A stretch of 64,000 bases of DNA, from the NCBI RefSeq assembly GCF_018446385.1, contig NC_056000.1, positions 35,563,511-35,627,510 on the forward strand, in the 5' to 3' direction. Positions 1 to 64,000 of this stretch are shown one piece after another. A model generated the notes under the pieces. The model saw only the letters and a program-made list of their open reading frames with translations, ran no database searches and was not told the origin of the DNA. Both the position numbers and the translations under genes were made by a program. Within the stretch, counting starts at the first letter, position 1, and every line of letters begins with the position of its first letter. Source of the stretch: Zingiber officinale (lineage: Eukaryota > Streptophyta > Magnoliopsida > Zingiberales > Zingiberaceae).

Positions 1-1210
1 CTGACTTTTCATTATTTAGATGCCACAGATAGGAAAGTCTTATCAAGAATTTCTTTCCATTTCTAGATTCTGGGAGTAGCACAAGGTTTCAATCTTCTGT
101 TTGGTGTTGACTTATTTGCATGTGCCTGGTCAGCTGCAGCTGGCTCTATTATTTTGCCCCTTTTGACACATCCTTTGGTAAATTTTTTATGTTTTATGTC
201 TAACCTTTTTATTTTCGATCTCAGTTGGAAATGATACATAAGTTTAATGCATGTCTATTCTACTCAAGATGCAGAATGATCGGAAGGCTGGACTTATGTG
301 TGAAATTATATCTGGTATGGCTTTGGTTTTCTATGTGCTTGGGGTACTAATCAGTCAACCAGAAATTCCTCTTGCAAAGAATATTATGTTTCCGAAATTG
401 AGTGGAGAGAGTGCATACTCTCTTATGGCTCTTCTTGGTGCGAATATAATGGTGCATAATTTTTATGTTCACTCTTCAGTTGTTCAGGTAAAGTTGACTC
501 AACTGTATATTTCTTTTCCTAACTCGGTCATGAACTTGATGAAGTTTTAAATTTTCTACTGTTGTTCTATGCCAGGATTATGCTAAGATCTTTTAATTCC
601 TAATTATTCAAGAGAAATGAGTTCTATAATGCAGGTCATTTTTTTTCTAGAAGTATAAAAAATTAATACAAACCATCAAAGTTGAAGGTGTGGATCATAG
701 AGAAGGAACCAATTAATCCTGACACATTTTTGTATACATCTCTGTCTTCATTTTCTACTATTTCATTGAAATCTTCCATGTGATTTTAGTTGGGAGGAAT
801 TTTCATTTGGATATTTTAATATTGTATGTGTATTGTTAGCAAATAATGGAGAATGGTGGCAAAAGGCGATTTGCTTGCCCTAGCGCCTCCGTTAGTCCGT
901 CCCCAGGCCAACACAAAAGAAGTAAATCAAGGGTGGCTACTAACCTTGGACTTGAATAGCTCATGGGGGAGTGCAGGCTCCCGGCTACTAGTCGGGATTT
1001 GACCCCCGGACCTCATGGTGGCAATACCATCATGCACTAGCCAACTATCCGTCCTGAGGGGACTTTTCATCCCTGCTAATACAGTGATGAGAAGTTGTTG
1101 ATTAAATAGTCATCTTTTATAAGCCCCGGTCCCGTGTCTGGAAGAGCAACCAGGATGCTCTAAGTATCTTTTTTTATTAAAGTTGTCTTTTAACATTAAA
1201 ACTGGATTTA
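1..1210 (+). pseudogene. Truncated upstream copy of EIN2 (two internal exons)
   Basis: This block matches 8693-9902 at a constant offset of 8692 bases, with only about eight to ten differences seen by eye (under 1%). It carries the copies of EIN2 exon 4 (67-177) and exon 5 (269-487) of the NRAMP-like membrane domain with their splice sites; exon 5 is identical to the downstream copy. The match stops abruptly after position 1210, inside the intron that precedes exon 6, and no later EIN2 exon follows before the complete gene begins near 6 kb. The copy continues off the left edge, so its 5' end is unknown. It cannot encode a full EIN2; at best it is a 5' partial gene. A recent local duplication fits; an assembly artefact such as an unmerged haplotype is the alternative. 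Confidence 0.85.
841..1163 (+). mobile_element. SINE-like tRNA-derived sequence (copy in truncated EIN2)
   Basis: This sits in the intron after exon 5 in both EIN2 copies. It holds a Pol III-like A box (TAGCTCATGGG, 957-967) and, 27 bases on, a B-box-like GGGATTTGACC (994-1004), a spacing like that of tRNA-derived SINEs. A T-rich run near 1167 would suit a 3' tail. No clear target duplication was found, so the ends are approximate. It was present before the duplication because both copies have it. Confidence 0.4.
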
Positions 1211-3008
1211 ATTAGTCAGAACATTGAATGAATAAATTCAAATATTAATATAATAGGACACTATTTTATGTCTAGCTCAATTTTTCTTATTCAATTAAAG
1301 AAAATTCTACTGGTGGATTTACGAAAATGATTCATTTAATTAATATTTAACAATATTTTTTTATTATCATGTATATTACTTACTAACAACTCTTATTACT
1401 TGCACATATTGCAAGAGAAAACCTATTTTCATCTCTTTCCCGAGTAGTTGATTCGACCCATCATAATATCATCCTCCACGTATAATCTACAATATCAAAT
1501 ACTTCGCAAATCATTATTATTATTTTTAAAACTTTTATTAAGAAATTTAAACAAATTATACCCAAAAAAAGAGAGTAAATAGTAAATTCTATATATAATT
1601 TAAAGTTGACTATTATTAACAGTTCACGTGATTCTTTATCTTCTTCATTGGACAAAGTAAAAGGAGCTGAATTAAGGTAATCAAGGTCAAATTTGACTTA
1701 ACACGAGTCGATCGTAGGTTAGATTTCACGAGAAGTTATGGTCCAATCGATCTCGAAACATGTACTAACTTATAGCATTGATGTTATTTATCATGTGATT
1801 AGATTCTCATTAGATTTGCTATGAATCTCAAGTATACTCCTCTTCGTGTACACCATGATGATGTGGTTGTACTCTAGGTAGAGGTGTCAAAACGGGTCGA
1901 TGGAACCGAGCACAACTTTAGTCTCTCTTCAACTTATTCAATTTGATGAACTCGTACACGTTCAATGTTCCTCCTTAAAAATAACTCTTTTTGGGCACAT
2001 GATGTGAATCCTTCCAAGAAAGAAGGAAAGGCTTATGATATTTTCGATTATAAAATGTGCTATTATTGTAGCTATATTTTATAGCGTTGGATGGGGATGT
2101 TCAATGCTTCGCAATGCACACTCATTAAATTAAAATTTAATTTATTTTATCCCTTTAGATGTAGGTTATGTTCAATGTTTCGCAATGCATAATAATTCTT
2201 TTTTATAGTTGAGAGGACGAGATGGTACTCTAAATGTTCGTCAATTTTGTATGAATGCTTTTTTTCACTTAAGACCATAGTTTTGAAAACTATATTTTCT
2301 TGAGATTAATGAAGTTTTTGGTAGTTTATTGTGACTAACTTAGTTAAAAATATGGTTTTGTAATCGATAAAGGTTAAACTTATTCTTATGAATAAATAGA
2401 ACGAACTCCAATTAAAGAAGTAAATTTAGATTAGTTGAAAATATGTGGATTTTTTGGGAAAAAATAATTTTTTGGAGATGTTTCATTAATTTAAATAATG
2501 TTGATTTTTTTTTTACTTTGACTTTATGTATTGGTTATGAATTTGATGAAATTATCGCCCTCAAATAATTATTAGAGAAAATTACAAAGCACAAGTAGAT
2601 CAATTTTCATTTTGGACCCTTAAATTTTAAGAAAAAACCTTTATGATATTTAATGAGCGTGGACTAAATAAAGAAAACTAAAAAATGATTTTTTTATATA
2701 TATTTATAAGTTTTTTTAAACAAATGATGATAAATTAAATATCACTTAGTTTTAAGTTATAATTGAGTGGTAGGTTGATTTTTAGGCAAAACAATCAATC
2801 ACAAGATACTTGAATTTTTAAAATATTTTAGAAAAAATACACTTTTAATATTCTAAAAACAACTTTGTAGTCACGCCATATAGAAATTATTGATAGCTGT
2901 TATAACATTTTATTTGATAGTTATAATAATGTGAAAAATTAATTATTTCAGTATTTAGAATTTAAAATGTAGGATTAAAGATTTAAAATTTTATTTAAGA
3001 CATGATAA

Positions 3009-4530
3009 ATAAATGATATAATTAAAAGGTAAAAGGTGCTCTCATTATCATTTTTCTTAAAATATTTTTTTTTAAAAAAAGAATTAAAATAACACTTCGG
3101 TATATTTTTCATCATAAATACTTTTTTATTTCAGTAGTTTATAATATCTTTTTTCAACCTTACTTATATATGAAATATTATTTTAAGATTTAATGATACA
3201 GAAGATATGCAATCACTGCTATAACATATGTAAGTTATTCGATAGATATTATAATGTGAAAAATCAAATATTTTTTAAATCCTAAATAATAGATTTGAAT
3301 ATTATTATATTAAAATACACTTTTTACTGTATTAATTAGTTTAAAATTAATGTATTAGTTTCACTGATTTTTTTTTTATTTGAGTAGTTTATGATATCTT
3401 TTTTTTAACATTATTTATATATGAAATATTATTTTAAGATTTAAAATTTAATAGGAACTTATGGAAATTACTTATAACATATATAAATTACTCAATAGTT
3501 ATTATAATGTAAAAAAATTAAATATTTATTAAATCTTAAATAATAGGTTTTAAATATTATTATATTAAAATATTTTTTCACTGATTTAATTAAAGTTATT
3601 TTAAATAAATTAAAATCATTTTAAAATCACTATAATTAGTAGAAGTCACTAAGTAGTTATTATAATATTATATTATAGTAATTAAATGTAAGATGTATTG
3701 TACATGGTCTTATTTTTTTTTTCTAAGGGGTTGTTTCTAATTAATTGTAAGTGTTACAATAACATCTAGAGTAAATAAATTATTTGATGGAGCTCCTTTT
3801 TAAAATAAAATGACCTGATTTACTACTTAATTTCAAACGTCCTTTAGATTTTTTACTTTATTTTTACTACTATCCTATGTACAGGACATATTATAAGAAA
3901 TAGTAAAAACTCGAGGGTTAAAAAGAGAAATTCTCTTAAAATAAAACCAACAAAACAATATCCACGAATTATTTAATTGAATTATTTAATTGACATCCTT
4001 GATCCGTTCCATGGTGCCGACATCGAAATAAATAAAAATACACGGGGAATTATAAAAAATTGGAGTGATGTTGGGAAGAAGAAGACATCCTTGTAATCCG
4101 TGAGCACTTCACGGAAACCCAAACCCATCCACTTCGAACCGAACTAATTAAAATAAACCAAACCCAGAAAAAACCGTATCGCCTCGAAATCCCCGACCAC
4201 AGTAGTTACTTAATTAAATCCACCCGCCGGTCTTCTCCTCATTTTTAAATCGAACCGGTCCACGCAATAATTTCGGTCCAGTCAATATTGGAAAAACATA
4301 TTACTTAATACTTTTTTTAAGAAAAGGAAATGATATATAAAGGATATAATTATAAGGTAAAAGGTGCTTTTTTCTGAAAATAAACTATTTTTTTAAAAAA
4401 ATTAAAATAGCACCTCGTATATTTTTCATCCTAAATATTTTTTTATTTAAGTAGTTTATGATCTCTTTTTTCAACATTACTTATATACGAAATATTATTA
4501 TATTAAAATATTCTTTATCAATTTTATTAA
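3009..4530 (+). repeat. Three diverged copies of an AT-rich ~200-bp repeat
   Basis: Three similar blocks lie at about 3009-3320, 3364-3582 and 4330-4530. They share the order 'aaggtaaaaggtgct', then 'tagtttatgat', then 'gaaatattatt', then 'tattatattaaaatat'; the middle copy lacks the first part. Divergence is substantial. They may be remnants of a MITE-like or other non-coding repeat; no terminal inverted repeats were identified. Confidence 0.45.
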
Positions 4531-4984
4531 AATGACTCAAATTCAATTAAAATATTTTTATTATAGCAACTCAAATTAATTCTATTTGAATATTTTTTTC
4601 ACATTTTAGGTCCTTGTATTATATTTAGGAGTGACACTTTTAAATTATTTTAATAATATAAATATGATATGGGAATGAATTAAAGAATTAATTTGAAATA
4701 AAATATTCATGATATTTAAATTAAATTAAATCAAATTAATTCCCAACGCAAAAATAGAGGTAAATAATTTATTTTTAATAAAAAAATAGATATGTAGGGT
4801 CCTAATCTCTATACACAGTATGAATATTTTAAGAACTTCGTTCATAATTCCTTTTTCTCTCAAATTATAATTTCAAAAAATGATGAAAAACAAAGAAATA
4901 AAATGTAAAATGAGCTCAGATGTGATTTGAATCATCCGATTGAGATCAGACGGCTGTGAAAGAGACCCTTTATCACTTTAATTT

Positions 4985-5075
4985 TCTTCATTGCTCATAT
5001 TTTTACTGACAAGAGGCGCGATTCGAACCTTAGTCGAAAGCAAGAACCACTCACTTGCTTTAGCCAAGAACGCCC
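4985..5075 (-). mobile_element. SINE-like fragment (tRNA-like A and B boxes)
   Basis: On the minus strand a tRNA-like stretch reads TTGGCTAAAGCAAGTGAG, A-box-like, followed by GGTTCGAATCGCGCC, a good B box. It does not fold into a convincing full tRNA gene as read, so a tRNA-derived SINE remnant is more likely. No target duplication was located. Confidence 0.3.
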
Positions 5076-5899
5076 AGTCAATTTGATATCTATTTTTAAA
5101 ATTTAAATTATTTAAAATATGTTAGTTTATTAGCAAATTTAATTAAATTGACAAAACAAAAGTTTTGATATAATAATATTATATATATAATATTTATTAA
5201 ATACAAAATTAAAAATATTTTTAAAATAAAAAATATACTATTTATTATTTTTTTTCATTAAAAAAGAGTGTATAAAAATAATAATTAAGGTTCTTTTAAT
5301 TATGACCCTAAATTAAATTATATACAAAATTAATTAACAAAATATCTTGTCCATATAAAACAATAATATTTTATTCTAGCCTGTTTTCATGGAGTCTTTA
5401 GCTATCTACGATTTAATATGCAGTTGCAATGGACTGTAAAGTATTTTATTCCGGTGGAATGATTAATATGAGATATTAGTTGTACGGTTGAAAAAATTGA
5501 TAATCCAAATTATTTTCATTGACTATTTTTGGAATGATCAATTCGATTTCATAAAAATTTTTTATCGATTATCATAATATATCTGAAAGCGCTTGCAGTA
5601 AGTAGTTTAGGAGTCCAATATTCTTTAATTACATGCTCATTTGAAATTTTTTTTTATAAATTGATTATATTTGAGATTCGAATCGTGGATGATGAATTAT
5701 CGTTCAAAAGGGTTATTATTTGATGCTAGTTATAAAAAAACAATATTATGTTCGATTATTATTATTTTTTAATATGAAATATTGTAAAGGGGTGAATAGG
5801 TATTAGAGGTTGCGATTTGACGCTTAAAAGGGACGTAAGTGAAAAACAGTTCTTCATAAAATAAATAATAATAATAAAAATAAAAACAATAAAAGAAAG

Positions 5900-6118
5900 C
5901 TTTTTGAGTGGTTTCTGCTCTTTCTCTCAGCTTTTTCCACTCTCGTTGTGCTTCTTGTTGGGCGAAATAAAATCCAGTCGAAAGGGCTTTTTTTTTATGC
6001 TTGCGCCGGCGCCGGAGGTCGAGGTTTCCGGCGAGGCCCGCTGTGGCGGCACGATTGGTCGTTCTCCAGCGGCGGAGGTTGCGGGGATGGGCATTTTGGG
6101 GCCTTCGCATGGACAAAG
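5900..6118 (+). other. Probable 5' untranslated exon of EIN2
   Basis: A GC-rich island after kilobases of AT-rich spacer ends at a good donor (ACAAAG|GTAGAG at 6118/6119). It precedes the first EIN2 coding exon by about 1.3 kb, and EIN2 genes commonly have a non-coding leader with introns. The transcription start and any further leader exon (for example one starting after 'atgcag' at 6842) are not resolved. Short open frames on both strands here look like by-products of base composition. Confidence 0.45.
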
Positions 6119-7382
6119 GTAGAGTTTTTCCTAGTCAATTGCTGTGCTCGTCCAGGCGTCTTGCTTGATCTATGCGCCTTTAGATGTCACTTCTCGGACA
6201 GTGGGAGGAATTGATGCAGGATGAACTAAAGTGGACTCGCTTTGACTGCAACAGTCTCTCGTTTGGTTCCATCTAGACCTAATCCTCCTTCCTCTCTCCG
6301 TCTTCGGTTTCTTGTTTTCGATGGGAGAAATACCTTTTTTTTTGTTTCATATTTTTGGGGAATCTGTTTGATGGCAATCGATTATCTTAATTAATCATAT
6401 ACATCTCGTCTTCCCCAAATTTGCTATTCTCTATATTTTAGTTCTACGGTTTAGTTGGGGACATGTTTTACGGGAAATTTGTTTGGTGGCTCTTCATCTG
6501 ATTAAATTTTGAAATGACTCACTTTCTGAATTTGGAGCAATTAATCAAGTGATAGATCGGGAGGAAGAATGATTAAGTTGCATCTTGAACTCTTTTGTGG
6601 TTGTCGGATTATTTGTAGATTGGTACTAAAACTTGAAAATTTTCACTCGCTTCCTCCATCTATTGCTTGATCGGTTGATTATTTTGGACGTACTATTTAT
6701 CATGCTTTTCAGCCAGTTTTCCGATGGCTAAGCTTCCGAATTTTGAACGTCTATCTTCTTTTATCGAGATTGTTCTATTCAATGCTAGGATCAATCTCAT
6801 GATGTTGAGTGTTTTCTCAACAAGTCATAGATTTAAATGCAGGTGAAGAGGACTAGGGCTGAGATATTCAGATACCTGTGGAAGAAGACGAAACCCTGAT
6901 TATACTATCTAATCTGAGGGATATCCATGAGCATTTTGGTTACCATTCTGATAGAAGCTTTCTGTTTTCTAGTGTAGACAAAGTGTGCAGTGTTCCTTAA
7001 CAACTTACCTGTCTGCCAGCGGAAAGTTACCCATTGAAGTTGCATTGTTGGATTTCATTTCCCATCTGCCTCTATTTCAAGATTGATATCATTGACATTT
7101 GCAGCTTAACAGGTTTACTATTTCACTAGAAATCTTTCAGACCTCTAATAAATTTGGCTGTCATGTTTAATGTTCTCTGCTGCTACCAAGATTATGGACG
7201 ATTATTACATGAAGTTATGTTTGTGAGAATCAACATAAAAAAGTACATTAACTTGAATCAATAAGGTATTTTTACCTACATTGTTTGACACGTACAATTT
7301 GCACCTTTTTGGAAGGTTTTTTGCTTGACTAGCCATCTGTACTGCAAAAAGTTCTTCCAGAAATAAGTTATTTATCATCATT

Positions 7383-10300
7383 ATGTCCATGGCATCTTTC
7401 CCTGCTCTTGGTCCTGCATTTGTCATTTCTATGGGATATGTAGACCTTGGAAAATGGTTGGCAGCTGTGGATGGAGGAGTCCGATTTGGAAATGACCTGA
7501 TGTTATTAGTTCTGTTTTTCAACTTTACTGCCATTCTGTGTCAGTATCTCGCAACTTGTGTTGGCATTGTCACCGAAAAAAATCTTGCAGAGGTACTTGT
7601 TCTTGATCTCTTTTGTTGTATAGTCTATCCTTTTCTATCTTTACTAAACTCATTTCCTGCACATGGTGGAAAGTAAAACTATAAAATCCAGTTCTGGAGT
7701 GAGAAACCTAATAAAGAGTAGATGCTTTAAAAATTTGACATTAGCACTTATAGTGGCAGAAATTAAATGTTTGGCTGACAGCAAATTTAGCACGCATTTG
7801 TATCTATAGCATTGTAGTTGTGTATTCCAACTAGTTGGAATTGGCTTCATGGATTGTTGAGTACATGTAAGATTATATTATTAGTAATGTATAGAATATT
7901 TGAATGACTTTTATTTATGTCAAGTAGGCTACATGATTCTTTTGAATAGAAATACCTTTATAACAGCCTTTGCAATAGTAACTACTATCTTGATTTGGAA
8001 TACTCCAAATTGTAATATGGAAGAAGTTTTACATATATATGGTGTAATCCCACTTTTAGTAGTAACATATTCTGAATATTTTTATGCACATGGCTGTTGT
8101 CCATTTTATTAGGTTTGTTGGTTCGGATCATCATGACTGTTATGTTAGTAGACCTAAGTCTACATTATCGCAAGTTTACCCAATTGGAACTTGTTGCCCG
8201 TCTATGGGACAAGACTCAAGAAGCATATGACAATGGCTTTGCAATGATGTCTATATCTATATGGATATACTGCTGTTGCATCAACATGCTTTAACTTCCT
8301 TGGAGGTGTACTGACCCAGGGCGTGGGAATCACTTCCTAATTCCTCCCATCTATTAATTATGCATAAAAATACTTTTTTTTAAGACCACGTCCATGAATA
8401 CATTGATTCACTGATAGCTTCTCTTAGACTTTATTTGTTGCTGAACTTGACCATTGTGTTAATTTTTATGAAGTATCTACCATACTAACCAAATGCACTA
8501 TATTCCTTTTTTTTCCTGCTTTTGTGTCAGATATGCAGAGATGAATATTCAGGAACAACCTGTATGATATTGGGAGTTCAAGCAGAGCTATCCCTGATTA
8601 TTTCTGATTTAACTATGGTAACATCTTTTTTTTGTTTATTAGAAGAATTATGATGATTTTCTCGTAATTTATTGCATGTTTACATAATAGAACTGACTTT
8701 TCATTATTTAGATACCACAGATAGGAAAGTCTTATCAAGAATTTCTTTCCATTTCTAGATTCTGGGAGTAGCACAAGGTTTCAATCTTCTGTTTGGTGTT
8801 GACTTATTTGCATGTGCCTGGTCAGCTGCAGCTGGCTCTATTATTTTGCCCCTTTTGACACATCCTTTGGTAAATTTTTTATGTTTTATGTCTAACCTTT
8901 TTATTTTCGATCTCAGTTGGAAATGATACATAAGTTTAATGCATGTCTATTCTACTCAAGATGCAGAATGATCGGAAGGCTGGACTTATGTGTGAAATTA
9001 TATCTGGTATGGCTTTGGTTTTCTATGTGCTTGGGGTACTAATCAGTCAACCAGAAATTCCTCTTGCAAAGAATATTATGTTTCCGAAATTGAGTGGAGA
9101 GAGTGCATACTCTCTTATGGCTCTTCTTGGTGCGAATATAATGGTGCATAATTTTTATGTTCACTCTTCAGTTGTTCAGGTAAAGTTGACTCAACTGTAT
9201 ATTTCTTTTCCTAACTCGGTCATGAACTTGATGAAGTTTTAAATTTTCTACTGTTGTTCTATGCCAGGATTATGCTAAGATCTTTTAATTCCTAATTATT
9301 CAAGAGAAATGAGTTCTATAATGCAGGTCATTTTTTTTCTAGAAGTATAAAAAATTAATACAAACCATCAAAGTTGAAGGTGTGGATCATAGAGAAGGAA
9401 CCAATTAATCCTGACACATTTGTGTATACATCTCTGTCTTCATTTTCTACTATTTCATTGAAATCTTCCATGTGATTTTAGTTGGGAGGAATTTTCATTT
9501 GGATATTTTAATATTGTATGTGTATTGTTAGCAAATAATGGAGAATGGTGGCAAAAGGCGATTTGCTTGCCCCAGCGCCTCCGTTAGTCCGTCCCCAGGC
9601 CAACACAAAAGAAGTAAATCAAGGGTGGCTACTAACCTTGGACTTGAATAGCTCATGGGGGAGTGCAGGCTCCCGGCTACTAGTCGGGATTTGACCCCCA
9701 GATCTCATGGTGGCAATACCACCATGCACTAGCCAACTATCCGTCCTGAGGGGACTTTTCATCCCTGCTAATACAGTGATGAGAAGTTGTTGATTAAATA
9801 GTCATCTTTTATCAGCCCCGGTCCTGTGTCTGGAAGAGCAACCAGGATGCTCTAAGTATCTTTTTTTATTAAAGTTGTCTTTTAACATTAAAACTGGATT
9901 TATGTAATCATTACAGCCTTTGTTTTAGAATATATTAAGATAGTTTTTCCTAGTTCTCATGTAATTTGTCTTTATGCAGCAGCAGCAAAAGAGATTCTTA
10001 AATGTTCCTGTGGGTGCTTTACTTCATGAGCATTTTTTTGGAATAATGTTCATCTTCACTGGCATATCTTTGGTTAATTATGTGCTGATGAACTCGGCTG
10101 CATCTGTTTTCGGAAGCACAGACATAGATCTCAACTTTCATGATGTGTGTCTGCTGATGGATCAGGTTTATGCTTTGCCTCTCTATTACCCTTTTGTTTT
10201 GTCAATTGACAAATCTTGCTATTGCTGATCATTTTCTTCTTGAATAGATATTTAATATCCTTTTATTGATTATATTTGTAGCTATCAATGAATGTATATT

Positions 10301-13300
10301 AACCAAGCCTAATACCTAAACCTGATGCAAATTAAAGATGATTAACATCTAAGACTAATACCCAAATCTGATGCAAATTTAAGATGATAAATTTCTTTTC
10401 TTGACTCTTTCTATGATACAATCTAATCTTCATAACCTGTATGGGGAAAAGGAGACAAGTAGTCATCTGGAATATATAACTAATTCTGGAGGTAGTCAAA
10501 AGATTGAGGAATTGAAACAGAAGATATCTTCACAATCTACAAAAAAAAAATGAAGAAATAGTAATCTAGACAAGAAGCACAATGTTACATAGTCTGAATC
10601 ATTCACATTAGTGAACAGGTATTCACAGGTTTGAATATAAGTTGACAAAATTGCGCAATAACTTATAGATCATTTAATGTGACATTTTATATTCTAAGAT
10701 TCACATTTTATACAGTTTGGGTTTCTTTAAGTTAATGGCCAATTTCATGTTTTCTTGATTATAGAGATTATGATTTGCTGGCACAATTTTGCATCAGCAA
10801 TTATTCAAGGACATAAACTATTATTTATTCCTTATTTGATCCTGATAAACCATTTTTTCAAAACTCTGAATGCCAGAAGATTTGACCATGGATGTATTCA
10901 TCTCACAGTCAATGCTAGGATATGATCAGTGGATTATATCTTTAGGCTTAAGTTATGTAGTTTAGAACTCATCATTTCTCCCATCAGGCAACCACTTTCT
11001 TTTAGTCAAATGATGATGCAAGTTTTAGCATAGGAAGAAGCAAGCAGGTGTCAGGATTCATTAAGTGCAATCAAATTCACCTTCAAGTGACTCAGTAAAT
11101 CTAGGCTTCTCCAAAAATTGACATTGGTAGCATGGTTTAAAATCTCAAGCTGTGCCAATGTTTCAGTCCTGAACAATGTACCGTATTAGTTTCGATATTT
11201 TTTAAATATGAAATATATTAACTAAAAATAAAAAATTTAATCTAAATATTTAAAAATAAAAAATATATTTTTAAATATATATTTATATTAAATTAATAGG
11301 ATAATTTTATTAGGCTTTAGTTAAACTTATTTAAATTATTTCAATCATAGCTAGGAGTTGATTGAATTTATTAACCTAAGTATTTAATTAAAGTGTAAGT
11401 TAACTCTCCCAGTTCCATGATGACCGTGGGCCCATGCGATGTGTGTGGATGTGTGTGGCATGCTGGCATCGTGTGCCGGTGCCGGTCCATGGGCGGAACG
11501 AGATGTTTTGCCCGTATCGAGCGAAACGGCTCGAGATTTTAATCCATGATTAGTAGTCTTCATGAAAGTTCAGCTGTTCAAGTTTCTCCATCCATTTGAG
11601 CTCCAAGTCCAGAACATTGGGTTAGTGTTTGATAAATGTCATAATAACTAATTTGGTTTCTTTCAGCTACCAAGATTCATAGTCTTTGCAAATGATAGTT
11701 GGAATAATTTAGTTAATGAGTTTTATTATTTTACTTAAATTGATAATCTTATTGTACCTGATAATTGGTACTTGATATAATATTTATCATGGGACATGAT
11801 TTTGACAATTTTCTTTTACATTTTAGTTGTACATCAATGAATGTTCATCAGAACTGTAACTTCTGTATGCTTAAACTTTACAGATTTTTAGGATTCCAAT
11901 AGCACCTATAGCAGTATTGCTGCTCCTATTCTCTAGTCAGATTGGAGCTTTGGCTTGGAATACAGATGGACCTCAAATCTTGCATTATTCTTTTGGTGCC
12001 AATGTTTCTGTTTGGGTTCGTCGTCTTTTATTGAAAACCTCCTCTGTGATTCCTGCTCTTTGCTGTGCAAAAATTGGAGGCACTGAAGGGATATATAAAT
12101 TTCTTATTTTTTGTCAAGTTATACAGGCTATGCTTCTTCCATCTTCAGCAATTCCACTTTTTAGAGTAGCATCTTCGAGATCAATAATGGGAGAATACAA
12201 AATGGCATGGTATCTGGACATAATGTCTCTGTTGGCATTTCTTCTAATGCTGGCTTCGAATATATTCTTCATCAATGAAATGTTGTTTGGAAATAGTATC
12301 TCGATAAACAGCCTCAAGGAAAATACAAGATTTGGTGGAACTATCACATATGCTGCCATTCTTCTTGTTGCTTGTGCTTCAATACTTTTTACACTATACC
12401 TAGCAGCTACGCCTCTCAAATCTGCAAGTGATTTTCCAGATTTAGGAACTTTGGTTTCGCTGAAGGATGAACTACCCGAGGAAACAGAAGATACTACTTC
12501 TATCAGAGATGAGATTAAAGCTACTGAAAATCAGCTTTCACTGGAACCTCTTGCGGAGAATACTCTGCAGTATACTGATATATCATTTTCAGAATCTATA
12601 CTCGAACAATCTGATGCAGCTATGGATTCTGATAATGATCCTTGTCAAATTATTGACAGTACTGCTGCTTCTAACACAACTTTTGATTCTGATCATGATT
12701 GCCATCAACATATTCATTTTTCTGGCTCGTCTAATACCTTTATTGCGCCAATATTTCAACCTGAAGTATCAAAGTCTATTGATGTAGAAGACTTGGAAAG
12801 TGTGAGTGGCACATCCACCAATACCTTGTTAGATACTGCTATTAAAGAAAAACATGAATTTGAAACCGACAAGGAAGATTTGGCATTAGAAGTAGCTATT
12901 GCCACTGTGATGGAAAAAGATGAGACATTGGATACTAAGGATTCTGTAGGCGAGCTGTTGGTGCCCATAAGCGAATCGTTGCCTCATTTGACATCTGAGG
13001 ATTCTGAATGTTGTAACGCTGCTACTGTAAAAATTTCAGAGGAGAGTACTGGCAGTGTAAACTTATCAAAGTTGTCTGGATTAGGCCGTGCTACTAGAAG
13101 GCAATTTGCTGCCATATTGGATGAGTTCTGGGGTCAATTTTTTGATTTCCACGGGAAACCAACACCAGAAGCTGTTGGGCAAAAGTATGATTCTTTGTTG
13201 GGATTAGACTCGAAAGGTGTTAGATCTGCAAAAGGTGATATAGGAACAGAGCCATCCATTAATTTTCATAAAGATGTTGATAGAATAACAATTTTCCCAC

Positions 13301-15878
13301 CCAACCCGATGGAATATAACTCTCATAAGATGAAAATCTCGGCCAGTGGAGATTTATCCTATGGATCTCAGGTGGGCTCTTCAACTTGGTCTCGGAACTT
13401 GCAAGCGAAAACACATTTTCTAAACTCAGCTGGTAACCTACCTGAGCCAAATGAAAGACGTTATTCTAGTTTATATCTGCCACAATACTCAGACAACCAT
13501 GATTATCAGCCGGCTACAATCCATGGATACCAGATAGCATCTTATCTAAAGGAAATTGGTGCGACGCGAAATCCTTTTTCTTCAAATGTGGCACCTGAAT
13601 CTCCGAGAGTTACTAAATCTTCTCTGAAAGTTCCTCCAGGGTTTGGGGATTCAGTTCCATACAGCGATAGACAAACTGGACTGAATTCACTTGCACCTTC
13701 TAGTTTGCAAAGCCCAACAGCATCTCGAGTTAGTAGAATGCAGGTGGAAGGAAATTATTTCAACCCTTCTTTGGTTGAACCTATAGGAAATGCTGACACG
13801 TCTGCCTATGAAAAGAAATATCATAGTTCTCCAGACATTTCTGCTCTTATCGCTGCTAGCAGGAACTATTACTTGAATGAGTCGAAGTTGGGTGGTCCTA
13901 TTGGTTCCAGACCATCTGTTAGTAGGATGATGACTAGCCAGCAGCACCAGTATTTGAATCCCATCTCCAGAACGGCAGTTTCATCACCATTCAATGAGTT
14001 CTACCCACCCAATCTCCAGAGAGATGCACTCCCTCCTCAATCAAATTTGAGTTCAGGCAGCAAATCCCTTTGGTCTATGCAACCATATGAACAATTCTTT
14101 GGTACGCCAACCAGGGAATACAATCTAGGGGGACGAACAGTCCCTGACAAACCTGGCAGCGCTTCCCAAGAAGTTTTCCCTTGTGCTGAGGTAGAACGCA
14201 GGTTGTTACAATCTCTTCGATCATGTATCTTGAAGCTCCTGAAATTGGAAAACTCAGATTGGCTTTTCAGACTAAATGATGGATGTGACGAGGAACTAAT
14301 TTATCAAGTTGCTACAACTGAGAAGAATATGTGCAAAGTGGTTGAGATGAATCATTTGGATTCTAGTGAACTTCGCCACTTGTCCCCTGAACGAAAGCTT
14401 AATTCAGTTCAGAGGAATGAGGAGGCAGACATCTCTTGCACTTTGTCGCTGCCTAATTGTGGAGATGGTTGTATATGGCGCACATCCCTTCTTGTGAGTT
14501 TTGGAGTGTGGTGCATTCATCGGATATTGGATCTGTCCCTTGTTGAAAGCCGGCCAGAGTTGTGGGGTAAATACACTTACGTGCTCAATCGTCTTCAGGT
14601 AAAAACTTAATCATTAGCTTTATCGTATTCCTTTAACAAGTAACTAAGTTCATGCATAAAATATTTATTCTAAAATCTACACTAGCAAATATCGCAAATT
14701 TAATCTACCTTCTACTTTTACACTGATGTTCCAATACAATCTGGTTCTCGTCATGCACCACTTATCATTTTGAGCTGGAAATAAAGTATTTCTGCTACGA
14801 GTGAATAAATAGTCTAAAACAAAACTTATTTAGCTGGTTATTAGTTGGAGACAGTGATGGTTCTATCATTTGCCATGAACTTTAGGCAGTATATATATAT
14901 ATATAAAGCAATAATATGAAGTAAGACATTGAAGGATGCCAAAGAATCTAACTTTTGCAGCCAAGGCAAGCCTTTTAATCTTGAATGAAGCTGGAAAAAG
15001 TCTTCACTTTAGCTTTTCAGCAAAGTCAAATCTCACAAATATTGAAGGCTACCTAGTTGGACTGGTTTCTCACTTGTGAACGAACTTATTTGTTACGGTT
15101 GAATATTGGCTCGTGATGCACGACAGATAAAGTATATTTGGTAAATGTAGTTGTTATAATATAACATTACATTCAGCAAAGTCGAGCCTTTTAATCTTGA
15201 ATGAAGCTAAAAAGAGTCTTCACTCTAGCTTTTCACCAAAGGCAGATCTCACAAATATTGAAGGCTACCTAGTTGAACTTGTTTCTTGCTCGTGAACGAA
15301 CTTATTGTTACGGCTGAATATTGGATCATGATGCACGACAGAGAAGTATATTTGCTAAATGTACTTGTTATAATGTAACATCACAAATCCAATCTATCAA
15401 AATAGCTCTTTTTGGTCACAGATCCAATCTATCAAAATAGCTCTTTTTGGTTACATGCCAACCTCTTGTTTTTTGTCTTTTGCTATTATATTTTTGCACT
15501 GATCATTTTTTCTGTTGTCGAATTCAGGGGATTCTTGATCTTGCATTTTCCAAACCCCGTTCTACGCTCAACACTTGCTCGTGTCTTGATGTACCACTGG
15601 AAGTTGCTGAGCCTTCCGACTCTCTTATGCTGTCAAAAATGATAAGTGGATCCTTCACAACTGCAGCTATGATTCTTGATATTATCAAAGAAGTTGAAAT
15701 TTCAGTCTCGGGCCGAAAGGGTCGGACGGGCACAGCAGCAGGCGACGTTGCATTTCCCAAGGGGAAGGAGAACTTGGCATCTGTGCTGAAGCGTTACAAG
15801 CGCCGGCTCTCAAACAAGAGCGCCGGAGCACAGGAAGTTTCATTGCCCCGCAAGATTCATACGGCTCCAGTGCTATAA
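7383..15878 (+). CDS. EIN2: ETHYLENE INSENSITIVE 2, complete seven-coding-exon gene
   Basis: Central ethylene-signalling protein of the ER membrane. Without ethylene CTR1 phosphorylates it; with ethylene its C-terminal part is released to the nucleus and P-bodies to activate the EIN3/EIL pathway. Coding exons: 7383-7592, 8531-8617, 8759-8869, 8961-9179, 9980-10165, 11884-14598 and 15528-15878, all phase 0 with GT-AG borders, giving about 1292 residues (rice EIN2 is similar). Residues 1-~450 form the NRAMP-like membrane domain ([40 protein letters not shown]). The cytosolic part has the conserved GLGRATRRQ...ILDEFWG segment, the [11 protein letters not shown] segment matching the region of Arabidopsis Ser924, the [10 protein letters not shown]...[14 protein letters not shown] block, and a basic nuclear signal [11 protein letters not shown] near residue 1263. 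The start was chosen at the first in-frame ATG before the NRAMP helix; a second ATG lies two codons later. Exons 4-5 recur at 1-1210. Confidence 0.93.
9533..9855 (+). mobile_element. SINE-like tRNA-derived sequence in EIN2 intron
   Basis: Second copy of the SINE-like sequence at 841-1163, here between exon 5 and exon 6 of the intact EIN2. A box at 9649-9659 and B-box-like sequence at 9686-9696; a T-rich run follows near 9861. It is in the same orientation as EIN2. Ends are approximate because no target duplication was found. Confidence 0.4.
11160..11545. repeat. Composite insertion-like block in EIN2 intron
   Basis: Within the 1.7-kb intron between 10165 and 11884, an AT-only stretch (about 11190-11400) is followed by a sharply GC-richer one (about 11400-11545) with GTGTGTGGATGTGTGTGG and GTGCCGGTGCCGGTCC. 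The base composition differs from the rest of the intron, which suggests an inserted repeat. No terminal repeats or target duplications were identified, and the family is unknown. Confidence 0.3.
14971..15395 (+). repeat. Two-unit tandem duplication (period 216) in last EIN2 intron
   Basis: The sequence starting ccttttaatcttgaatgaag at 14971 starts again at 15187, and both units run in parallel through a 'caaatattgaaggctacctagttg' block and a 'gaatattgg...gatgcacgacag' block. The copies are about 90% alike by eye. It lies wholly within the intron between 14598 and 15528 and does not touch coding sequence. Confidence 0.8.
15385..15453 (+). repeat. Short ~32-bp tandem duplication near EIN2 final acceptor
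   Basis: The motif atccaatctatcaaaatagc followed by tctttttggt occurs twice, one directly after the other, about 75-140 bases upstream of the last coding exon. It looks like replication-slippage growth of the intron. Confidence 0.7.
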
Positions 15879-16266
15879 CGACTGTACTGATGTTTTCGAT
15901 ACTTGGTTTTTTCGTTGAAAAACGTTCTCAGGGTTCAAAGATGTTACTCTTTGTCCCTCCGAGTTTCCCATTGTGTATGTTGTATAATTAAGCAGGATTA
16001 TGTAGGATTTCTTCAGTTTCAAGATCTTAATCCTAATATTTGTTTTCGAATATCCTTTTAAGTAAACTGTGAATTTGTAAATTGCTCATGTAGATATTTT
16101 CTTGTGTTTTGCCATGGGCATGATCATCTAGAGTTGGTCGACTGATTGAGCGGGTCCATCGAATCAAGTGGCCAAGTTGGTCAATTAAGTCGAGTAGAAA
16201 GAGCACGAGAACCTAAAGCTCTCCCACCGTATCGTCAACATGTATGTATATACACAATTCGCTAAT

Positions 16267-18290
16267 GTGACGTAACCTTACACAACTATCAAAATATTTC
16301 AAAAGTCATGTCAATTTCAAAAATTCATATATACCTCAATTTAGATTATGGAATCTAGGTACGGCATGATTATACTAAGGAAGATCCTAGAAGTGCAATG
16401 GTTCTGATTTAAAGTATTTTTGAGGTGCTTAAAATCATCAATAAGTTTTTACTAAAAATAGATAAGGACTCTATAATCTTATTTTAAAATTTTGACATCA
16501 CCTTAATCAAGAAAATCTTAGGAACCCTTTTGTGGTATTGATAAGTAACTAAGTATGATTGATTTATGCGTTTTAATAAGTTTGTCTTAAATTATTTCGA
16601 GGTCGTGAAAATTTTTAAAATTCATATAAGTTATTGAATCCAAGTCTAAAGATAGAGTTATACTCGGGAGGCTTTCAGAAATATAATAATCTTTATTTAA
16701 AATAAGTTTAAGGTTCATAATCAACGGTGAATTTTGATCAAAAGTTACAGGATAACTATGTGTTTTGATAAATATGAAACATAGATTATAAGTATTTTAT
16801 GTATTATGAAAATTTAACTTTTGCGGTTCAGTAAATTACTGTAAAATCAAGTAAAAATAACCCTATGGAGGCCCCATTCTTCATCTTCCCTAACCGCCTC
16901 TCATCAGTCAGTCAGTCACATGCAACGTATCATGTATGGGAAGCAGCAGCCTCTGCCTCACTGGTTGCAGAAATTAATGACTCCTTAGTCCTTTGACTCC
17001 TTTCATTAAAAGACATGGAAGAGAGACTCATAAATCAAAAGGAAAACAAAAAAAACAAATTAAATCAAAGAAGAAAAAGAAGAAGAAACTTAAGCATTCC
17101 TTGTTCATCAAGTTGAATGCATTCATTAATTGTGGATGGTTTCCAAAAGAGAGTGAAACCAGAGCTTCATTTTCTCTGCCATACAACTTTGTTGGCTCCT
17201 CTCTGCTCATTATCATTCAGTGCTGCCTCTTCATCAAAAGAAACAAAAACTTAAATGTATAATAACTCATTGTTAAACTTTCCGGATTCTCATTATGTGA
17301 CATAACTTTACACAACTATCAAAATATTCAAAGTTGTGTCAGTTTCAAAAATTTTTATATCTCAATTTAGACCGTGAAATCTATGTATGAAGGCATAATT
17401 ACATTTAGGATTCATACATAGTTACATTTAGGAAAATCCTATGAGTGTAATTGTTCTAGTTTGAAGTGTTTTTGAGGTGCCTAAGACCATCAACAAATTT
17501 TTGCTCAAAATTAGAATGATGGCTGGCTCTATAATGTTATTTTAAAATTTAATTTTGGCATGGTCTGAATCAGCGGAATCTTAGGAGCCCTTTGATGGTA
17601 TTAATAAATATGACAGACTTATGCCCTTTAATGAGTTTGTCTTAAATTATCTTAAGATCAGGAAAATGTCAAAAACTCATATCTTTCCATCTAAGTTGTG
17701 GAATCTAATCTAAAGCGACATTGTTACACTCAAAATGCCCTCAGAAGTATAAGGTCATGAGTGAGTTGAAAAAATTTCTAGGGGCAACTATATGTTTTGA
17801 TAAATATGAAACAATTTTTTGTATGTATTATGAAAATTTAACTTTCGCGGTTCAGTAACTTGCTGTAAAATCAAATCAAAATAACCCTATGGAGGCCCCA
17901 TTCTTCATCTTCCCTAACCCCCTCTCGTCAGTCAGTCACATGCGCAACGTATCTCATGTATGGGAAGCAGCAGCCTCTACCTCACTGGTTGCAGAAATTA
18001 ATGACTCCTTTCATCTAAAAGACATGGAAGAGAGACTCATAAATCAAAAGGAACAAAAAAGAAACAAAAAAAAACAAATTAAATCAAAGAAGAAGAAGAA
18101 ACTTAAGTATTCCTTGTTCATCAAGTTGAATGCATTCATTAATTGTGGATGGTTTCCAAAAGAGAGTGAAACCAGAGTTTCAGTTTCTCTGCCATGCAAC
18201 TTTGTTGGTTCCTCCCTGCGTTCATTATCATTCAGTGCCGCCTCTTCATCAAAAGAAACAAAAACTTAATTATGTATATAATATAATAAA
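16267..18290 (+). repeat. ~1.03-kb tandem duplication downstream of EIN2
   Basis: Sequence from 16267 (gtgacgtaaccttacacaac) recurs from 17297 (gtgacataactttacacaac); both units carry 'ccctatggaggccccattc' (16861 and 17885) and end near 'agaaacaaaaacttaa'. Divergence is roughly 10-15% by eye with small indels, so the duplication is old. Each unit contains a short open frame in a purine-rich stretch (up to 126 codons at 17889-18269) that matches no family I know. No gene function can be assigned. Confidence 0.75.
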
Positions 18291-19085
18291 ATAGATATGC
18301 TGTGGACTGGCCCATGAGGACTTGCATTGTAGACCTGAGAGTCGAGGTGTCCGGATCACTTCTGAATGTCCCGACTCATTCAAATCCGTAGCTCAGGCAC
18401 ATATGTATATATAAAGCATACAATTGCGATAATCTACACATCCATTGTGGGCCCCCATACGAGGAGGCGCCTGATCCGAGGTGCCTCATCGGTGAGGAGC
18501 ACCCATAGTCAACGACTCCACTACGGACATCCACAACGTAACAATATTAATGTCTGAGGTATTAACGTCAACATGAACACTTTTTTTGATACTGTATTAT
18601 TAACTGTTCAAATATTTGAATGTGTTAATACTACATATTCCAAAAAAAAAAAAAAGAGTATTAATGCATTTGCACGTTAAAAGTATTACGGATGCTCTAA
18701 GGGGCACGGGCACGGAAAGAATTGCTCCACTTAAATATTTTGATATGAAATAAAAAGTATTAATAAAGTTATATTTTAAATAAATTTTATTAATCTATTA
18801 TTTATAACTATTATTATAGTACTTTTTAAAAATTTTACATATAAATTATAATTAATAAAATATCCTTTGAACACTTTATTAATCTATAATCAAATATTCA
18901 AGTCAACAAAACATAGAGGTTGATAATTTCCATTATATATATATTAAATTAAAAAAATTAATACTAAAAAAAATTTAGTGTTTCTGCATTTGGCATCTAA
19001 TAATTTTTTTATTATTTTTTTAATTTCGAGATTAAGATAATTAAATTTATTAGTTATGAGTTGAATTATAATGTTTAAGTTTTAA

Positions 19086-19090
<5 letters not shown>

Positions 19091-19155
<65 letters not shown>
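19091..19155. repeat. (TA)n microsatellite
   Basis: An uninterrupted run of about 32 TA units. Such runs are highly variable between individuals and can extrude cruciforms. It directly precedes the ~58-bp repeats. Confidence 0.97.
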
Positions 19156-19159
<4 letters not shown>

Positions 19160-19195
19160 TATTAAAAAAATTGGAATTGAAATAGTAGGCCGACA

Positions 19196-19330
19196 CGCGC
19201 GCCAAATCTTGTTTTCTACGGTGAAAAGACTGGACTTGCTATTGGACGTCGAGATGCGCGCCAAATCTTTTATCCAGGGTGAAAAGACTGGACTGGTTTT
19301 TGTACTCGAGATGCGCGCCGAATCTTACAC
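19196..19330 (+). repeat. Imperfect ~58-60-bp tandem repeat, 2-3 units
   Basis: The phrase gcgcgccaaatctt recurs near 19198, 19257 and (as gcgcgccgaatctt) 19313; the first two are followed by 'gtgaaaagactggact'. The third unit is partial. It is much more GC-rich than its surroundings. Function unknown. Confidence 0.65.
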
Positions 19331-20523
19331 CGATGCAACCTCGTACACTGAGACTACACGTGGGTCTTTTTAGGTTTCAGGTTACATATATCTACTGTAG
19401 TTTTTTTTAAAAAATAAAAAAAAGTTACTGTATTATTTACCTCTCTAGTAACTTTAAATGTGTTAAAGGAAATGCATGATTTATTATATACACTAATACA
19501 CCAGTATTATTGTGTCAAATTTATAATTTGTAATGGAATTATGTCAAAATATTTTTTTTAATGATACATGTATATGGTTTAGTTATATAGGGGATAGTGA
19601 CAAATGATAATTTTTTGGTAATATTTAATTATTAAAAAGCAGTGTCAAAATAATAACTTCATCACATATTATATCTTTCTGTTCGAGTGTATAATCATTA
19701 GTTAAGTTAATTTTGACACAATTTTAATATAATATAATATTTTATTTTTATATATTCTTGTAAATCTATAAATATCTAATAAAGACTATTAATTTGAATT
19801 AAACTTAGTTTAATAATATTTAATTAAAATTATATAGTCAAGTCAAAATGCCCTTATTACTTTCAAATTAAATATTAATCAAGCGAAACATTTGTGATTT
19901 TTAGAAGATTAAGACTTATTTGATTCCTAAAAGTAGTTATGAGTCGACTAACAAGGACAATGCTAAAGTCAACACTAGGAACAATTTTAGAGAGTAGAGG
20001 TCATAATTTCATTTGAACCCAATAGAGGATTAGATATTCGATCCAAATGGAAAAAGATATGGAGGGATTATCATTATCCGATATTCGACTCGAATAGTAT
20101 ATATATAATTTTTTTTCAAAATTCACTAATTATTTTTGTTGATATTAGGAAAAGACTATATAAATATTTAATCTATTTTTTTATTATATATATTTTTTAT
20201 TATAATATTAATTATAATATATTTTTGTTGAGTAATAATAGTTGAATGGAAAGAATAAAATTATTAATATAGAAGATATCTGATCCTTTAATAAGTATGA
20301 GAATGAATATCCTATATCCAATGGATATAAAGACGGAGGATATGAGATTCAATTCGAACCCGACACATTGTATCTATATTAGAGGGGCATTCATACAAAC
20401 TATTGAAGTACAATAAATTAATGTTCTTGCTTCACACTTCAACAATACAAGAACTCGATCCATTTAATTATCTCCATTTTTTCAAGATTTAATCCATACT
20501 AAACTTATTCTCTCCATCAATCC

Positions 20524-23500
20524 TCACTCCTTGTTCTCGTCAAGGTTTGGCTCCATATGAATGCTAGGGAAGTGTGCCCACTGCAACACAATAAATTAGT
20601 GAAATAAGAAAAATATATAATTTCCATATCCATCAAATACGATTTACATGAATATTTCTTCACTTGTTGAGGCCAATTTAAAGGGAAAATTCTAACAAAA
20701 CTATCAAAGTGAAAAAGAAATCCATTCATTCATTATGGAGGATGATAAATGCATCACACTCGAGAAAAGGAATCACATATATAATCTACCTGAAACGATT
20801 CGTGCTTGCGGTTAATGAGTATCTTACAAATAGACAAGAATATGAGTTGTTTTGTAATTAGTTTATTGATGCGAACTGAAACAAAACAAGGGTACACTTA
20901 ATCCTAAAACTAGTGGCCAAATCTTTCATCTTTGAGTTTAGTTAGTATACACAAAGCATGTAAAATTTACGATATAATCAAGAAGTTTATGAATATAAAG
21001 GAGTGAACTTAATTCTACTATTGGAAGTTTAATTGGATCAATATTCATGGATATCAAATTAGACTTTAGCATAAACATGCCTAAGTGCAGAGAGAGAAAA
21101 AAAATCATTCATTTTACTCACTAGATCATTTATCCTTTTTTACAAAATATGCCCTTACTTTTAATAATGTAAAAAAGAAAATCCTTCTATTTTATAACTA
21201 CTCAATACCTAGAATTTTAAAGCAAATAGACAATTAGTATGTAATTTCTTGGGCAAATGCCTTTAGGACATTATTAATATTATTATTATTTGTTATAGTT
21301 ATTAAAAGTTTAAAAATAAATAAATATTTTTTTATAATAACTATCATATGTACTTACATTTTTTGCTGCTGAACTGAAAGCTTCCTTGTGGCTAATCCTT
21401 GGATTGTTTGCCTTTATCCTTTGAATTTCTTCCCTGAAGAAAGCAAGAAATCTCAAAGAATCATCAGATTTAATATTTAATGATGTTTGATATGGCAACA
21501 AAAAAGTTATGGGCAAATAAATTCTTTTGGATTTTTGTTTTTTTTTTGTATAGAAAAATCTCAATTTGGCAGCGTAGTTAATTACCTGATAAATCTGTTA
21601 TATGCAGAAGGAACCCGTTGTCTCTTTTCAGGAGGAGCTGTTTCACAAAAAAATTAACAACAATAATTAATATACATAATAAACAATTTACATTTAGTTT
21701 TTTTTTTTTTGCAAAGAATTTATAATCATTTATTGAATCTAAGAATCTTGACAATAGATTTATTTTTTTCCTAATTCAATAAATTTTCATTAAAATTTTT
21801 ATTATATTGATGTACAATTTTTCTGTCATTAATTGCTAATATTTTTATAATATTATCGCGATCTTACAAGTATCGCGATAATCGTGATCAATTTCAACAA
21901 ACTATTTAATTTTGACTACTACATATGAGTATCGCGATCTTACGACGAATAAGTTTAGTTTGTCCTTGATCATGCCGCATCTGATTGCACTCTGATGATG
22001 ATGAGCCACACTCCATCCAATTTCCTTGAGGTTCAACGCCATAGGCCTGTAGTTTAATTTTCACTCCACCAAATGAATATGAATATGCAATATGATGGTA
22101 GATGCAACCAATTTTTCGAGTAAACTATCGCGAACCTTAGCACATATTTTCCCCTTTAAATCATTCCTAAACGTTACCAAGGTGTTACATACACATTAAA
22201 GCTATCAACTAAGCTACCATATCGACATATATCGAAAAAACTCCCCTAAAGTAACTATACATATGCATGCACAACAAGAAAGACTAAAAACTCTTCATAG
22301 AAATGAAACTAAACCTGGAGATCATGCAGAGGTAGAGTTTGCTGCAATGACTCCAAATGCACAGAAAGCAAATATGAGCAGTGGCCACACCTCACTGTTA
22401 CAGTGTTGAAAACTAGCCTATTGCTTGGCACACTAACCTGGAAATTAATCAAGCAAAATATATCAATTATTATTTTTTTTAAAATTAAAGTAAAATATTA
22501 ATCACTTCAAAATCTACAAGTCCATCTAAAGTACTAAAACAAACTTTATATAATAATTAAGTTAGTCTTTCTTCCTTGAACTTTAGTAATAGCTCAAAGT
22601 TTTGACATACTACTTTCAGGTCTACTAGCTTAAGCTTGAAGTCGGAGAACTATAAGAGATGGATTATTGTTCATATGCATATGCAAAGTAGGGCACAAAT
22701 TAAACATCTTAAACTTAATGTTTCTTTAGCTTCCATGAAGCATTGAACTGTCGTATGACAAACCTAATTAAAGATCTTGAGAAAAGAAAATGTCAACGCC
22801 TTTGTTGAGTAGAAGAATGAAAAGAGAGACTTGTCTCTTTGTTGATCTATCTCCTTGTCAAGATCAGAAACTCATTAAATAAGAAGGGATGAAAAGACAG
22901 TGAGGAGATTGCAGTAGCCTGAAAAAGACAGTGAGTAGATTACTAGGCTCTAACTCAAAGATGAGACAAGGAACCCTAAAAAAAGGCTGCAGCTTTAGTT
23001 CCATCAATTGCAGTATTCTAACCAGTTCGACCATCTTTTCTTAAATTTCTATACCCTTCTGGCTTCTTGTTAAAGAATTATAAATTCATTCCAGAAATGA
23101 AAGAACTTGTGCTTTTGAAGAAAGATTATAGGTTTGCTGAAGGGCATAGATCTTGTCAACCAAAGTAGGTAGCTGAATTCTAGGGTTTAGATTCATATTA
23201 TATAGAATATATGATAGATATTTAACAATCTTTGGGAGCTACCAATTACAGTTTTTTGAAGTACGTTTTTTATTATTATTTCTCAAAATATGTATACAAA
23301 CTAAATTTAACTGAAAATGGAAAATAAAAAAAAAGATTTCATATATCTTCTTGGCCAAAAGCCTAGCTCATTCAGTGCTAAAAAACTGAAAAAAAAAAAT
23401 AAATCAAAGCTCCTATAGTACGTGTACATGACATTCATGTCTACAAAAATAAGATCATCCATAGATTTTTATGTCAGATCACCAATATTATAGTTTTTGT

Positions 23501-23841
23501 TCTAAAATATATATTATAAAAAGGAAGATCCTTGACCAAAATCAAATGAAATAAATATTTCTACACTATAACTAAAGCAGATAGGATACCGTTGAAATCG
23601 CTAGCTTCTAAAAGAATAATATAAATTAGTCATCAATATATAGTTTAATGTATTTTCTGAAAAGAATCAAATAGAACCAACTTCATCAGAAAAGTATACT
23701 TCTGACCTCTTTCTTATGATCTATATGATGTGTTAATGAAATATAAATGTATGCATATTCTACCACGAGAAAAGTGTTGCAGAAGTTGCAATGCACATAG
23801 CAAATGTGCTCCACGGCAACGAGTTGGGCAGCCAACGACAT
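20524..23841 (-). CDS. YABBY-family transcription factor, complete six-exon gene
   Basis: YABBY proteins are plant-specific nuclear regulators of abaxial identity and lamina growth. Six exons (23841-23764, 22437-22315, 22046-21944, 21637-21586, 21433-21358, 20580-20524), all with GT-AG borders and consistent phases, give 162 residues. The start ATG at 23841 opens [20 protein letters not shown]. Exons 1-2 encode the C2C2 zinc finger (CYVHCNFC ... VRCGHC); exons 4-6 encode the HMG-like YABBY domain ([49 protein letters not shown]). The central linker is short and serine-rich ([10 protein letters not shown]). The tail is reduced to about 11 residues ([10 protein letters not shown]) and lacks the usual HIHFGL ending. 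The length and short tail resemble the YAB2/YAB5 groups, but I cannot choose between them. Confidence 0.92.
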
Positions 23842-24638
23842 TTCTAATCACCTGGATCTCTGAATTAGGTTGCATAAGGAGGAAGATAAAGAGGAGAAGT
23901 GAGTCAATTGTGAAGAAGAAGAGGAAGGCAAGGAGGGGGATAAGTAAAATGATGAGTTTATAAATAGGAGAAGAGAGGGTTTGCTTTCTTGATCTTAAAT
24001 TTGTTTTGGTTGCATTGGTGGACAACAAACACAAAGGAAGGTGTGAGTGGGGACTAACTCATTACTTTGTCTCATGGAGTGTGAAGAAGCTAAGCCGCAT
24101 GATCACCTAAAGGGGGATTCCTGCGGGTGAAGAGAGAAGAGAGGTAGATTTTTAGATGGTGGTGATGATGATGAGTGTATCTAGGGTTAAATGAATGAGT
24201 GGGTAGGAATCCATTTGGTGTCTTTCTTTGAGGAAATTTCACTTTTGTCCAAAGAGTTTTGGAACATTTTTCTCATTGCACCAAGAATTTAAGAATGTTA
24301 GGCTCCTATATATAGTTTTGAATATCATTTCATTTTCCCTCCTGTTTTTCCTGTTACAATTATATCTCTGCAGGCTATTTCTTTTATTAAAATTAAGCTA
24401 AACTACAGGGTTTTGGCTTAATTTCAGCAGTGTTTAGTAAATCTTAGTTCCATCTTACTTTGGAATATTCAAACTTAAATATTTCAATTTAGTTTTGAGT
24501 TTTACTACTTGATCAATTGATAAACTGAGCCAAGCCAACTCCTAATTATCTCCTATCATAAAGTCAAGAGCTTGACCAACGATAACTCTAAATGTTTTTC
24601 AATATTCCAAGCCATGTGTTCACGAAAAGGGATAAAAC

Positions 24639-24837
24639 CCTCCCAAGCTTGGTGGGGTGGTAAGAGGTAGGGTGCATTCCCAATCAACCAAGGCAATTGA
24701 ACTACTGGTGAAGTTGGAGCGTCACATTAGGAGCCATCATGCTTCCTAGATTTATTTGATGAGTAGAATATGAGATCAGACCGTCTACTTCAGGATTAGT
24801 TGGGTTGTAACATCTGGATACCTAATATAAAAAAAAT
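24639..24837 (+). mobile_element. SINE, 199 bp, perfect 15-bp target duplication
   Basis: The insertion is bounded by exact copies of gaaaagggataaaac at 24624-24638 and 24838-24852. It starts 'cctcccaagcttggtggggt', has a tRNA-like head, and ends in an A-rich tail (ataaaaaaaat), which is the layout of a plant SINE on the plus strand. The perfect duplication suggests a fairly recent insertion. The family name is not known to me. Confidence 0.8.
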
Positions 24838-25120
24838 GAAAAGGGATAAAACGAAATGGATTTCAAAATTGTATAGGTTAAAAGTACAGTTTTCTAAACT
24901 CCAAGAAGGTAAAGTGAAATTGCTGAATTTTCTCTCTTACCTGTCTCATTGAAGAGTCTATTGAGGTGAGAGGGAAGAGGTTTTAAATGTGGATGCAGAG
25001 TGAAAGAGAACGAGAAAGGTTCCACTTTTGGATGAATCAAGTACTTGCAAGTAAACACAACGACAGATAACTTAGATGCTGTTGGTCGGTACTTGTGCAA
25101 AAAATTAGATTTAAGTATAC

Positions 25121-25359
25121 TGTTGGAGTAAAGAGGTGATATCGTTCATTACAGGTAGTTCAATATCATCGGTCTCACGGTAAAATACAGACAGATAAAT
25201 TATGAGATAAATTACGAGAGGTATTTTTACCCTAGCAATGCAGCCCTTTGCATGGGGAGGTCAGGTATCCAATGAGACATTTTGTATCCGTTGAAAATTG
25301 ACCCCAAGACCTATTAGAGCAAGCACCTATACAGATACTACCCTTAGCCCGTAGGGACA
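25121..25359 (-). mobile_element. SINE-like insertion, 239 bp, perfect 12-bp target duplication
   Basis: Bounded by exact copies of atttaagtatac at 25109-25120 and 25360-25371. On the minus strand it begins 'tgtccctacgggctaagggt' and has tRNA-like promoter sequence near its start (GGCTAAGGGTAGT, then GGGGTCAATTTTCAAC). Length and target-site size fit a SINE; a long A tail is not evident. Confidence 0.7.
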
Positions 25360-25658
25360 ATTTAAGTATACACGGTAGACCTATGACAGCTAGAAATTTG
25401 GATTAGATGACAGGTACTATTCCAAAATGTATGAAAAAAGGGAGTAATAACAGAGCTGATACATACAATTTTGATGAATGACAAAGATTCAAATTACAGG
25501 AAATGAGCATGTTTGCTATTCATTGATATCTACTTCGTTTGGTCGAATTAAAAAGATAGCTGATGAGAAACTACTATTAGAGCATAAAAAACACAAGAAG
25601 AGGTGATGACTTACTAGCTTCACTTTCTGCATATGGCTGCTTGAGTTTCTGGGCCATT

Positions 25659-26141
25659 CTATCTTGAGCTTTTTCCATCGATCTCCTTCAACTTTGCCTA
25701 CAAGCAAGCAATTGGAAATCAATGGGGTTCTTGGCCGGTGATTGCTGTTTATTTTCAGATATTCGAGGCAAGCTTGATGATGATCATGAAAAAGAAGTGG
25801 TAATGAATCATACTGTACCTGATATAGAAACCTCCATTCAAATGCTACTTTCTCCTGCTTCGTCCTCTTGATCACGGTATTTGCACTCTCCACTTTCCAC
25901 GGGTCATCTGTAACAGGACTAAGATCTCTTCCTTAATTCCACAGTAATCTAAGAAGTAAGAATGAACACCAGAAGGCAAAATGCACAACTTACTTTTGTC
26001 GAGTTTTGAAAATGAATCAACGGCTCCTACGAATTTGGGTCCCCCGGAAGGTTCAACCCCCCAAGAGCAAAATGCGTATGAGAAAATCAACCCTGCATAA
26101 ATCGGAAGCGCGAACAGGGGCGAGTATTGATCAGGAACAAG
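25659..26141 (-). CDS. Small gene of unknown function, 3' exons only resolved
   Basis: I do not recognise this protein. Three exons join in phase with good borders: about 26141-25994, 25907-25819 and 25697-25659, ending at TAG 25661-25659. The readable part is about 92 residues: a hydrophobic start (SPLFALPIYAGLIFSYAF, a likely membrane segment), then WGVEPSGGPKFVGAVDSFSK, then a charged tail (NDPWKVES...IKRTKQEKVAFEWRF). No in-frame ATG joins this start without meeting a stop: an ATG at 26189 is in frame but a TGA (26144-26142) intervenes, so the first exon is missing from this model or the 5' end is damaged. It is divergent from the gene at 26705, so the two may share a promoter. Splice-consistent frames favour a real gene. 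Confidence 0.45.
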
Positions 26142-26277
26142 TCAAGCAATCACGAAGAGAATTAGAGAACCGTGTGGCGATCTGTTCATTGATCCGTGGA
26201 AGATCGAAGGTGAATACGAAGAGATTACGTGATTGGGAGAAAGATAGAAAAATAAGCGCGAACAGGGGCGAGTATTG
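26107..26277 (+). repeat. 22-bp direct repeat between divergent genes
   Basis: The sequence gcgcgaacaggggcgagtat (plus 'tg') is found at 26107-26128 and again at 26256-26277. It lies at the divergent 5' ends of the unidentified minus-strand gene and the plus-strand gene at 26705. It could be a small duplication or paired regulatory elements. Confidence 0.7.
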
Positions 26278-26704
26278 GATATTGGATATTTAACCTTGAC
26301 GATCGAATCGGAAGGCAGAAGCGAAGACGGCGGAGTTCTACGGAGCGGCAAACCCAAATCTCATGTAAATTTTGCAAACCGCTCCTGCTAAGTTTTGTAA
26401 TTTCCCTAAGCTTTCAAAGAATATTTTTAAGATGAAAAATAAAATTTAAAACTATTTTGATATATATTTTCAAAAATTAAGGTTTTTTTAAGATAACAAA
26501 AATAAAAATATAAAAGTGCTTTTTTTCATTTTTACCTTAGAACTATTATAATTTTTTAAAAGTGACAAAATTGTTGGTTCTAGAAGTTTACATAAATTTG
26601 TTAAAATTTGGTATCTATTTAAGAATTACCTCCTTTTAAATACTGCAAGTCGGAAGACTTGCGGCCCAAGCAACGCAGCCGCGCGAAGTGAGCGATAGGG
26701 AGAG

Positions 26705-28719
26705 ATGGGGTGGAAGTGGGTGGACGACGAGGCTTCGGGCCGGGGCTTCGGCGATCTCGCGAGCCCTAACCTGAACCCTAGCGAGGAGGGGTTCTCGACG
26801 CGGAGGGTGGTCCGATCGAGCTGCAGGACGGAGGAGGTGGAGCCTGGCAGGTTCGTGCGCAAATGTGAGACGACAGAGCAGCTGCTGAGGGATTGCGTTG
26901 GCAGGTATGCCACCGTCTATGAATATTTTCGCCTGGTTTGGCGTGCATATGTTTCAATACCGTGCAGCTGGGTTAATCGAGATTAAGTTAGGTTTCTTAT
27001 ATGTGTTTGACGCCTAATTCTACCTTGCTGTGAGCGATCGTGAAATTATACTTGTGGATTCTTGTTGTGTTACCGTTTGTACGATCTCATTGTTTGAAGT
27101 GGAATAAGGTGAATTAGAAGGTATATGGTTGCCGGGGATAGTTAGCTCATACCAATGGATATATTAGATGTGTGTCGTCGGTCGTCCTGTCTGCTACAGC
27201 ATCTCTTGCTGTCTGATTGATCTTCGGTCTTGTAGATCGCCTGGAGAAATGTTTCCCAACTCCGCCCCATTTTAGTCTTGCCCAGATCCTATGGAGCTAT
27301 ATATATACAGTGAATCTATGTGATTAAACATCTTTCTTATAATTTTCAACCAGGGAATATTTTCCTTATTCATTTTCTCCAACTTTTTTCTTGTAGCTCA
27401 TTTCCTTTCGCATAGGAAATTGGCCCTAAATGTTATGATGGTTATATAAGTTGGGACATTGTCAAGTTAACAATCTGATTTTTACCATTTATACCTTTTT
27501 CATTTGTTCAGATCATTGTTCCACTACATTATTTCATCCGCCATTTGTGATGTACATACTATCCTGATGATTGGTCGTTAACATTTCCCTTTCTTAGTAG
27601 TGTGTTTTCAAGGCCTATTTTTTTATGCGAGTGCATATATTTGTCACAAAGAAAAATGCTTTCAGCTAATATTTCTATATTTATTGTTTCAACCTGTGGT
27701 TGCTTAAATATCTCTTACTGGCTCTTGTTCCTAGTTTGTATGGCGGTGTTAGTTTAGAAACTCTGATAATTCCAATTAACCTCATTTGACTAGTCCTGGT
27801 GGGAATCGAATCATGAGTGTCTGGGTAACAACCTAGATGTCCTACCGCGGCACCATAGCCCGGGGATGGCAGTGGTGTTAGTTTAGAGGCCATTATACTG
27901 GTGGTAATTCTTTAAATGTATTGATTGCTTTGATCAAAATTTAGTGAAGCATAACACAAGCAGCGAGAGGTAAGATTATAGCATACTGCAGATGTGCTGT
28001 ATGGTGATATGTTGATGGATATAAGTCAACATTAAGGAATCGTGTTTGGAAGTCTATATTCATAAAAATCAAGTTAGACAATTATTAAGAGAATAATGGA
28101 AACAAAAAAGTCCACAAAAGTAGTTCACATATGTCAACCACTGTTCTTATGTCAGTATATGATTCTTGTTTTGAATTGGGTGAGATCTTGGCTGATTCAT
28201 AGAGATTTCACCCTGGTTCCAACTGAAGAACTCTGATTTGTTTTTTTTTTTAATTGTAAGCAATACCACTTTTCCATTCGGTCCGTGTTGAAAATATTTT
28301 ATGTTTCACTGTTGTTTTGTTTGCGAACTTTACATTGATAGGTTTTTGTCATCAGGCCTCCACAGGTAGTTGAATCAAACACTGAGCATACTGAAGTCGA
28401 TGTCACTGAAGAAATGAACAAGGGACTCATTCCTTTTGACTCCCCTTCCCCAGAGCCCTTCACTTTTCCGGGGTTTCAACGTGATATTGAGGGCATCGAA
28501 AGAACGTTATTTGGAGGATTCAGGAATTTCATGGAGGCCGCTGAGGAGATGATGTCCAATGAGTTATTCCCATCAATGAGAGATCCTTTTCAGCATTGGA
28601 GGGAATCAACGACATTTGGTTGCCCTGGGCCATCTGATAAGCAACTGAAGAAAGACCATCCGTCCCAACCAAGTGAATCAGGTACCTCTGACTATATAGG
28701 GCAGATGAGCGATGTATAA
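26705..28719 (+). CDS. Mal d 1 / Fra a 1-associated protein-like, two exons
   Basis: Matches the plant family annotated as 'Mal d 1-associated protein', whose biochemical role is not established. Exons 26705-26904 and 28356-28719 join in phase (AG|G) to give 187 residues, close to the family's usual length. Family signatures: start MGWKWVDDE, block TRRVV.SSCRTEEVEPG, RFVRKCETTEQLLRDCVGRP at the exon junction, and an acidic C-terminal part with FPGFQRDIEGIERTLFGG and an EAAEEM helix. No signal peptide or membrane segment is evident. The single intron (1451 bp) contains a SINE. The gene is divergent from the unidentified gene ending at 25659 and convergent with the GH3 gene at 29170. Confidence 0.88.
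27759..27873 (-). mobile_element. Short SINE, 115 bp, perfect 14-bp target duplication, in intron
   Basis: Bounded by exact ggtgttagtttaga at 27745-27758 and 27874-27887. On the minus strand it reads GGGCTATGGTGCCGCGGTAG (A box region) and then GATTCGATTCC, a canonical B box, about 50 bases later. This is a tRNA-derived SINE, antisense to its host gene. Little sequence lies beyond the tRNA-like head, so it is a minimal or 3'-shortened copy. Confidence 0.82.
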
Positions 28720-29169
28720 ACAATAACACTTCTGCTTTGCTCTAGAGTGAGTGCTATTCTATGGCAACATAAGTTCTGACAAATAAACAAATGTCACACT
28801 TGATGATTGTGCTAGATAGTACCCTTTGTCTGAAGCACTTTTCCATGCAAACCTTTTATCAGTATATTCTTCGTAATCTAAAGAATACTTTTCATTCAAC
28901 TCTATCAAGTGGTATCAAAACTACTTGTGAGTAAGCTAGAAAGCAGAGCTGCGGCTCGTAAAGAATAGCAACTGAAAACAAAAAACTGATCTCATCCAAA
29001 TTGATGGGGTTGTATCAATGACACACACACAGGAAACTGAATAGTTAAGATTACCAAATTAGCTAAAGAAAGCAGCAATAGATGGTGCATCGACATATCA
29101 TGGTTACTGATACTGAAATGGACCGAGTACATAAACTACCAAAAGGCATCACTACCTTTTCATCTAGTT

Positions 29170-32141
29170 CTACCTGGACACTTTTGGCTCGGTTGTTAAG
29201 CCGAAACCAAAGGGAAACAATGGATCGTAGTTTTTGTCACCCACATTCATAGGCAGTTGGTCGACAGATTTGAACCAGGTGCGCGGAAGCTTCCCCGTGA
29301 ATCCATAATCTCCAAAGAGTACATCGGTGATGCCTTGCCCTTCTGTCCCGGGAAGCCAAGCAGCGACAAGAGCATCCATAATGGCGACATAAGGCTCGAT
29401 GACGAGAGGCCTACCAGAGATGATGACAACAACACATTTGGTGGCACCACAGACAGTCTGAATCAGGCCCGGGCCAGGGTCGGGAAGCGTGAGGTTGGTG
29501 TTGTCTCCGGCTGTCTCCGCGTAGGGGGGTTCTCCAACCACAACAATGGCATACGAGAAGCCGCTGTCTTTGACAAAATTTTCATCAGGATTCTCAGAAT
29601 AGATAACTTCAGTCGAAGGATCAACTGCAGATTTCACGGCATCAAGTATCGTTGTTCCTGCACGGTATCATTCCATAACATGACTTGCTTAGTTAAAAGA
29701 ACTAGCCGTTAACTTGTCAAACTCGACTTTTGCCTAAATTTAGAAAATTTAAAGTCGAGACTACGTACCGACTGTGATGTTTCCGCTTGCTCCTTGCCAT
29801 TGAATTGTCCATCCACCACACTGGTAGCCCAAGTTATCGGCATGACTTCCCGAAACAAGGATTTTTGCCGCCTTTTTAGGAAGAGGCAACAGAGAATCAT
29901 TTGGACCTTTTCCATTTTTCAGCAACACGAGCGATTTCCGAACGGCTTCCCTTGCTAAATCCCTGTGTTCCTGTTATTTCAGCAACAAGCGCCACATTCT
30001 ACCATAAACAACACAGTTATTGCACACAAGGAAACTGAAATTACTCGCAAAACAGCGAACCTGCTTTCCTATCTGATCGACTAAGCTAAGGTCAGCCAGA
30101 GGGTTCTCGAATAGGCCACTTGCGAATTTGACCCTTAGGATCCTTCTTACGGCATCGTCAATTCGGCTCATGGGGATGAAGTTGTTGTCTACTAGGAAAG
30201 TAAGATCATTGATGAACTCGGTGTAGATGTATGGAACCATCACCTGCCGATAGACAGACACCATTAGTGACAGAGGAGAATATTAGTTTTACGACAAATT
30301 TCATGATCCAACGATAGAGAGATTATTACCATATCGATACCAGCATTGATTCCAGCTTGCACAGAGTAAGTGTAGTTTGCACCTGGCGGGCTTGTGATTC
30401 TATCGATTCCTTGCCAATCGGAGATTACAAAGCCCTAGTTTGTTGAATTTAAACAATCATCATGAAACTTCTTTTAACGAACATGAACTCTGTAGTAAAC
30501 AAGTCATGTGAAGTGGAACATACCCTAAACCGAAGAGTATTCTTGAGGAAGCCAGTGACTAGATCAGCATTGGCATGCATCTTCACACCATTCCAGCTTG
30601 AGTACGAAACCATAACCGTCGAGACACCTTTGATGATCGAGTTGTAGTAGGCAGGCATATGGATGCTAAGCAGTCCATGACGGTTGATAATCGTGTTGTT
30701 CTCGTCTATGCCATCGCGAGTGCCACCGTCACCGACAAAATGCTTTGCACAGGCCACAACTTTCTCCCTGATTGATCAACAGAAATAGACTTCATTTCAT
30801 TTCTTGGCAGGTAGTGAATGAATTCGATTAGGCCAAACGATTGGTAAGTTGATAGGGAGACTAATGAGGCCTAATGTATCGAATAGGCATTCATTTATCA
30901 TGAAAACTATCCATTCTCTTGAAATATGTAGCTACTACTCTATTCCTTATCTATTTCATTCGATGAACTAAACACGCGAGAAATATACAAAGGTTCTTAC
31001 TTTCCAGAAACATAAGGAACACCCTTGCTGTGGTTAGCAGGTATATCACCCTGTAAACCGGGGATTATTTCGGTCATTTGCTGGACGAGATTGTGGTCTT
31101 CTCCATAGCTCTCGTAGCACCTACCCCATCTCGGATCTCTGCATACCTTCACAAACTCAAATAGGTGAAACTTCAAGTGTGAATATTTTCGTTAGCGAAG
31201 TTGTCGTCGCAACGTCGAGCATATGTAGTAACTTACAGCTACACAAGGGGCAAAAACATACGGTATACCGGTCGCCCTTACTTCTAGAGCCGTTGCTGCG
31301 CCAATCCTCTTCACAAGTAGAGGGTCCCTTCAACGAAAGATGTAATTGAATTAGTAAACTCGAATCATCTTTAATGAATCATCAAAGTGTTTTTAGAAGA
31401 GAGTATCATCGTTTACAACATTAGGGAACTAAATTCGACAATTCCTCGATGAACTTATTCAACTCTTATGATTTGAAGAAACTAAATGATAGTTGCGTTA
31501 GTAATGCTAGAGCAAACTATGAAATACCACAAGGGAACTAGAAGAGTTGAATGAATTAGTTGGAGGGACAACCCATTGCAATATTTGGGACTTGGGTGAT
31601 ATTGCGGGAAAACAAAATATGAATTTCGTCTTACCGGGTTGCTCCGAGGCCAATATTATGAGGGAATATAGTGGCTTTATAGACATTATTGTGCCCATGA
31701 ACAGCATCGATCCCATATATGAGAGGAATCCCCAATCTTGTCGCGAGGGATCCCTTTTGAAAACCGTTAACCATATTCACCCAATCTTCAGGACTAGCTT
31801 GAGGGCCTGGCACACTCCCTCCACCACCCAGCACACTACCTGTATAGATTCATCATCCAACAAATAAATTTAAAAAAAAAATTCCCCCAAAAATATAACA
31901 ATAATGATACAGATATCTTACCAATGAAGTAGTCTTGCATGACTTGAGCTGATGCAACTCCACGCTCAATCTGTGTCATTTGACCAATCTTTTCGGGTAA
32001 GGTCATTCGCCTCATCAGGTCCTTGATTCGAACACTTATCGGTTGTTCAGGATCCTTGTACTTCATGTACCGTGCTTCTCCATTCGGTGCCCAAAACAGT
32101 AAGAGCAGAAGTTGAAGCCATAGTGTTTGATGTCTACTCAT
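29170..32141 (-). CDS. GH3 beta-D-glucan exohydrolase (ExoI-like), complete
   Basis: Glycoside hydrolase family 3 exo-enzyme that removes glucose from (1,3;1,4)-beta-glucans and related oligosaccharides in the wall. Nine exons, 32141-31922, 31839-31635, 31327-31237, 31146-31001, 30767-30524, 30434-30330, 30243-30061, 29970-29769 and 29657-29170, join in phase to 627 residues; barley ExoI is about 630. Residues 1-23 form a signal peptide ([16 protein letters not shown]). Visible motifs: [54 protein letters not shown], the nucleophile Asp in GFVISDW (about residue 308), and the acid/base Glu in [11 protein letters not shown] (about residue 513). The C-terminal [16 protein letters not shown] and PLFPFGFGL are typical. 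Nothing is missing, so it should be active. The giant LTR element begins 1.7 kb upstream of its ATG. Confidence 0.95.
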
Positions 32142-33867
32142 CTTCGATTTTGTTTAATGTTCAGATAGTTTGAAAATGGCAAACTAAACCGAATTAAGAT
32201 ATTGGAAGAAGTTGCTCAAAGCATTAATCGTCTAATGATTTGAGATAAACACCAAAGCAGTAATTGCTACTTTCCTCCTCCATAGTAGAATTTGCAGTTC
32301 AAAACTTAAAACTTGAAAAAATGCCATTAGAGATACTTGTTTTTGTTAATAATGTAACAAAATAATCTTAATTGTCATAAAATTTTAAACACATTACAAA
32401 GTCCCTTTAATTTGTTTGATCTATACCATTTATTTTAACTTCTGAAATACAATATATATTGTCTGATGAAATAGCATGTAGATCGAAGAGGAAGAGAAAA
32501 GCATTTGGGTGTATAACTTCACCTAAACGTTATTAACCTAACTTTAGTTCAAAGGAATGATATATATGAAACACTTGTAGGTTTAGAATAGCATATATGC
32601 AAAATTGAAAAGATAGATTAAATAAGGAAAAATAAATCTTGAGAAATAAAAGAAGTTGAGCAAACATTCCATCTTGTTATAAGCAAAAGTTCATCTAAAA
32701 AGGATTATATTCAACCATAATTTTCTTCTCTTCCCTCATCTCTCCTACACTATCTCATTCTTCCTGTTTGGTAAAGTTCCCCTTTTCTTTCTTTTCCAGG
32801 GTTTTTAGCAGCTTTTTCTGTTTGGTAAAGCATCCCTTTTTCTTTGCCTCAAATAGAAAATAAAGACAAAGAAGGAAAGAAGATGAAGCACAGCATATCA
32901 AATCCATGTCAATGCAGCAAATGGAAGAAGAGCACTTCAAAGAGGAAGAGGAACATCAAGAAATGGAGAGGTAAAAGCTCAAGTGAGTCGATGCATACCT
33001 TGAAATGCGTGGAAGATGGAGAGAACGGGGAGGGGAAGGAGAGCAGACGAGGAATTTATAGAAGAAAAGACAGAGAAAGAGAAATTACATTAGAAAATGA
33101 ATATGGTTTCCGGGGAGGCAAGTTAAGTTGTGTGCTTGTCCTGGCTTACATGCAGTGGAAGTGGAATTAAAGTATTTATTTTTTTGTAAAGATTTTTTTT
33201 GAGAATTCATCAAAATATTAAGAACAGTAATTAGCAAGTCAATCTGGTGAATCATTTTCTAGTGTGGCCCAAATGGTACGAGTGATGATGATGGCGATAA
33301 CTTTGGTATTATTTATTATTATTATTTTTTTATGAGATGGAAGCAACTTTTGTTTAAGTTGGAACTCAGAACAGAACGTACTGCGCATGCCAACTTATTT
33401 AATTTGTTTGCAATTCAAGTAAAGTTGTCTTTTATGTATGAAAAATATGATCCAAGATTTCATGGTACTAAGAAAGGTATTATAATAGGTAAAGTTGTCT
33501 TTATGTATCAGTCGGAATCTATCGGTCACCTTAAGAATTAATCGTTCAAATAATCAAATACTTAGATTAATTAAAAAAATATAAAAGTAAGATATTATAA
33601 TAGATAAAAATTATAAAAAAAACACTCTTGATTATTAAAATCATTAAAAAAACCTTTTTAAATAAAGCTAAAAGCACATATTATTATATTTTCATAAAGA
33701 ATATATTTTGTTCTGACGTTATTATAGCATCCAATAATAATTGATATAATATTATTATATCAAGTTAATCATCATTATGATAATTTTATTATAAATTTAT
33801 CATGTCAAAATGATTCTAATTAAATTTAAATAATTGTAATTAAGTTGATAAAGAATTTTTTTTATAT
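32142..33867. other. Upstream region of the GH3 gene, no further gene seen
   Basis: Contains the GH3 promoter region, but no motif could be assigned with confidence. A short repeat 'ctgtttggtaaag' (32764 and 32818) and purine-rich frames at 32844-33170 are present; I see no family match. The last 600 bases are AT-rich up to the LTR element. Confidence 0.5.
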
Positions 33868-33872
33868 ATAAA

Positions 33873-35363
33873 TGATCTTGTCGGGAATCTAAGTCAGAGG
33901 GACCATCGGATGAGGTGGATGGAATATTGATCAAATCGTGACGTCCCGAAAGGGGGTATGCTGAGATGACTTTTATGTTGACGAAGTCGTCAGAAGCCCT
34001 ATGGTCAACGCTATCTGCAGCTAGCGATCGGATCACTCTGATCCCTGATACCCCGATATTCGAGGCAGATCCAACGAATATAAAATAACAAACTAGGACA
34101 TAAAATAATGAAATGCGTATAGAATATGAACGAAGAACGTACTTGGCCCATGGGACGCCCTTGGGTGGATCGGTGAGCTGGCCAAGATCCTGCTCGAGTT
34201 GTCATGACCCGAAATAGTAGATGAACGGGAGCCGGATGTGGAGCTGGGTCTGGTGGCGCAGAGCTAAATGCGACCTGGATCCAGAAGACGACCCACAGGC
34301 CGGAACCTAATAGAAACACGTAGACTAGGATATGACATTGGCACGCAGACCGGGATATAATATCGGCACGCGGGTCGAAATGTGACATCGACACACAGGT
34401 CGGAACATGGCACACAGGTCGGAACAAGATAACAGCACGTAGGCCAGGACACGACACACAAACTAGATCAGCGCATAGGTTGTCACACAATGCACAAGTC
34501 AAATCGGCGCAAAAGTCGAAACACTATCGAAGTGGAACACGATCTGATCGGTGACATATGACAACAGTAAGTACTAGGGGCGGTTGCGCCCGTCAGAAGT
34601 GGCACATGGAGATGACTACTACGGCAGTGCTGTGCCGACGATGGCAGATGGCGGACAGAAGGGCTAGCATGGTAACTGGCCGCGGTAATGGCATGGTGCG
34701 ATCGAGGAAGAAAGGAGGAAAAGGGTGGAGGCTAGCGACGAGAGGCGTGGTCCGACAGCCGACGAAGGTAGCGAGGCGGCTTACTGGGAGCGATGCCAGC
34801 GGTCAGAGACTGCTCGCCGAGGGTTGTGGAGCGGATGACGACGTTGGAAGGCGAAGGTAGTCGGTCGCATGCTTAATCAGTGGTGAAGGCTGGCCATGGC
34901 GATAGAGAAGAGGTGGAGGGGGTGTGCCCCTTTGTCAGCAGTAGTGTCGGCGTCGCCAGCCATCCTTGTGCGTGAGCGTGAGGCGGTGCCAACGCTGAGG
35001 GCGCTAGCATGAGAGGCCACGACGGCCTGTTGAGGTAGCTGTGGCGAGCACAAAGGAAGAAGAAAAGGATGTAGTAGCCGGCGGCATTGCCATGAAGAGG
35101 TGATGCAAGGAGTCCCCTCTGGGGTGGCGAGGCGGGGGGACGACACCGAGTCTGTCCAGTGGCGACATCGTGAGGAGGAGAAGGAGAGGAGTGGAGCGTG
35201 AGAGAGAGAAGTTGGTCAAGTCTCCTGGCGGCGGAAGCAAAAATGAACCTCCACCTTACAACAGTACCTCCTCCCCTCCCTTAAGCCCTAAACAGTGGAA
35301 AGACCGAAATACCCCTCCTCTTTCTCCTAATTCCTCCTCTGCCCTTAAGTCATATCCACATCA
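33873..35363 (-). repeat. 3' LTR of the giant element (left copy)
   Basis: About 1491 bp, TG...CA. It aligns along its length with 57608-59152, for example 'gtatgctgaga' at 33957 and 57690 and 'cacctcct'-type endings before catatccacatca. GC-rich internally; open frames here on both strands track composition rather than a gene. Confidence 0.85.
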
Positions 35364-35429
35364 CAAGTCTCCCCCTCAAGTCTAGTCGAAGGAGGCGCAA
35401 GTCCAATTGACAGACCAAGCCTTAACATA

Positions 35430-35860
35430 TAACGTTAAATGAATAGCGACGAACGATGAGTGCGGTGCAGAGCGAGGAATACAGGGCAGAGCGACGAGTG
35501 ATATGCGAAAGATGAGCGTTGGGCAGAGCGACGAGTGAGATGCGAACAATGAGTGCCGAGCAGAGCGAGGAATGCAGGGCAAAGCGACGAGTGAGACGTG
35601 AATGATGCGCGTAGGGCAGATCGACTAGTGAGACGTGAGCGATGAGCGCCGAGCAGAGCGGCGAATGAGGCGCGAGCAATGAATGAGACGCGAACGATGA
35701 GCGTCGGGCAGAACTACGAGTGAGATGCGAACGATGAGAGCCGGGCAGGGTGGTGAGTGAGAGGCGAATGATGAGCGTCGGGCAGAGCGACAAATGAGGT
35801 GCAAGCGATGAATGAGATGAATGTTGACCAGACGACGAGCGTTAAATAGAGCGGCAAGTC
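35430..35860 (-). repeat. Degenerate 37-bp tandem repeats
   Basis: A module of about 37 bp, agcgacgagtgagacg followed by a 'gaa.gatgagcg' part and closing with 'gggcag', repeats about eleven times with variation. The array sits just inside the 3' LTR of the giant element. Minus-strand open frames of up to 123 codons are by-products of the repeat. Confidence 0.7.
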
Positions 35861-38800
35861 AGACTAGCACCTGATCAAGGAGAGAACCCGGTTGACTAGT
35901 CGTTATGCCTGACCGAGAGGTCCTTAGCCATGAGAGCCTTACTCGCTTATAACAAGCTCTCGGGCGAGAGCCTGGAAAGCCGACCGAGCGGATTTGATCG
36001 ACCGACCAAATGGTACCTAGCAGATGCCAAGCGAACGGAAGAATGTTGAGTGTGCGTATAAAGAGAAAGACTGAGTAGTGCCAAGTGTGCATATTAACGG
36101 AACAAAGCGAAAGTCCAAGAAGCGCCAAGCGGGAGATAGAAGAAATACCGACTGAGCACTCGGGAGAATGCCGAGCTAGAAGAAAGACGATGAGTGATAA
36201 CCATGATTGCTATATTATTTTGAATCATAATGCATATTATTATTGGTCTATTCATAGCTTAATCTCACATTTATATTATATTTCATAATTGCATATGATC
36301 TTGGACTTAATTGCAAATTAGCAAATTATCGTGGTATTTGATGCTAATATTTGATTATTATTTTGTAGGCATCAAAAGGGGCATGGACCCGATCAGATCA
36401 TACCACATTTGCGATCAAATCTAGGGCGAAATGAGGCGATCAAGCTCCAGAACAACTGTAGTCGTTCATTCAAGAGTGGAGCAGATCTACACCATCCATT
36501 GAAGATCTGGCTCATCTAACCTAATGAAGAGTAGATCTGGACCGTAGATGAAGATCCAGAGATTTTGATCCAGATCCAAGACGATTTAGCCGTTGATCAA
36601 GCCCAGAAACAATCTGGACCGCCCGATCAGTTTTGAGGAGGTTTAAAAGCCGCGTGAGAAGCTACAGTTCGCTGGACCTGACGTTTTCACGATTCTTCAT
36701 TGTGCATTCTTCTTCTTATCTGCGTCGCCGAGATTCCCGTTCCACAATTCAGACCCGAGAGCAGACTTTCTTCACCGACGGCGATCCTGAGTTGCCGGCG
36801 TCCATCTTCCAAGATCGGAGAGTGCTAGAGGGAGGTTTCTCGGCACGACTTGGAGACTGTTTCATCACCGCGATCTTGTGAGAGGGAGGTTTCTCGATCA
36901 GCGATCTTCACATCCACCAGAGCTTGAAGGGAGGTTTCTGAGAGTCTCTGATCATCTTTCCGATCTCCATTCCACAACAAAACTTGGACGATGTGGCCAT
37001 TCGATCCGGTTTACGAAGTCATAGATTCATGCTCTATTCTTTGGCCGATGGGTTTACCAGTCAGTTGTGAGCTTGAGGGGAGGTTTCCAAGAGCTGTGAG
37101 CATCCTCTGGTGATGGTTGGGAGCTTAGTTGATTGTTTGTTGGATGTTGGAGGGGAGGTTTCCAAAGTCATCTCTGCTTCACGGCAGATTGTTGAGGTTT
37201 GAAATTGGGTTTGGTTGTGGAATGTTTTAGGGTTTAGTTTTCTTTATCATTGTCTTTTAATTGTTGATGTTCATGATCAGATCTAATGATCTGATTTACT
37301 TTCATTGCCATTTTGTTCTTGTTTAAATCTCTTCTGTAATTCCATTTCTGATTTCTCTCTTGCAATTCAAATTCCTTCAGATTTCTTGCAATCCGAATCT
37401 TATTAGTTACTTAATGTTTTTCTGCAATTCCCTGTTCTGAATTTCTTACTTACTTTCTGATCTTGTTGAACTCTTAAAATCCGAATATGGTTAGCTAGTT
37501 AATTAGTTGCAATCTAGTTTCTATATTGAATAGGGTATTTCAGTTTATGCAATTTTGTGTTAGTTTTACGTTTTAATTCAGGAAACCTTTGTTCTATACG
37601 TTAGACTTTCTGTGATTGTGATTGAGAATTGGATGAAGTTCGGTTTATTCAAGGGTGTTTAAGCTTTGAGTTTATTTGTTATGAAGATGTGATAATTGAT
37701 TGATTAGATTCAATGATACATTAGAAACCGAACTCAATTGATACTTATTTGATGAGGATGGACCTTCTTTGATCTTGATGATGTAAGAGTTTAATTTGAA
37801 TCAATTCTAGAATTCACACACACTCACTAGTTATCCTTAGAAAAATACGACTTGGGACTCCATACTACAATGTTTGTCTTAATTTTAATGAGTTTCAATT
37901 TTAATTAATTTGATGTGTCACGTGACATGTAAAAAGGCCGACACCAATGGGCGAGCGGTGTCGAGCACGCGATCGAGAAAGTGCCGAGCGGGTGGAAAAA
38001 CAATGGGCACATGGTATGGACCGTGCGACCGAGAAAATGTCTACCAAGCGATAATAAACCGCGACTGGGTGACCGAAAAATGTTGACCGGATGATCAGAG
38101 AATGCGACCAAGCGACCCAAAAATGTCGACTGAGCAATAGAGAGAATGTTGAGCGGGTCGAAAGACGATGGGCGAGCAGTGTCAAGCACACGACCGAGAA
38201 AATATCGACCGAGCGATAGTAACCACGATCGGGCGATCAAAAATTGTCGACCATGCAATAGGGAGAATGCCAAGCGGGTCGAGCCAAGAGGTTGATGGCG
38301 AACAGAAGCGGATCTTGTGAGCAGATGGCGAATAGAAGCGGATCTCGTGAGCAGAAGTGGATCCCGCGAGCGAAAGCGGATCCCGTGAGTGGAGCGGGCG
38401 CAAAGCCTATGAAATCGAAGGTGAACGGGAGTTGAGCCCTTGAGCCAAGCAGCGAGTGAGACGTGAGTGTCAAGCAATGCGGCGAGTGAGATGAGTGTCA
38501 GGCAGAGCAGCGATTGAGTGGTGAGTTTCAACCGAGCAACAGCGATGAGCGAAACACGAATGGTGAGTACCGGGCAGAGCGACGAGTGAAGCAAGTGTAA
38601 TGAGTGTCGGGTACAGCAGCAAATGAGCAATGAGTGCCGACTGAGCAACAGTGGTGAGCGAAACACAAATGGTGAGTGTTGGGAATAGCGGCGAGTGAAG
38701 CGAGTGTGATGAGTGTCGGGCAGAGCAGCGAGTGAGCGGTGAGTGTCGACCGAGCAACAACGGTGAGCGAAACACAAATGGTGAGTGTTGGGAATAGTGG

Positions 38801-39225
38801 CGAGTGAAGCGAGTGAGATGAGTGCCGAGCAGAGCAGCGAGTGAGTGGTGAGTGCCGACCGAGCAACAGCGGTGAGTGAAACGCGAATGGTGAGTGCTGG
38901 GCAAAGCGACGAGTGAAGCGAGTGTAATGAGTATCGGACAGAGCGGCGAGTGAGATGAGTGCTTAATAAGGGAGTAAACTCGACTGGCTAGTAGTTGGCT
39001 GCGAGAGGCTGACCGAGAGGTCGTTGGTCGTGAGAGCATTCTCGCTTATAACTCGCACTGGGGTGAGAGTCTGGAGCCCGATCGGGAGGTTGTTGGTCGT
39101 AAGAGCATGATCATTTATAACTCGTACTGGGACGAGAGTCTGGAAAGCCCGACTGAGAGGTCGTTGGTCGCGAGAGTACGCTCGCTTATAACTTACACTG
39201 GGACGAGAGTCTAGAGCCTGACCAA
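35650..39225. repeat. Large segment repeated at 41162-42860
   Basis: Apart from the solo LTR, this segment (35650-36194 plus 37947-39225) parallels 41162-42860 in the same order and orientation, about 90-95% alike by eye, including single-copy stretches such as 'gcatattaacggaacaaagc' (36091 and 41607). It is therefore an internal duplication or the join of two related elements, not just more tandem repeat. It also contains 37-bp modules (about 38500-38970) and about three 69-bp units (about 38985-39225). Confidence 0.75.
36195..37946 (+). mobile_element. Solo LTR, 1752 bp, in the giant element
   Basis: Begins TGATAACCATGATTGC and ends GGCCGACACCA; flanked by atgag (36190-36194) and atggg (37947-37951), a 5-bp target duplication with one difference. 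The parallel segment around 41706 lacks it, reading straight through 'gacgatgggtgagcgg', which shows the empty site. Near its end 'tacgacttgggactccatac' resembles the end of plant Ty3-type LTRs. No internal region remains. Confidence 0.72.
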
Positions 39226-39303
39226 GAGGTCGTTGGTGGCGGTGTCGCGAGGAGGAGAAGGAGAGGGGTGGAGCGTGAGGGAGAGAAGTTAGCCAAGTCT
39301 CCT
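39226..39303 (-). repeat. Internal fragment of the giant element's LTR
   Basis: The sequence 'cgaggaggagaaggagaggg' through 'aagtctcctgg' matches LTR interior at about 35165-35230 and 58933-59017. It directly follows a 69-bp repeat unit and is cut off where the next element starts. It points to a second family member or an unequal exchange inside the nest. Confidence 0.65.
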
Positions 39304-41161
39304 GGATCATGACTATAGGTACTAGGAGCTAGATCATATGCCTGTTGATATTGATATTGAAAATACTAAGATTCTATAGGAAATCTAGCAGTCTTTTGAA
39401 TGAGATGACATATAGCATCTGGATGCGATGAATTGCCACAATTAGTACATATGTACCTCACTTTCCCAGTATTCAAATTATGATATTCATTGAAACTTCC
39501 AAATTACTGAGAATAAAGATCCATGTTGAACTGAAAGAATTGTCCTAGTCTTACACAGAAACATTAACAGACAAGATTAGAAGACACAGGAATATATGAT
39601 ATCAAACACATGAATCTATAAATATTAAAGCATTTGAATTTTTTTTTTTAGAAATTTTTGTAGAAAAATAAGAAAGCAATCCAAAATTATCAAACACCAC
39701 TACAATTCCCCTGGCAACGGCGTCAAAATTTGAGGTGAGCTCGAGTGTCGTACTACGGGAGCTTATCAAATTATAATTAAAGTTACCGAACTCATCTATA
39801 CTAAAGTAGTATAGAGCTGACTCAGGTCGTCTCCCAACGAATGTAACGATAGGATGATAACTTTAGGATTGATTATTGCTTTGAATTTTAACGTGAAAAT
39901 GGAGGGGTTGGGTTTGAGTTCTAAACTACGAAATGAAATAACAAAATAAGTATGAAATTAAATCTAAGGAACAAAAGAGCAAAGCAAGTATGAAATCTAA
40001 TCCTAATTAATGAAAGATAATACAAGTAAGAAAACCTACTCTAACTTAAACTATGATTGCAAGAAAATTAAAGACATAAAGTAAGCATTGAATGAAATCT
40101 AGAGTATTAAAGAAATCTAATATAACCTAATTACATCCAAATAAAGAATAGAACTTAGAGCAATTGAAAGAGACAAGATATACAAGAATTAAGCAAAATA
40201 AAGTGCACGATTTTAAACCTAACTATTGGAAGAAGCATTTTGTCGAACACCTTACGAACATTAATCAAAATTACATGAGTACATGCAAATCTAAAACAAG
40301 GGAGAACAACTTAGTGCAAGCATTCATCAACCAACTAAAAGAAACATCAACAATCAACTCGAATCAAGTGAAAAACTACAACAAACAAAAGCTGTCCAAA
40401 ATCTGATGAAGGGAGAAGTGCTGCTTGGACTCGAAGGCTGTTGTGGCTGGCCAAATCTGGAGAAGATCTACTGCTGGGAGGCAGATGAGGTGGATCCCGA
40501 CCGGTGACGGTGAATGACGTGAGATCGGGATCAAGAAGGGATGTCGACGTAGATTGAGATGGAGAGGAGAGGTAGTGGTTGGCCGGCGGTCGTGAGGTGA
40601 AGGTGAACCGCCGGCTGTGAGGTTGAGGGCGTGAAGTTGGCTTGCGTCTGTGCGTGGAGAAGTAGCTTCTCTTCTCCTCCGTGTCCGCGTGCGAAGAAGA
40701 AAGGAATAGGGGTCCAAAATTAGGGATTTTTCCTCAACCCTTGGATGCTCTTCAATTCGAATCAATGGACCAGATTTGAGGATGAGATAAAGCTTGAGTG
40801 GATCCGGATTTTGATTTGGTGGAAGAAGATCCAAATCCATCAGAAGATGTGGATCCATTAGAGTGTGAAATTGGGCTTAAGATTGATTTGAGCTTCTCTC
40901 TTCTTGGATCCAAAGTGGACTCTTTTTTTTTTTTTTTTTATGATGCTGATGTCTATGGACGGTTCAGATCTTCCAAATTACTTCCCTACAAATAAAATGC
41001 ACATTTTTAGATAAAATACCAGAAAATATAGGAAGAATTATCTTAAGACTCTAAATAAATATCAACCCATAAAATGTGATATAAAATAAAATTTAAGTAT
41101 ATGAGATGATAAAAATATTAAGTATAAGAGCTAAAATAATATATAAAAATGCTCATTATCA
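39304..41161 (-). mobile_element. Partial Ty3-like element: 5' LTR, primer site and gag knuckle
   Basis: On the minus strand the LTR runs 41161-39731, starting TGATAATGAGCATTTTTA and ending CACCTCA. Beyond it comes TTTTGACGCCGTTGCCAGGG (39729-39710), close to the GGCGCCGTTGCCGGGGA primer site of Athila-type elements. A CCHC zinc knuckle, CTNCGNSSHPDAIC, with exact C-x2-C-x4-H-x4-C spacing, lies only ~260 bp further in (39449-39408). The rest, including the other LTR, is absent at the left end. A gag-only short element or a broken longer one are both possible. It is a broken fossil. Confidence 0.65.
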
Positions 41162-42629
41162 CCGGGCAGAGCGGCAAATGAGGCACGAGCAATGAATGAG
41201 ACGCGAATGATGAGCGTCGGGCAGAGCTATGAGTGAGATGCGAACGATGAGCGCTAGGCAGGGTGGCGAGTGAGAGGCGAATGATGAGCGTGCGTGGGCA
41301 GAGCGACAAATGAGGTGCAAGCGATGAATGAGATGAATGTCGACCAGACGATGAGCGTCAAATAGAGCGGCAAGTGAGACCAGCACCTGATCAAGGAGAG
41401 AACCCGGTCGACTAGTCGTTATGCCTGACCGAGAGGTTGTTGGCCATGAGAGCCTTACTCGCTTATAACAAGCTCTCGGGCAAGAGCCTGGAAAGCCGAT
41501 TGAGTGGATTTGATCTACCGATCAAATGGTACCTAGCGGATGCCAAGCGAACGGAAGAATGTTGAGTGTGCGTATAAAGAGAAAGACCGAGTAGTGCCAA
41601 GTGTGCATATTAACGGAACAAAGCGAAAGTCCAAGAAGCACCAAGCGGGAGATAGAAGAAATACTGACCGAGCACTCAGGAGAATGCCGAGCTGGAGGAA
41701 AGACGATGGGTGAGCGGTGTCGAGCACGCGATCGAGAAAGTGCCGAGCAGGTGGAAAAACAATGGGCATATGGTATGGACCGCGCGACCGAGAAAATATC
41801 GGCCAAGCGATAATAAACCGCGACTGGTTGACCGAAAAATGTTGTTTGGGTGATTAGAGAATGCGACCAAGCGATCCAAAAATGTCAACTGAGCAATAGA
41901 GAGAATGTCGAGCAGGTCGAAAGACTATGGGCGAGCAGTGTTAAGCACACGACCGAGAAAATGTCGACCGAGCGATAGTAACCACGATCGGGCGATCGAA
42001 AATTGTCGACCATGCAATAGGGAGAATGCCAAGCGAGTCGAGCCAAGAGGTTGATGGCGAACAGAAGCGGATCCCGTGAGCAGAAGTGGATCTCGTGAGC
42101 GAAAGCGGATCCCGTATGTAGAGCGGATCCCGTGAGTGGAGCGGACGCAAAGCCTATGAAATCAAAGGTGAATGGGAGTTGAGCCCTTGAGCCAAGTAGC
42201 GAGTGAGACGCGAGTGTCAAGCAATGCGACGAGTGAGATGAGTGTCGGGCAGAGCAGCGATTGAGCGGTGAGTTTTGACCGAGCAACAACGATGAGCAAC
42301 ACGCGAATGGTGAGTACCGGGCAGAGCGGCGAGTGAAGCGAGTGTGATGAGTGCCGGGCAGAGCAGCGAATGAGTAGTGAGTGCCGGCTGAGCAACAGTG
42401 GTGAGCGAAACACAAATGGTGAGTGCTGGGAAGAGCGGCGAGTGAAGCGAGTGTGATGAGTGCTGGGCAGAGCAACGAGTGAGCAGTGAGTGTCGACCGA
42501 GTAACAGCGGTGAGTGAAACGCGAATGGTGAGTGCTGGGCAAAGCGGCGAGTGAAGCGAGTGTGATGAGTACTGGACAGAGCGGCGAGTGAGATGAGTGA
42601 CTGACTAGGGAGTAAACTCGACTGGCTAG
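41162..42629. repeat. Second copy of the duplicated interior segment of the giant element
   Basis: Begins with 37-bp modules (41162-41340), then the non-tandem stretch shared with 35866-36194, then the modules shared with 37947-38970. It is uninterrupted by the solo LTR found in the other copy. Open frames up to about 200 codons on the minus strand overlap in several frames, as expected for repeats, and match no protein family. Confidence 0.7.
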
Positions 42630-43734
42630 TAGTTGGCTGCGAGAGCCCGACCGAGAGGTCATTGGTCGCGAGAGCATTCTCGCTTATAACTCGCACTGGG
42701 GTGAGAGTCTGGAGCCCGATCGGGAGGTTGTTGATCGTAAGAGCATGATCATTTATAACTCGCACTGGGACGAAATTCTGGAAAGCCCGACCGAGAGGTC
42801 GTTGGTCGCGAGAGCACGCTCGCTTATAACTCACACTAGGACGAGAGTCTGGAGCCTGACTGAGAGGTCGTTGGTCGCGAGAGCATGCTCACTTATAACT
42901 CGCACTGGGGTGAGAGTCTGGAAAGTCCGACCGAGAGGTCGTTGGTCGCGAGAGCACACTTGCTTATAACTCGCACTGGGGCGAGAGTCTGGAGCCTGAC
43001 CGGGAGGTTGTTGGTCACGAGAGCATGCTCGCTTATAACTCGCACTGGAGCGAGAGTCTGGAAAGCCCGACCGAGAGGTTGTTGGTCGCAGAACACACTC
43101 GCTTATAATTCGCGCTAAGGTGAGAGTCTGGAGCCTGATCGGGAAGTCGTTGGTCGCGAGAGCACGCTCGCTTATAACTTGCGCCGGGACAAGAGTCTAG
43201 AGCTCGACCGGGAGGTCGTTGGTTGTGAGAGCATGATCGCTTATAACTCACGTTGGGACGAGAGTCTGGAGCCCGACCGGGAGATCATTGGTCGCAAGAG
43301 CATGCTCGCTTATAACTTGCGCTGGGGCGAGAGTCTGGAGCCCGACCGGGAGGTCGTTGATCACAAGAGCATGCTCGCTTATAACTCACGCTGGGATAAG
43401 ATTCTAGAGCCTGACCGGGAGATCGTTGGTCGCAAGAGCATGCTCGCTTATAACTCACACTAGGATGAGAGTCTAGAGCTTGCCCGGGAGGTCATTGATC
43501 GTGAGAGCATGCTTGCTTATAACTCACACAAGGGCGAGAGTCTGGAAAGCCCGACCAACAGGTCGTTGGTCGCGAGAGCATGCTCGCTTATAACTCACAC
43601 TAGGGTGAGAGTCTGGAAAGCCCGACCAGTAGGTCATTGGTTGCAAGAGCATGCTCACTTATAACTCACGCTGGGACGAGAGTCTGGAGCCCGATCGGGA
43701 GGTCGTTGGTCATGAGAGCATGCTCGCTTATAAG
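42630..43734 (+). repeat. ~69-bp tandem array, first block (about 16 units)
   Basis: Unit: gagagcatgctcgcttataa, then 'ctcgcactggggcgagagtc', then 'tggagcccgaccgggaggtc', then 'gttggtcgc'. Units differ mainly at C/T and G/A positions, as expected for aged methylated DNA. Most units hold the 10-bp palindrome GAGCATGCTC and a CTCGC...GCGAG inverted pair. The array is interrupted by a solo LTR at 43735 and resumes at 44618. Confidence 0.85.
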
Positions 43735-44617
43735 TGTTGGTCCCTTTGGAGGCCGACAAGAGGGGAGGGGTGAATTGCCCTACAAAAATTAAACCAAAAA
43801 ACCCTTCTCGAATATTCAACTAATTCAAAAGACACTTGTAATAATAAAACTAAGAAACTAAAAGAAAAGAGCAGACACAAGAGATTTACATTGTTTGCAA
43901 TCAAGGGATTGCTAATCCAAGGAAAGTAAGCACACTATTTGTTTATCTCCTTCGGGCGGAGTAGTCTCTTTACAGCGTTGACAGCACAAATAAAAGAAAC
44001 AGAATTGAAAGCACAGAGAAAACTGATTACAAGTGAGTTGATCTGACTGTGCAGATCAGTGCTATATTTATAGCACTGGTCGGGGCGCCCCGAATGGGTT
44101 CCGGGCGCCCTGGGGGGCTAAAATTTTATCCCCCAATGATCAGATCGTGTTTGACGCGATCCTGGTCAAAATCTAGGTCCGAGCGCCCCAGAGGGCTCCG
44201 GGTGCCCCGGAGCCCAAAGTCAACAATGTTGACTTTTTCGTCTCCGGTTCAGCTCATCTCGGTCCAGGTCTTGTTCACTCCGGCTCCGCTAGCTTGGGTG
44301 ATCTCGGCCATCCGGAATAGGGCTCACCCGAACCCAAGTTCCGGCCTTTTCCTCGAGCAGCCTTCCTTCCCGATTTCTCGTCCCTCGAACGTCGCACACG
44401 TTTTTCTTGTCCACCGGTGTACTCTTCAGCGGTCACCTCGTCCCTCGGACGCACCGAGCCCGTCGGCTCTCTCCCCGTGCCGTCCTTCTCGCTAGCCGCG
44501 TCTTCCGCTCGACTTCCTGTGTTCCTAAGCTCCTGCACACTTAGACACAAGGATTAAACAAACGCATGACCTAACTCAGCTTGTTTGATCACATCAAAAT
44601 ACCTTGGGGTTCCAACA
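43735..44617 (+). mobile_element. Solo LTR, 883 bp, interrupting the 69-bp array
   Basis: Begins TGTTGGTCCC and ends GGTTCCAACA, so the ends form the short inverted repeat TGTTGG/CCAACA. Flanks are ataag (43730-43734) and atatg (44618-44622), a 5-bp target duplication with one difference. The opening 'ggggaggggtgaattgccc' is common in plant copia-type LTRs. No internal region is present. Its open frames are not genes. Confidence 0.75.
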
Positions 44618-45575
44618 ATATGTTGCGCTGGGGCGAGAGTCGAGAGCCCAACCGGGAGGTCGTTGGTCACGAGAGCATGTTCGCTTATAACTCGCGCTGG
44701 GGCGAGAGTTTGGAATCCCGACCAAGAGGTCGTTGGTTGTGAGAGCATGCTCACTTATAACTCACGCTGGGGTGAGAGTCTGGACTCCCGACCAAGAGGT
44801 TGTTGGTCGTGAGAGCATGATCACTTATAACTCACGCTGGGGCAAGAGTCTGGAATCCCGACCGGGAGGTCGTTGGTCGTGAGAATATGCTCTCTTATAA
44901 CTCGCGCTGAGGCGAGAGTCTGGAATCCCGACCGAGAGGTCGTTGATCGTGAGAGCATGTTCACTTATAACTCACGCTGGGACGAGAGTCTGGAGCCCGA
45001 CCAGGAAGTCGTTGGTCGCGAGAGCATACTCGCTTATAACTTGCGTTGGGGAGAGAGTTTGGAGCCCGACTGGGAAGTTGTTGGTCGCGAGAGCATGCCC
45101 GCTTATAACTTACGCTGGGGTAAGAGTTTGAAATCCTGACTGAGAGGTCGTTGGTCGTGAGAGCATGCTCACTTATAACTCGCGCTGAGGCGAGAGTCTG
45201 GACTCCCGACTGAGAGGTTGTTGGTCGTGAGAGCATGCTCACTTATAACTCACGCTGGGGCAAGAGTCTGGAATCCCGACCGGGAGGTCGTTGGTCATGA
45301 GAGTATGCTCTCTTATAACTCGTGCTGAGGCGAGAGTCTGGAATCCCAACCTAGAGGTCGTTGGTCGTGAGAGCATGCTCACTTATAACTCACGCTGGGG
45401 GGAGAGTCTGGAGCCCGACCGGGAAGTCGTTGGTCGCGAGAGCATGCTCGCTTATAACTTGGTTTGGGGAGAGGGTTTGGAGCCCGACTGGGAAATTGTT
45501 GATTGCGAGAGTATGCTTGCTTATAACTTGCGCTGGGGCGAGAGTCTAGAGCCCAACCGAGAGGTCATTGGTGAT
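44618..45575 (+). repeat. ~69-bp tandem array, second block (about 14 units)
   Basis: The same unit continues after the solo LTR, with variants such as 'tggaatcccgaccgagaggt' alternating with 'tggagcccgaccgggaagtc' in longer-period groups, for example the similar stretches near 44840-45070 and 45250-45480. This suggests higher-order amplification of several units together. Confidence 0.83.
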
Positions 45576-46324
45576 ACTCTGGTCCAAGATCGGTGGTAAT
45601 ATTCTAGTCCAGGACCAATGGAGATACTCCGGTCTGAGACCAATGGCGATAGCTCAATCCCGAACGGGGGAGGTGAAGCCCTGAAGTCTATAGAAGCGGA
45701 TCCCGTAGCAATATGAGAGAGCAGAGACTTTATCATACCTGATCATGAAGCGGTGTCGACTGGCTGAGGATCTGACTTGATCCCTCAACTCTGAAATGCT
45801 TGTGAAGTCGAGGAGAGAAATAGTGTCAATCCCTTGACTCTCAAATGTTCGTGGAGTTAGGGAGAGAATAATCTGAGCCCTAATTATCAAATGGAATGAA
45901 GCCCATAGCAATATAAGGGAGCAGAGTTTGTAGCAATAGAAGGAAGCATAGCACCGTGGGTGAAAGGAGCAGAGCCTATAGATGTAAGAGGATACAGAGC
46001 CCTATGGCGAAGGGTGCAAAGCCTATAGCAGTAAGAGGATGCAAAGCATTTAGTAGTAATAGAGTGTAACACCTATAGCAGTAAGACGATGCAAAGCCCT
46101 GTGAAGAAGGGTGCAGAGCCTATAGCAGTAAGAGGATGAAGAGTCCCATGGTGAAGGGTGCAGAGCTTACAACACACCTGATCGGGGAGTTGGGCCCCTA
46201 GTTCCTGATCGGAGAGTAAGACATCTAGCCTGTAATCAAAGAACGAGGCCCCTAGATCCTGATCGGGAAGATGTACTGCGAGTCACTGATCGGGAAGTTA
46301 TGTCCCTAGTGTTTGATCGGGGAG
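45576..46324. repeat. Other degenerate repeats in the giant element
   Basis: Three repeat styles follow: 'actcYggtcYgagaccaatgg' phrases (45585-45660), 'gcagagcctatagcagtaag' phrases of about 40-45 bp (45890-46170), and 'cctgatcgggga...gcccctag' phrases (46180-46325). The last type resumes at 57181 after the nested insertions. No gene seen. Confidence 0.6.
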
Positions 46325-46329
46325 CTGTG

Positions 46330-48546
46330 TGTTAGAATGTATACTAAAAGCCTAGCTTTTGTATAAATATTTATTTTGAAATGAGAATCACATTGGTCAA
46401 ATATCTGCATTTAGTTAAATGCAATTGCCCATTTAATTTATATTGTAGATAACATGGTGTGTGGTGTCACACAGAAGATCATGTTATCGGTTCCTTATAA
46501 ATTATAAATAATAGCCCATAACCAAGATAGATTGGGACAAACCATTGGAATAGTTGTAGTGTAATTTGATATTAGTTTATCTTGACTATAAAATTATACT
46601 AGTACACTATGTGTGTATTGAGCAGGACCATTTGAGGTTGTTGCTTTTATACTGACTGCATAAAAGAAACAACCTCTGTTATTATGGATGCGCGTACTCT
46701 TAGTCCCGATATAATAATAATCACATATACTTAGTATTTATTTCTTTAATTTATCAATGGGAGAGATTTATTCGTTAAATCAATAGACTCGATAAGTTGG
46801 GAAATAATATTATTTATATGGTGTGTTGTTGATTATAGAAGGAAACCGTATCCTATTTAATAGGATAATGATGTCCCCTTGAGGAGCTCATAAGGATTGT
46901 CATGTAAACCTTGCAGGTGGACTTAGTTCCGACATGACAATGAAGTTGAGTGGTACTACTCTTGGAGCTAGATGTTAATTAAGTGAGTTGTCAATAACTC
47001 ATTTAATTAATGGACATTCGATATCTTAAACACAATGAGATTAACTCACTCATGATAAGAAGGAACCCATAATGTAATATGAGATTTGTGCGGTAGTTCA
47101 ATAATAACTTTTTAATGGTATAAGTTATTATTGATGAACTTGAGTTGAGTATTCGGGTCGAGCACAGGAAGCTCAAGTTCATTAGGAGGCTAAAACCAAT
47201 TCCTCCTCTAGGTATCTGTTGTAGCCTCTATAAAGTCTCATATTCACTCATTTTGATTATCCTTCCTACCCGAGAAAGGGCCTGACCACATCCTTGCTTG
47301 GTGCCCAAGCAAGGGGTCGGCCAAGCCTTGCTTGGTGCCCAAGATGTGGGTCGGCCAAGCCTTGCTTGGTGCCTAAGCAAGGGGCCGACCATAACTTAAA
47401 AGAAAAGAAAGTTTTTTTTAAAACAAAATTTTATTAAAATCTTTCCTTTTATGGTTATTTACAATGGTTAAAAAGAGAGATTTTAATCTTTCCTTTTTTG
47501 TAACCAACCATAATAGGAATAAAAGAAAGATTTTATTTAAAACAAAGTTTTATTATAATCTTTCCTTTTATAGCTATTTACAATGGTTTCAAAAGAGAGG
47601 TTTAATTTTGTTAAAATCTTTCTTTTTTTGTAAATCATCCACAATAGAAATAAAGGAAAATTTTATTAAAAACTTTTCTTTTTAGCCACTAGCAAAAAAT
47701 ATAAAAAAGGAGAAGGGTGGTGCCCAAAGAGAACCGAAGTTATCTCTTCTCTTCTTGTGTGACCGACCCCTTCTTCTCCTGTTTTCTTTCCTTAAGGCCG
47801 GCGGCACCTATTTCCTTCTTCCTCCCTTTCTTCCCTCTAGGGCTGGTGCTCATCTCATCTTGGTGGTCACGACTTAAAGAAGAAGAAGAAGAAGAAGAGA
47901 AAAAGTACTTGGTGGTCGGTTGCTTGGAGAAGAAGTAGAAGAAGAAGAAGGAGGCGCCTCTTCACTTTGCATTCTTTGTGTCCAAGAGTTTGGAAAGGAA
48001 GGAGAAGGCCGGGTGTGTTTGTCTTGGTAGATCGTCATCCACACGACGTCCAAGAGGAGGAGAGGAATACAACAGAAGATCAAGAGGTCTTTAAGATACA
48101 AAGAAAGGTATAACTAGTTAATTGTTTCCGCTGTATACTAGTTTAGTTTCCTTTGTATGGATCCTGAAATACCAATACAAGAGGCTAGCGATTTTGTGCT
48201 TCGATTGAGGTTTCTGTAGTTAAACCTAAGGTTACTGTAAGGAGTTTAAATATTCAATTTCTTTGAAAGGTTTTATCTAGGAAGTGGTTGATGATCTCAT
48301 ACCCAAGAAGGCTGAGTGTCTCGCCAATTACCTGGAAACCAATCCTTGAAATAGATATTTAATCAACATTTGTAATATGATTTAACTTCTGATGAACACA
48401 TGGGTTGAACTTGGATTAATAATGTTAAGTTTCATTTGCAATCCAAGTTTAACTCCTGAAAAGCACATGGGTTGCTAGGAAAAGTTCTGTATTTGTATAA
48501 ATTTTTGTACAGGGGAAACATAACGAAATTTCGAGTAGCGCAAACA
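46330..48546 (+). mobile_element. Solo LTR, 2217 bp, copia-like, with target duplication
   Basis: Begins TGTTAGAATGTATACTAAAA and ends AGCGCAAACA; flanked by exact ctgtg at 46325-46329 and 48547-48551. No coding region is left between copies, so it is a solo LTR from LTR-LTR recombination. It holds a hairpin-rich 34-bp repeat at 47292-47382 and repeated 'aatctttcctttt' phrases at 47440-47660. General layout resembles the LTR of the neighbouring copia element read on the other strand. Confidence 0.82.
47292..47382. repeat. Three-unit 34-bp hairpin repeat inside the solo LTR
   Basis: CCTTGCTTGG begins at 47292, 47326 and 47360. In the first unit it is followed by TGC and the perfect complement CCAAGCAAGG, a 10-bp stem with a 3-base loop; the third unit is nearly the same. 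The transcript of this LTR would form these hairpins. Confidence 0.75.
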
Positions 48547-48556
48547 CTGTGCCCCT

Positions 48557-50427
48557 TGTTGGGTTCTTCGAGCCGCGAAAACCGCTTTTTCGCGTCCCGG
48601 AAACCCCGAAGGACCCAAAGTCGTAGATCCGTGCAAAGATTCGTATAAAAATTCGAAAAACTATTTCTTGTACGAGTTCAAAAACTGATATACTACTTAG
48701 ATCTATGAGGAAAAAGTGTTTACCCTTGATGCGATGCCCTTCGCGTTCCCGCTCGTCCAAATGATGCCGGATCTCAAGACCGTCAAGCGCCGGTCCTCTA
48801 GAAGTATCCACACGGACACACTAGATGGAGATGACCAAAAACCAAGGTGTGCTAGCACCTATGTGGTTCGGCCAAGGGAGGAGAGGGAGAGGGAGAGCTT
48901 GAGAGGGAGAAGGAGGAAGATGCACACAAGTGAATGAAAAATGAATTTTTTCATCCAAAAACCAAGTGGCCGGCCACATTTCAAAATTCACATTAATTGC
49001 ATTAATTGCAATTAATATGAAACCATAAAATCACATTAATTGCATTAATTACAATTAATATGAAACCATTAAGAGAGTGACTTTGTTACTTTCATGAGGT
49101 GGCACCCATGATGATGTGGAACATCATTATTGGTCCACCTAATGCCAACTCACCAATGAGGTGGCAAAAAGGTCAAGTCAAAATTGACCTTTGGTCTTCC
49201 TTCTCAAGTCAAGTCAAACTTGACTCCATCTCTACCATGGTGGATCTAATCCAACCATTTGATTCGAGCCAACTTAATATAATGAATCTAATTCATTAAA
49301 TTAAATTGATTCAATGAGTCAAAATCTAAATTAGACTCATTTAACACATGAATCAACTTGAGTCGAACTCAAGTTAGCCCAATTAGGATTACTCTTAATC
49401 CAATTTGATTCATCAAATGAATCTAATCCTCATGGTTCATCATATGAACCTAATCTCCACCTAATTGTCCTAAGTGTGTGACCCTATAGGTTCTTGTAAC
49501 GTTGGCAATGCCCTAAACCCATTTAGGAGCATAAGTAATGAGCGGTATCTAGCAACACATCATTACTACCCAAGTTACAAGAATGTCGAGATCCGACATC
49601 ACCTTGTGACTACTCACAAAATAATGACAAGTGTCCTTCTATCCTAGACGTCTAGATTGATCAATATGAGGCATAGACCGTGTCATCCTCTAATCAATCT
49701 AAATCTTGAACTCCAAGTAGACTCACTCGATCAAATGAGCTCAACATCTAATGTTGACTCATTTGGGCATGGCCATGCACTTAGTGGTCTCACTCTATCA
49801 AGAATACCGATGTCGCTCCCGTCATATGGGAGGGATAGATCCCATCTACATCACTCACATCCCTCTACATAATTCGTTATATACCCAGTAATCGCCTTTA
49901 TAGTCCACCCAGTTACGGGTGACGTTTGACGAAACCAAAGTACATAACTCCTTATGTAGGGATCCATGGTGACTTCAGGTCTAAGGACTAATTGTCATAC
50001 TAATAGTCACATGAGAAAGTATATGACACTCATATAACGATCCATGATACTTTCTCATGGCGGGTCATTCAATATACATTCTCTAATGCATACCCATGTG
50101 TCACTGATATCTCTATATCCATGACTTGTGAGATCAAGTCATCGAGATGACCTACATGTTAGTCTTATTGTATTAACATTGTCCCCGAATGTTAATACTG
50201 ACTAGGAATGATTTAGAGTAGTGTTCCTATATCATCTCACTATCGATTCAACTAATCGATTGATATAGGTATGAACCTTCTACTCAAGGACGCTATTATA
50301 CTTAGTCTATTTGGCACTAATATAAATAAGTATAATAACCAAACAAATGCCTTTATTGATATACAAGAATATGATATACATGAGTCCATACAATCATCAA
50401 ATGATTGGCTCTAGGCTCTAACTAACA
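48557..50427 (-). repeat. 3' LTR of the copia element (left copy)
   Basis: Plus-strand ends TGTTGGG...CTAACTAACA. It contains a short tandem repeat of 'cacattaattgcattaatt' (48990-49070), also present in the other LTR. The two LTRs agree almost base for base beyond the first ~230 bases. Confidence 0.92.
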
Positions 50428-50606
50428 CCACTCAGTCACTAGTGCCAATCAAGATAGGCTCTAAGGCCTAAAGACCTAGTGTGACCATCGTGCTTCCTCT
50501 GTGCCAAAGCCTTGGTCAAGGGATCTGCGATGTTAGCCTCTGTGGGTGCAACAATGTACTCGGCCTCTGTCGTAGAATCAGCTACTGTGTCCTGCTTCGA
50601 ACTCTT

Positions 50607-51299
50607 CTAGCTCACAGCACCACCATTAATGCAAAATACGAACCCTGACTGCGATCGATAATCATCCTGGTCAGTCTGGAAGCTAGCATCACTGTAACCC
50701 TTTACAGCTAGCTCATCATTGCCTCCATATATCAAGAAATATTCTTTAGTCCTTCTTAAGTACTTAAGAATATTCTTAACCGCTATCCAGTGACTTTCAC
50801 CTGGATCTGACTGGTATCTGCTCGTCATGCTCAAAGCATACGAGACATCAGGTCGAGTACATAGCATGGCGTACATGATCGATCCTATGGCTGAGGCATA
50901 AGGGATCTGATCCATGCGGTCTCTCTCCTCTCTAGAAGAGGGACCTTGAGTCTTCGAAAGACTCATGCCATGTGACATCGGCAGAAATCCCTTCTTGGAG
51001 TTCTGCATGGCAAACCGAAGGAGTACCTTGTCAATGTATGTACTCTGACTTAGGCCAAGCAATCTCTTAGATCTATCTCTATAGATCTGTATCCCAAGAA
51101 TGTGGGATGCCTCACCTAAGTCCTTCATTGAGAAGCAACTCCTTAGCCAGGTCTTGACAGACTGAAGCATAAGGATGTCCTTCCCAATGAGTAGTATGTC
51201 ATCCACATATAATATGACGAAGACAACTATGTTTTCTACAACCTTCTTGTAGACACAAGGCTCATCTTCATTCTTGATGAAACCAAACTGTTTGATCAC
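50607..51299 (-). other. Copia reverse transcriptase / RNase H region
   Basis: Shows the copia reverse-transcriptase active-site box LYVDDILLIG, followed by FSMKDLGEASHILGIQI, GLSQSTYIDKVL, PYASAIGSIMYAMLCTRPD and GYSDASFQTD (start of RNase H). This order is diagnostic of Ty1/copia. Confidence 0.9.
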
Positions 51300-51699
51300 A
51301 TCATCGATCGAAGATTCAGCCCGAGAATGGCCTCAGCCATTTCTAATCGTCTCATCACGCCTCGATAGGTGGTGGGCTCATCCTCATGAGCACAATGTCA
51401 TCATGGTCGACAAGAGAAATGAGTATCTCTCAGCCTGACGACGTCTATCGACCCGCAAAGAGGTATGTCTACTTGAATCGGTTGTTGTTCCTCAACACCT
51501 TGTGGAACAACATCATCCACAACACTTTGTGGTTCCAGCTCAATTTCCATCGAGGCATCATGCTATTGTTCGTATCTTGAACTTCTTCAAGATCGAACGC
51601 TGCCCCACTAGTCTTTCTAGAAACAAAGTCTCTTTCTAGAAAGACCCCAGCCTTGCCACAACTACCTTGTGCCGATCGGGAATGTAGAAGTAATATCCC

Positions 51700-52681
51700 T
51701 TAGTTTCCTTGGGATATCCAATGAAAGCACTTGTCGGATTTGGGTCCTAATTTGTCCGAGACTTGACGCCCAACGTAAGCCTCACAACCCCAAATCCTCA
51801 TGAAAGACACCGGCATCTCTCCAGTCCATATCCTATATGGTGTCTTTATCACGGCCTTTGATGGAACTCGGTTGAGTATGAAAGCTGCCGTGTCAGAGCA
51901 TATCCCCATAGATATGTCGGAAGATCCGTGTGACTCATCATAGATTGTACCATATCTAATAAGGTACGATTCCTCCTTTCGGATACACCATTCCACCGTG
52001 GTGTTCCAGAGGAGTGAGTTGAGATAAAATCCCACACTCACTAAGTAGTCACGAAACTCATGGCTTAAGTATTTACCACCTCGATCCGATCAAGTACCTT
52101 AATACTCTTGCCAAGTCGGTTCTCAGATTTCATTCTTGAATTCTTTGAACTTTCAAAGGATCAGACTTATGTGTCATCAAGTACACATAACCATATCTAC
52201 CGAAATCATCAGGAATGTGATGAAGTACCTATAACCGCCTCTAGCAAGAACATTGAAAGGGCCACATACATCACTATGTATGAGTCCCAACAAATCAGCT
52301 CTCTCGCCATGCCCACTAAAGGGCGCCTTGGTCATCTTGCCTCGTAGGCATGACTCGATATCTCATATGATTCAAAATCAAATGAGTCCAAAGAAACCAT
52401 CCTTATGGAGTCGATAAGCGCTTGTCATTTATATGACCTAAGCGACAAGCGAGGTAGGTTTGGTTCATGTCATTTGACTTGAACCTCTTGGTACTAATGT
52501 TATAGATAGGGCTCTCAAGGTCTAGAATATAGAGTCCGCTTATTAGTGGTGCACTACAATAGAACATATCTTTTAAATAAACGTAACAACATTTGTCTTT
52601 TATTATAAAGAGTATCCTTTCTTGTCTAAACAAGAAACCGAAACTATGTTTTAGTAAGAGCAGGCACATAACAACAATCAT
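51700..52681 (-). other. Copia integrase region with gag-pre-integrase part
   Basis: Around 52037-51849 is the core region end (TPRWNGVSERRNRTLLDMV) and the TYLWGYAL segment; 52681-52403 shows the gag-pre-integrase zinc region (LACRLGHINDKRL). Both are typical parts of a TNT1-94-like polyprotein. The region is a broken fossil. Confidence 0.8.
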
Positions 52682-52914
52682 CTAAATTTAGTACAAGCCC
52701 AGAGGGCGAGATAGAGATAAGTTCCTACAGCAATAGCAGAACCTGTGCCATTGCCTACTCGTAGGCCCACCTCGCCTTTGCCAATGCTCTGCTATTTCTC
52801 ACTGCCATCAAGACAAATGTGAGAAGCACATCCAAGATCTAATACCCATGATGTAGAAATAGATAGATTGACTTATAACATATACACTGAAGTGGAAGTC
52901 TCACTCGCTTCTTC

Positions 52915-53411
52915 TTAAGATCTTCCAAGTATACCTTGCGTTCCTCTTCCAGTGCACTCTAACAGTAGCATCCTTGGCGACCCTCCTTTATGCTTGTTTT
53001 GCCTTTGCCCTTGGCTTGGGACTTTCCTTTGCCTTTGGGCTTGCCTTGCCCTTATGCTCGACCATCGGAATGGGCTTAACCTTCTTAAGGTTAATCTCAG
53101 CATCGTAACATACTAAGTAGCTCGGGCAGTGGCTTGTCAATCTCGCTCATGTTATAGTTGAGAACGAATTGACTATAGCTATCCGGCAAGGAGTCAGTGG
53201 CCAGCTCTTGGCCAAGTGGGAACCCCAGTCTTTGTAGGTTCTCTATGTACCCAATCATCTTGAGTACATAAGGACCTACAGAAGCCCCGTCGACATCTTG
53301 CATGAAACAGTGCCTTCGAGATCTCAAATCTCTCATGCTCGCTTGTCCCTGATATAGTTGGCGAAGATGCTCAACCATATCAAAAGCGCCCATCAACTCA
53401 TGTTGCTTCAA
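52915..53411 (-). other. Copia gag region
   Basis: 53411-53097 encodes a gag core segment of the copia type (ELMGAFDMVEHLRQLYQGQA ... LPDSYSQFVLNYNMSEIDK). A basic lysine/glutamine-rich stretch (RQRKVPSQGQRQNKHKGG) downstream fits the region before the nucleocapsid knuckle. Broken fossil. Confidence 0.75.
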
Positions 53412-55305
53412 GCTCCGAGTTCATGGTCGCGAGCATTAGACAGACACATCTAATGCGTCGCCTTGATGCTTCTTGTAAGCATCTTTGTCGGCTCAGGGCA
53501 TTGGCGGGAGGAGCCTAATGAGCTGCTCCGAACGACAGCTTACGCTCCCGGTGAGAACTATTCTCAAGTTCCCGTACCAGTCTTTGCTCCGCTGAGCTTG
53601 TCCTTCTCAAGGACGCATCGCAGGGAATTCGTGTTCGACGTCATGGTTATCTACAAAAAAATTTGCGAAATAAATATCATATTCTTTAAAAATCATTTAA
53701 TTAGGCCTTTAATTAAATGATGCTCCCACTGAATTCTATAATTCTTGTGGGACAAGATCCACATCATACTAACCCTTGAGTTAGCTTTGGCTAATACGCC
53801 CAAGGCTTAGTATGATCGGTAGGTAACGATTACCAATTACATCTCTATGCAACTCTTGTTTATAGAATCAATATCCGCATTTATATTAAAACTCGAGTTA
53901 GCTTTGGCTAATACGCTCGAGAGTTAATATAGATGTGATTTTGACCTATCTTTCCAACTATTGGAAGAATGCCTATAGTTGACTCGATCCAACCGAGTAA
54001 CTAGGAATACTCAATCTAATTGAGTTTGTATTCACCCATGCGTTGATAGGCGGGACCAAGATTGTCCCTCCGTACCCTACCAAGATAATATGTATTGCTC
54101 TGCTTTGGCAGATTCAACAATACATGTGATCGAGGTAGTGATAGGTATCACGGCACGGTTAGGCATTTTAGAGTTGGTTCGATCGAGATCTAATCTAATC
54201 GAGAAGAATGCATCTTGTGCACGACTTAGATCTAATCTAATCGCAAGGGTGCATCATGTGCACGACTTAGATCTAATCTAATCGTTAAGACACTAATTAA
54301 TTAATTAATTATTAAACATGCATCAAATACATAATAATTAATTAATTAATCTATTTGTGATTTAGTCATGGCCCTACTACGATCTTCTCAAGCCAATGAG
54401 AAGATCGATTGGTCAACCTAGGGTCAACAGCTTCTCCAAGCGCCTCCCTTTGACCACCTTGTGTTGCTCGTGCCTGCCTCGGAACTCCGTCTCGTGTGGA
54501 CCCTCCACCGCTCCAATTTGTATATTACAATTTGAAACTCGAGTTACATTCGAGTCTAAATCTAATTTACAACAAGAATAAAAGACGAGGCACGACGCGC
54601 AGGTCGCGAATAATAAAATAAATACAACACGCGAAAACACATCACGACACGCAGGTCGTATTATGAATTACAACACAACCAATCATATTGGGCTTTGGGC
54701 CATGACTATTACAAATTAATATATATAATTCAAAATTATATATTTTCATAATTTTCTATAATTTTAAAATTAATTTTTACAATTTTACAAGTAAAATTTC
54801 CCGGCGGTCCCGTTTAGCGGTTTCGGGTGCAATCGCGGAACGGATCCCCTCCCTGCCCGCGATCTAATCATCGCGAGGGTTCCTTTGCGATCCAACAGCG
54901 CCTAAACCCGCTGTCCCAAAACGATTTGGGCCGAGACATTACCGTTTCGGAAAAATCTTCCCGACGGGTTCGTTTTTAGCGATTTCGGGTGCGATCGCGG
55001 AGCAAATCCCCTTGCGGGGTTAGGGGCAGCGCCCCTACCCACGATCTAACCATCGTGAGTTGCTCCGTTGCGATCTAAAGGCACCCGAGTCCGCTGTCCC
55101 AAAAGATTTTGGGTCGAAACGAAGCCGTTTGGGAAAATTCTTCCCGATAGCCGAAGCCTACAAGTGCCGAGACACTTGTGCTTCGCCTATAAGGAAAAAT
55201 TACCCATAAAAACATAAAATTGAATTTTACAGAAAATCACAGAAGCTTTTGTTTTCCAAAAACCAAAACTAACTCGTACAAGTCTTTGCACGTGGCTCGA
55301 TACCA

Positions 55306-57175
55306 TGTTGGGTTCTTCGAGCCGCGAAAATCGCGTCGCGGAAACCCCAAGGACCCAAAGCCGTAGATCCGCAAAGATTCGTATAAAAATTAAAAACTAT
55401 TTCTTGTACGAGTTCAAAACTGATATACTACTTAGATCTATGAGGAAAAGTGTTTACCCTTGATGCGATGCCCTTCGCTTCCGCTCGTCCAAATGATGCC
55501 GGATCTCAAGACCGCTGCGCCGGTCCTCTAGAAGTATCCACACGGACACACTAGATGGAGATGACCAAAAACCAAGGTGTGCTAGCACCTATGTGGTTCG
55601 GCCAAGGGAGGAGAGGGAGAGGGAGAGCTTGAGAGGGAGAAGGAGGAAGATGCACACAAGTGAATGAAAAATGAATTTTTTCACCCAAAAACCAAGTGGC
55701 CGGCCACATTTCAAAATTCACATTAATTGCATTAATTGCAATTAATATGAAATCATAAAATCACATTAATTGCATTAATTACAATTAATATGAAACCATT
55801 AAGAGAGTGACTTTGTTACTTTCATGAGGTGGCACCCATGATGATGTGGAACATCATTATTGGTCCACCTAATGTCAACTCACCAATGAGGTGGCAAAAA
55901 GGTCAAGTCAAAATTGACCTTTGGTCTTCCTTCTCAAGTCAAGTCAAACTTGACTCCATCTCTACCATGGTGGATCTAATCCAACCATTTGATTCGAGCC
56001 AACTTAATATAATGAATCTAATTCATTAAATTAAATTGATTCAATGAGTCAAAATCTAAATTAGACTCATTTAACACATGAATCAACTTGAGTCGAACTC
56101 AAGTTAGCCCAATTAGGATTACTCTTAATCCAATTTGATTCATCAAATGAATCTAATCCTCTTGGTTCATCATATGAACCTAATCTCCACCTAATTGTCC
56201 TAAGTGTGTGACCCTATAGGTTCTTGTAACGTTGGCAATGCCCTAAACCCATTTAGGAGCATAAGTAATGAGCGGTATCTAGCAACACATCATTACTATC
56301 CAAGTTACAAGAATGTCGAGATCCGACATCACCTTGTGACTACCAATTGTGACTACTCACAAAATAATGACAAGTGTCCTTCTATCCTAGACGTCTAGAT
56401 TGATCAATATGAGGCATAGACCGTGTCATCCTCTAATCAATCTAAATCTTGAACTCCAAGTAGACTCACTCGATCAAATGAGCTCAACATCTAATGTTGA
56501 CTCATTTGGGCATGGCCATGCACTTAGTGGTCTCACTCTATCAAGAATACCGATATCGCTCCCGTCATATGGGAGGGATAGATCCCATCTACATCACTCA
56601 CATCCCTCTACATAATTCGTTATATACCCAGTAATCGCCTTTATAGTCCACCCAGTTACGGGTGACGTTTGACGAAACCAAAGTACATAACTCCTTATGT
56701 AGGGATCCATGATGACTTCAGGTCTAAGGACTAATTGTCATACTAATAGTCACATGAGAAAGTATATGACACTCATATAACGATCCATGATACTTTCTCA
56801 TGACGGGTCATTCAGTATACATTCTCTAATGTATACCCATGTGTCAGCTTGATATCTCTATATCCATGACTTGTGAGATCAAGTCATCGAGCTGACCTAC
56901 ATGCTAGTCTTATTGTATTAACATTGTCCCTGAATGTTAATACTCGACTAGGAATGATTTAGAGTAGTGTTCCCTATATCATCTCACTATCGATTCAACT
57001 AATCAATTGATATAGGTATGAACCTTCTACTCAAGGACGCTATTATACTTAGTCTATTTGGCACTAATATAAATAAGTATAATAACCAAACAAATACCTT
57101 TATTGATATACAAGAATATGATATACATGAGTCCATACAATCATCAAATGATTGGCTCTAGGGCTCTAACTAACA
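55306..57175 (-). repeat. 5' LTR of the copia element (right copy)
   Basis: Same ends as the left LTR; followed by the cccct target duplication at 57176-57180. On the minus strand it directly precedes the primer-binding site at 55305-55291. Confidence 0.92.
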
Positions 57176-57180
57176 CCCCT

Positions 57181-57607
57181 AATGTCTGATCGCGGAGCTG
57201 GGCCCCTAGTGTCCGATCAAAGATCGAAGGCCCTCGTCTTTGACCAAAGAACTAGGATCTTACTCTCTTATCAAGGAGCTATAGCAGATCCTATAACTGT
57301 AAAAAGGGAGCAGAGCCCGTAATGTACCTGATCGAGGAGTCGTGCCAACCGGCTGAGGGTTTGTCTTGGTCCCTTGACTCCCGAATACTCGTAGAGTCAA
57401 GGAAAAAATATAATGGAAAAACTAACCTGTCGGCCAGCTGAAGCTTTAACTCAATCCCTCGACTCCCGAATATCCGTGGAGTGAGGGTAGAGGATAATAT
57501 GTTTGTCAGGATCCTCCGAGAATGTGATAATGGTAGAGAACCTCTCGATGTCATCTATCTTCACGTTCCAGAACAGATGGAGAAGATTCCTATAGACGAC
57601 GTCAAAT
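57181..57607. repeat. Resumed interior of the giant element up to its primer site
   Basis: 'atgtctgatcgcggagctgg' continues the 'gtgtttgatcggggagctg' repeats left at 46325, confirming that 46325-57180 is inserted material. The stretch ends at the primer-site-like motif 57587-57607 beside the 5' LTR. Confidence 0.7.
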
Positions 57608-59152
57608 TGATCCTGTCCAGAATCTGAGTCAGAGGGATCACCAGGTGAGGTGGATGGAATGTTGACTGAATTGCGACGTCCCGGAGGGGGGGTATGCTGA
57701 GATGGCTTTTATGCTGATCAAATCGTCAGAAGTCCTATGGTCAACGCTACTTGCAGCCAGCGACCAAGTCGCCCCGGTCCCTGGTACCCCGATATTCGAG
57801 ACAGATCGAACGAATATATAAGTAACAGACTAATACATAAAATAATGAAATATGTATAGAATATGAACGAAGAATGTACCCTGGCCCAGGGGGCGCCCTC
57901 GGGTGGATCGGTGAGTTGGTCGAGATGTTGCTCGAGTTGTCGTTACCTGAAATAGTAGATGAACGGGAGTCGGATGTGGAGCTGAGTTTGGTGGCGCAGT
58001 GTTGAATGTGACATGGATCCCGAAGACGACCCACAGGACGGGACCTAGCAGAAACACGTAGACTAGGATATGATATTGGCACGCGGGCTGGGATATAAAA
58101 TCGGCACGTAGGCCGAGATGTGACATCAACACACAGGCCGGAACATGGCACACAGGTCGGAATAAGATACAGCGCGAGGCCAGGACACGACACACAAACT
58201 AGATCAGCGCATAGGTTGCCACACAGTGCACAAACCAAATCGGCGCGAAGGTCGGAACACAATCGAAGCAGAACACTATCTGATCGGTGACCTACGACAA
58301 CAGTAAGTACTAGGGGCGACTGCGCCTGCCGGAGGTGGCACGTGGAGACGACTAATGTGGCAGTGCTATGCCGGCGATGGCAAATGCCGGACGGAAGGGT
58401 TGGCGTGGTAACTGGCTGTGGTAGTGGCATGGTGTGTTCGAGGAAGAAAAGGAGGAAAAGGGTGGAGGCTAGCGACGAGAGGCGTGGTCCAACAGCCGGC
58501 GAAGGCAGCAAGGCGGCTTGCTGGGAGCGATGCTGGTGGTTGGAGACTGCTCGTCGGTGGCTGTGGAGCAGATGATGATGCTGGAAGGCGAAGGTGTGGT
58601 CGACCGCTTGTTTAACTTGCGGTGAAGGCTGGCTGTGGCGATGGAGAAGAGGTGGAGGGGGTGTGCCCCTTTGTCTGTTGCAGTGTCAACGTCGCCAGCC
58701 ATCCTTGTGCGTGAGCGTGAGGCAGTGCCAATGCTGAGGCCGTTGGCATGAGAGGTCGCGGTGGCCTATTGAGGTAGCTGTGGAACACAGAGGAAGAAGA
58801 AAAGGATATAGTGGCCGGCGGCATCGCCATGAAGAGGCGATGCAAGGAGTCCCCTGCGGGGTCACCGACAAGGAGGCGCCGGATTAAGAGGCGAGGGGAA
58901 GAGGACGACGCCAAGTTTGTACAGTGGCGGCGTCGCAAGGAGGAGAAGGAAAGGAGTGGCGGCCGGCACCGGCGAGGAGCGGAGTGTGAGAGAGAGAAGT
59001 TGGCCAAGTCTCCTGGCGGCGGAAGCAAAAAACAAACCTCCACCTTACAACAATACCTCCTCCCCTCCCTTAAACCCTAAATAATAGAGAGATCGAAATA
59101 CCTCTCCTCTTTCTCCTAATTCCTTCTTTATCCTTGAGCCATATCCACATCA
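57608..59152 (-). repeat. 5' LTR of the giant element (right copy)
   Basis: About 1545 bp, TGATCCTGTC...CCACATCA; homologous along its length to 33873-35363 with noticeable divergence and a few small length differences. Followed by the target duplication ataaa (59153-59157). Open frames of up to 254 codons on the minus strand here match no family and follow the GC-rich composition. Confidence 0.85.
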
Positions 59153-59157
59153 ATAAA

Positions 59158-59898
59158 TATACTCAATGTAAAGATTTTTTTTTGACGAAGTTAATTTTTT
59201 TTAACACATTATACACCTACAAAATAATTGATAAGGATACTTTCGATATAAAAATATAATAAAGTGCTCTTTTATTTTTTTTCAAGAAAAAAAATATAAT
59301 CAAGAGTATCCTTTCAATTGTTACCCCATTACTTTTTCTAAGAAAGAAAAAGATATTGTCCTTCCTTTTATGATAAAATAACTTCTACCTAAAATGAACA
59401 AAAGTCATTTCTCTTTTTTTTTTAAAAAAAAATTCACTATCAATTATATCTATCAAGACAAAGCCAAGGATAAAGATAGCAATAAGTCCTTGTTAATTGT
59501 TCTGATGGCTTAGAATTATTTAGCATTAATATCAAGTAATTACAGACATGTAGAAATAGTTGAACAGAGTCAAATTATTTATTTAAATTACAAATAGTAG
59601 TTTTGATGTTTAAATTGGTGAAAAAAAAGGAAGGATAAGAAAAAGTGTAAAAACAACAACACTGTTCATTAAGAGTTCTTGAAGATTATGAAGTTTTGCT
59701 GCTTGAATCCTTCTTCAAAACCCTTTATGGTTTGCCTTTCCTTCCTATCATCTTTAGGTTAATGAGTAAACTCAGCTCTGCAAAATAATATCCAATCATG
59801 GCACCAAATTTACCAAGTGAAGGAGCACGATAATTTCGGTGTAGTATATCAGATTCTGAATGCCGAAAACTAGTTTCAAGAAGTGTAACTAGAATTTG
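59158..59898. other. Spacer and probable 3' UTR of the aldehyde oxidase gene
   Basis: AT-rich sequence between the giant element and the aldehyde oxidase stop codon. No further gene is seen. The last ~200 bases are less AT-rich and probably belong to the 3' untranslated region of the minus-strand gene; a polyadenylation signal could not be fixed. Confidence 0.45.
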
Positions 59899-62800
59899 TT
59901 AGGCATCCTCGGGAGGTTGCCGAGTAGTTATGAAGGTTTCCAAGTATTTCTCCACATTGTTTAGTCCACATAGCTCCTTCACCACAGGCATGGTGGCAGG
60001 AGCATCAAATTGAAAGGCCAATGCAGAACTTTTAGTGTCGTCGGTAGAGAACTCAGTTCTCGTGGCTCTTATAGCTTCTCTTGTCGCACAATGAACTGAA
60101 ACTGCTAAAAGCAAAGGTGGTTCTCCAGAAGCTGCAATAAGAAATTTATCAGCTGTTTACTGGCTTTCATCGTTCGGAAAAATAACCTCAGTTGGACAAG
60201 GCAGAGAGTGGGTGTTGCTGCGTATCGAGATACATGTTTTTCAAACAAGAACTAGTTATCAACAAACATAATAATGGCACGCATAAACTGAATGAATATG
60301 AGTCGTACCAGTATAAACTTATTCATAATCACTAAACATTAAATTGAAGCAGAAGCCAAATCATCAAATAAATATTCATTGAACGAAGCTTAAATTATAG
60401 GTTGAGAAGGGAATACAACAATGCCCATCAGCCGCCAAAGTGTTGAATATAACAATATGAAAAGAAACACAAATACACAGGGTGGGCCTATTTGTGAATT
60501 AATTCAGATGTATTATTTGGATTTTTATGGTTTGCAATATCCTTATCAACATTCAAACTACCATTTTTTTCAGTTTACTGCATTAGGTGAAAGTTCAGGA
60601 CGAGTGTCTTTTGATCAACAAGATTTTTTTTATTTTCTTTTTACAATCAATATAACTTCCTGCAAGGACGACATGCAACCTAGAAATATGTGCAAAACGT
60701 AGTTCCAACTTCAAGTGTATCGGAATCAATAGTTAACATGGACGAAACATATAGTTTAGATAGTAGACTAACACCATATTGTATTCATGCAGACTAATAC
60801 CATCCTGTAACAATACAGGTAAATGTAACTATATTATCCATGCTCGGAGAGTTTTAGTGGTTTCTATATTATTGGTGTTGGGATAGTTTTAATGGTCTCT
60901 ATAAGAAAAACCTTTTCGTTCAATACCATTTGACACTCCTTTTGTTTAGTACCATTCGATACTAATCAAGATTTGATGATTCTTTGTCCATGACATATCC
61001 TTCAATTTAGTATACTAGTCACAGGATGAGAGAAAAACCCAATAAGAAGAGTTAGGAGAATAAGTACCAAACAAACATTAGCATTAGCAAAGAGAAGAAG
61101 CACAAAAGACGGAGAAATAATAATCCAATTTTAGTTGTGCTAGTCCAAGTTTAGCTTTTGTAATTAATCAAGATATATTTATAATCACGTAGAGAAATCA
61201 GTTGCCATACCAAATATCCTAAAATTATTTAATTTGGACCTTAAAAATTATGAGTTAGATTTTACTAGAAGGCTACAAGAATTAATTCTCTTGTCTTATG
61301 CACGAGACTCATTTTGGTATTCGAAAAGTATAACCTTTAGTCGAGATGCCCTTTAGCCAGAGTTGAGATTTTTTTTGTATTTTTTATAATTTTGTTTTGT
61401 TTCATCAAAATTTTAATTCAATTGACTTTCTAATTGTTATAGACTTTTATTTGGAGAAACCAAGCTGAGCTAAAGCATATTATCGATTGAAACACATTTG
61501 ATATGATCGACACAAGAGAATCATTGCTATGGACGACTGCATTTCAGGCACAGAATGGTTTCTTAAGTCTTGTTGCAAAGCAATCACAATTTTCAGATAA
61601 AAGCAAAATCAATAGAGTTTTGAAGCGATATAATTCAAAATATGGATTCATACCCTTGGAGGAGAGAACGCGCTTTTGGTGATGCCGGCTGCTCAACAAT
61701 TTAACATTGAAGTGCTTCGGGATTGTGTCGATGGTGGGGATCTTGTATGTCCAAGTACCATCAGAGACCACCAAACCATCTGAATTTTCCACAACTTCTT
61801 CATACATAAAGAAACCAATTCCTTGAACAAAGGCACCTTCAATCTGCCCAAAAGAGAGGCAAAGATTAATGTTTGATCATACTAATCGAGAAAAGTTTGA
61901 AGTTTAACATCATGTCATTAGGAATAGAGAGTTTTACACACGGCTTGTTTAGTTTTGAGATTTATTAACTAAATCAATCTTGTTCCTGGCTAATTGGATT
62001 GGTTACATCAATCTTGTTCCTTCATTAGACTCCATGAAACTTATATCGATAATAGTATTCTTATCTCTTAATCCTTTTAGTACAGTTACTAAGTTTATTT
62101 TGGTTCTCCCTCTATCGTATCTTTACCTTCAACTCTAAATCATTTCAACTTGTGTAACTACGAATCTATTGGTAGTCTGCAGATTTCATACCATCTTTAA
62201 TTTGTTTTCTTTCATTTTATAAAAAACCAAGATTTACAACAAAGATAATCCAATCATCAAATTACAAAGATTCTTATCTTGGCGCTTATAAAGTTTCGCT
62301 AATTGTCATTCTGTAATTTGCTCAGAGATTAACAAGGGATAAACAAGAAAAAGAACACAACAAGTAGACCAGACCTGGCCCATATCCACAGCTGGATTCA
62401 AGCTCTGTCCACAGTCATATATCAGATCAGAACGGATAATCGTAGTGGATCCTGTAGCAATATCAACCTCTACCTACAACAGAGCCACAAATTGGAAGTT
62501 GCAAACCAAGAAATATACTAAAGTGTCTTGAAAACCAACTAATTTTTTTAACTGTGTGCCACGATCGATACAATTACCTCACTTATAGCAGCTCCATAAT
62601 TTAGATATTGCATAGAATCAGTATCAGGAACCCAATAAGTGCTTGCTGACAGGTTTACACCTTGCATATTTGCCTGCAAATAAAGAAGGTGATTCACCAT
62701 GCAAGAAAAAAATGAAATTGTGATGGTTCAAACTATCGAATTAGACCAGAAAATAGCATCTTACTTCCATTTAAATATATTTTGTTTCATTGGGTGGTTG

Positions 62801-63958
62801 TTAGGAAGCAACACAAAGAATTGTTGCATCGATGAAATGAAGATAGAAAACAGGCTGATTCAGATACCTCATAAATGAATTAGAGAAATCACTTTAGCTA
62901 CTGATAACTGATATGTGATAACTAACAATGGAACAAACAAAATACGGAAAATGAGAAATTGTTGTATTTATTTATAGGATTTAGATGTGCACCTGGGAAA
63001 TTAGTGTCTCCCATGAGACGGAACTGGTTTTTTCTTCTAAACTTTGCTTAAGAGACTTCAGTCTGTCAGCTAGAATACTGCATGAGAGACGAACAGCTTC
63101 ACAACTTGATTCAGATGTAGTGCTCCCAGCAGTCCAGCCTCCCTGAACCATACTAAGAGTATCAGCTTGAATAATCCGTACCCTGTCCAAAAGCTTTTGG
63201 CTTCCACCTTCGAAGAGTTGGCCAAGTCCAAATGCCGTAATCTGCTTCACCTTTGTCCACAGTCCCTGTCCTAACTCAACTCCTCCAACTTCAACAACAA
63301 TCGAACTGTCATTTAGAATCGATACTTTCCCTGGAGTTGGTCTTAGTGTAACTTGGTGTACAATGGGTACCCAGGAAATTCCACGTTTTCTCCATTTATT
63401 GCAAAAGTTGAAGTGCCGGACCATTTCAAGGCGATCAAAATAGCTTGTTGATGAAATCAATTCATCAACTATAGCAGGTAGTGTATATTCAGGGTTTTCT
63501 CCAGCACTGCTTCCATAAAACATCTTAATGCTTTCGTAAGTATGCAAATTCTTATTTCTCACAAGATTGGCATCCATGGAGAGGTATGCTGCTACATGTT
63601 CAATAACTGTTTCAGAAATAAAAGATCCCTGTGCTTCTCCTGGAGCCCTCATAGCTGATTTACTTGGAAGATTTGTCCGACAGACTTTGATATCGAATGA
63701 GAGAGCACCCCAGTTGTATTTCCTTAGAGCTCCTACCACATTATATGGGATAGATGGGCTAACATCTTTTGTTATGCCTGCATTAATTAGTAGATCTACA
63801 TGCAAAGCTGTAATCTTCCCGTCGGACTTGAAACCAACAGAATAATTTATTTTCATTGGATGTCGTCCTCCAGTTATAACCATGTCTGTTTGGCGATCAA
63901 GGTACATCCTAACAGGACGCTGTAATTTATATGCAGCCAGAGCACATGCTGTTGCAAC
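59899..63958 (-). CDS. Aldehyde oxidase (molybdenum hydroxylase), 3' part
   Basis: Plant aldehyde oxidases are large cytosolic FAD/2Fe-2S/molybdenum enzymes that oxidise aldehydes such as abscisic and indole-3-acetic aldehyde. The window holds the last five exons: 63958-62993, 62673-62578, 62473-62375, 61843-61654 and 60131-59899, in phase, about 528 residues of the roughly 1350 expected; the Fe-S, FAD and early molybdopterin parts lie beyond the right edge. Visible motifs of the molybdenum domain: SKSAMRAPGEAQGSFISE, VVEVGGVELGQGLWTKV, QGGWTAGSTTSESSCEAVR, IYDCGQSLNPAVDMGQIEGA and, at the last exon junction, ASGEPPLLLAVSV with the glutamate equivalent to the catalytic Glu of xanthine dehydrogenase. 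Full-length xanthine dehydrogenase is less likely because of the RAPGEAQG and GEPPLLL variants. Which aldehyde it prefers cannot be told. Confidence 0.92.
60132..61653. other. Long last intron of the aldehyde oxidase gene
   Basis: A 1.5-kb AT-rich intron, longer than the other visible introns of this gene (about 100-1150 bp). A 93-codon frame at 60421-60702 on the opposite strand matches no family. I see no clear transposon ends in it. Confidence 0.6.
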
Positions 63959-64000
63959 CTAAACATCAGAATATCGACTTTTTAGAGTATTTAAAGATGA

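Follow-up and report, generated by a model that had tools for sequence, protein, structure and literature searches.

An old pol-less LTR insertion with a tandem-repeat interior in ginger and its probable link to Retand-type elements

The genome of ginger (Zingiber officinale) contains a 25-kb segment with the ends of an LTR retrotransposon and a repeat-filled interior in which no polymerase was recognised; it occupies positions 33868-59157 of the window, the 64,000-bp stretch of DNA analysed here. Is the segment a single insertion, how did it reach its size, and how could an element of this kind move? The original prediction was of one giant, old insertion, possibly of a non-autonomous family reminiscent of the Tat/Ogre elements that seed satellites.

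Limits of the insertion and its allele

Exact ATAAA target site duplications (TSDs) flank the segment at 33868-33872 and 59153-59157, and the predicted 5-mers withstood closer alignment. On the plus strand both LTRs read TGATC..CATCA. The left one on the map (33873-35363, minus strand, 1491 bp) is the 3' LTR of the element and the right one (57608-59152, minus strand, 1545 bp) is its 5' LTR. The predicted purine tract and primer-like site were both located on the minus strand, which rules out a plus-strand orientation. The polypurine tract (PPT) TTGAGGGGGAGACTTG and a conserved upstream block CGCCTCCTTCGACTAGAC span 35364-35397, with the purine tract proper at 35364-35379; the block is likewise found ahead of the 3' LTR in other copies of the family and in the elements on C11 and C9 described below. 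A relic of the primer binding site (PBS), TGACGTCGTCTATAGGAA, lies at 57587-57604, separated from the LTR by a 3-bp ATT spacer, and adjoins a leader (57181-57586, minus strand) that includes the site where better preserved copies begin a short gag-like stub. Although both signals are decayed in the window copy, the marks of a non-autonomous LTR element are all present: paired LTRs, a 5-bp TSD, TG..CA ends, a PBS at the 5' LTR and a PPT at the 3' LTR. The divergence between the LTRs, which the prediction had proposed to compute, amounts to 83.1% identity in blastn, or a K2P of 0.160 with the right LTR taken as 57630-59152, 22 bp short of full length.

The LTR sequence is common in the genome, with 3407 candidates for the LTR piece (like the counts of 2711 and 3340, a number of first-look candidates, not copies), and it is locally clustered, with three matches inside 20 kb on contig C4. 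Two different insertions of one common family might by chance have left LTRs 22 kb apart, but the exact TSD speaks against this, and the allele on the homologous chromosome refutes it, leaving the idea practically no probability. At C16:30155310-30163156 the same insertion occupies the same site, with ATAAA at both ends, all nested elements absent and the two LTRs separated by 4.85 kb within a single 7.8-kb element. The flanks of this allele are 98.4% and 98.6% identical to those of the window over about 5.3 and 4.8 kb, gaps not counted; in the flank search, the match nearest the left end covers 1368 bp at 95% and that on the right 2443 bp at 98%. Among the four LTRs, 62 sites group left with left and right with right across the haplotypes, against 9 and 6 for the other pairings, and 241 sites are singletons. 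Each window LTR pairs with its own counterpart, and the window and C16 LTRs are one insertion common to both haplotypes; this is proven because the homologous chromosome has both LTRs in a single element bounded by the identical TSD.

Growth of the window copy and its interior

The window interior measures 22,244 bp. Nested material with target duplications makes up 15,346 bp of it and leaves about 6.9 kb, close to the predicted 7 kb. The later material (about 15.3 kb), all of it absent from the C16 allele, consists of three solo LTRs, one Copia element and one patch. The solo LTRs lie at 36195-37946 (1752 bp; TSD ATGAG/ATGGG, 4/5), 43735-44617 (883 bp, TGTTGG..CCAACA; TSD ATAAG/ATATG, 4/5) and 46330-48546 (2217 bp; CTGTG on both sides). 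The complete Copia (48557-57175, minus strand, 8619 bp; CCCCT on both sides) encodes RVT_2, and its LTRs are 96.9% identical. The patch (39241-41161) separates the two copies of a duplicated block; its first 65 bp resemble the family's own LTR (61 bp, 91.8%), and the rest, judged by eye, has the look of an LTR element cut short, whose primer-like site TGGCAACGGCGTCAAA lies at 39712-39727. The first block copy (35649-39241, minus strand) is interrupted by a solo LTR and repeats 41162-42950. The block copies differ by a K2P of 0.068-0.079 from each other and of 0.093-0.100 each from the C16 allele. The window copy grew from about 7.8 to 25 kb through these insertions and one local duplication. 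The description of the element as giant holds for its 25-kb span, but that size is owed to the later events, the clean C16 copy being 7.8 kb long.

The expectation that the interior is mostly tandem repeats is borne out by the allele, where arrays cover 3215 of the 4850 bp (66%); the same measure gave 0 bp in 19 of 20 base shuffles and 43 bp in the remaining one. In the window copy the arrays, all on the minus strand, comprise a 37/93-bp array adjoining the PPT (35450-35811), a 109-bp array in the first and second block copies (38482-38954 and 42230-42599), a 69-bp array of about 15.7 units (42643-43733) continued as a 69/70-bp array of about 13.6 units (44625-45572), and a 47-bp array (45959-46166).

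No gag-pol was found in the host element of the window. Five ORFs of the element contain no Pfam domain, the RT-RH-aRH-INT coding region that serves as a criterion for Retand has no match in the element, and the few element ORFs that were scanned did not include the antisense Transposase_28 ORF. Within the window, where 23 ORFs were listed, the Pfam scan took six stretches; the Copia accounts for two of these and other nested insertions for a further two. The predicted absence of a polymerase holds for the host element, and the nested Copia encodes RVT_2.

A family without gag-pol and its Retand-type relatives

Five of the eight non-allelic regions read carry LTR pairs (C8, C20, C17 and two loci on C4); the C8, C20 and first C4 regions had been picked for two nearby LTR matches, and those on C6, C21 and C5 have one LTR match only. 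All five LTR-paired insertions share the PBS and PPT. The three compared for repeats, at C17 and the two C4 loci, display related array types that follow a similar order from PBS to PPT, with matched segments 68-81% identical between copies, and thereby answer the search for independent copies with the same LTRs and repeat interior. The LTR pairs of the five copies are 82.7-86.6% identical; as all five are old, they do not establish present-day mobility of the family. In ginger the family is unnamed in the titles and abstract openings of the top matches of a literature search covering mostly journals open without subscription.

A tblastn search with four pieces of gag-pol from the C11 element found no match in six of the seven regions carrying family elements. 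The exception, a 55-aa integrase match (36%) in the C8 region, belongs by eye to an inserted chromodomain-type element. As a positive control, these queries match gag in the stretch from C9 at 92-95%. For an arbitrarily cut stretch of the C17 copy, not an ORF, the Pfam scan showed DUF1218 with an E value of 0.006, which falls short of the cut-off for that domain. The age of the copies read and the occurrence of same-ended gag-pol elements in this genome would suit decayed remnants, each copy having once been an autonomous Tat/Retand element that lost gag-pol independently after insertion. Independent losses would give differing remnants, however, and the C16 allele, C17 and the two C4 insertions lack gag-pol alike, without a tblastn match and with related arrays similarly ordered, which makes decay a poor explanation with a small chance of being right.

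The closest autonomous relative found, the C11 element, is of Retand type, a lineage call made on a predicted antisense Transposase_28 ORF (PF04195, E 2.8e-9) and not on an RT tree. Its domains run gag, RT, RH, aRH, INT, and the RH-aRH-INT order fits Ogre as well as Retand (PMC6317226). The element has 42/58-bp arrays downstream of pol and LTRs 97.1% identical to each other. The original prediction called for an autonomous relative, and this one has three features in common with the family: the LTR end, the PBS, and a PPT block that matches over 53 bp (85%, E 8e-8). The proposed Tat/Ogre likeness is upheld by these features and narrowed by them to the Retand type. Of the 150 scored aRH places 12 were read; the PBS stands in gag-pol orientation in eight, on the other strand in one, and is absent from the stretch read in three (L041, L043 and L044; 3001 bases each, up to three substitutions allowed). 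The matches to LTR end and PBS in the eight gag-pol-oriented loci span 32-74 bp at 76-91% (E 3e-5 to 1e-9), and L040 was taken as a separate pol-less element because its PBS and its aRH match lie on different strands. The C11 LTRs are about 760 bp long against about 1500 bp in the family, with similarity confined to the ends, so that C11 is probably not the direct partner.

A young element on C9 links the family and C11. It is 4.1 kb long and pol-less, with a TSD of GTGGC, a gag stub and LTRs that are 99.7% identical over 674 bp, a further piece of 52 bp matching at 94%; tblastn with the C11 pieces gave no RT or INT match. Its 58-bp array is 88% identical to the C11 array over 869 bp, while its leader resembles that of the window-element family (70% over 107 bp, 77% over 70 bp) and its PPT block matches the family's over 54 bp (85%, E 3e-8).

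The predicted non-autonomous family finds support in the absence of detected gag-pol and in independent copies with related repeat interiors. The window element is most likely an old insertion of such a family, which would have been mobilised in trans by Retand-type elements. The family may descend from a Retand-type element from which gag-pol was lost while both ends and a stretch rich in repeats remained. What the interior retains is the primer site, a leader that includes a short gag-start stub, several kinds of arrays in a similar order from copy to copy, and the PPT. RNA made from the family's own LTR would be packaged, reverse-transcribed and integrated by Retand-type Gag-Pol recognising the shared ends, and the arrays would then change in length through template switches or unequal recombination.

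Where the arrays came from is a separate matter, as either source is compatible with trans-mobilisation. Between the array units of the family and the C9 or C11 units no homology was detectable (12 comparisons, in which 46-100 of 100 shuffles reached the observed score), so that descent from Retand arrays is not established, and among the scored places 69-bp arrays lie on at least 19 of contigs C1-C22. Both observations would fit capture of satellite-like sequence rather than birth inside the element. We consider capture unlikely in view of the similar array order between PBS and PPT in the compared copies, and of array length: the longest array among the 40 scored of 3340 candidate places reaches about 2.7 kb once its matches are merged, against 1.9 kb within the C16 allele. 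The satellite seeding that had been predicted was not seen among these 40 places, which is no proof of its absence.

Allelic divergence and place among known systems

Inside the element the window and C16 alleles differ by a K2P of about 0.12, against 0.015 in the flanks, an unexpected and roughly eightfold excess consisting mainly of transitions. With the element diverging that much faster than its surroundings, ordinary LTR dating may overstate its age. Two haplotypes with one common insertion make the locus a built-in clock test, and the gap bears on LTR-based dating. We tentatively raise a joint possibility: that LTR ages are several-fold too old for GC-rich, probably methylated ginger families, if the effect is general, and that the arrays are kept because they act in the RNA, perhaps during packaging or when templates are switched. 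Such a role is suggested by the moving part, which consists almost only of LTR ends, PBS, PPT and ordered arrays.

LARDs are large LTR elements with kilobase-scale non-coding interiors and many copies. The 7.8-kb C16 allele resembles them in being coding-free with an interior common to copies, but differs in that two thirds of this interior is tandem arrays. Ogre elements are very long and carry gag-pol and an extra ORF; the window element, with no gag-pol match, falls outside this definition. The family is connected with Retand because a Retand-type element of this genome has the same LTR end, PBS and PPT block (a criterion set here, not a published one), whereas no gag, pol or antisense ORF was found in the family. 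Family LTRs of about 1.5 kb also exceed the 315-1194 bp of surveyed Retand elements, about half of which have tandem arrays between pol and 3' LTR (PMC11963269).

Dasheng, a LARD with RIRE2 as its counterpart (PMC1940013), is likewise a coding-free LTR element paired with one of the Retand lineage, under which RIRE2 is listed (PMC6317226); LTR identity within each such pair is reported to be high (PMC1940013), whereas family and C11 LTRs are alike at the ends only. Soybean Gmr9/GmOgre also has several interleaved minisatellite families in one Tat-type element, but its canonical copy exceeds 21 kb and includes gag-pol, with the array downstream of the coding region (PMC3305785). The non-autonomous Ogres of Lathyrus sativus with FabTR-54/57 are similar in that their arrays sit within Tat elements from which large deletions have removed pol; they differ in retaining GAG near the arrays, here at most a stub, and several Ogre-derived arrays became satellites there, while no long array occurs among the places scored here (PMC7004042). 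In the ginger genome paper only complete Gag-Pol elements count as intact and LTRs without Gag-Pol nearby as solo LTRs, a criterion under which such families would probably be miscounted (PMC8342452). Elements of this kind are already known, as Dasheng/RIRE2 and the pol-deleted Ogres illustrate, and this family is a further case. It offers a clean example of how a Retand-type element can shed its genes and persist as ends and repeats, since one genome holds both an allele free of nested insertions and a young intermediate that lacks pol.

Structure of the insertion and its C16 allele

The element without gag-pol at window positions 33868-59157 carries LTRs of 1491 and 1545 bp that are 83.1% identical (blastn), with ATAAA immediately outside each. 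In minus-strand orientation, ATT and a decayed primer site come after the 5' LTR, and TTGAGGGGGAGACTTG precedes the 3' LTR, so that the element reads right to left. C15, the contig of the window (C15:35563511-35627510), and C16 act as homologues: the best other match of both outer flanks of the element is on C16, collinear and 7.8 kb apart. The allele there is a single 7837-bp element whose interior measures 4850 bp, flanked by the same ATAAA. The ATAAA flanks, paired LTRs, purine tract and primer-like site from which the original prediction had read one insertion were thereby all located.

Four nested insertions of the window copy are missing from the C16 allele: three solo LTRs (36195-37946, 43735-44617, 46330-48546) and one complete Copia element (48557-57175). 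Each has its own target duplication, exact in two (CTGTG, CCCCT) and matching in four of five bases in the other two. The insertion points of the last solo LTR and the Copia element, each with an exact duplication of its own, lie five bases apart. An interior block is present twice in the assembled window copy (35649-39241 and 41162-42950), on either side of a 1.9-kb patch whose first 61 bp match the family LTR at 92% identity. K2P is 0.068-0.079 between the block copies and 0.093-0.100 between them and the allele; being closer to each other than to the allele, they appear, as assembled, to stem from a duplication that postdates the haplotype split.

The claim that the element holds no polymerase stands: a Pfam scan of five of its ORFs returned no domain, and tblastn with four gag-pol pieces of an autonomous relative on C11 had no match in six of the seven regions that bear family elements, and a single short integrase match in the seventh, on C8. 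The gag query begins downstream of the gag start and is hence blind to a stub there.

Elsewhere in the window, direct repeats at 1-1218 and 8693-9910 (99.1% identical) probably represent the LTR pair of a young element that is not part of the insertion described here. Adjacent direct duplications occupy 16265-17261 and 17295-18278 (76% identical), and 14958-15171 and 15174-15385 (88%). A minus-strand ORF at about 62986-63960, read in the C16 allele and positioned in the window by offset, may be an aldehyde oxidase exon, which it resembles by eye.

Age and divergence of the insertion

Of the sites where the four LTRs of the two haplotypes carry just two different bases, 62 group the left LTRs together and the right LTRs together, against 9 and 6 for the alternative pairings, with 241 singletons. 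The insertion is therefore older than the haplotype split, and the two LTRs, each pairing with its C16 counterpart, belong to one element rather than to separate ones. The proposed comparison of the LTRs gives a mean divergence of 0.171, against 0.1205 between alleles, which by the element's own clock puts the insertion at about 1.4 times the age of the split. At a standard substitution rate of 1.3e-8 per site and year it would be about 6 million years old, and several-fold younger if rescaled to flank divergence.

Allelic divergence (window 33873-59152 against C16:30155315-30163151) is about eightfold higher within the element (K2P about 0.12) than in the flanks (about 0.015), mostly through transitions at CG, CHG and CHH sites. 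K2P is 0.118 and 0.123 for the LTRs, 0.103-0.128 for four interior pieces, and 0.016 (5.3 kb) and 0.014 (4.8 kb) for the flanks; the transition:transversion ratio is 4.3-5.9 in element DNA against 1.1-1.5 in the flanks. Transitions per C or G site reach 18-19% (CG), 21-23% (CHG) and 13-14% (CHH) in the LTRs; the corresponding flank values are 4.5-4.9%, 2.1-2.2% and 1.7-2.2%. Because the LTRs show about a 2.6-fold excess of transversions as well, deamination would account for at most part of the divergence. The excess extends about 500 bp into the right flank (11, 15, then 5, 4, 3, 1, 2 and 3 differences per 250-column bin); the left flank (5, 4, 11, 4, 4, 2, 6, 5) lacks a clear trend. The excess may reflect a general fast clock or a local effect, a single locus being compatible with both.

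Other copies and an autonomous relative

The genome was searched with an LTR piece (best 40 of 3407 first-look candidates scored) and with the region beside the primer-binding site (PBS; best 40 of 2711). Eight non-allelic regions were examined, C8, C20 and C4 at 15.5 Mb having been chosen for two nearby LTR matches. These three, C17 and C4 at 120.5 Mb hold an LTR pair with the PBS adjoining one LTR; C6, C21 and C5 hold a single LTR match only. Further copies with the family LTRs, as sought by the original prediction, are thus present in five of the eight regions, with related arrays in those run through TRF. Identity within the five pairs is 82.7-86.6%, and each of the five has the conserved block upstream of the polypurine tract (PPT) ahead of its second LTR, with a weak match in C8.

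Tandem repeats were called with TRF in four copies: the C16 allele, C17 and both C4 regions. All four carry 69/70-bp arrays or a 49-bp variant, and all except C17 a 27-bp array. The C16 allele shares a 47-bp array with one C4 copy and a 37/109-111-bp array with the other; 78-82-bp arrays occur in C17 and both C4 copies, with no TRF call in the C16 allele, and a 24-bp array is restricted to C17 and one C4 copy. Where found, the arrays run in one order from PBS to PPT. Six family copies encode a short peptide in the 5' leader where the autonomous gag begins, and five of them stop at a shared codon.

A profile search for the second RNase H domain (aRH, PF13456) scored the best 150 of 19001 candidates, and the neighbourhood of 12 was inspected. 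The LTR end followed by ATT and TGGCGCCGTCTGTGGGAA was found in gag-pol orientation at eight (once with a substitution), on the opposite strand at one (L040), and not within the stretch inspected at three. The C11 element, whose LTRs are 97.1% identical, encodes Retrotrans_gag, RVT_1, RNase H, RVT_3 and integrase, in that order, and carries an antisense ORF with Transposase_28 and, downstream of pol, 42- and 58-bp tandem arrays; these arrays and the antisense ORFs, one with Transposase_28, lie at L036:1804-5126. Published descriptions place aRH between RH and INT in Ogre and Retand and Transposase_28 in part of Retand (PMC6317226), and describe antisense Transposase_28-type ORFs and tandem arrays in Retand (PMC11963269). 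Given these features together, we call the C11 element Retand-type; RH-aRH-INT order alone fails to separate Retand from Ogre. Its LTR end (TTCGGACAGGATCA-ATT-PBS) and its PPT block, in which CTCCTTCGACTAGACTTGA is followed by a run of purines, match the window family, which supplies the autonomous relative with the same LTR ends that the original prediction proposed to look for.

A 4.1-kb element on C9 (stretch examined, C9:125516927-125525927, which includes L040), with target duplication GTGGC, sits within the gag of another copy. It combines Retand-type ends with a gag stub that contains a stop, followed by arrays of 53-57 bp, one of 58 bp and the PPT block. The 58-bp array is 88% identical to that of C11 over 869 bp, and the leader aligns with that of the window family in a 107-bp stretch at 70% identity and a 70-bp stretch at 77%. 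Its near-identical LTRs (99.7% over 674 bp, plus a 52-bp piece at 94%) mark a recent insertion, from which we infer that a pol-less, repeat-filled Retand-type derivative was recently mobile.

Origin of the family and known systems

The structure, the shared ends and a recently inserted element of the same type that lacks pol are directly supported. The best explanation, which we consider quite likely, is a non-autonomous family mobilised in trans by Retand-type elements: their Gag-Pol would act on its copies, and the family would have originated when gag-pol was lost. Our confidence is tempered by a repeat order common to the copies only in part, and by the ambiguity of RH-aRH-INT order between Retand and Ogre. 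Twelve comparisons of the family's array units with Retand arrays stayed at shuffle level and lend no support to descent of the former from the latter. The family is unnamed in the titles and abstract openings of the literature searched. Elements of the same general kind are already known, namely LARDs with partners and pol-deleted Ogres carrying arrays, and we rate the window family as a new member of this known kind.
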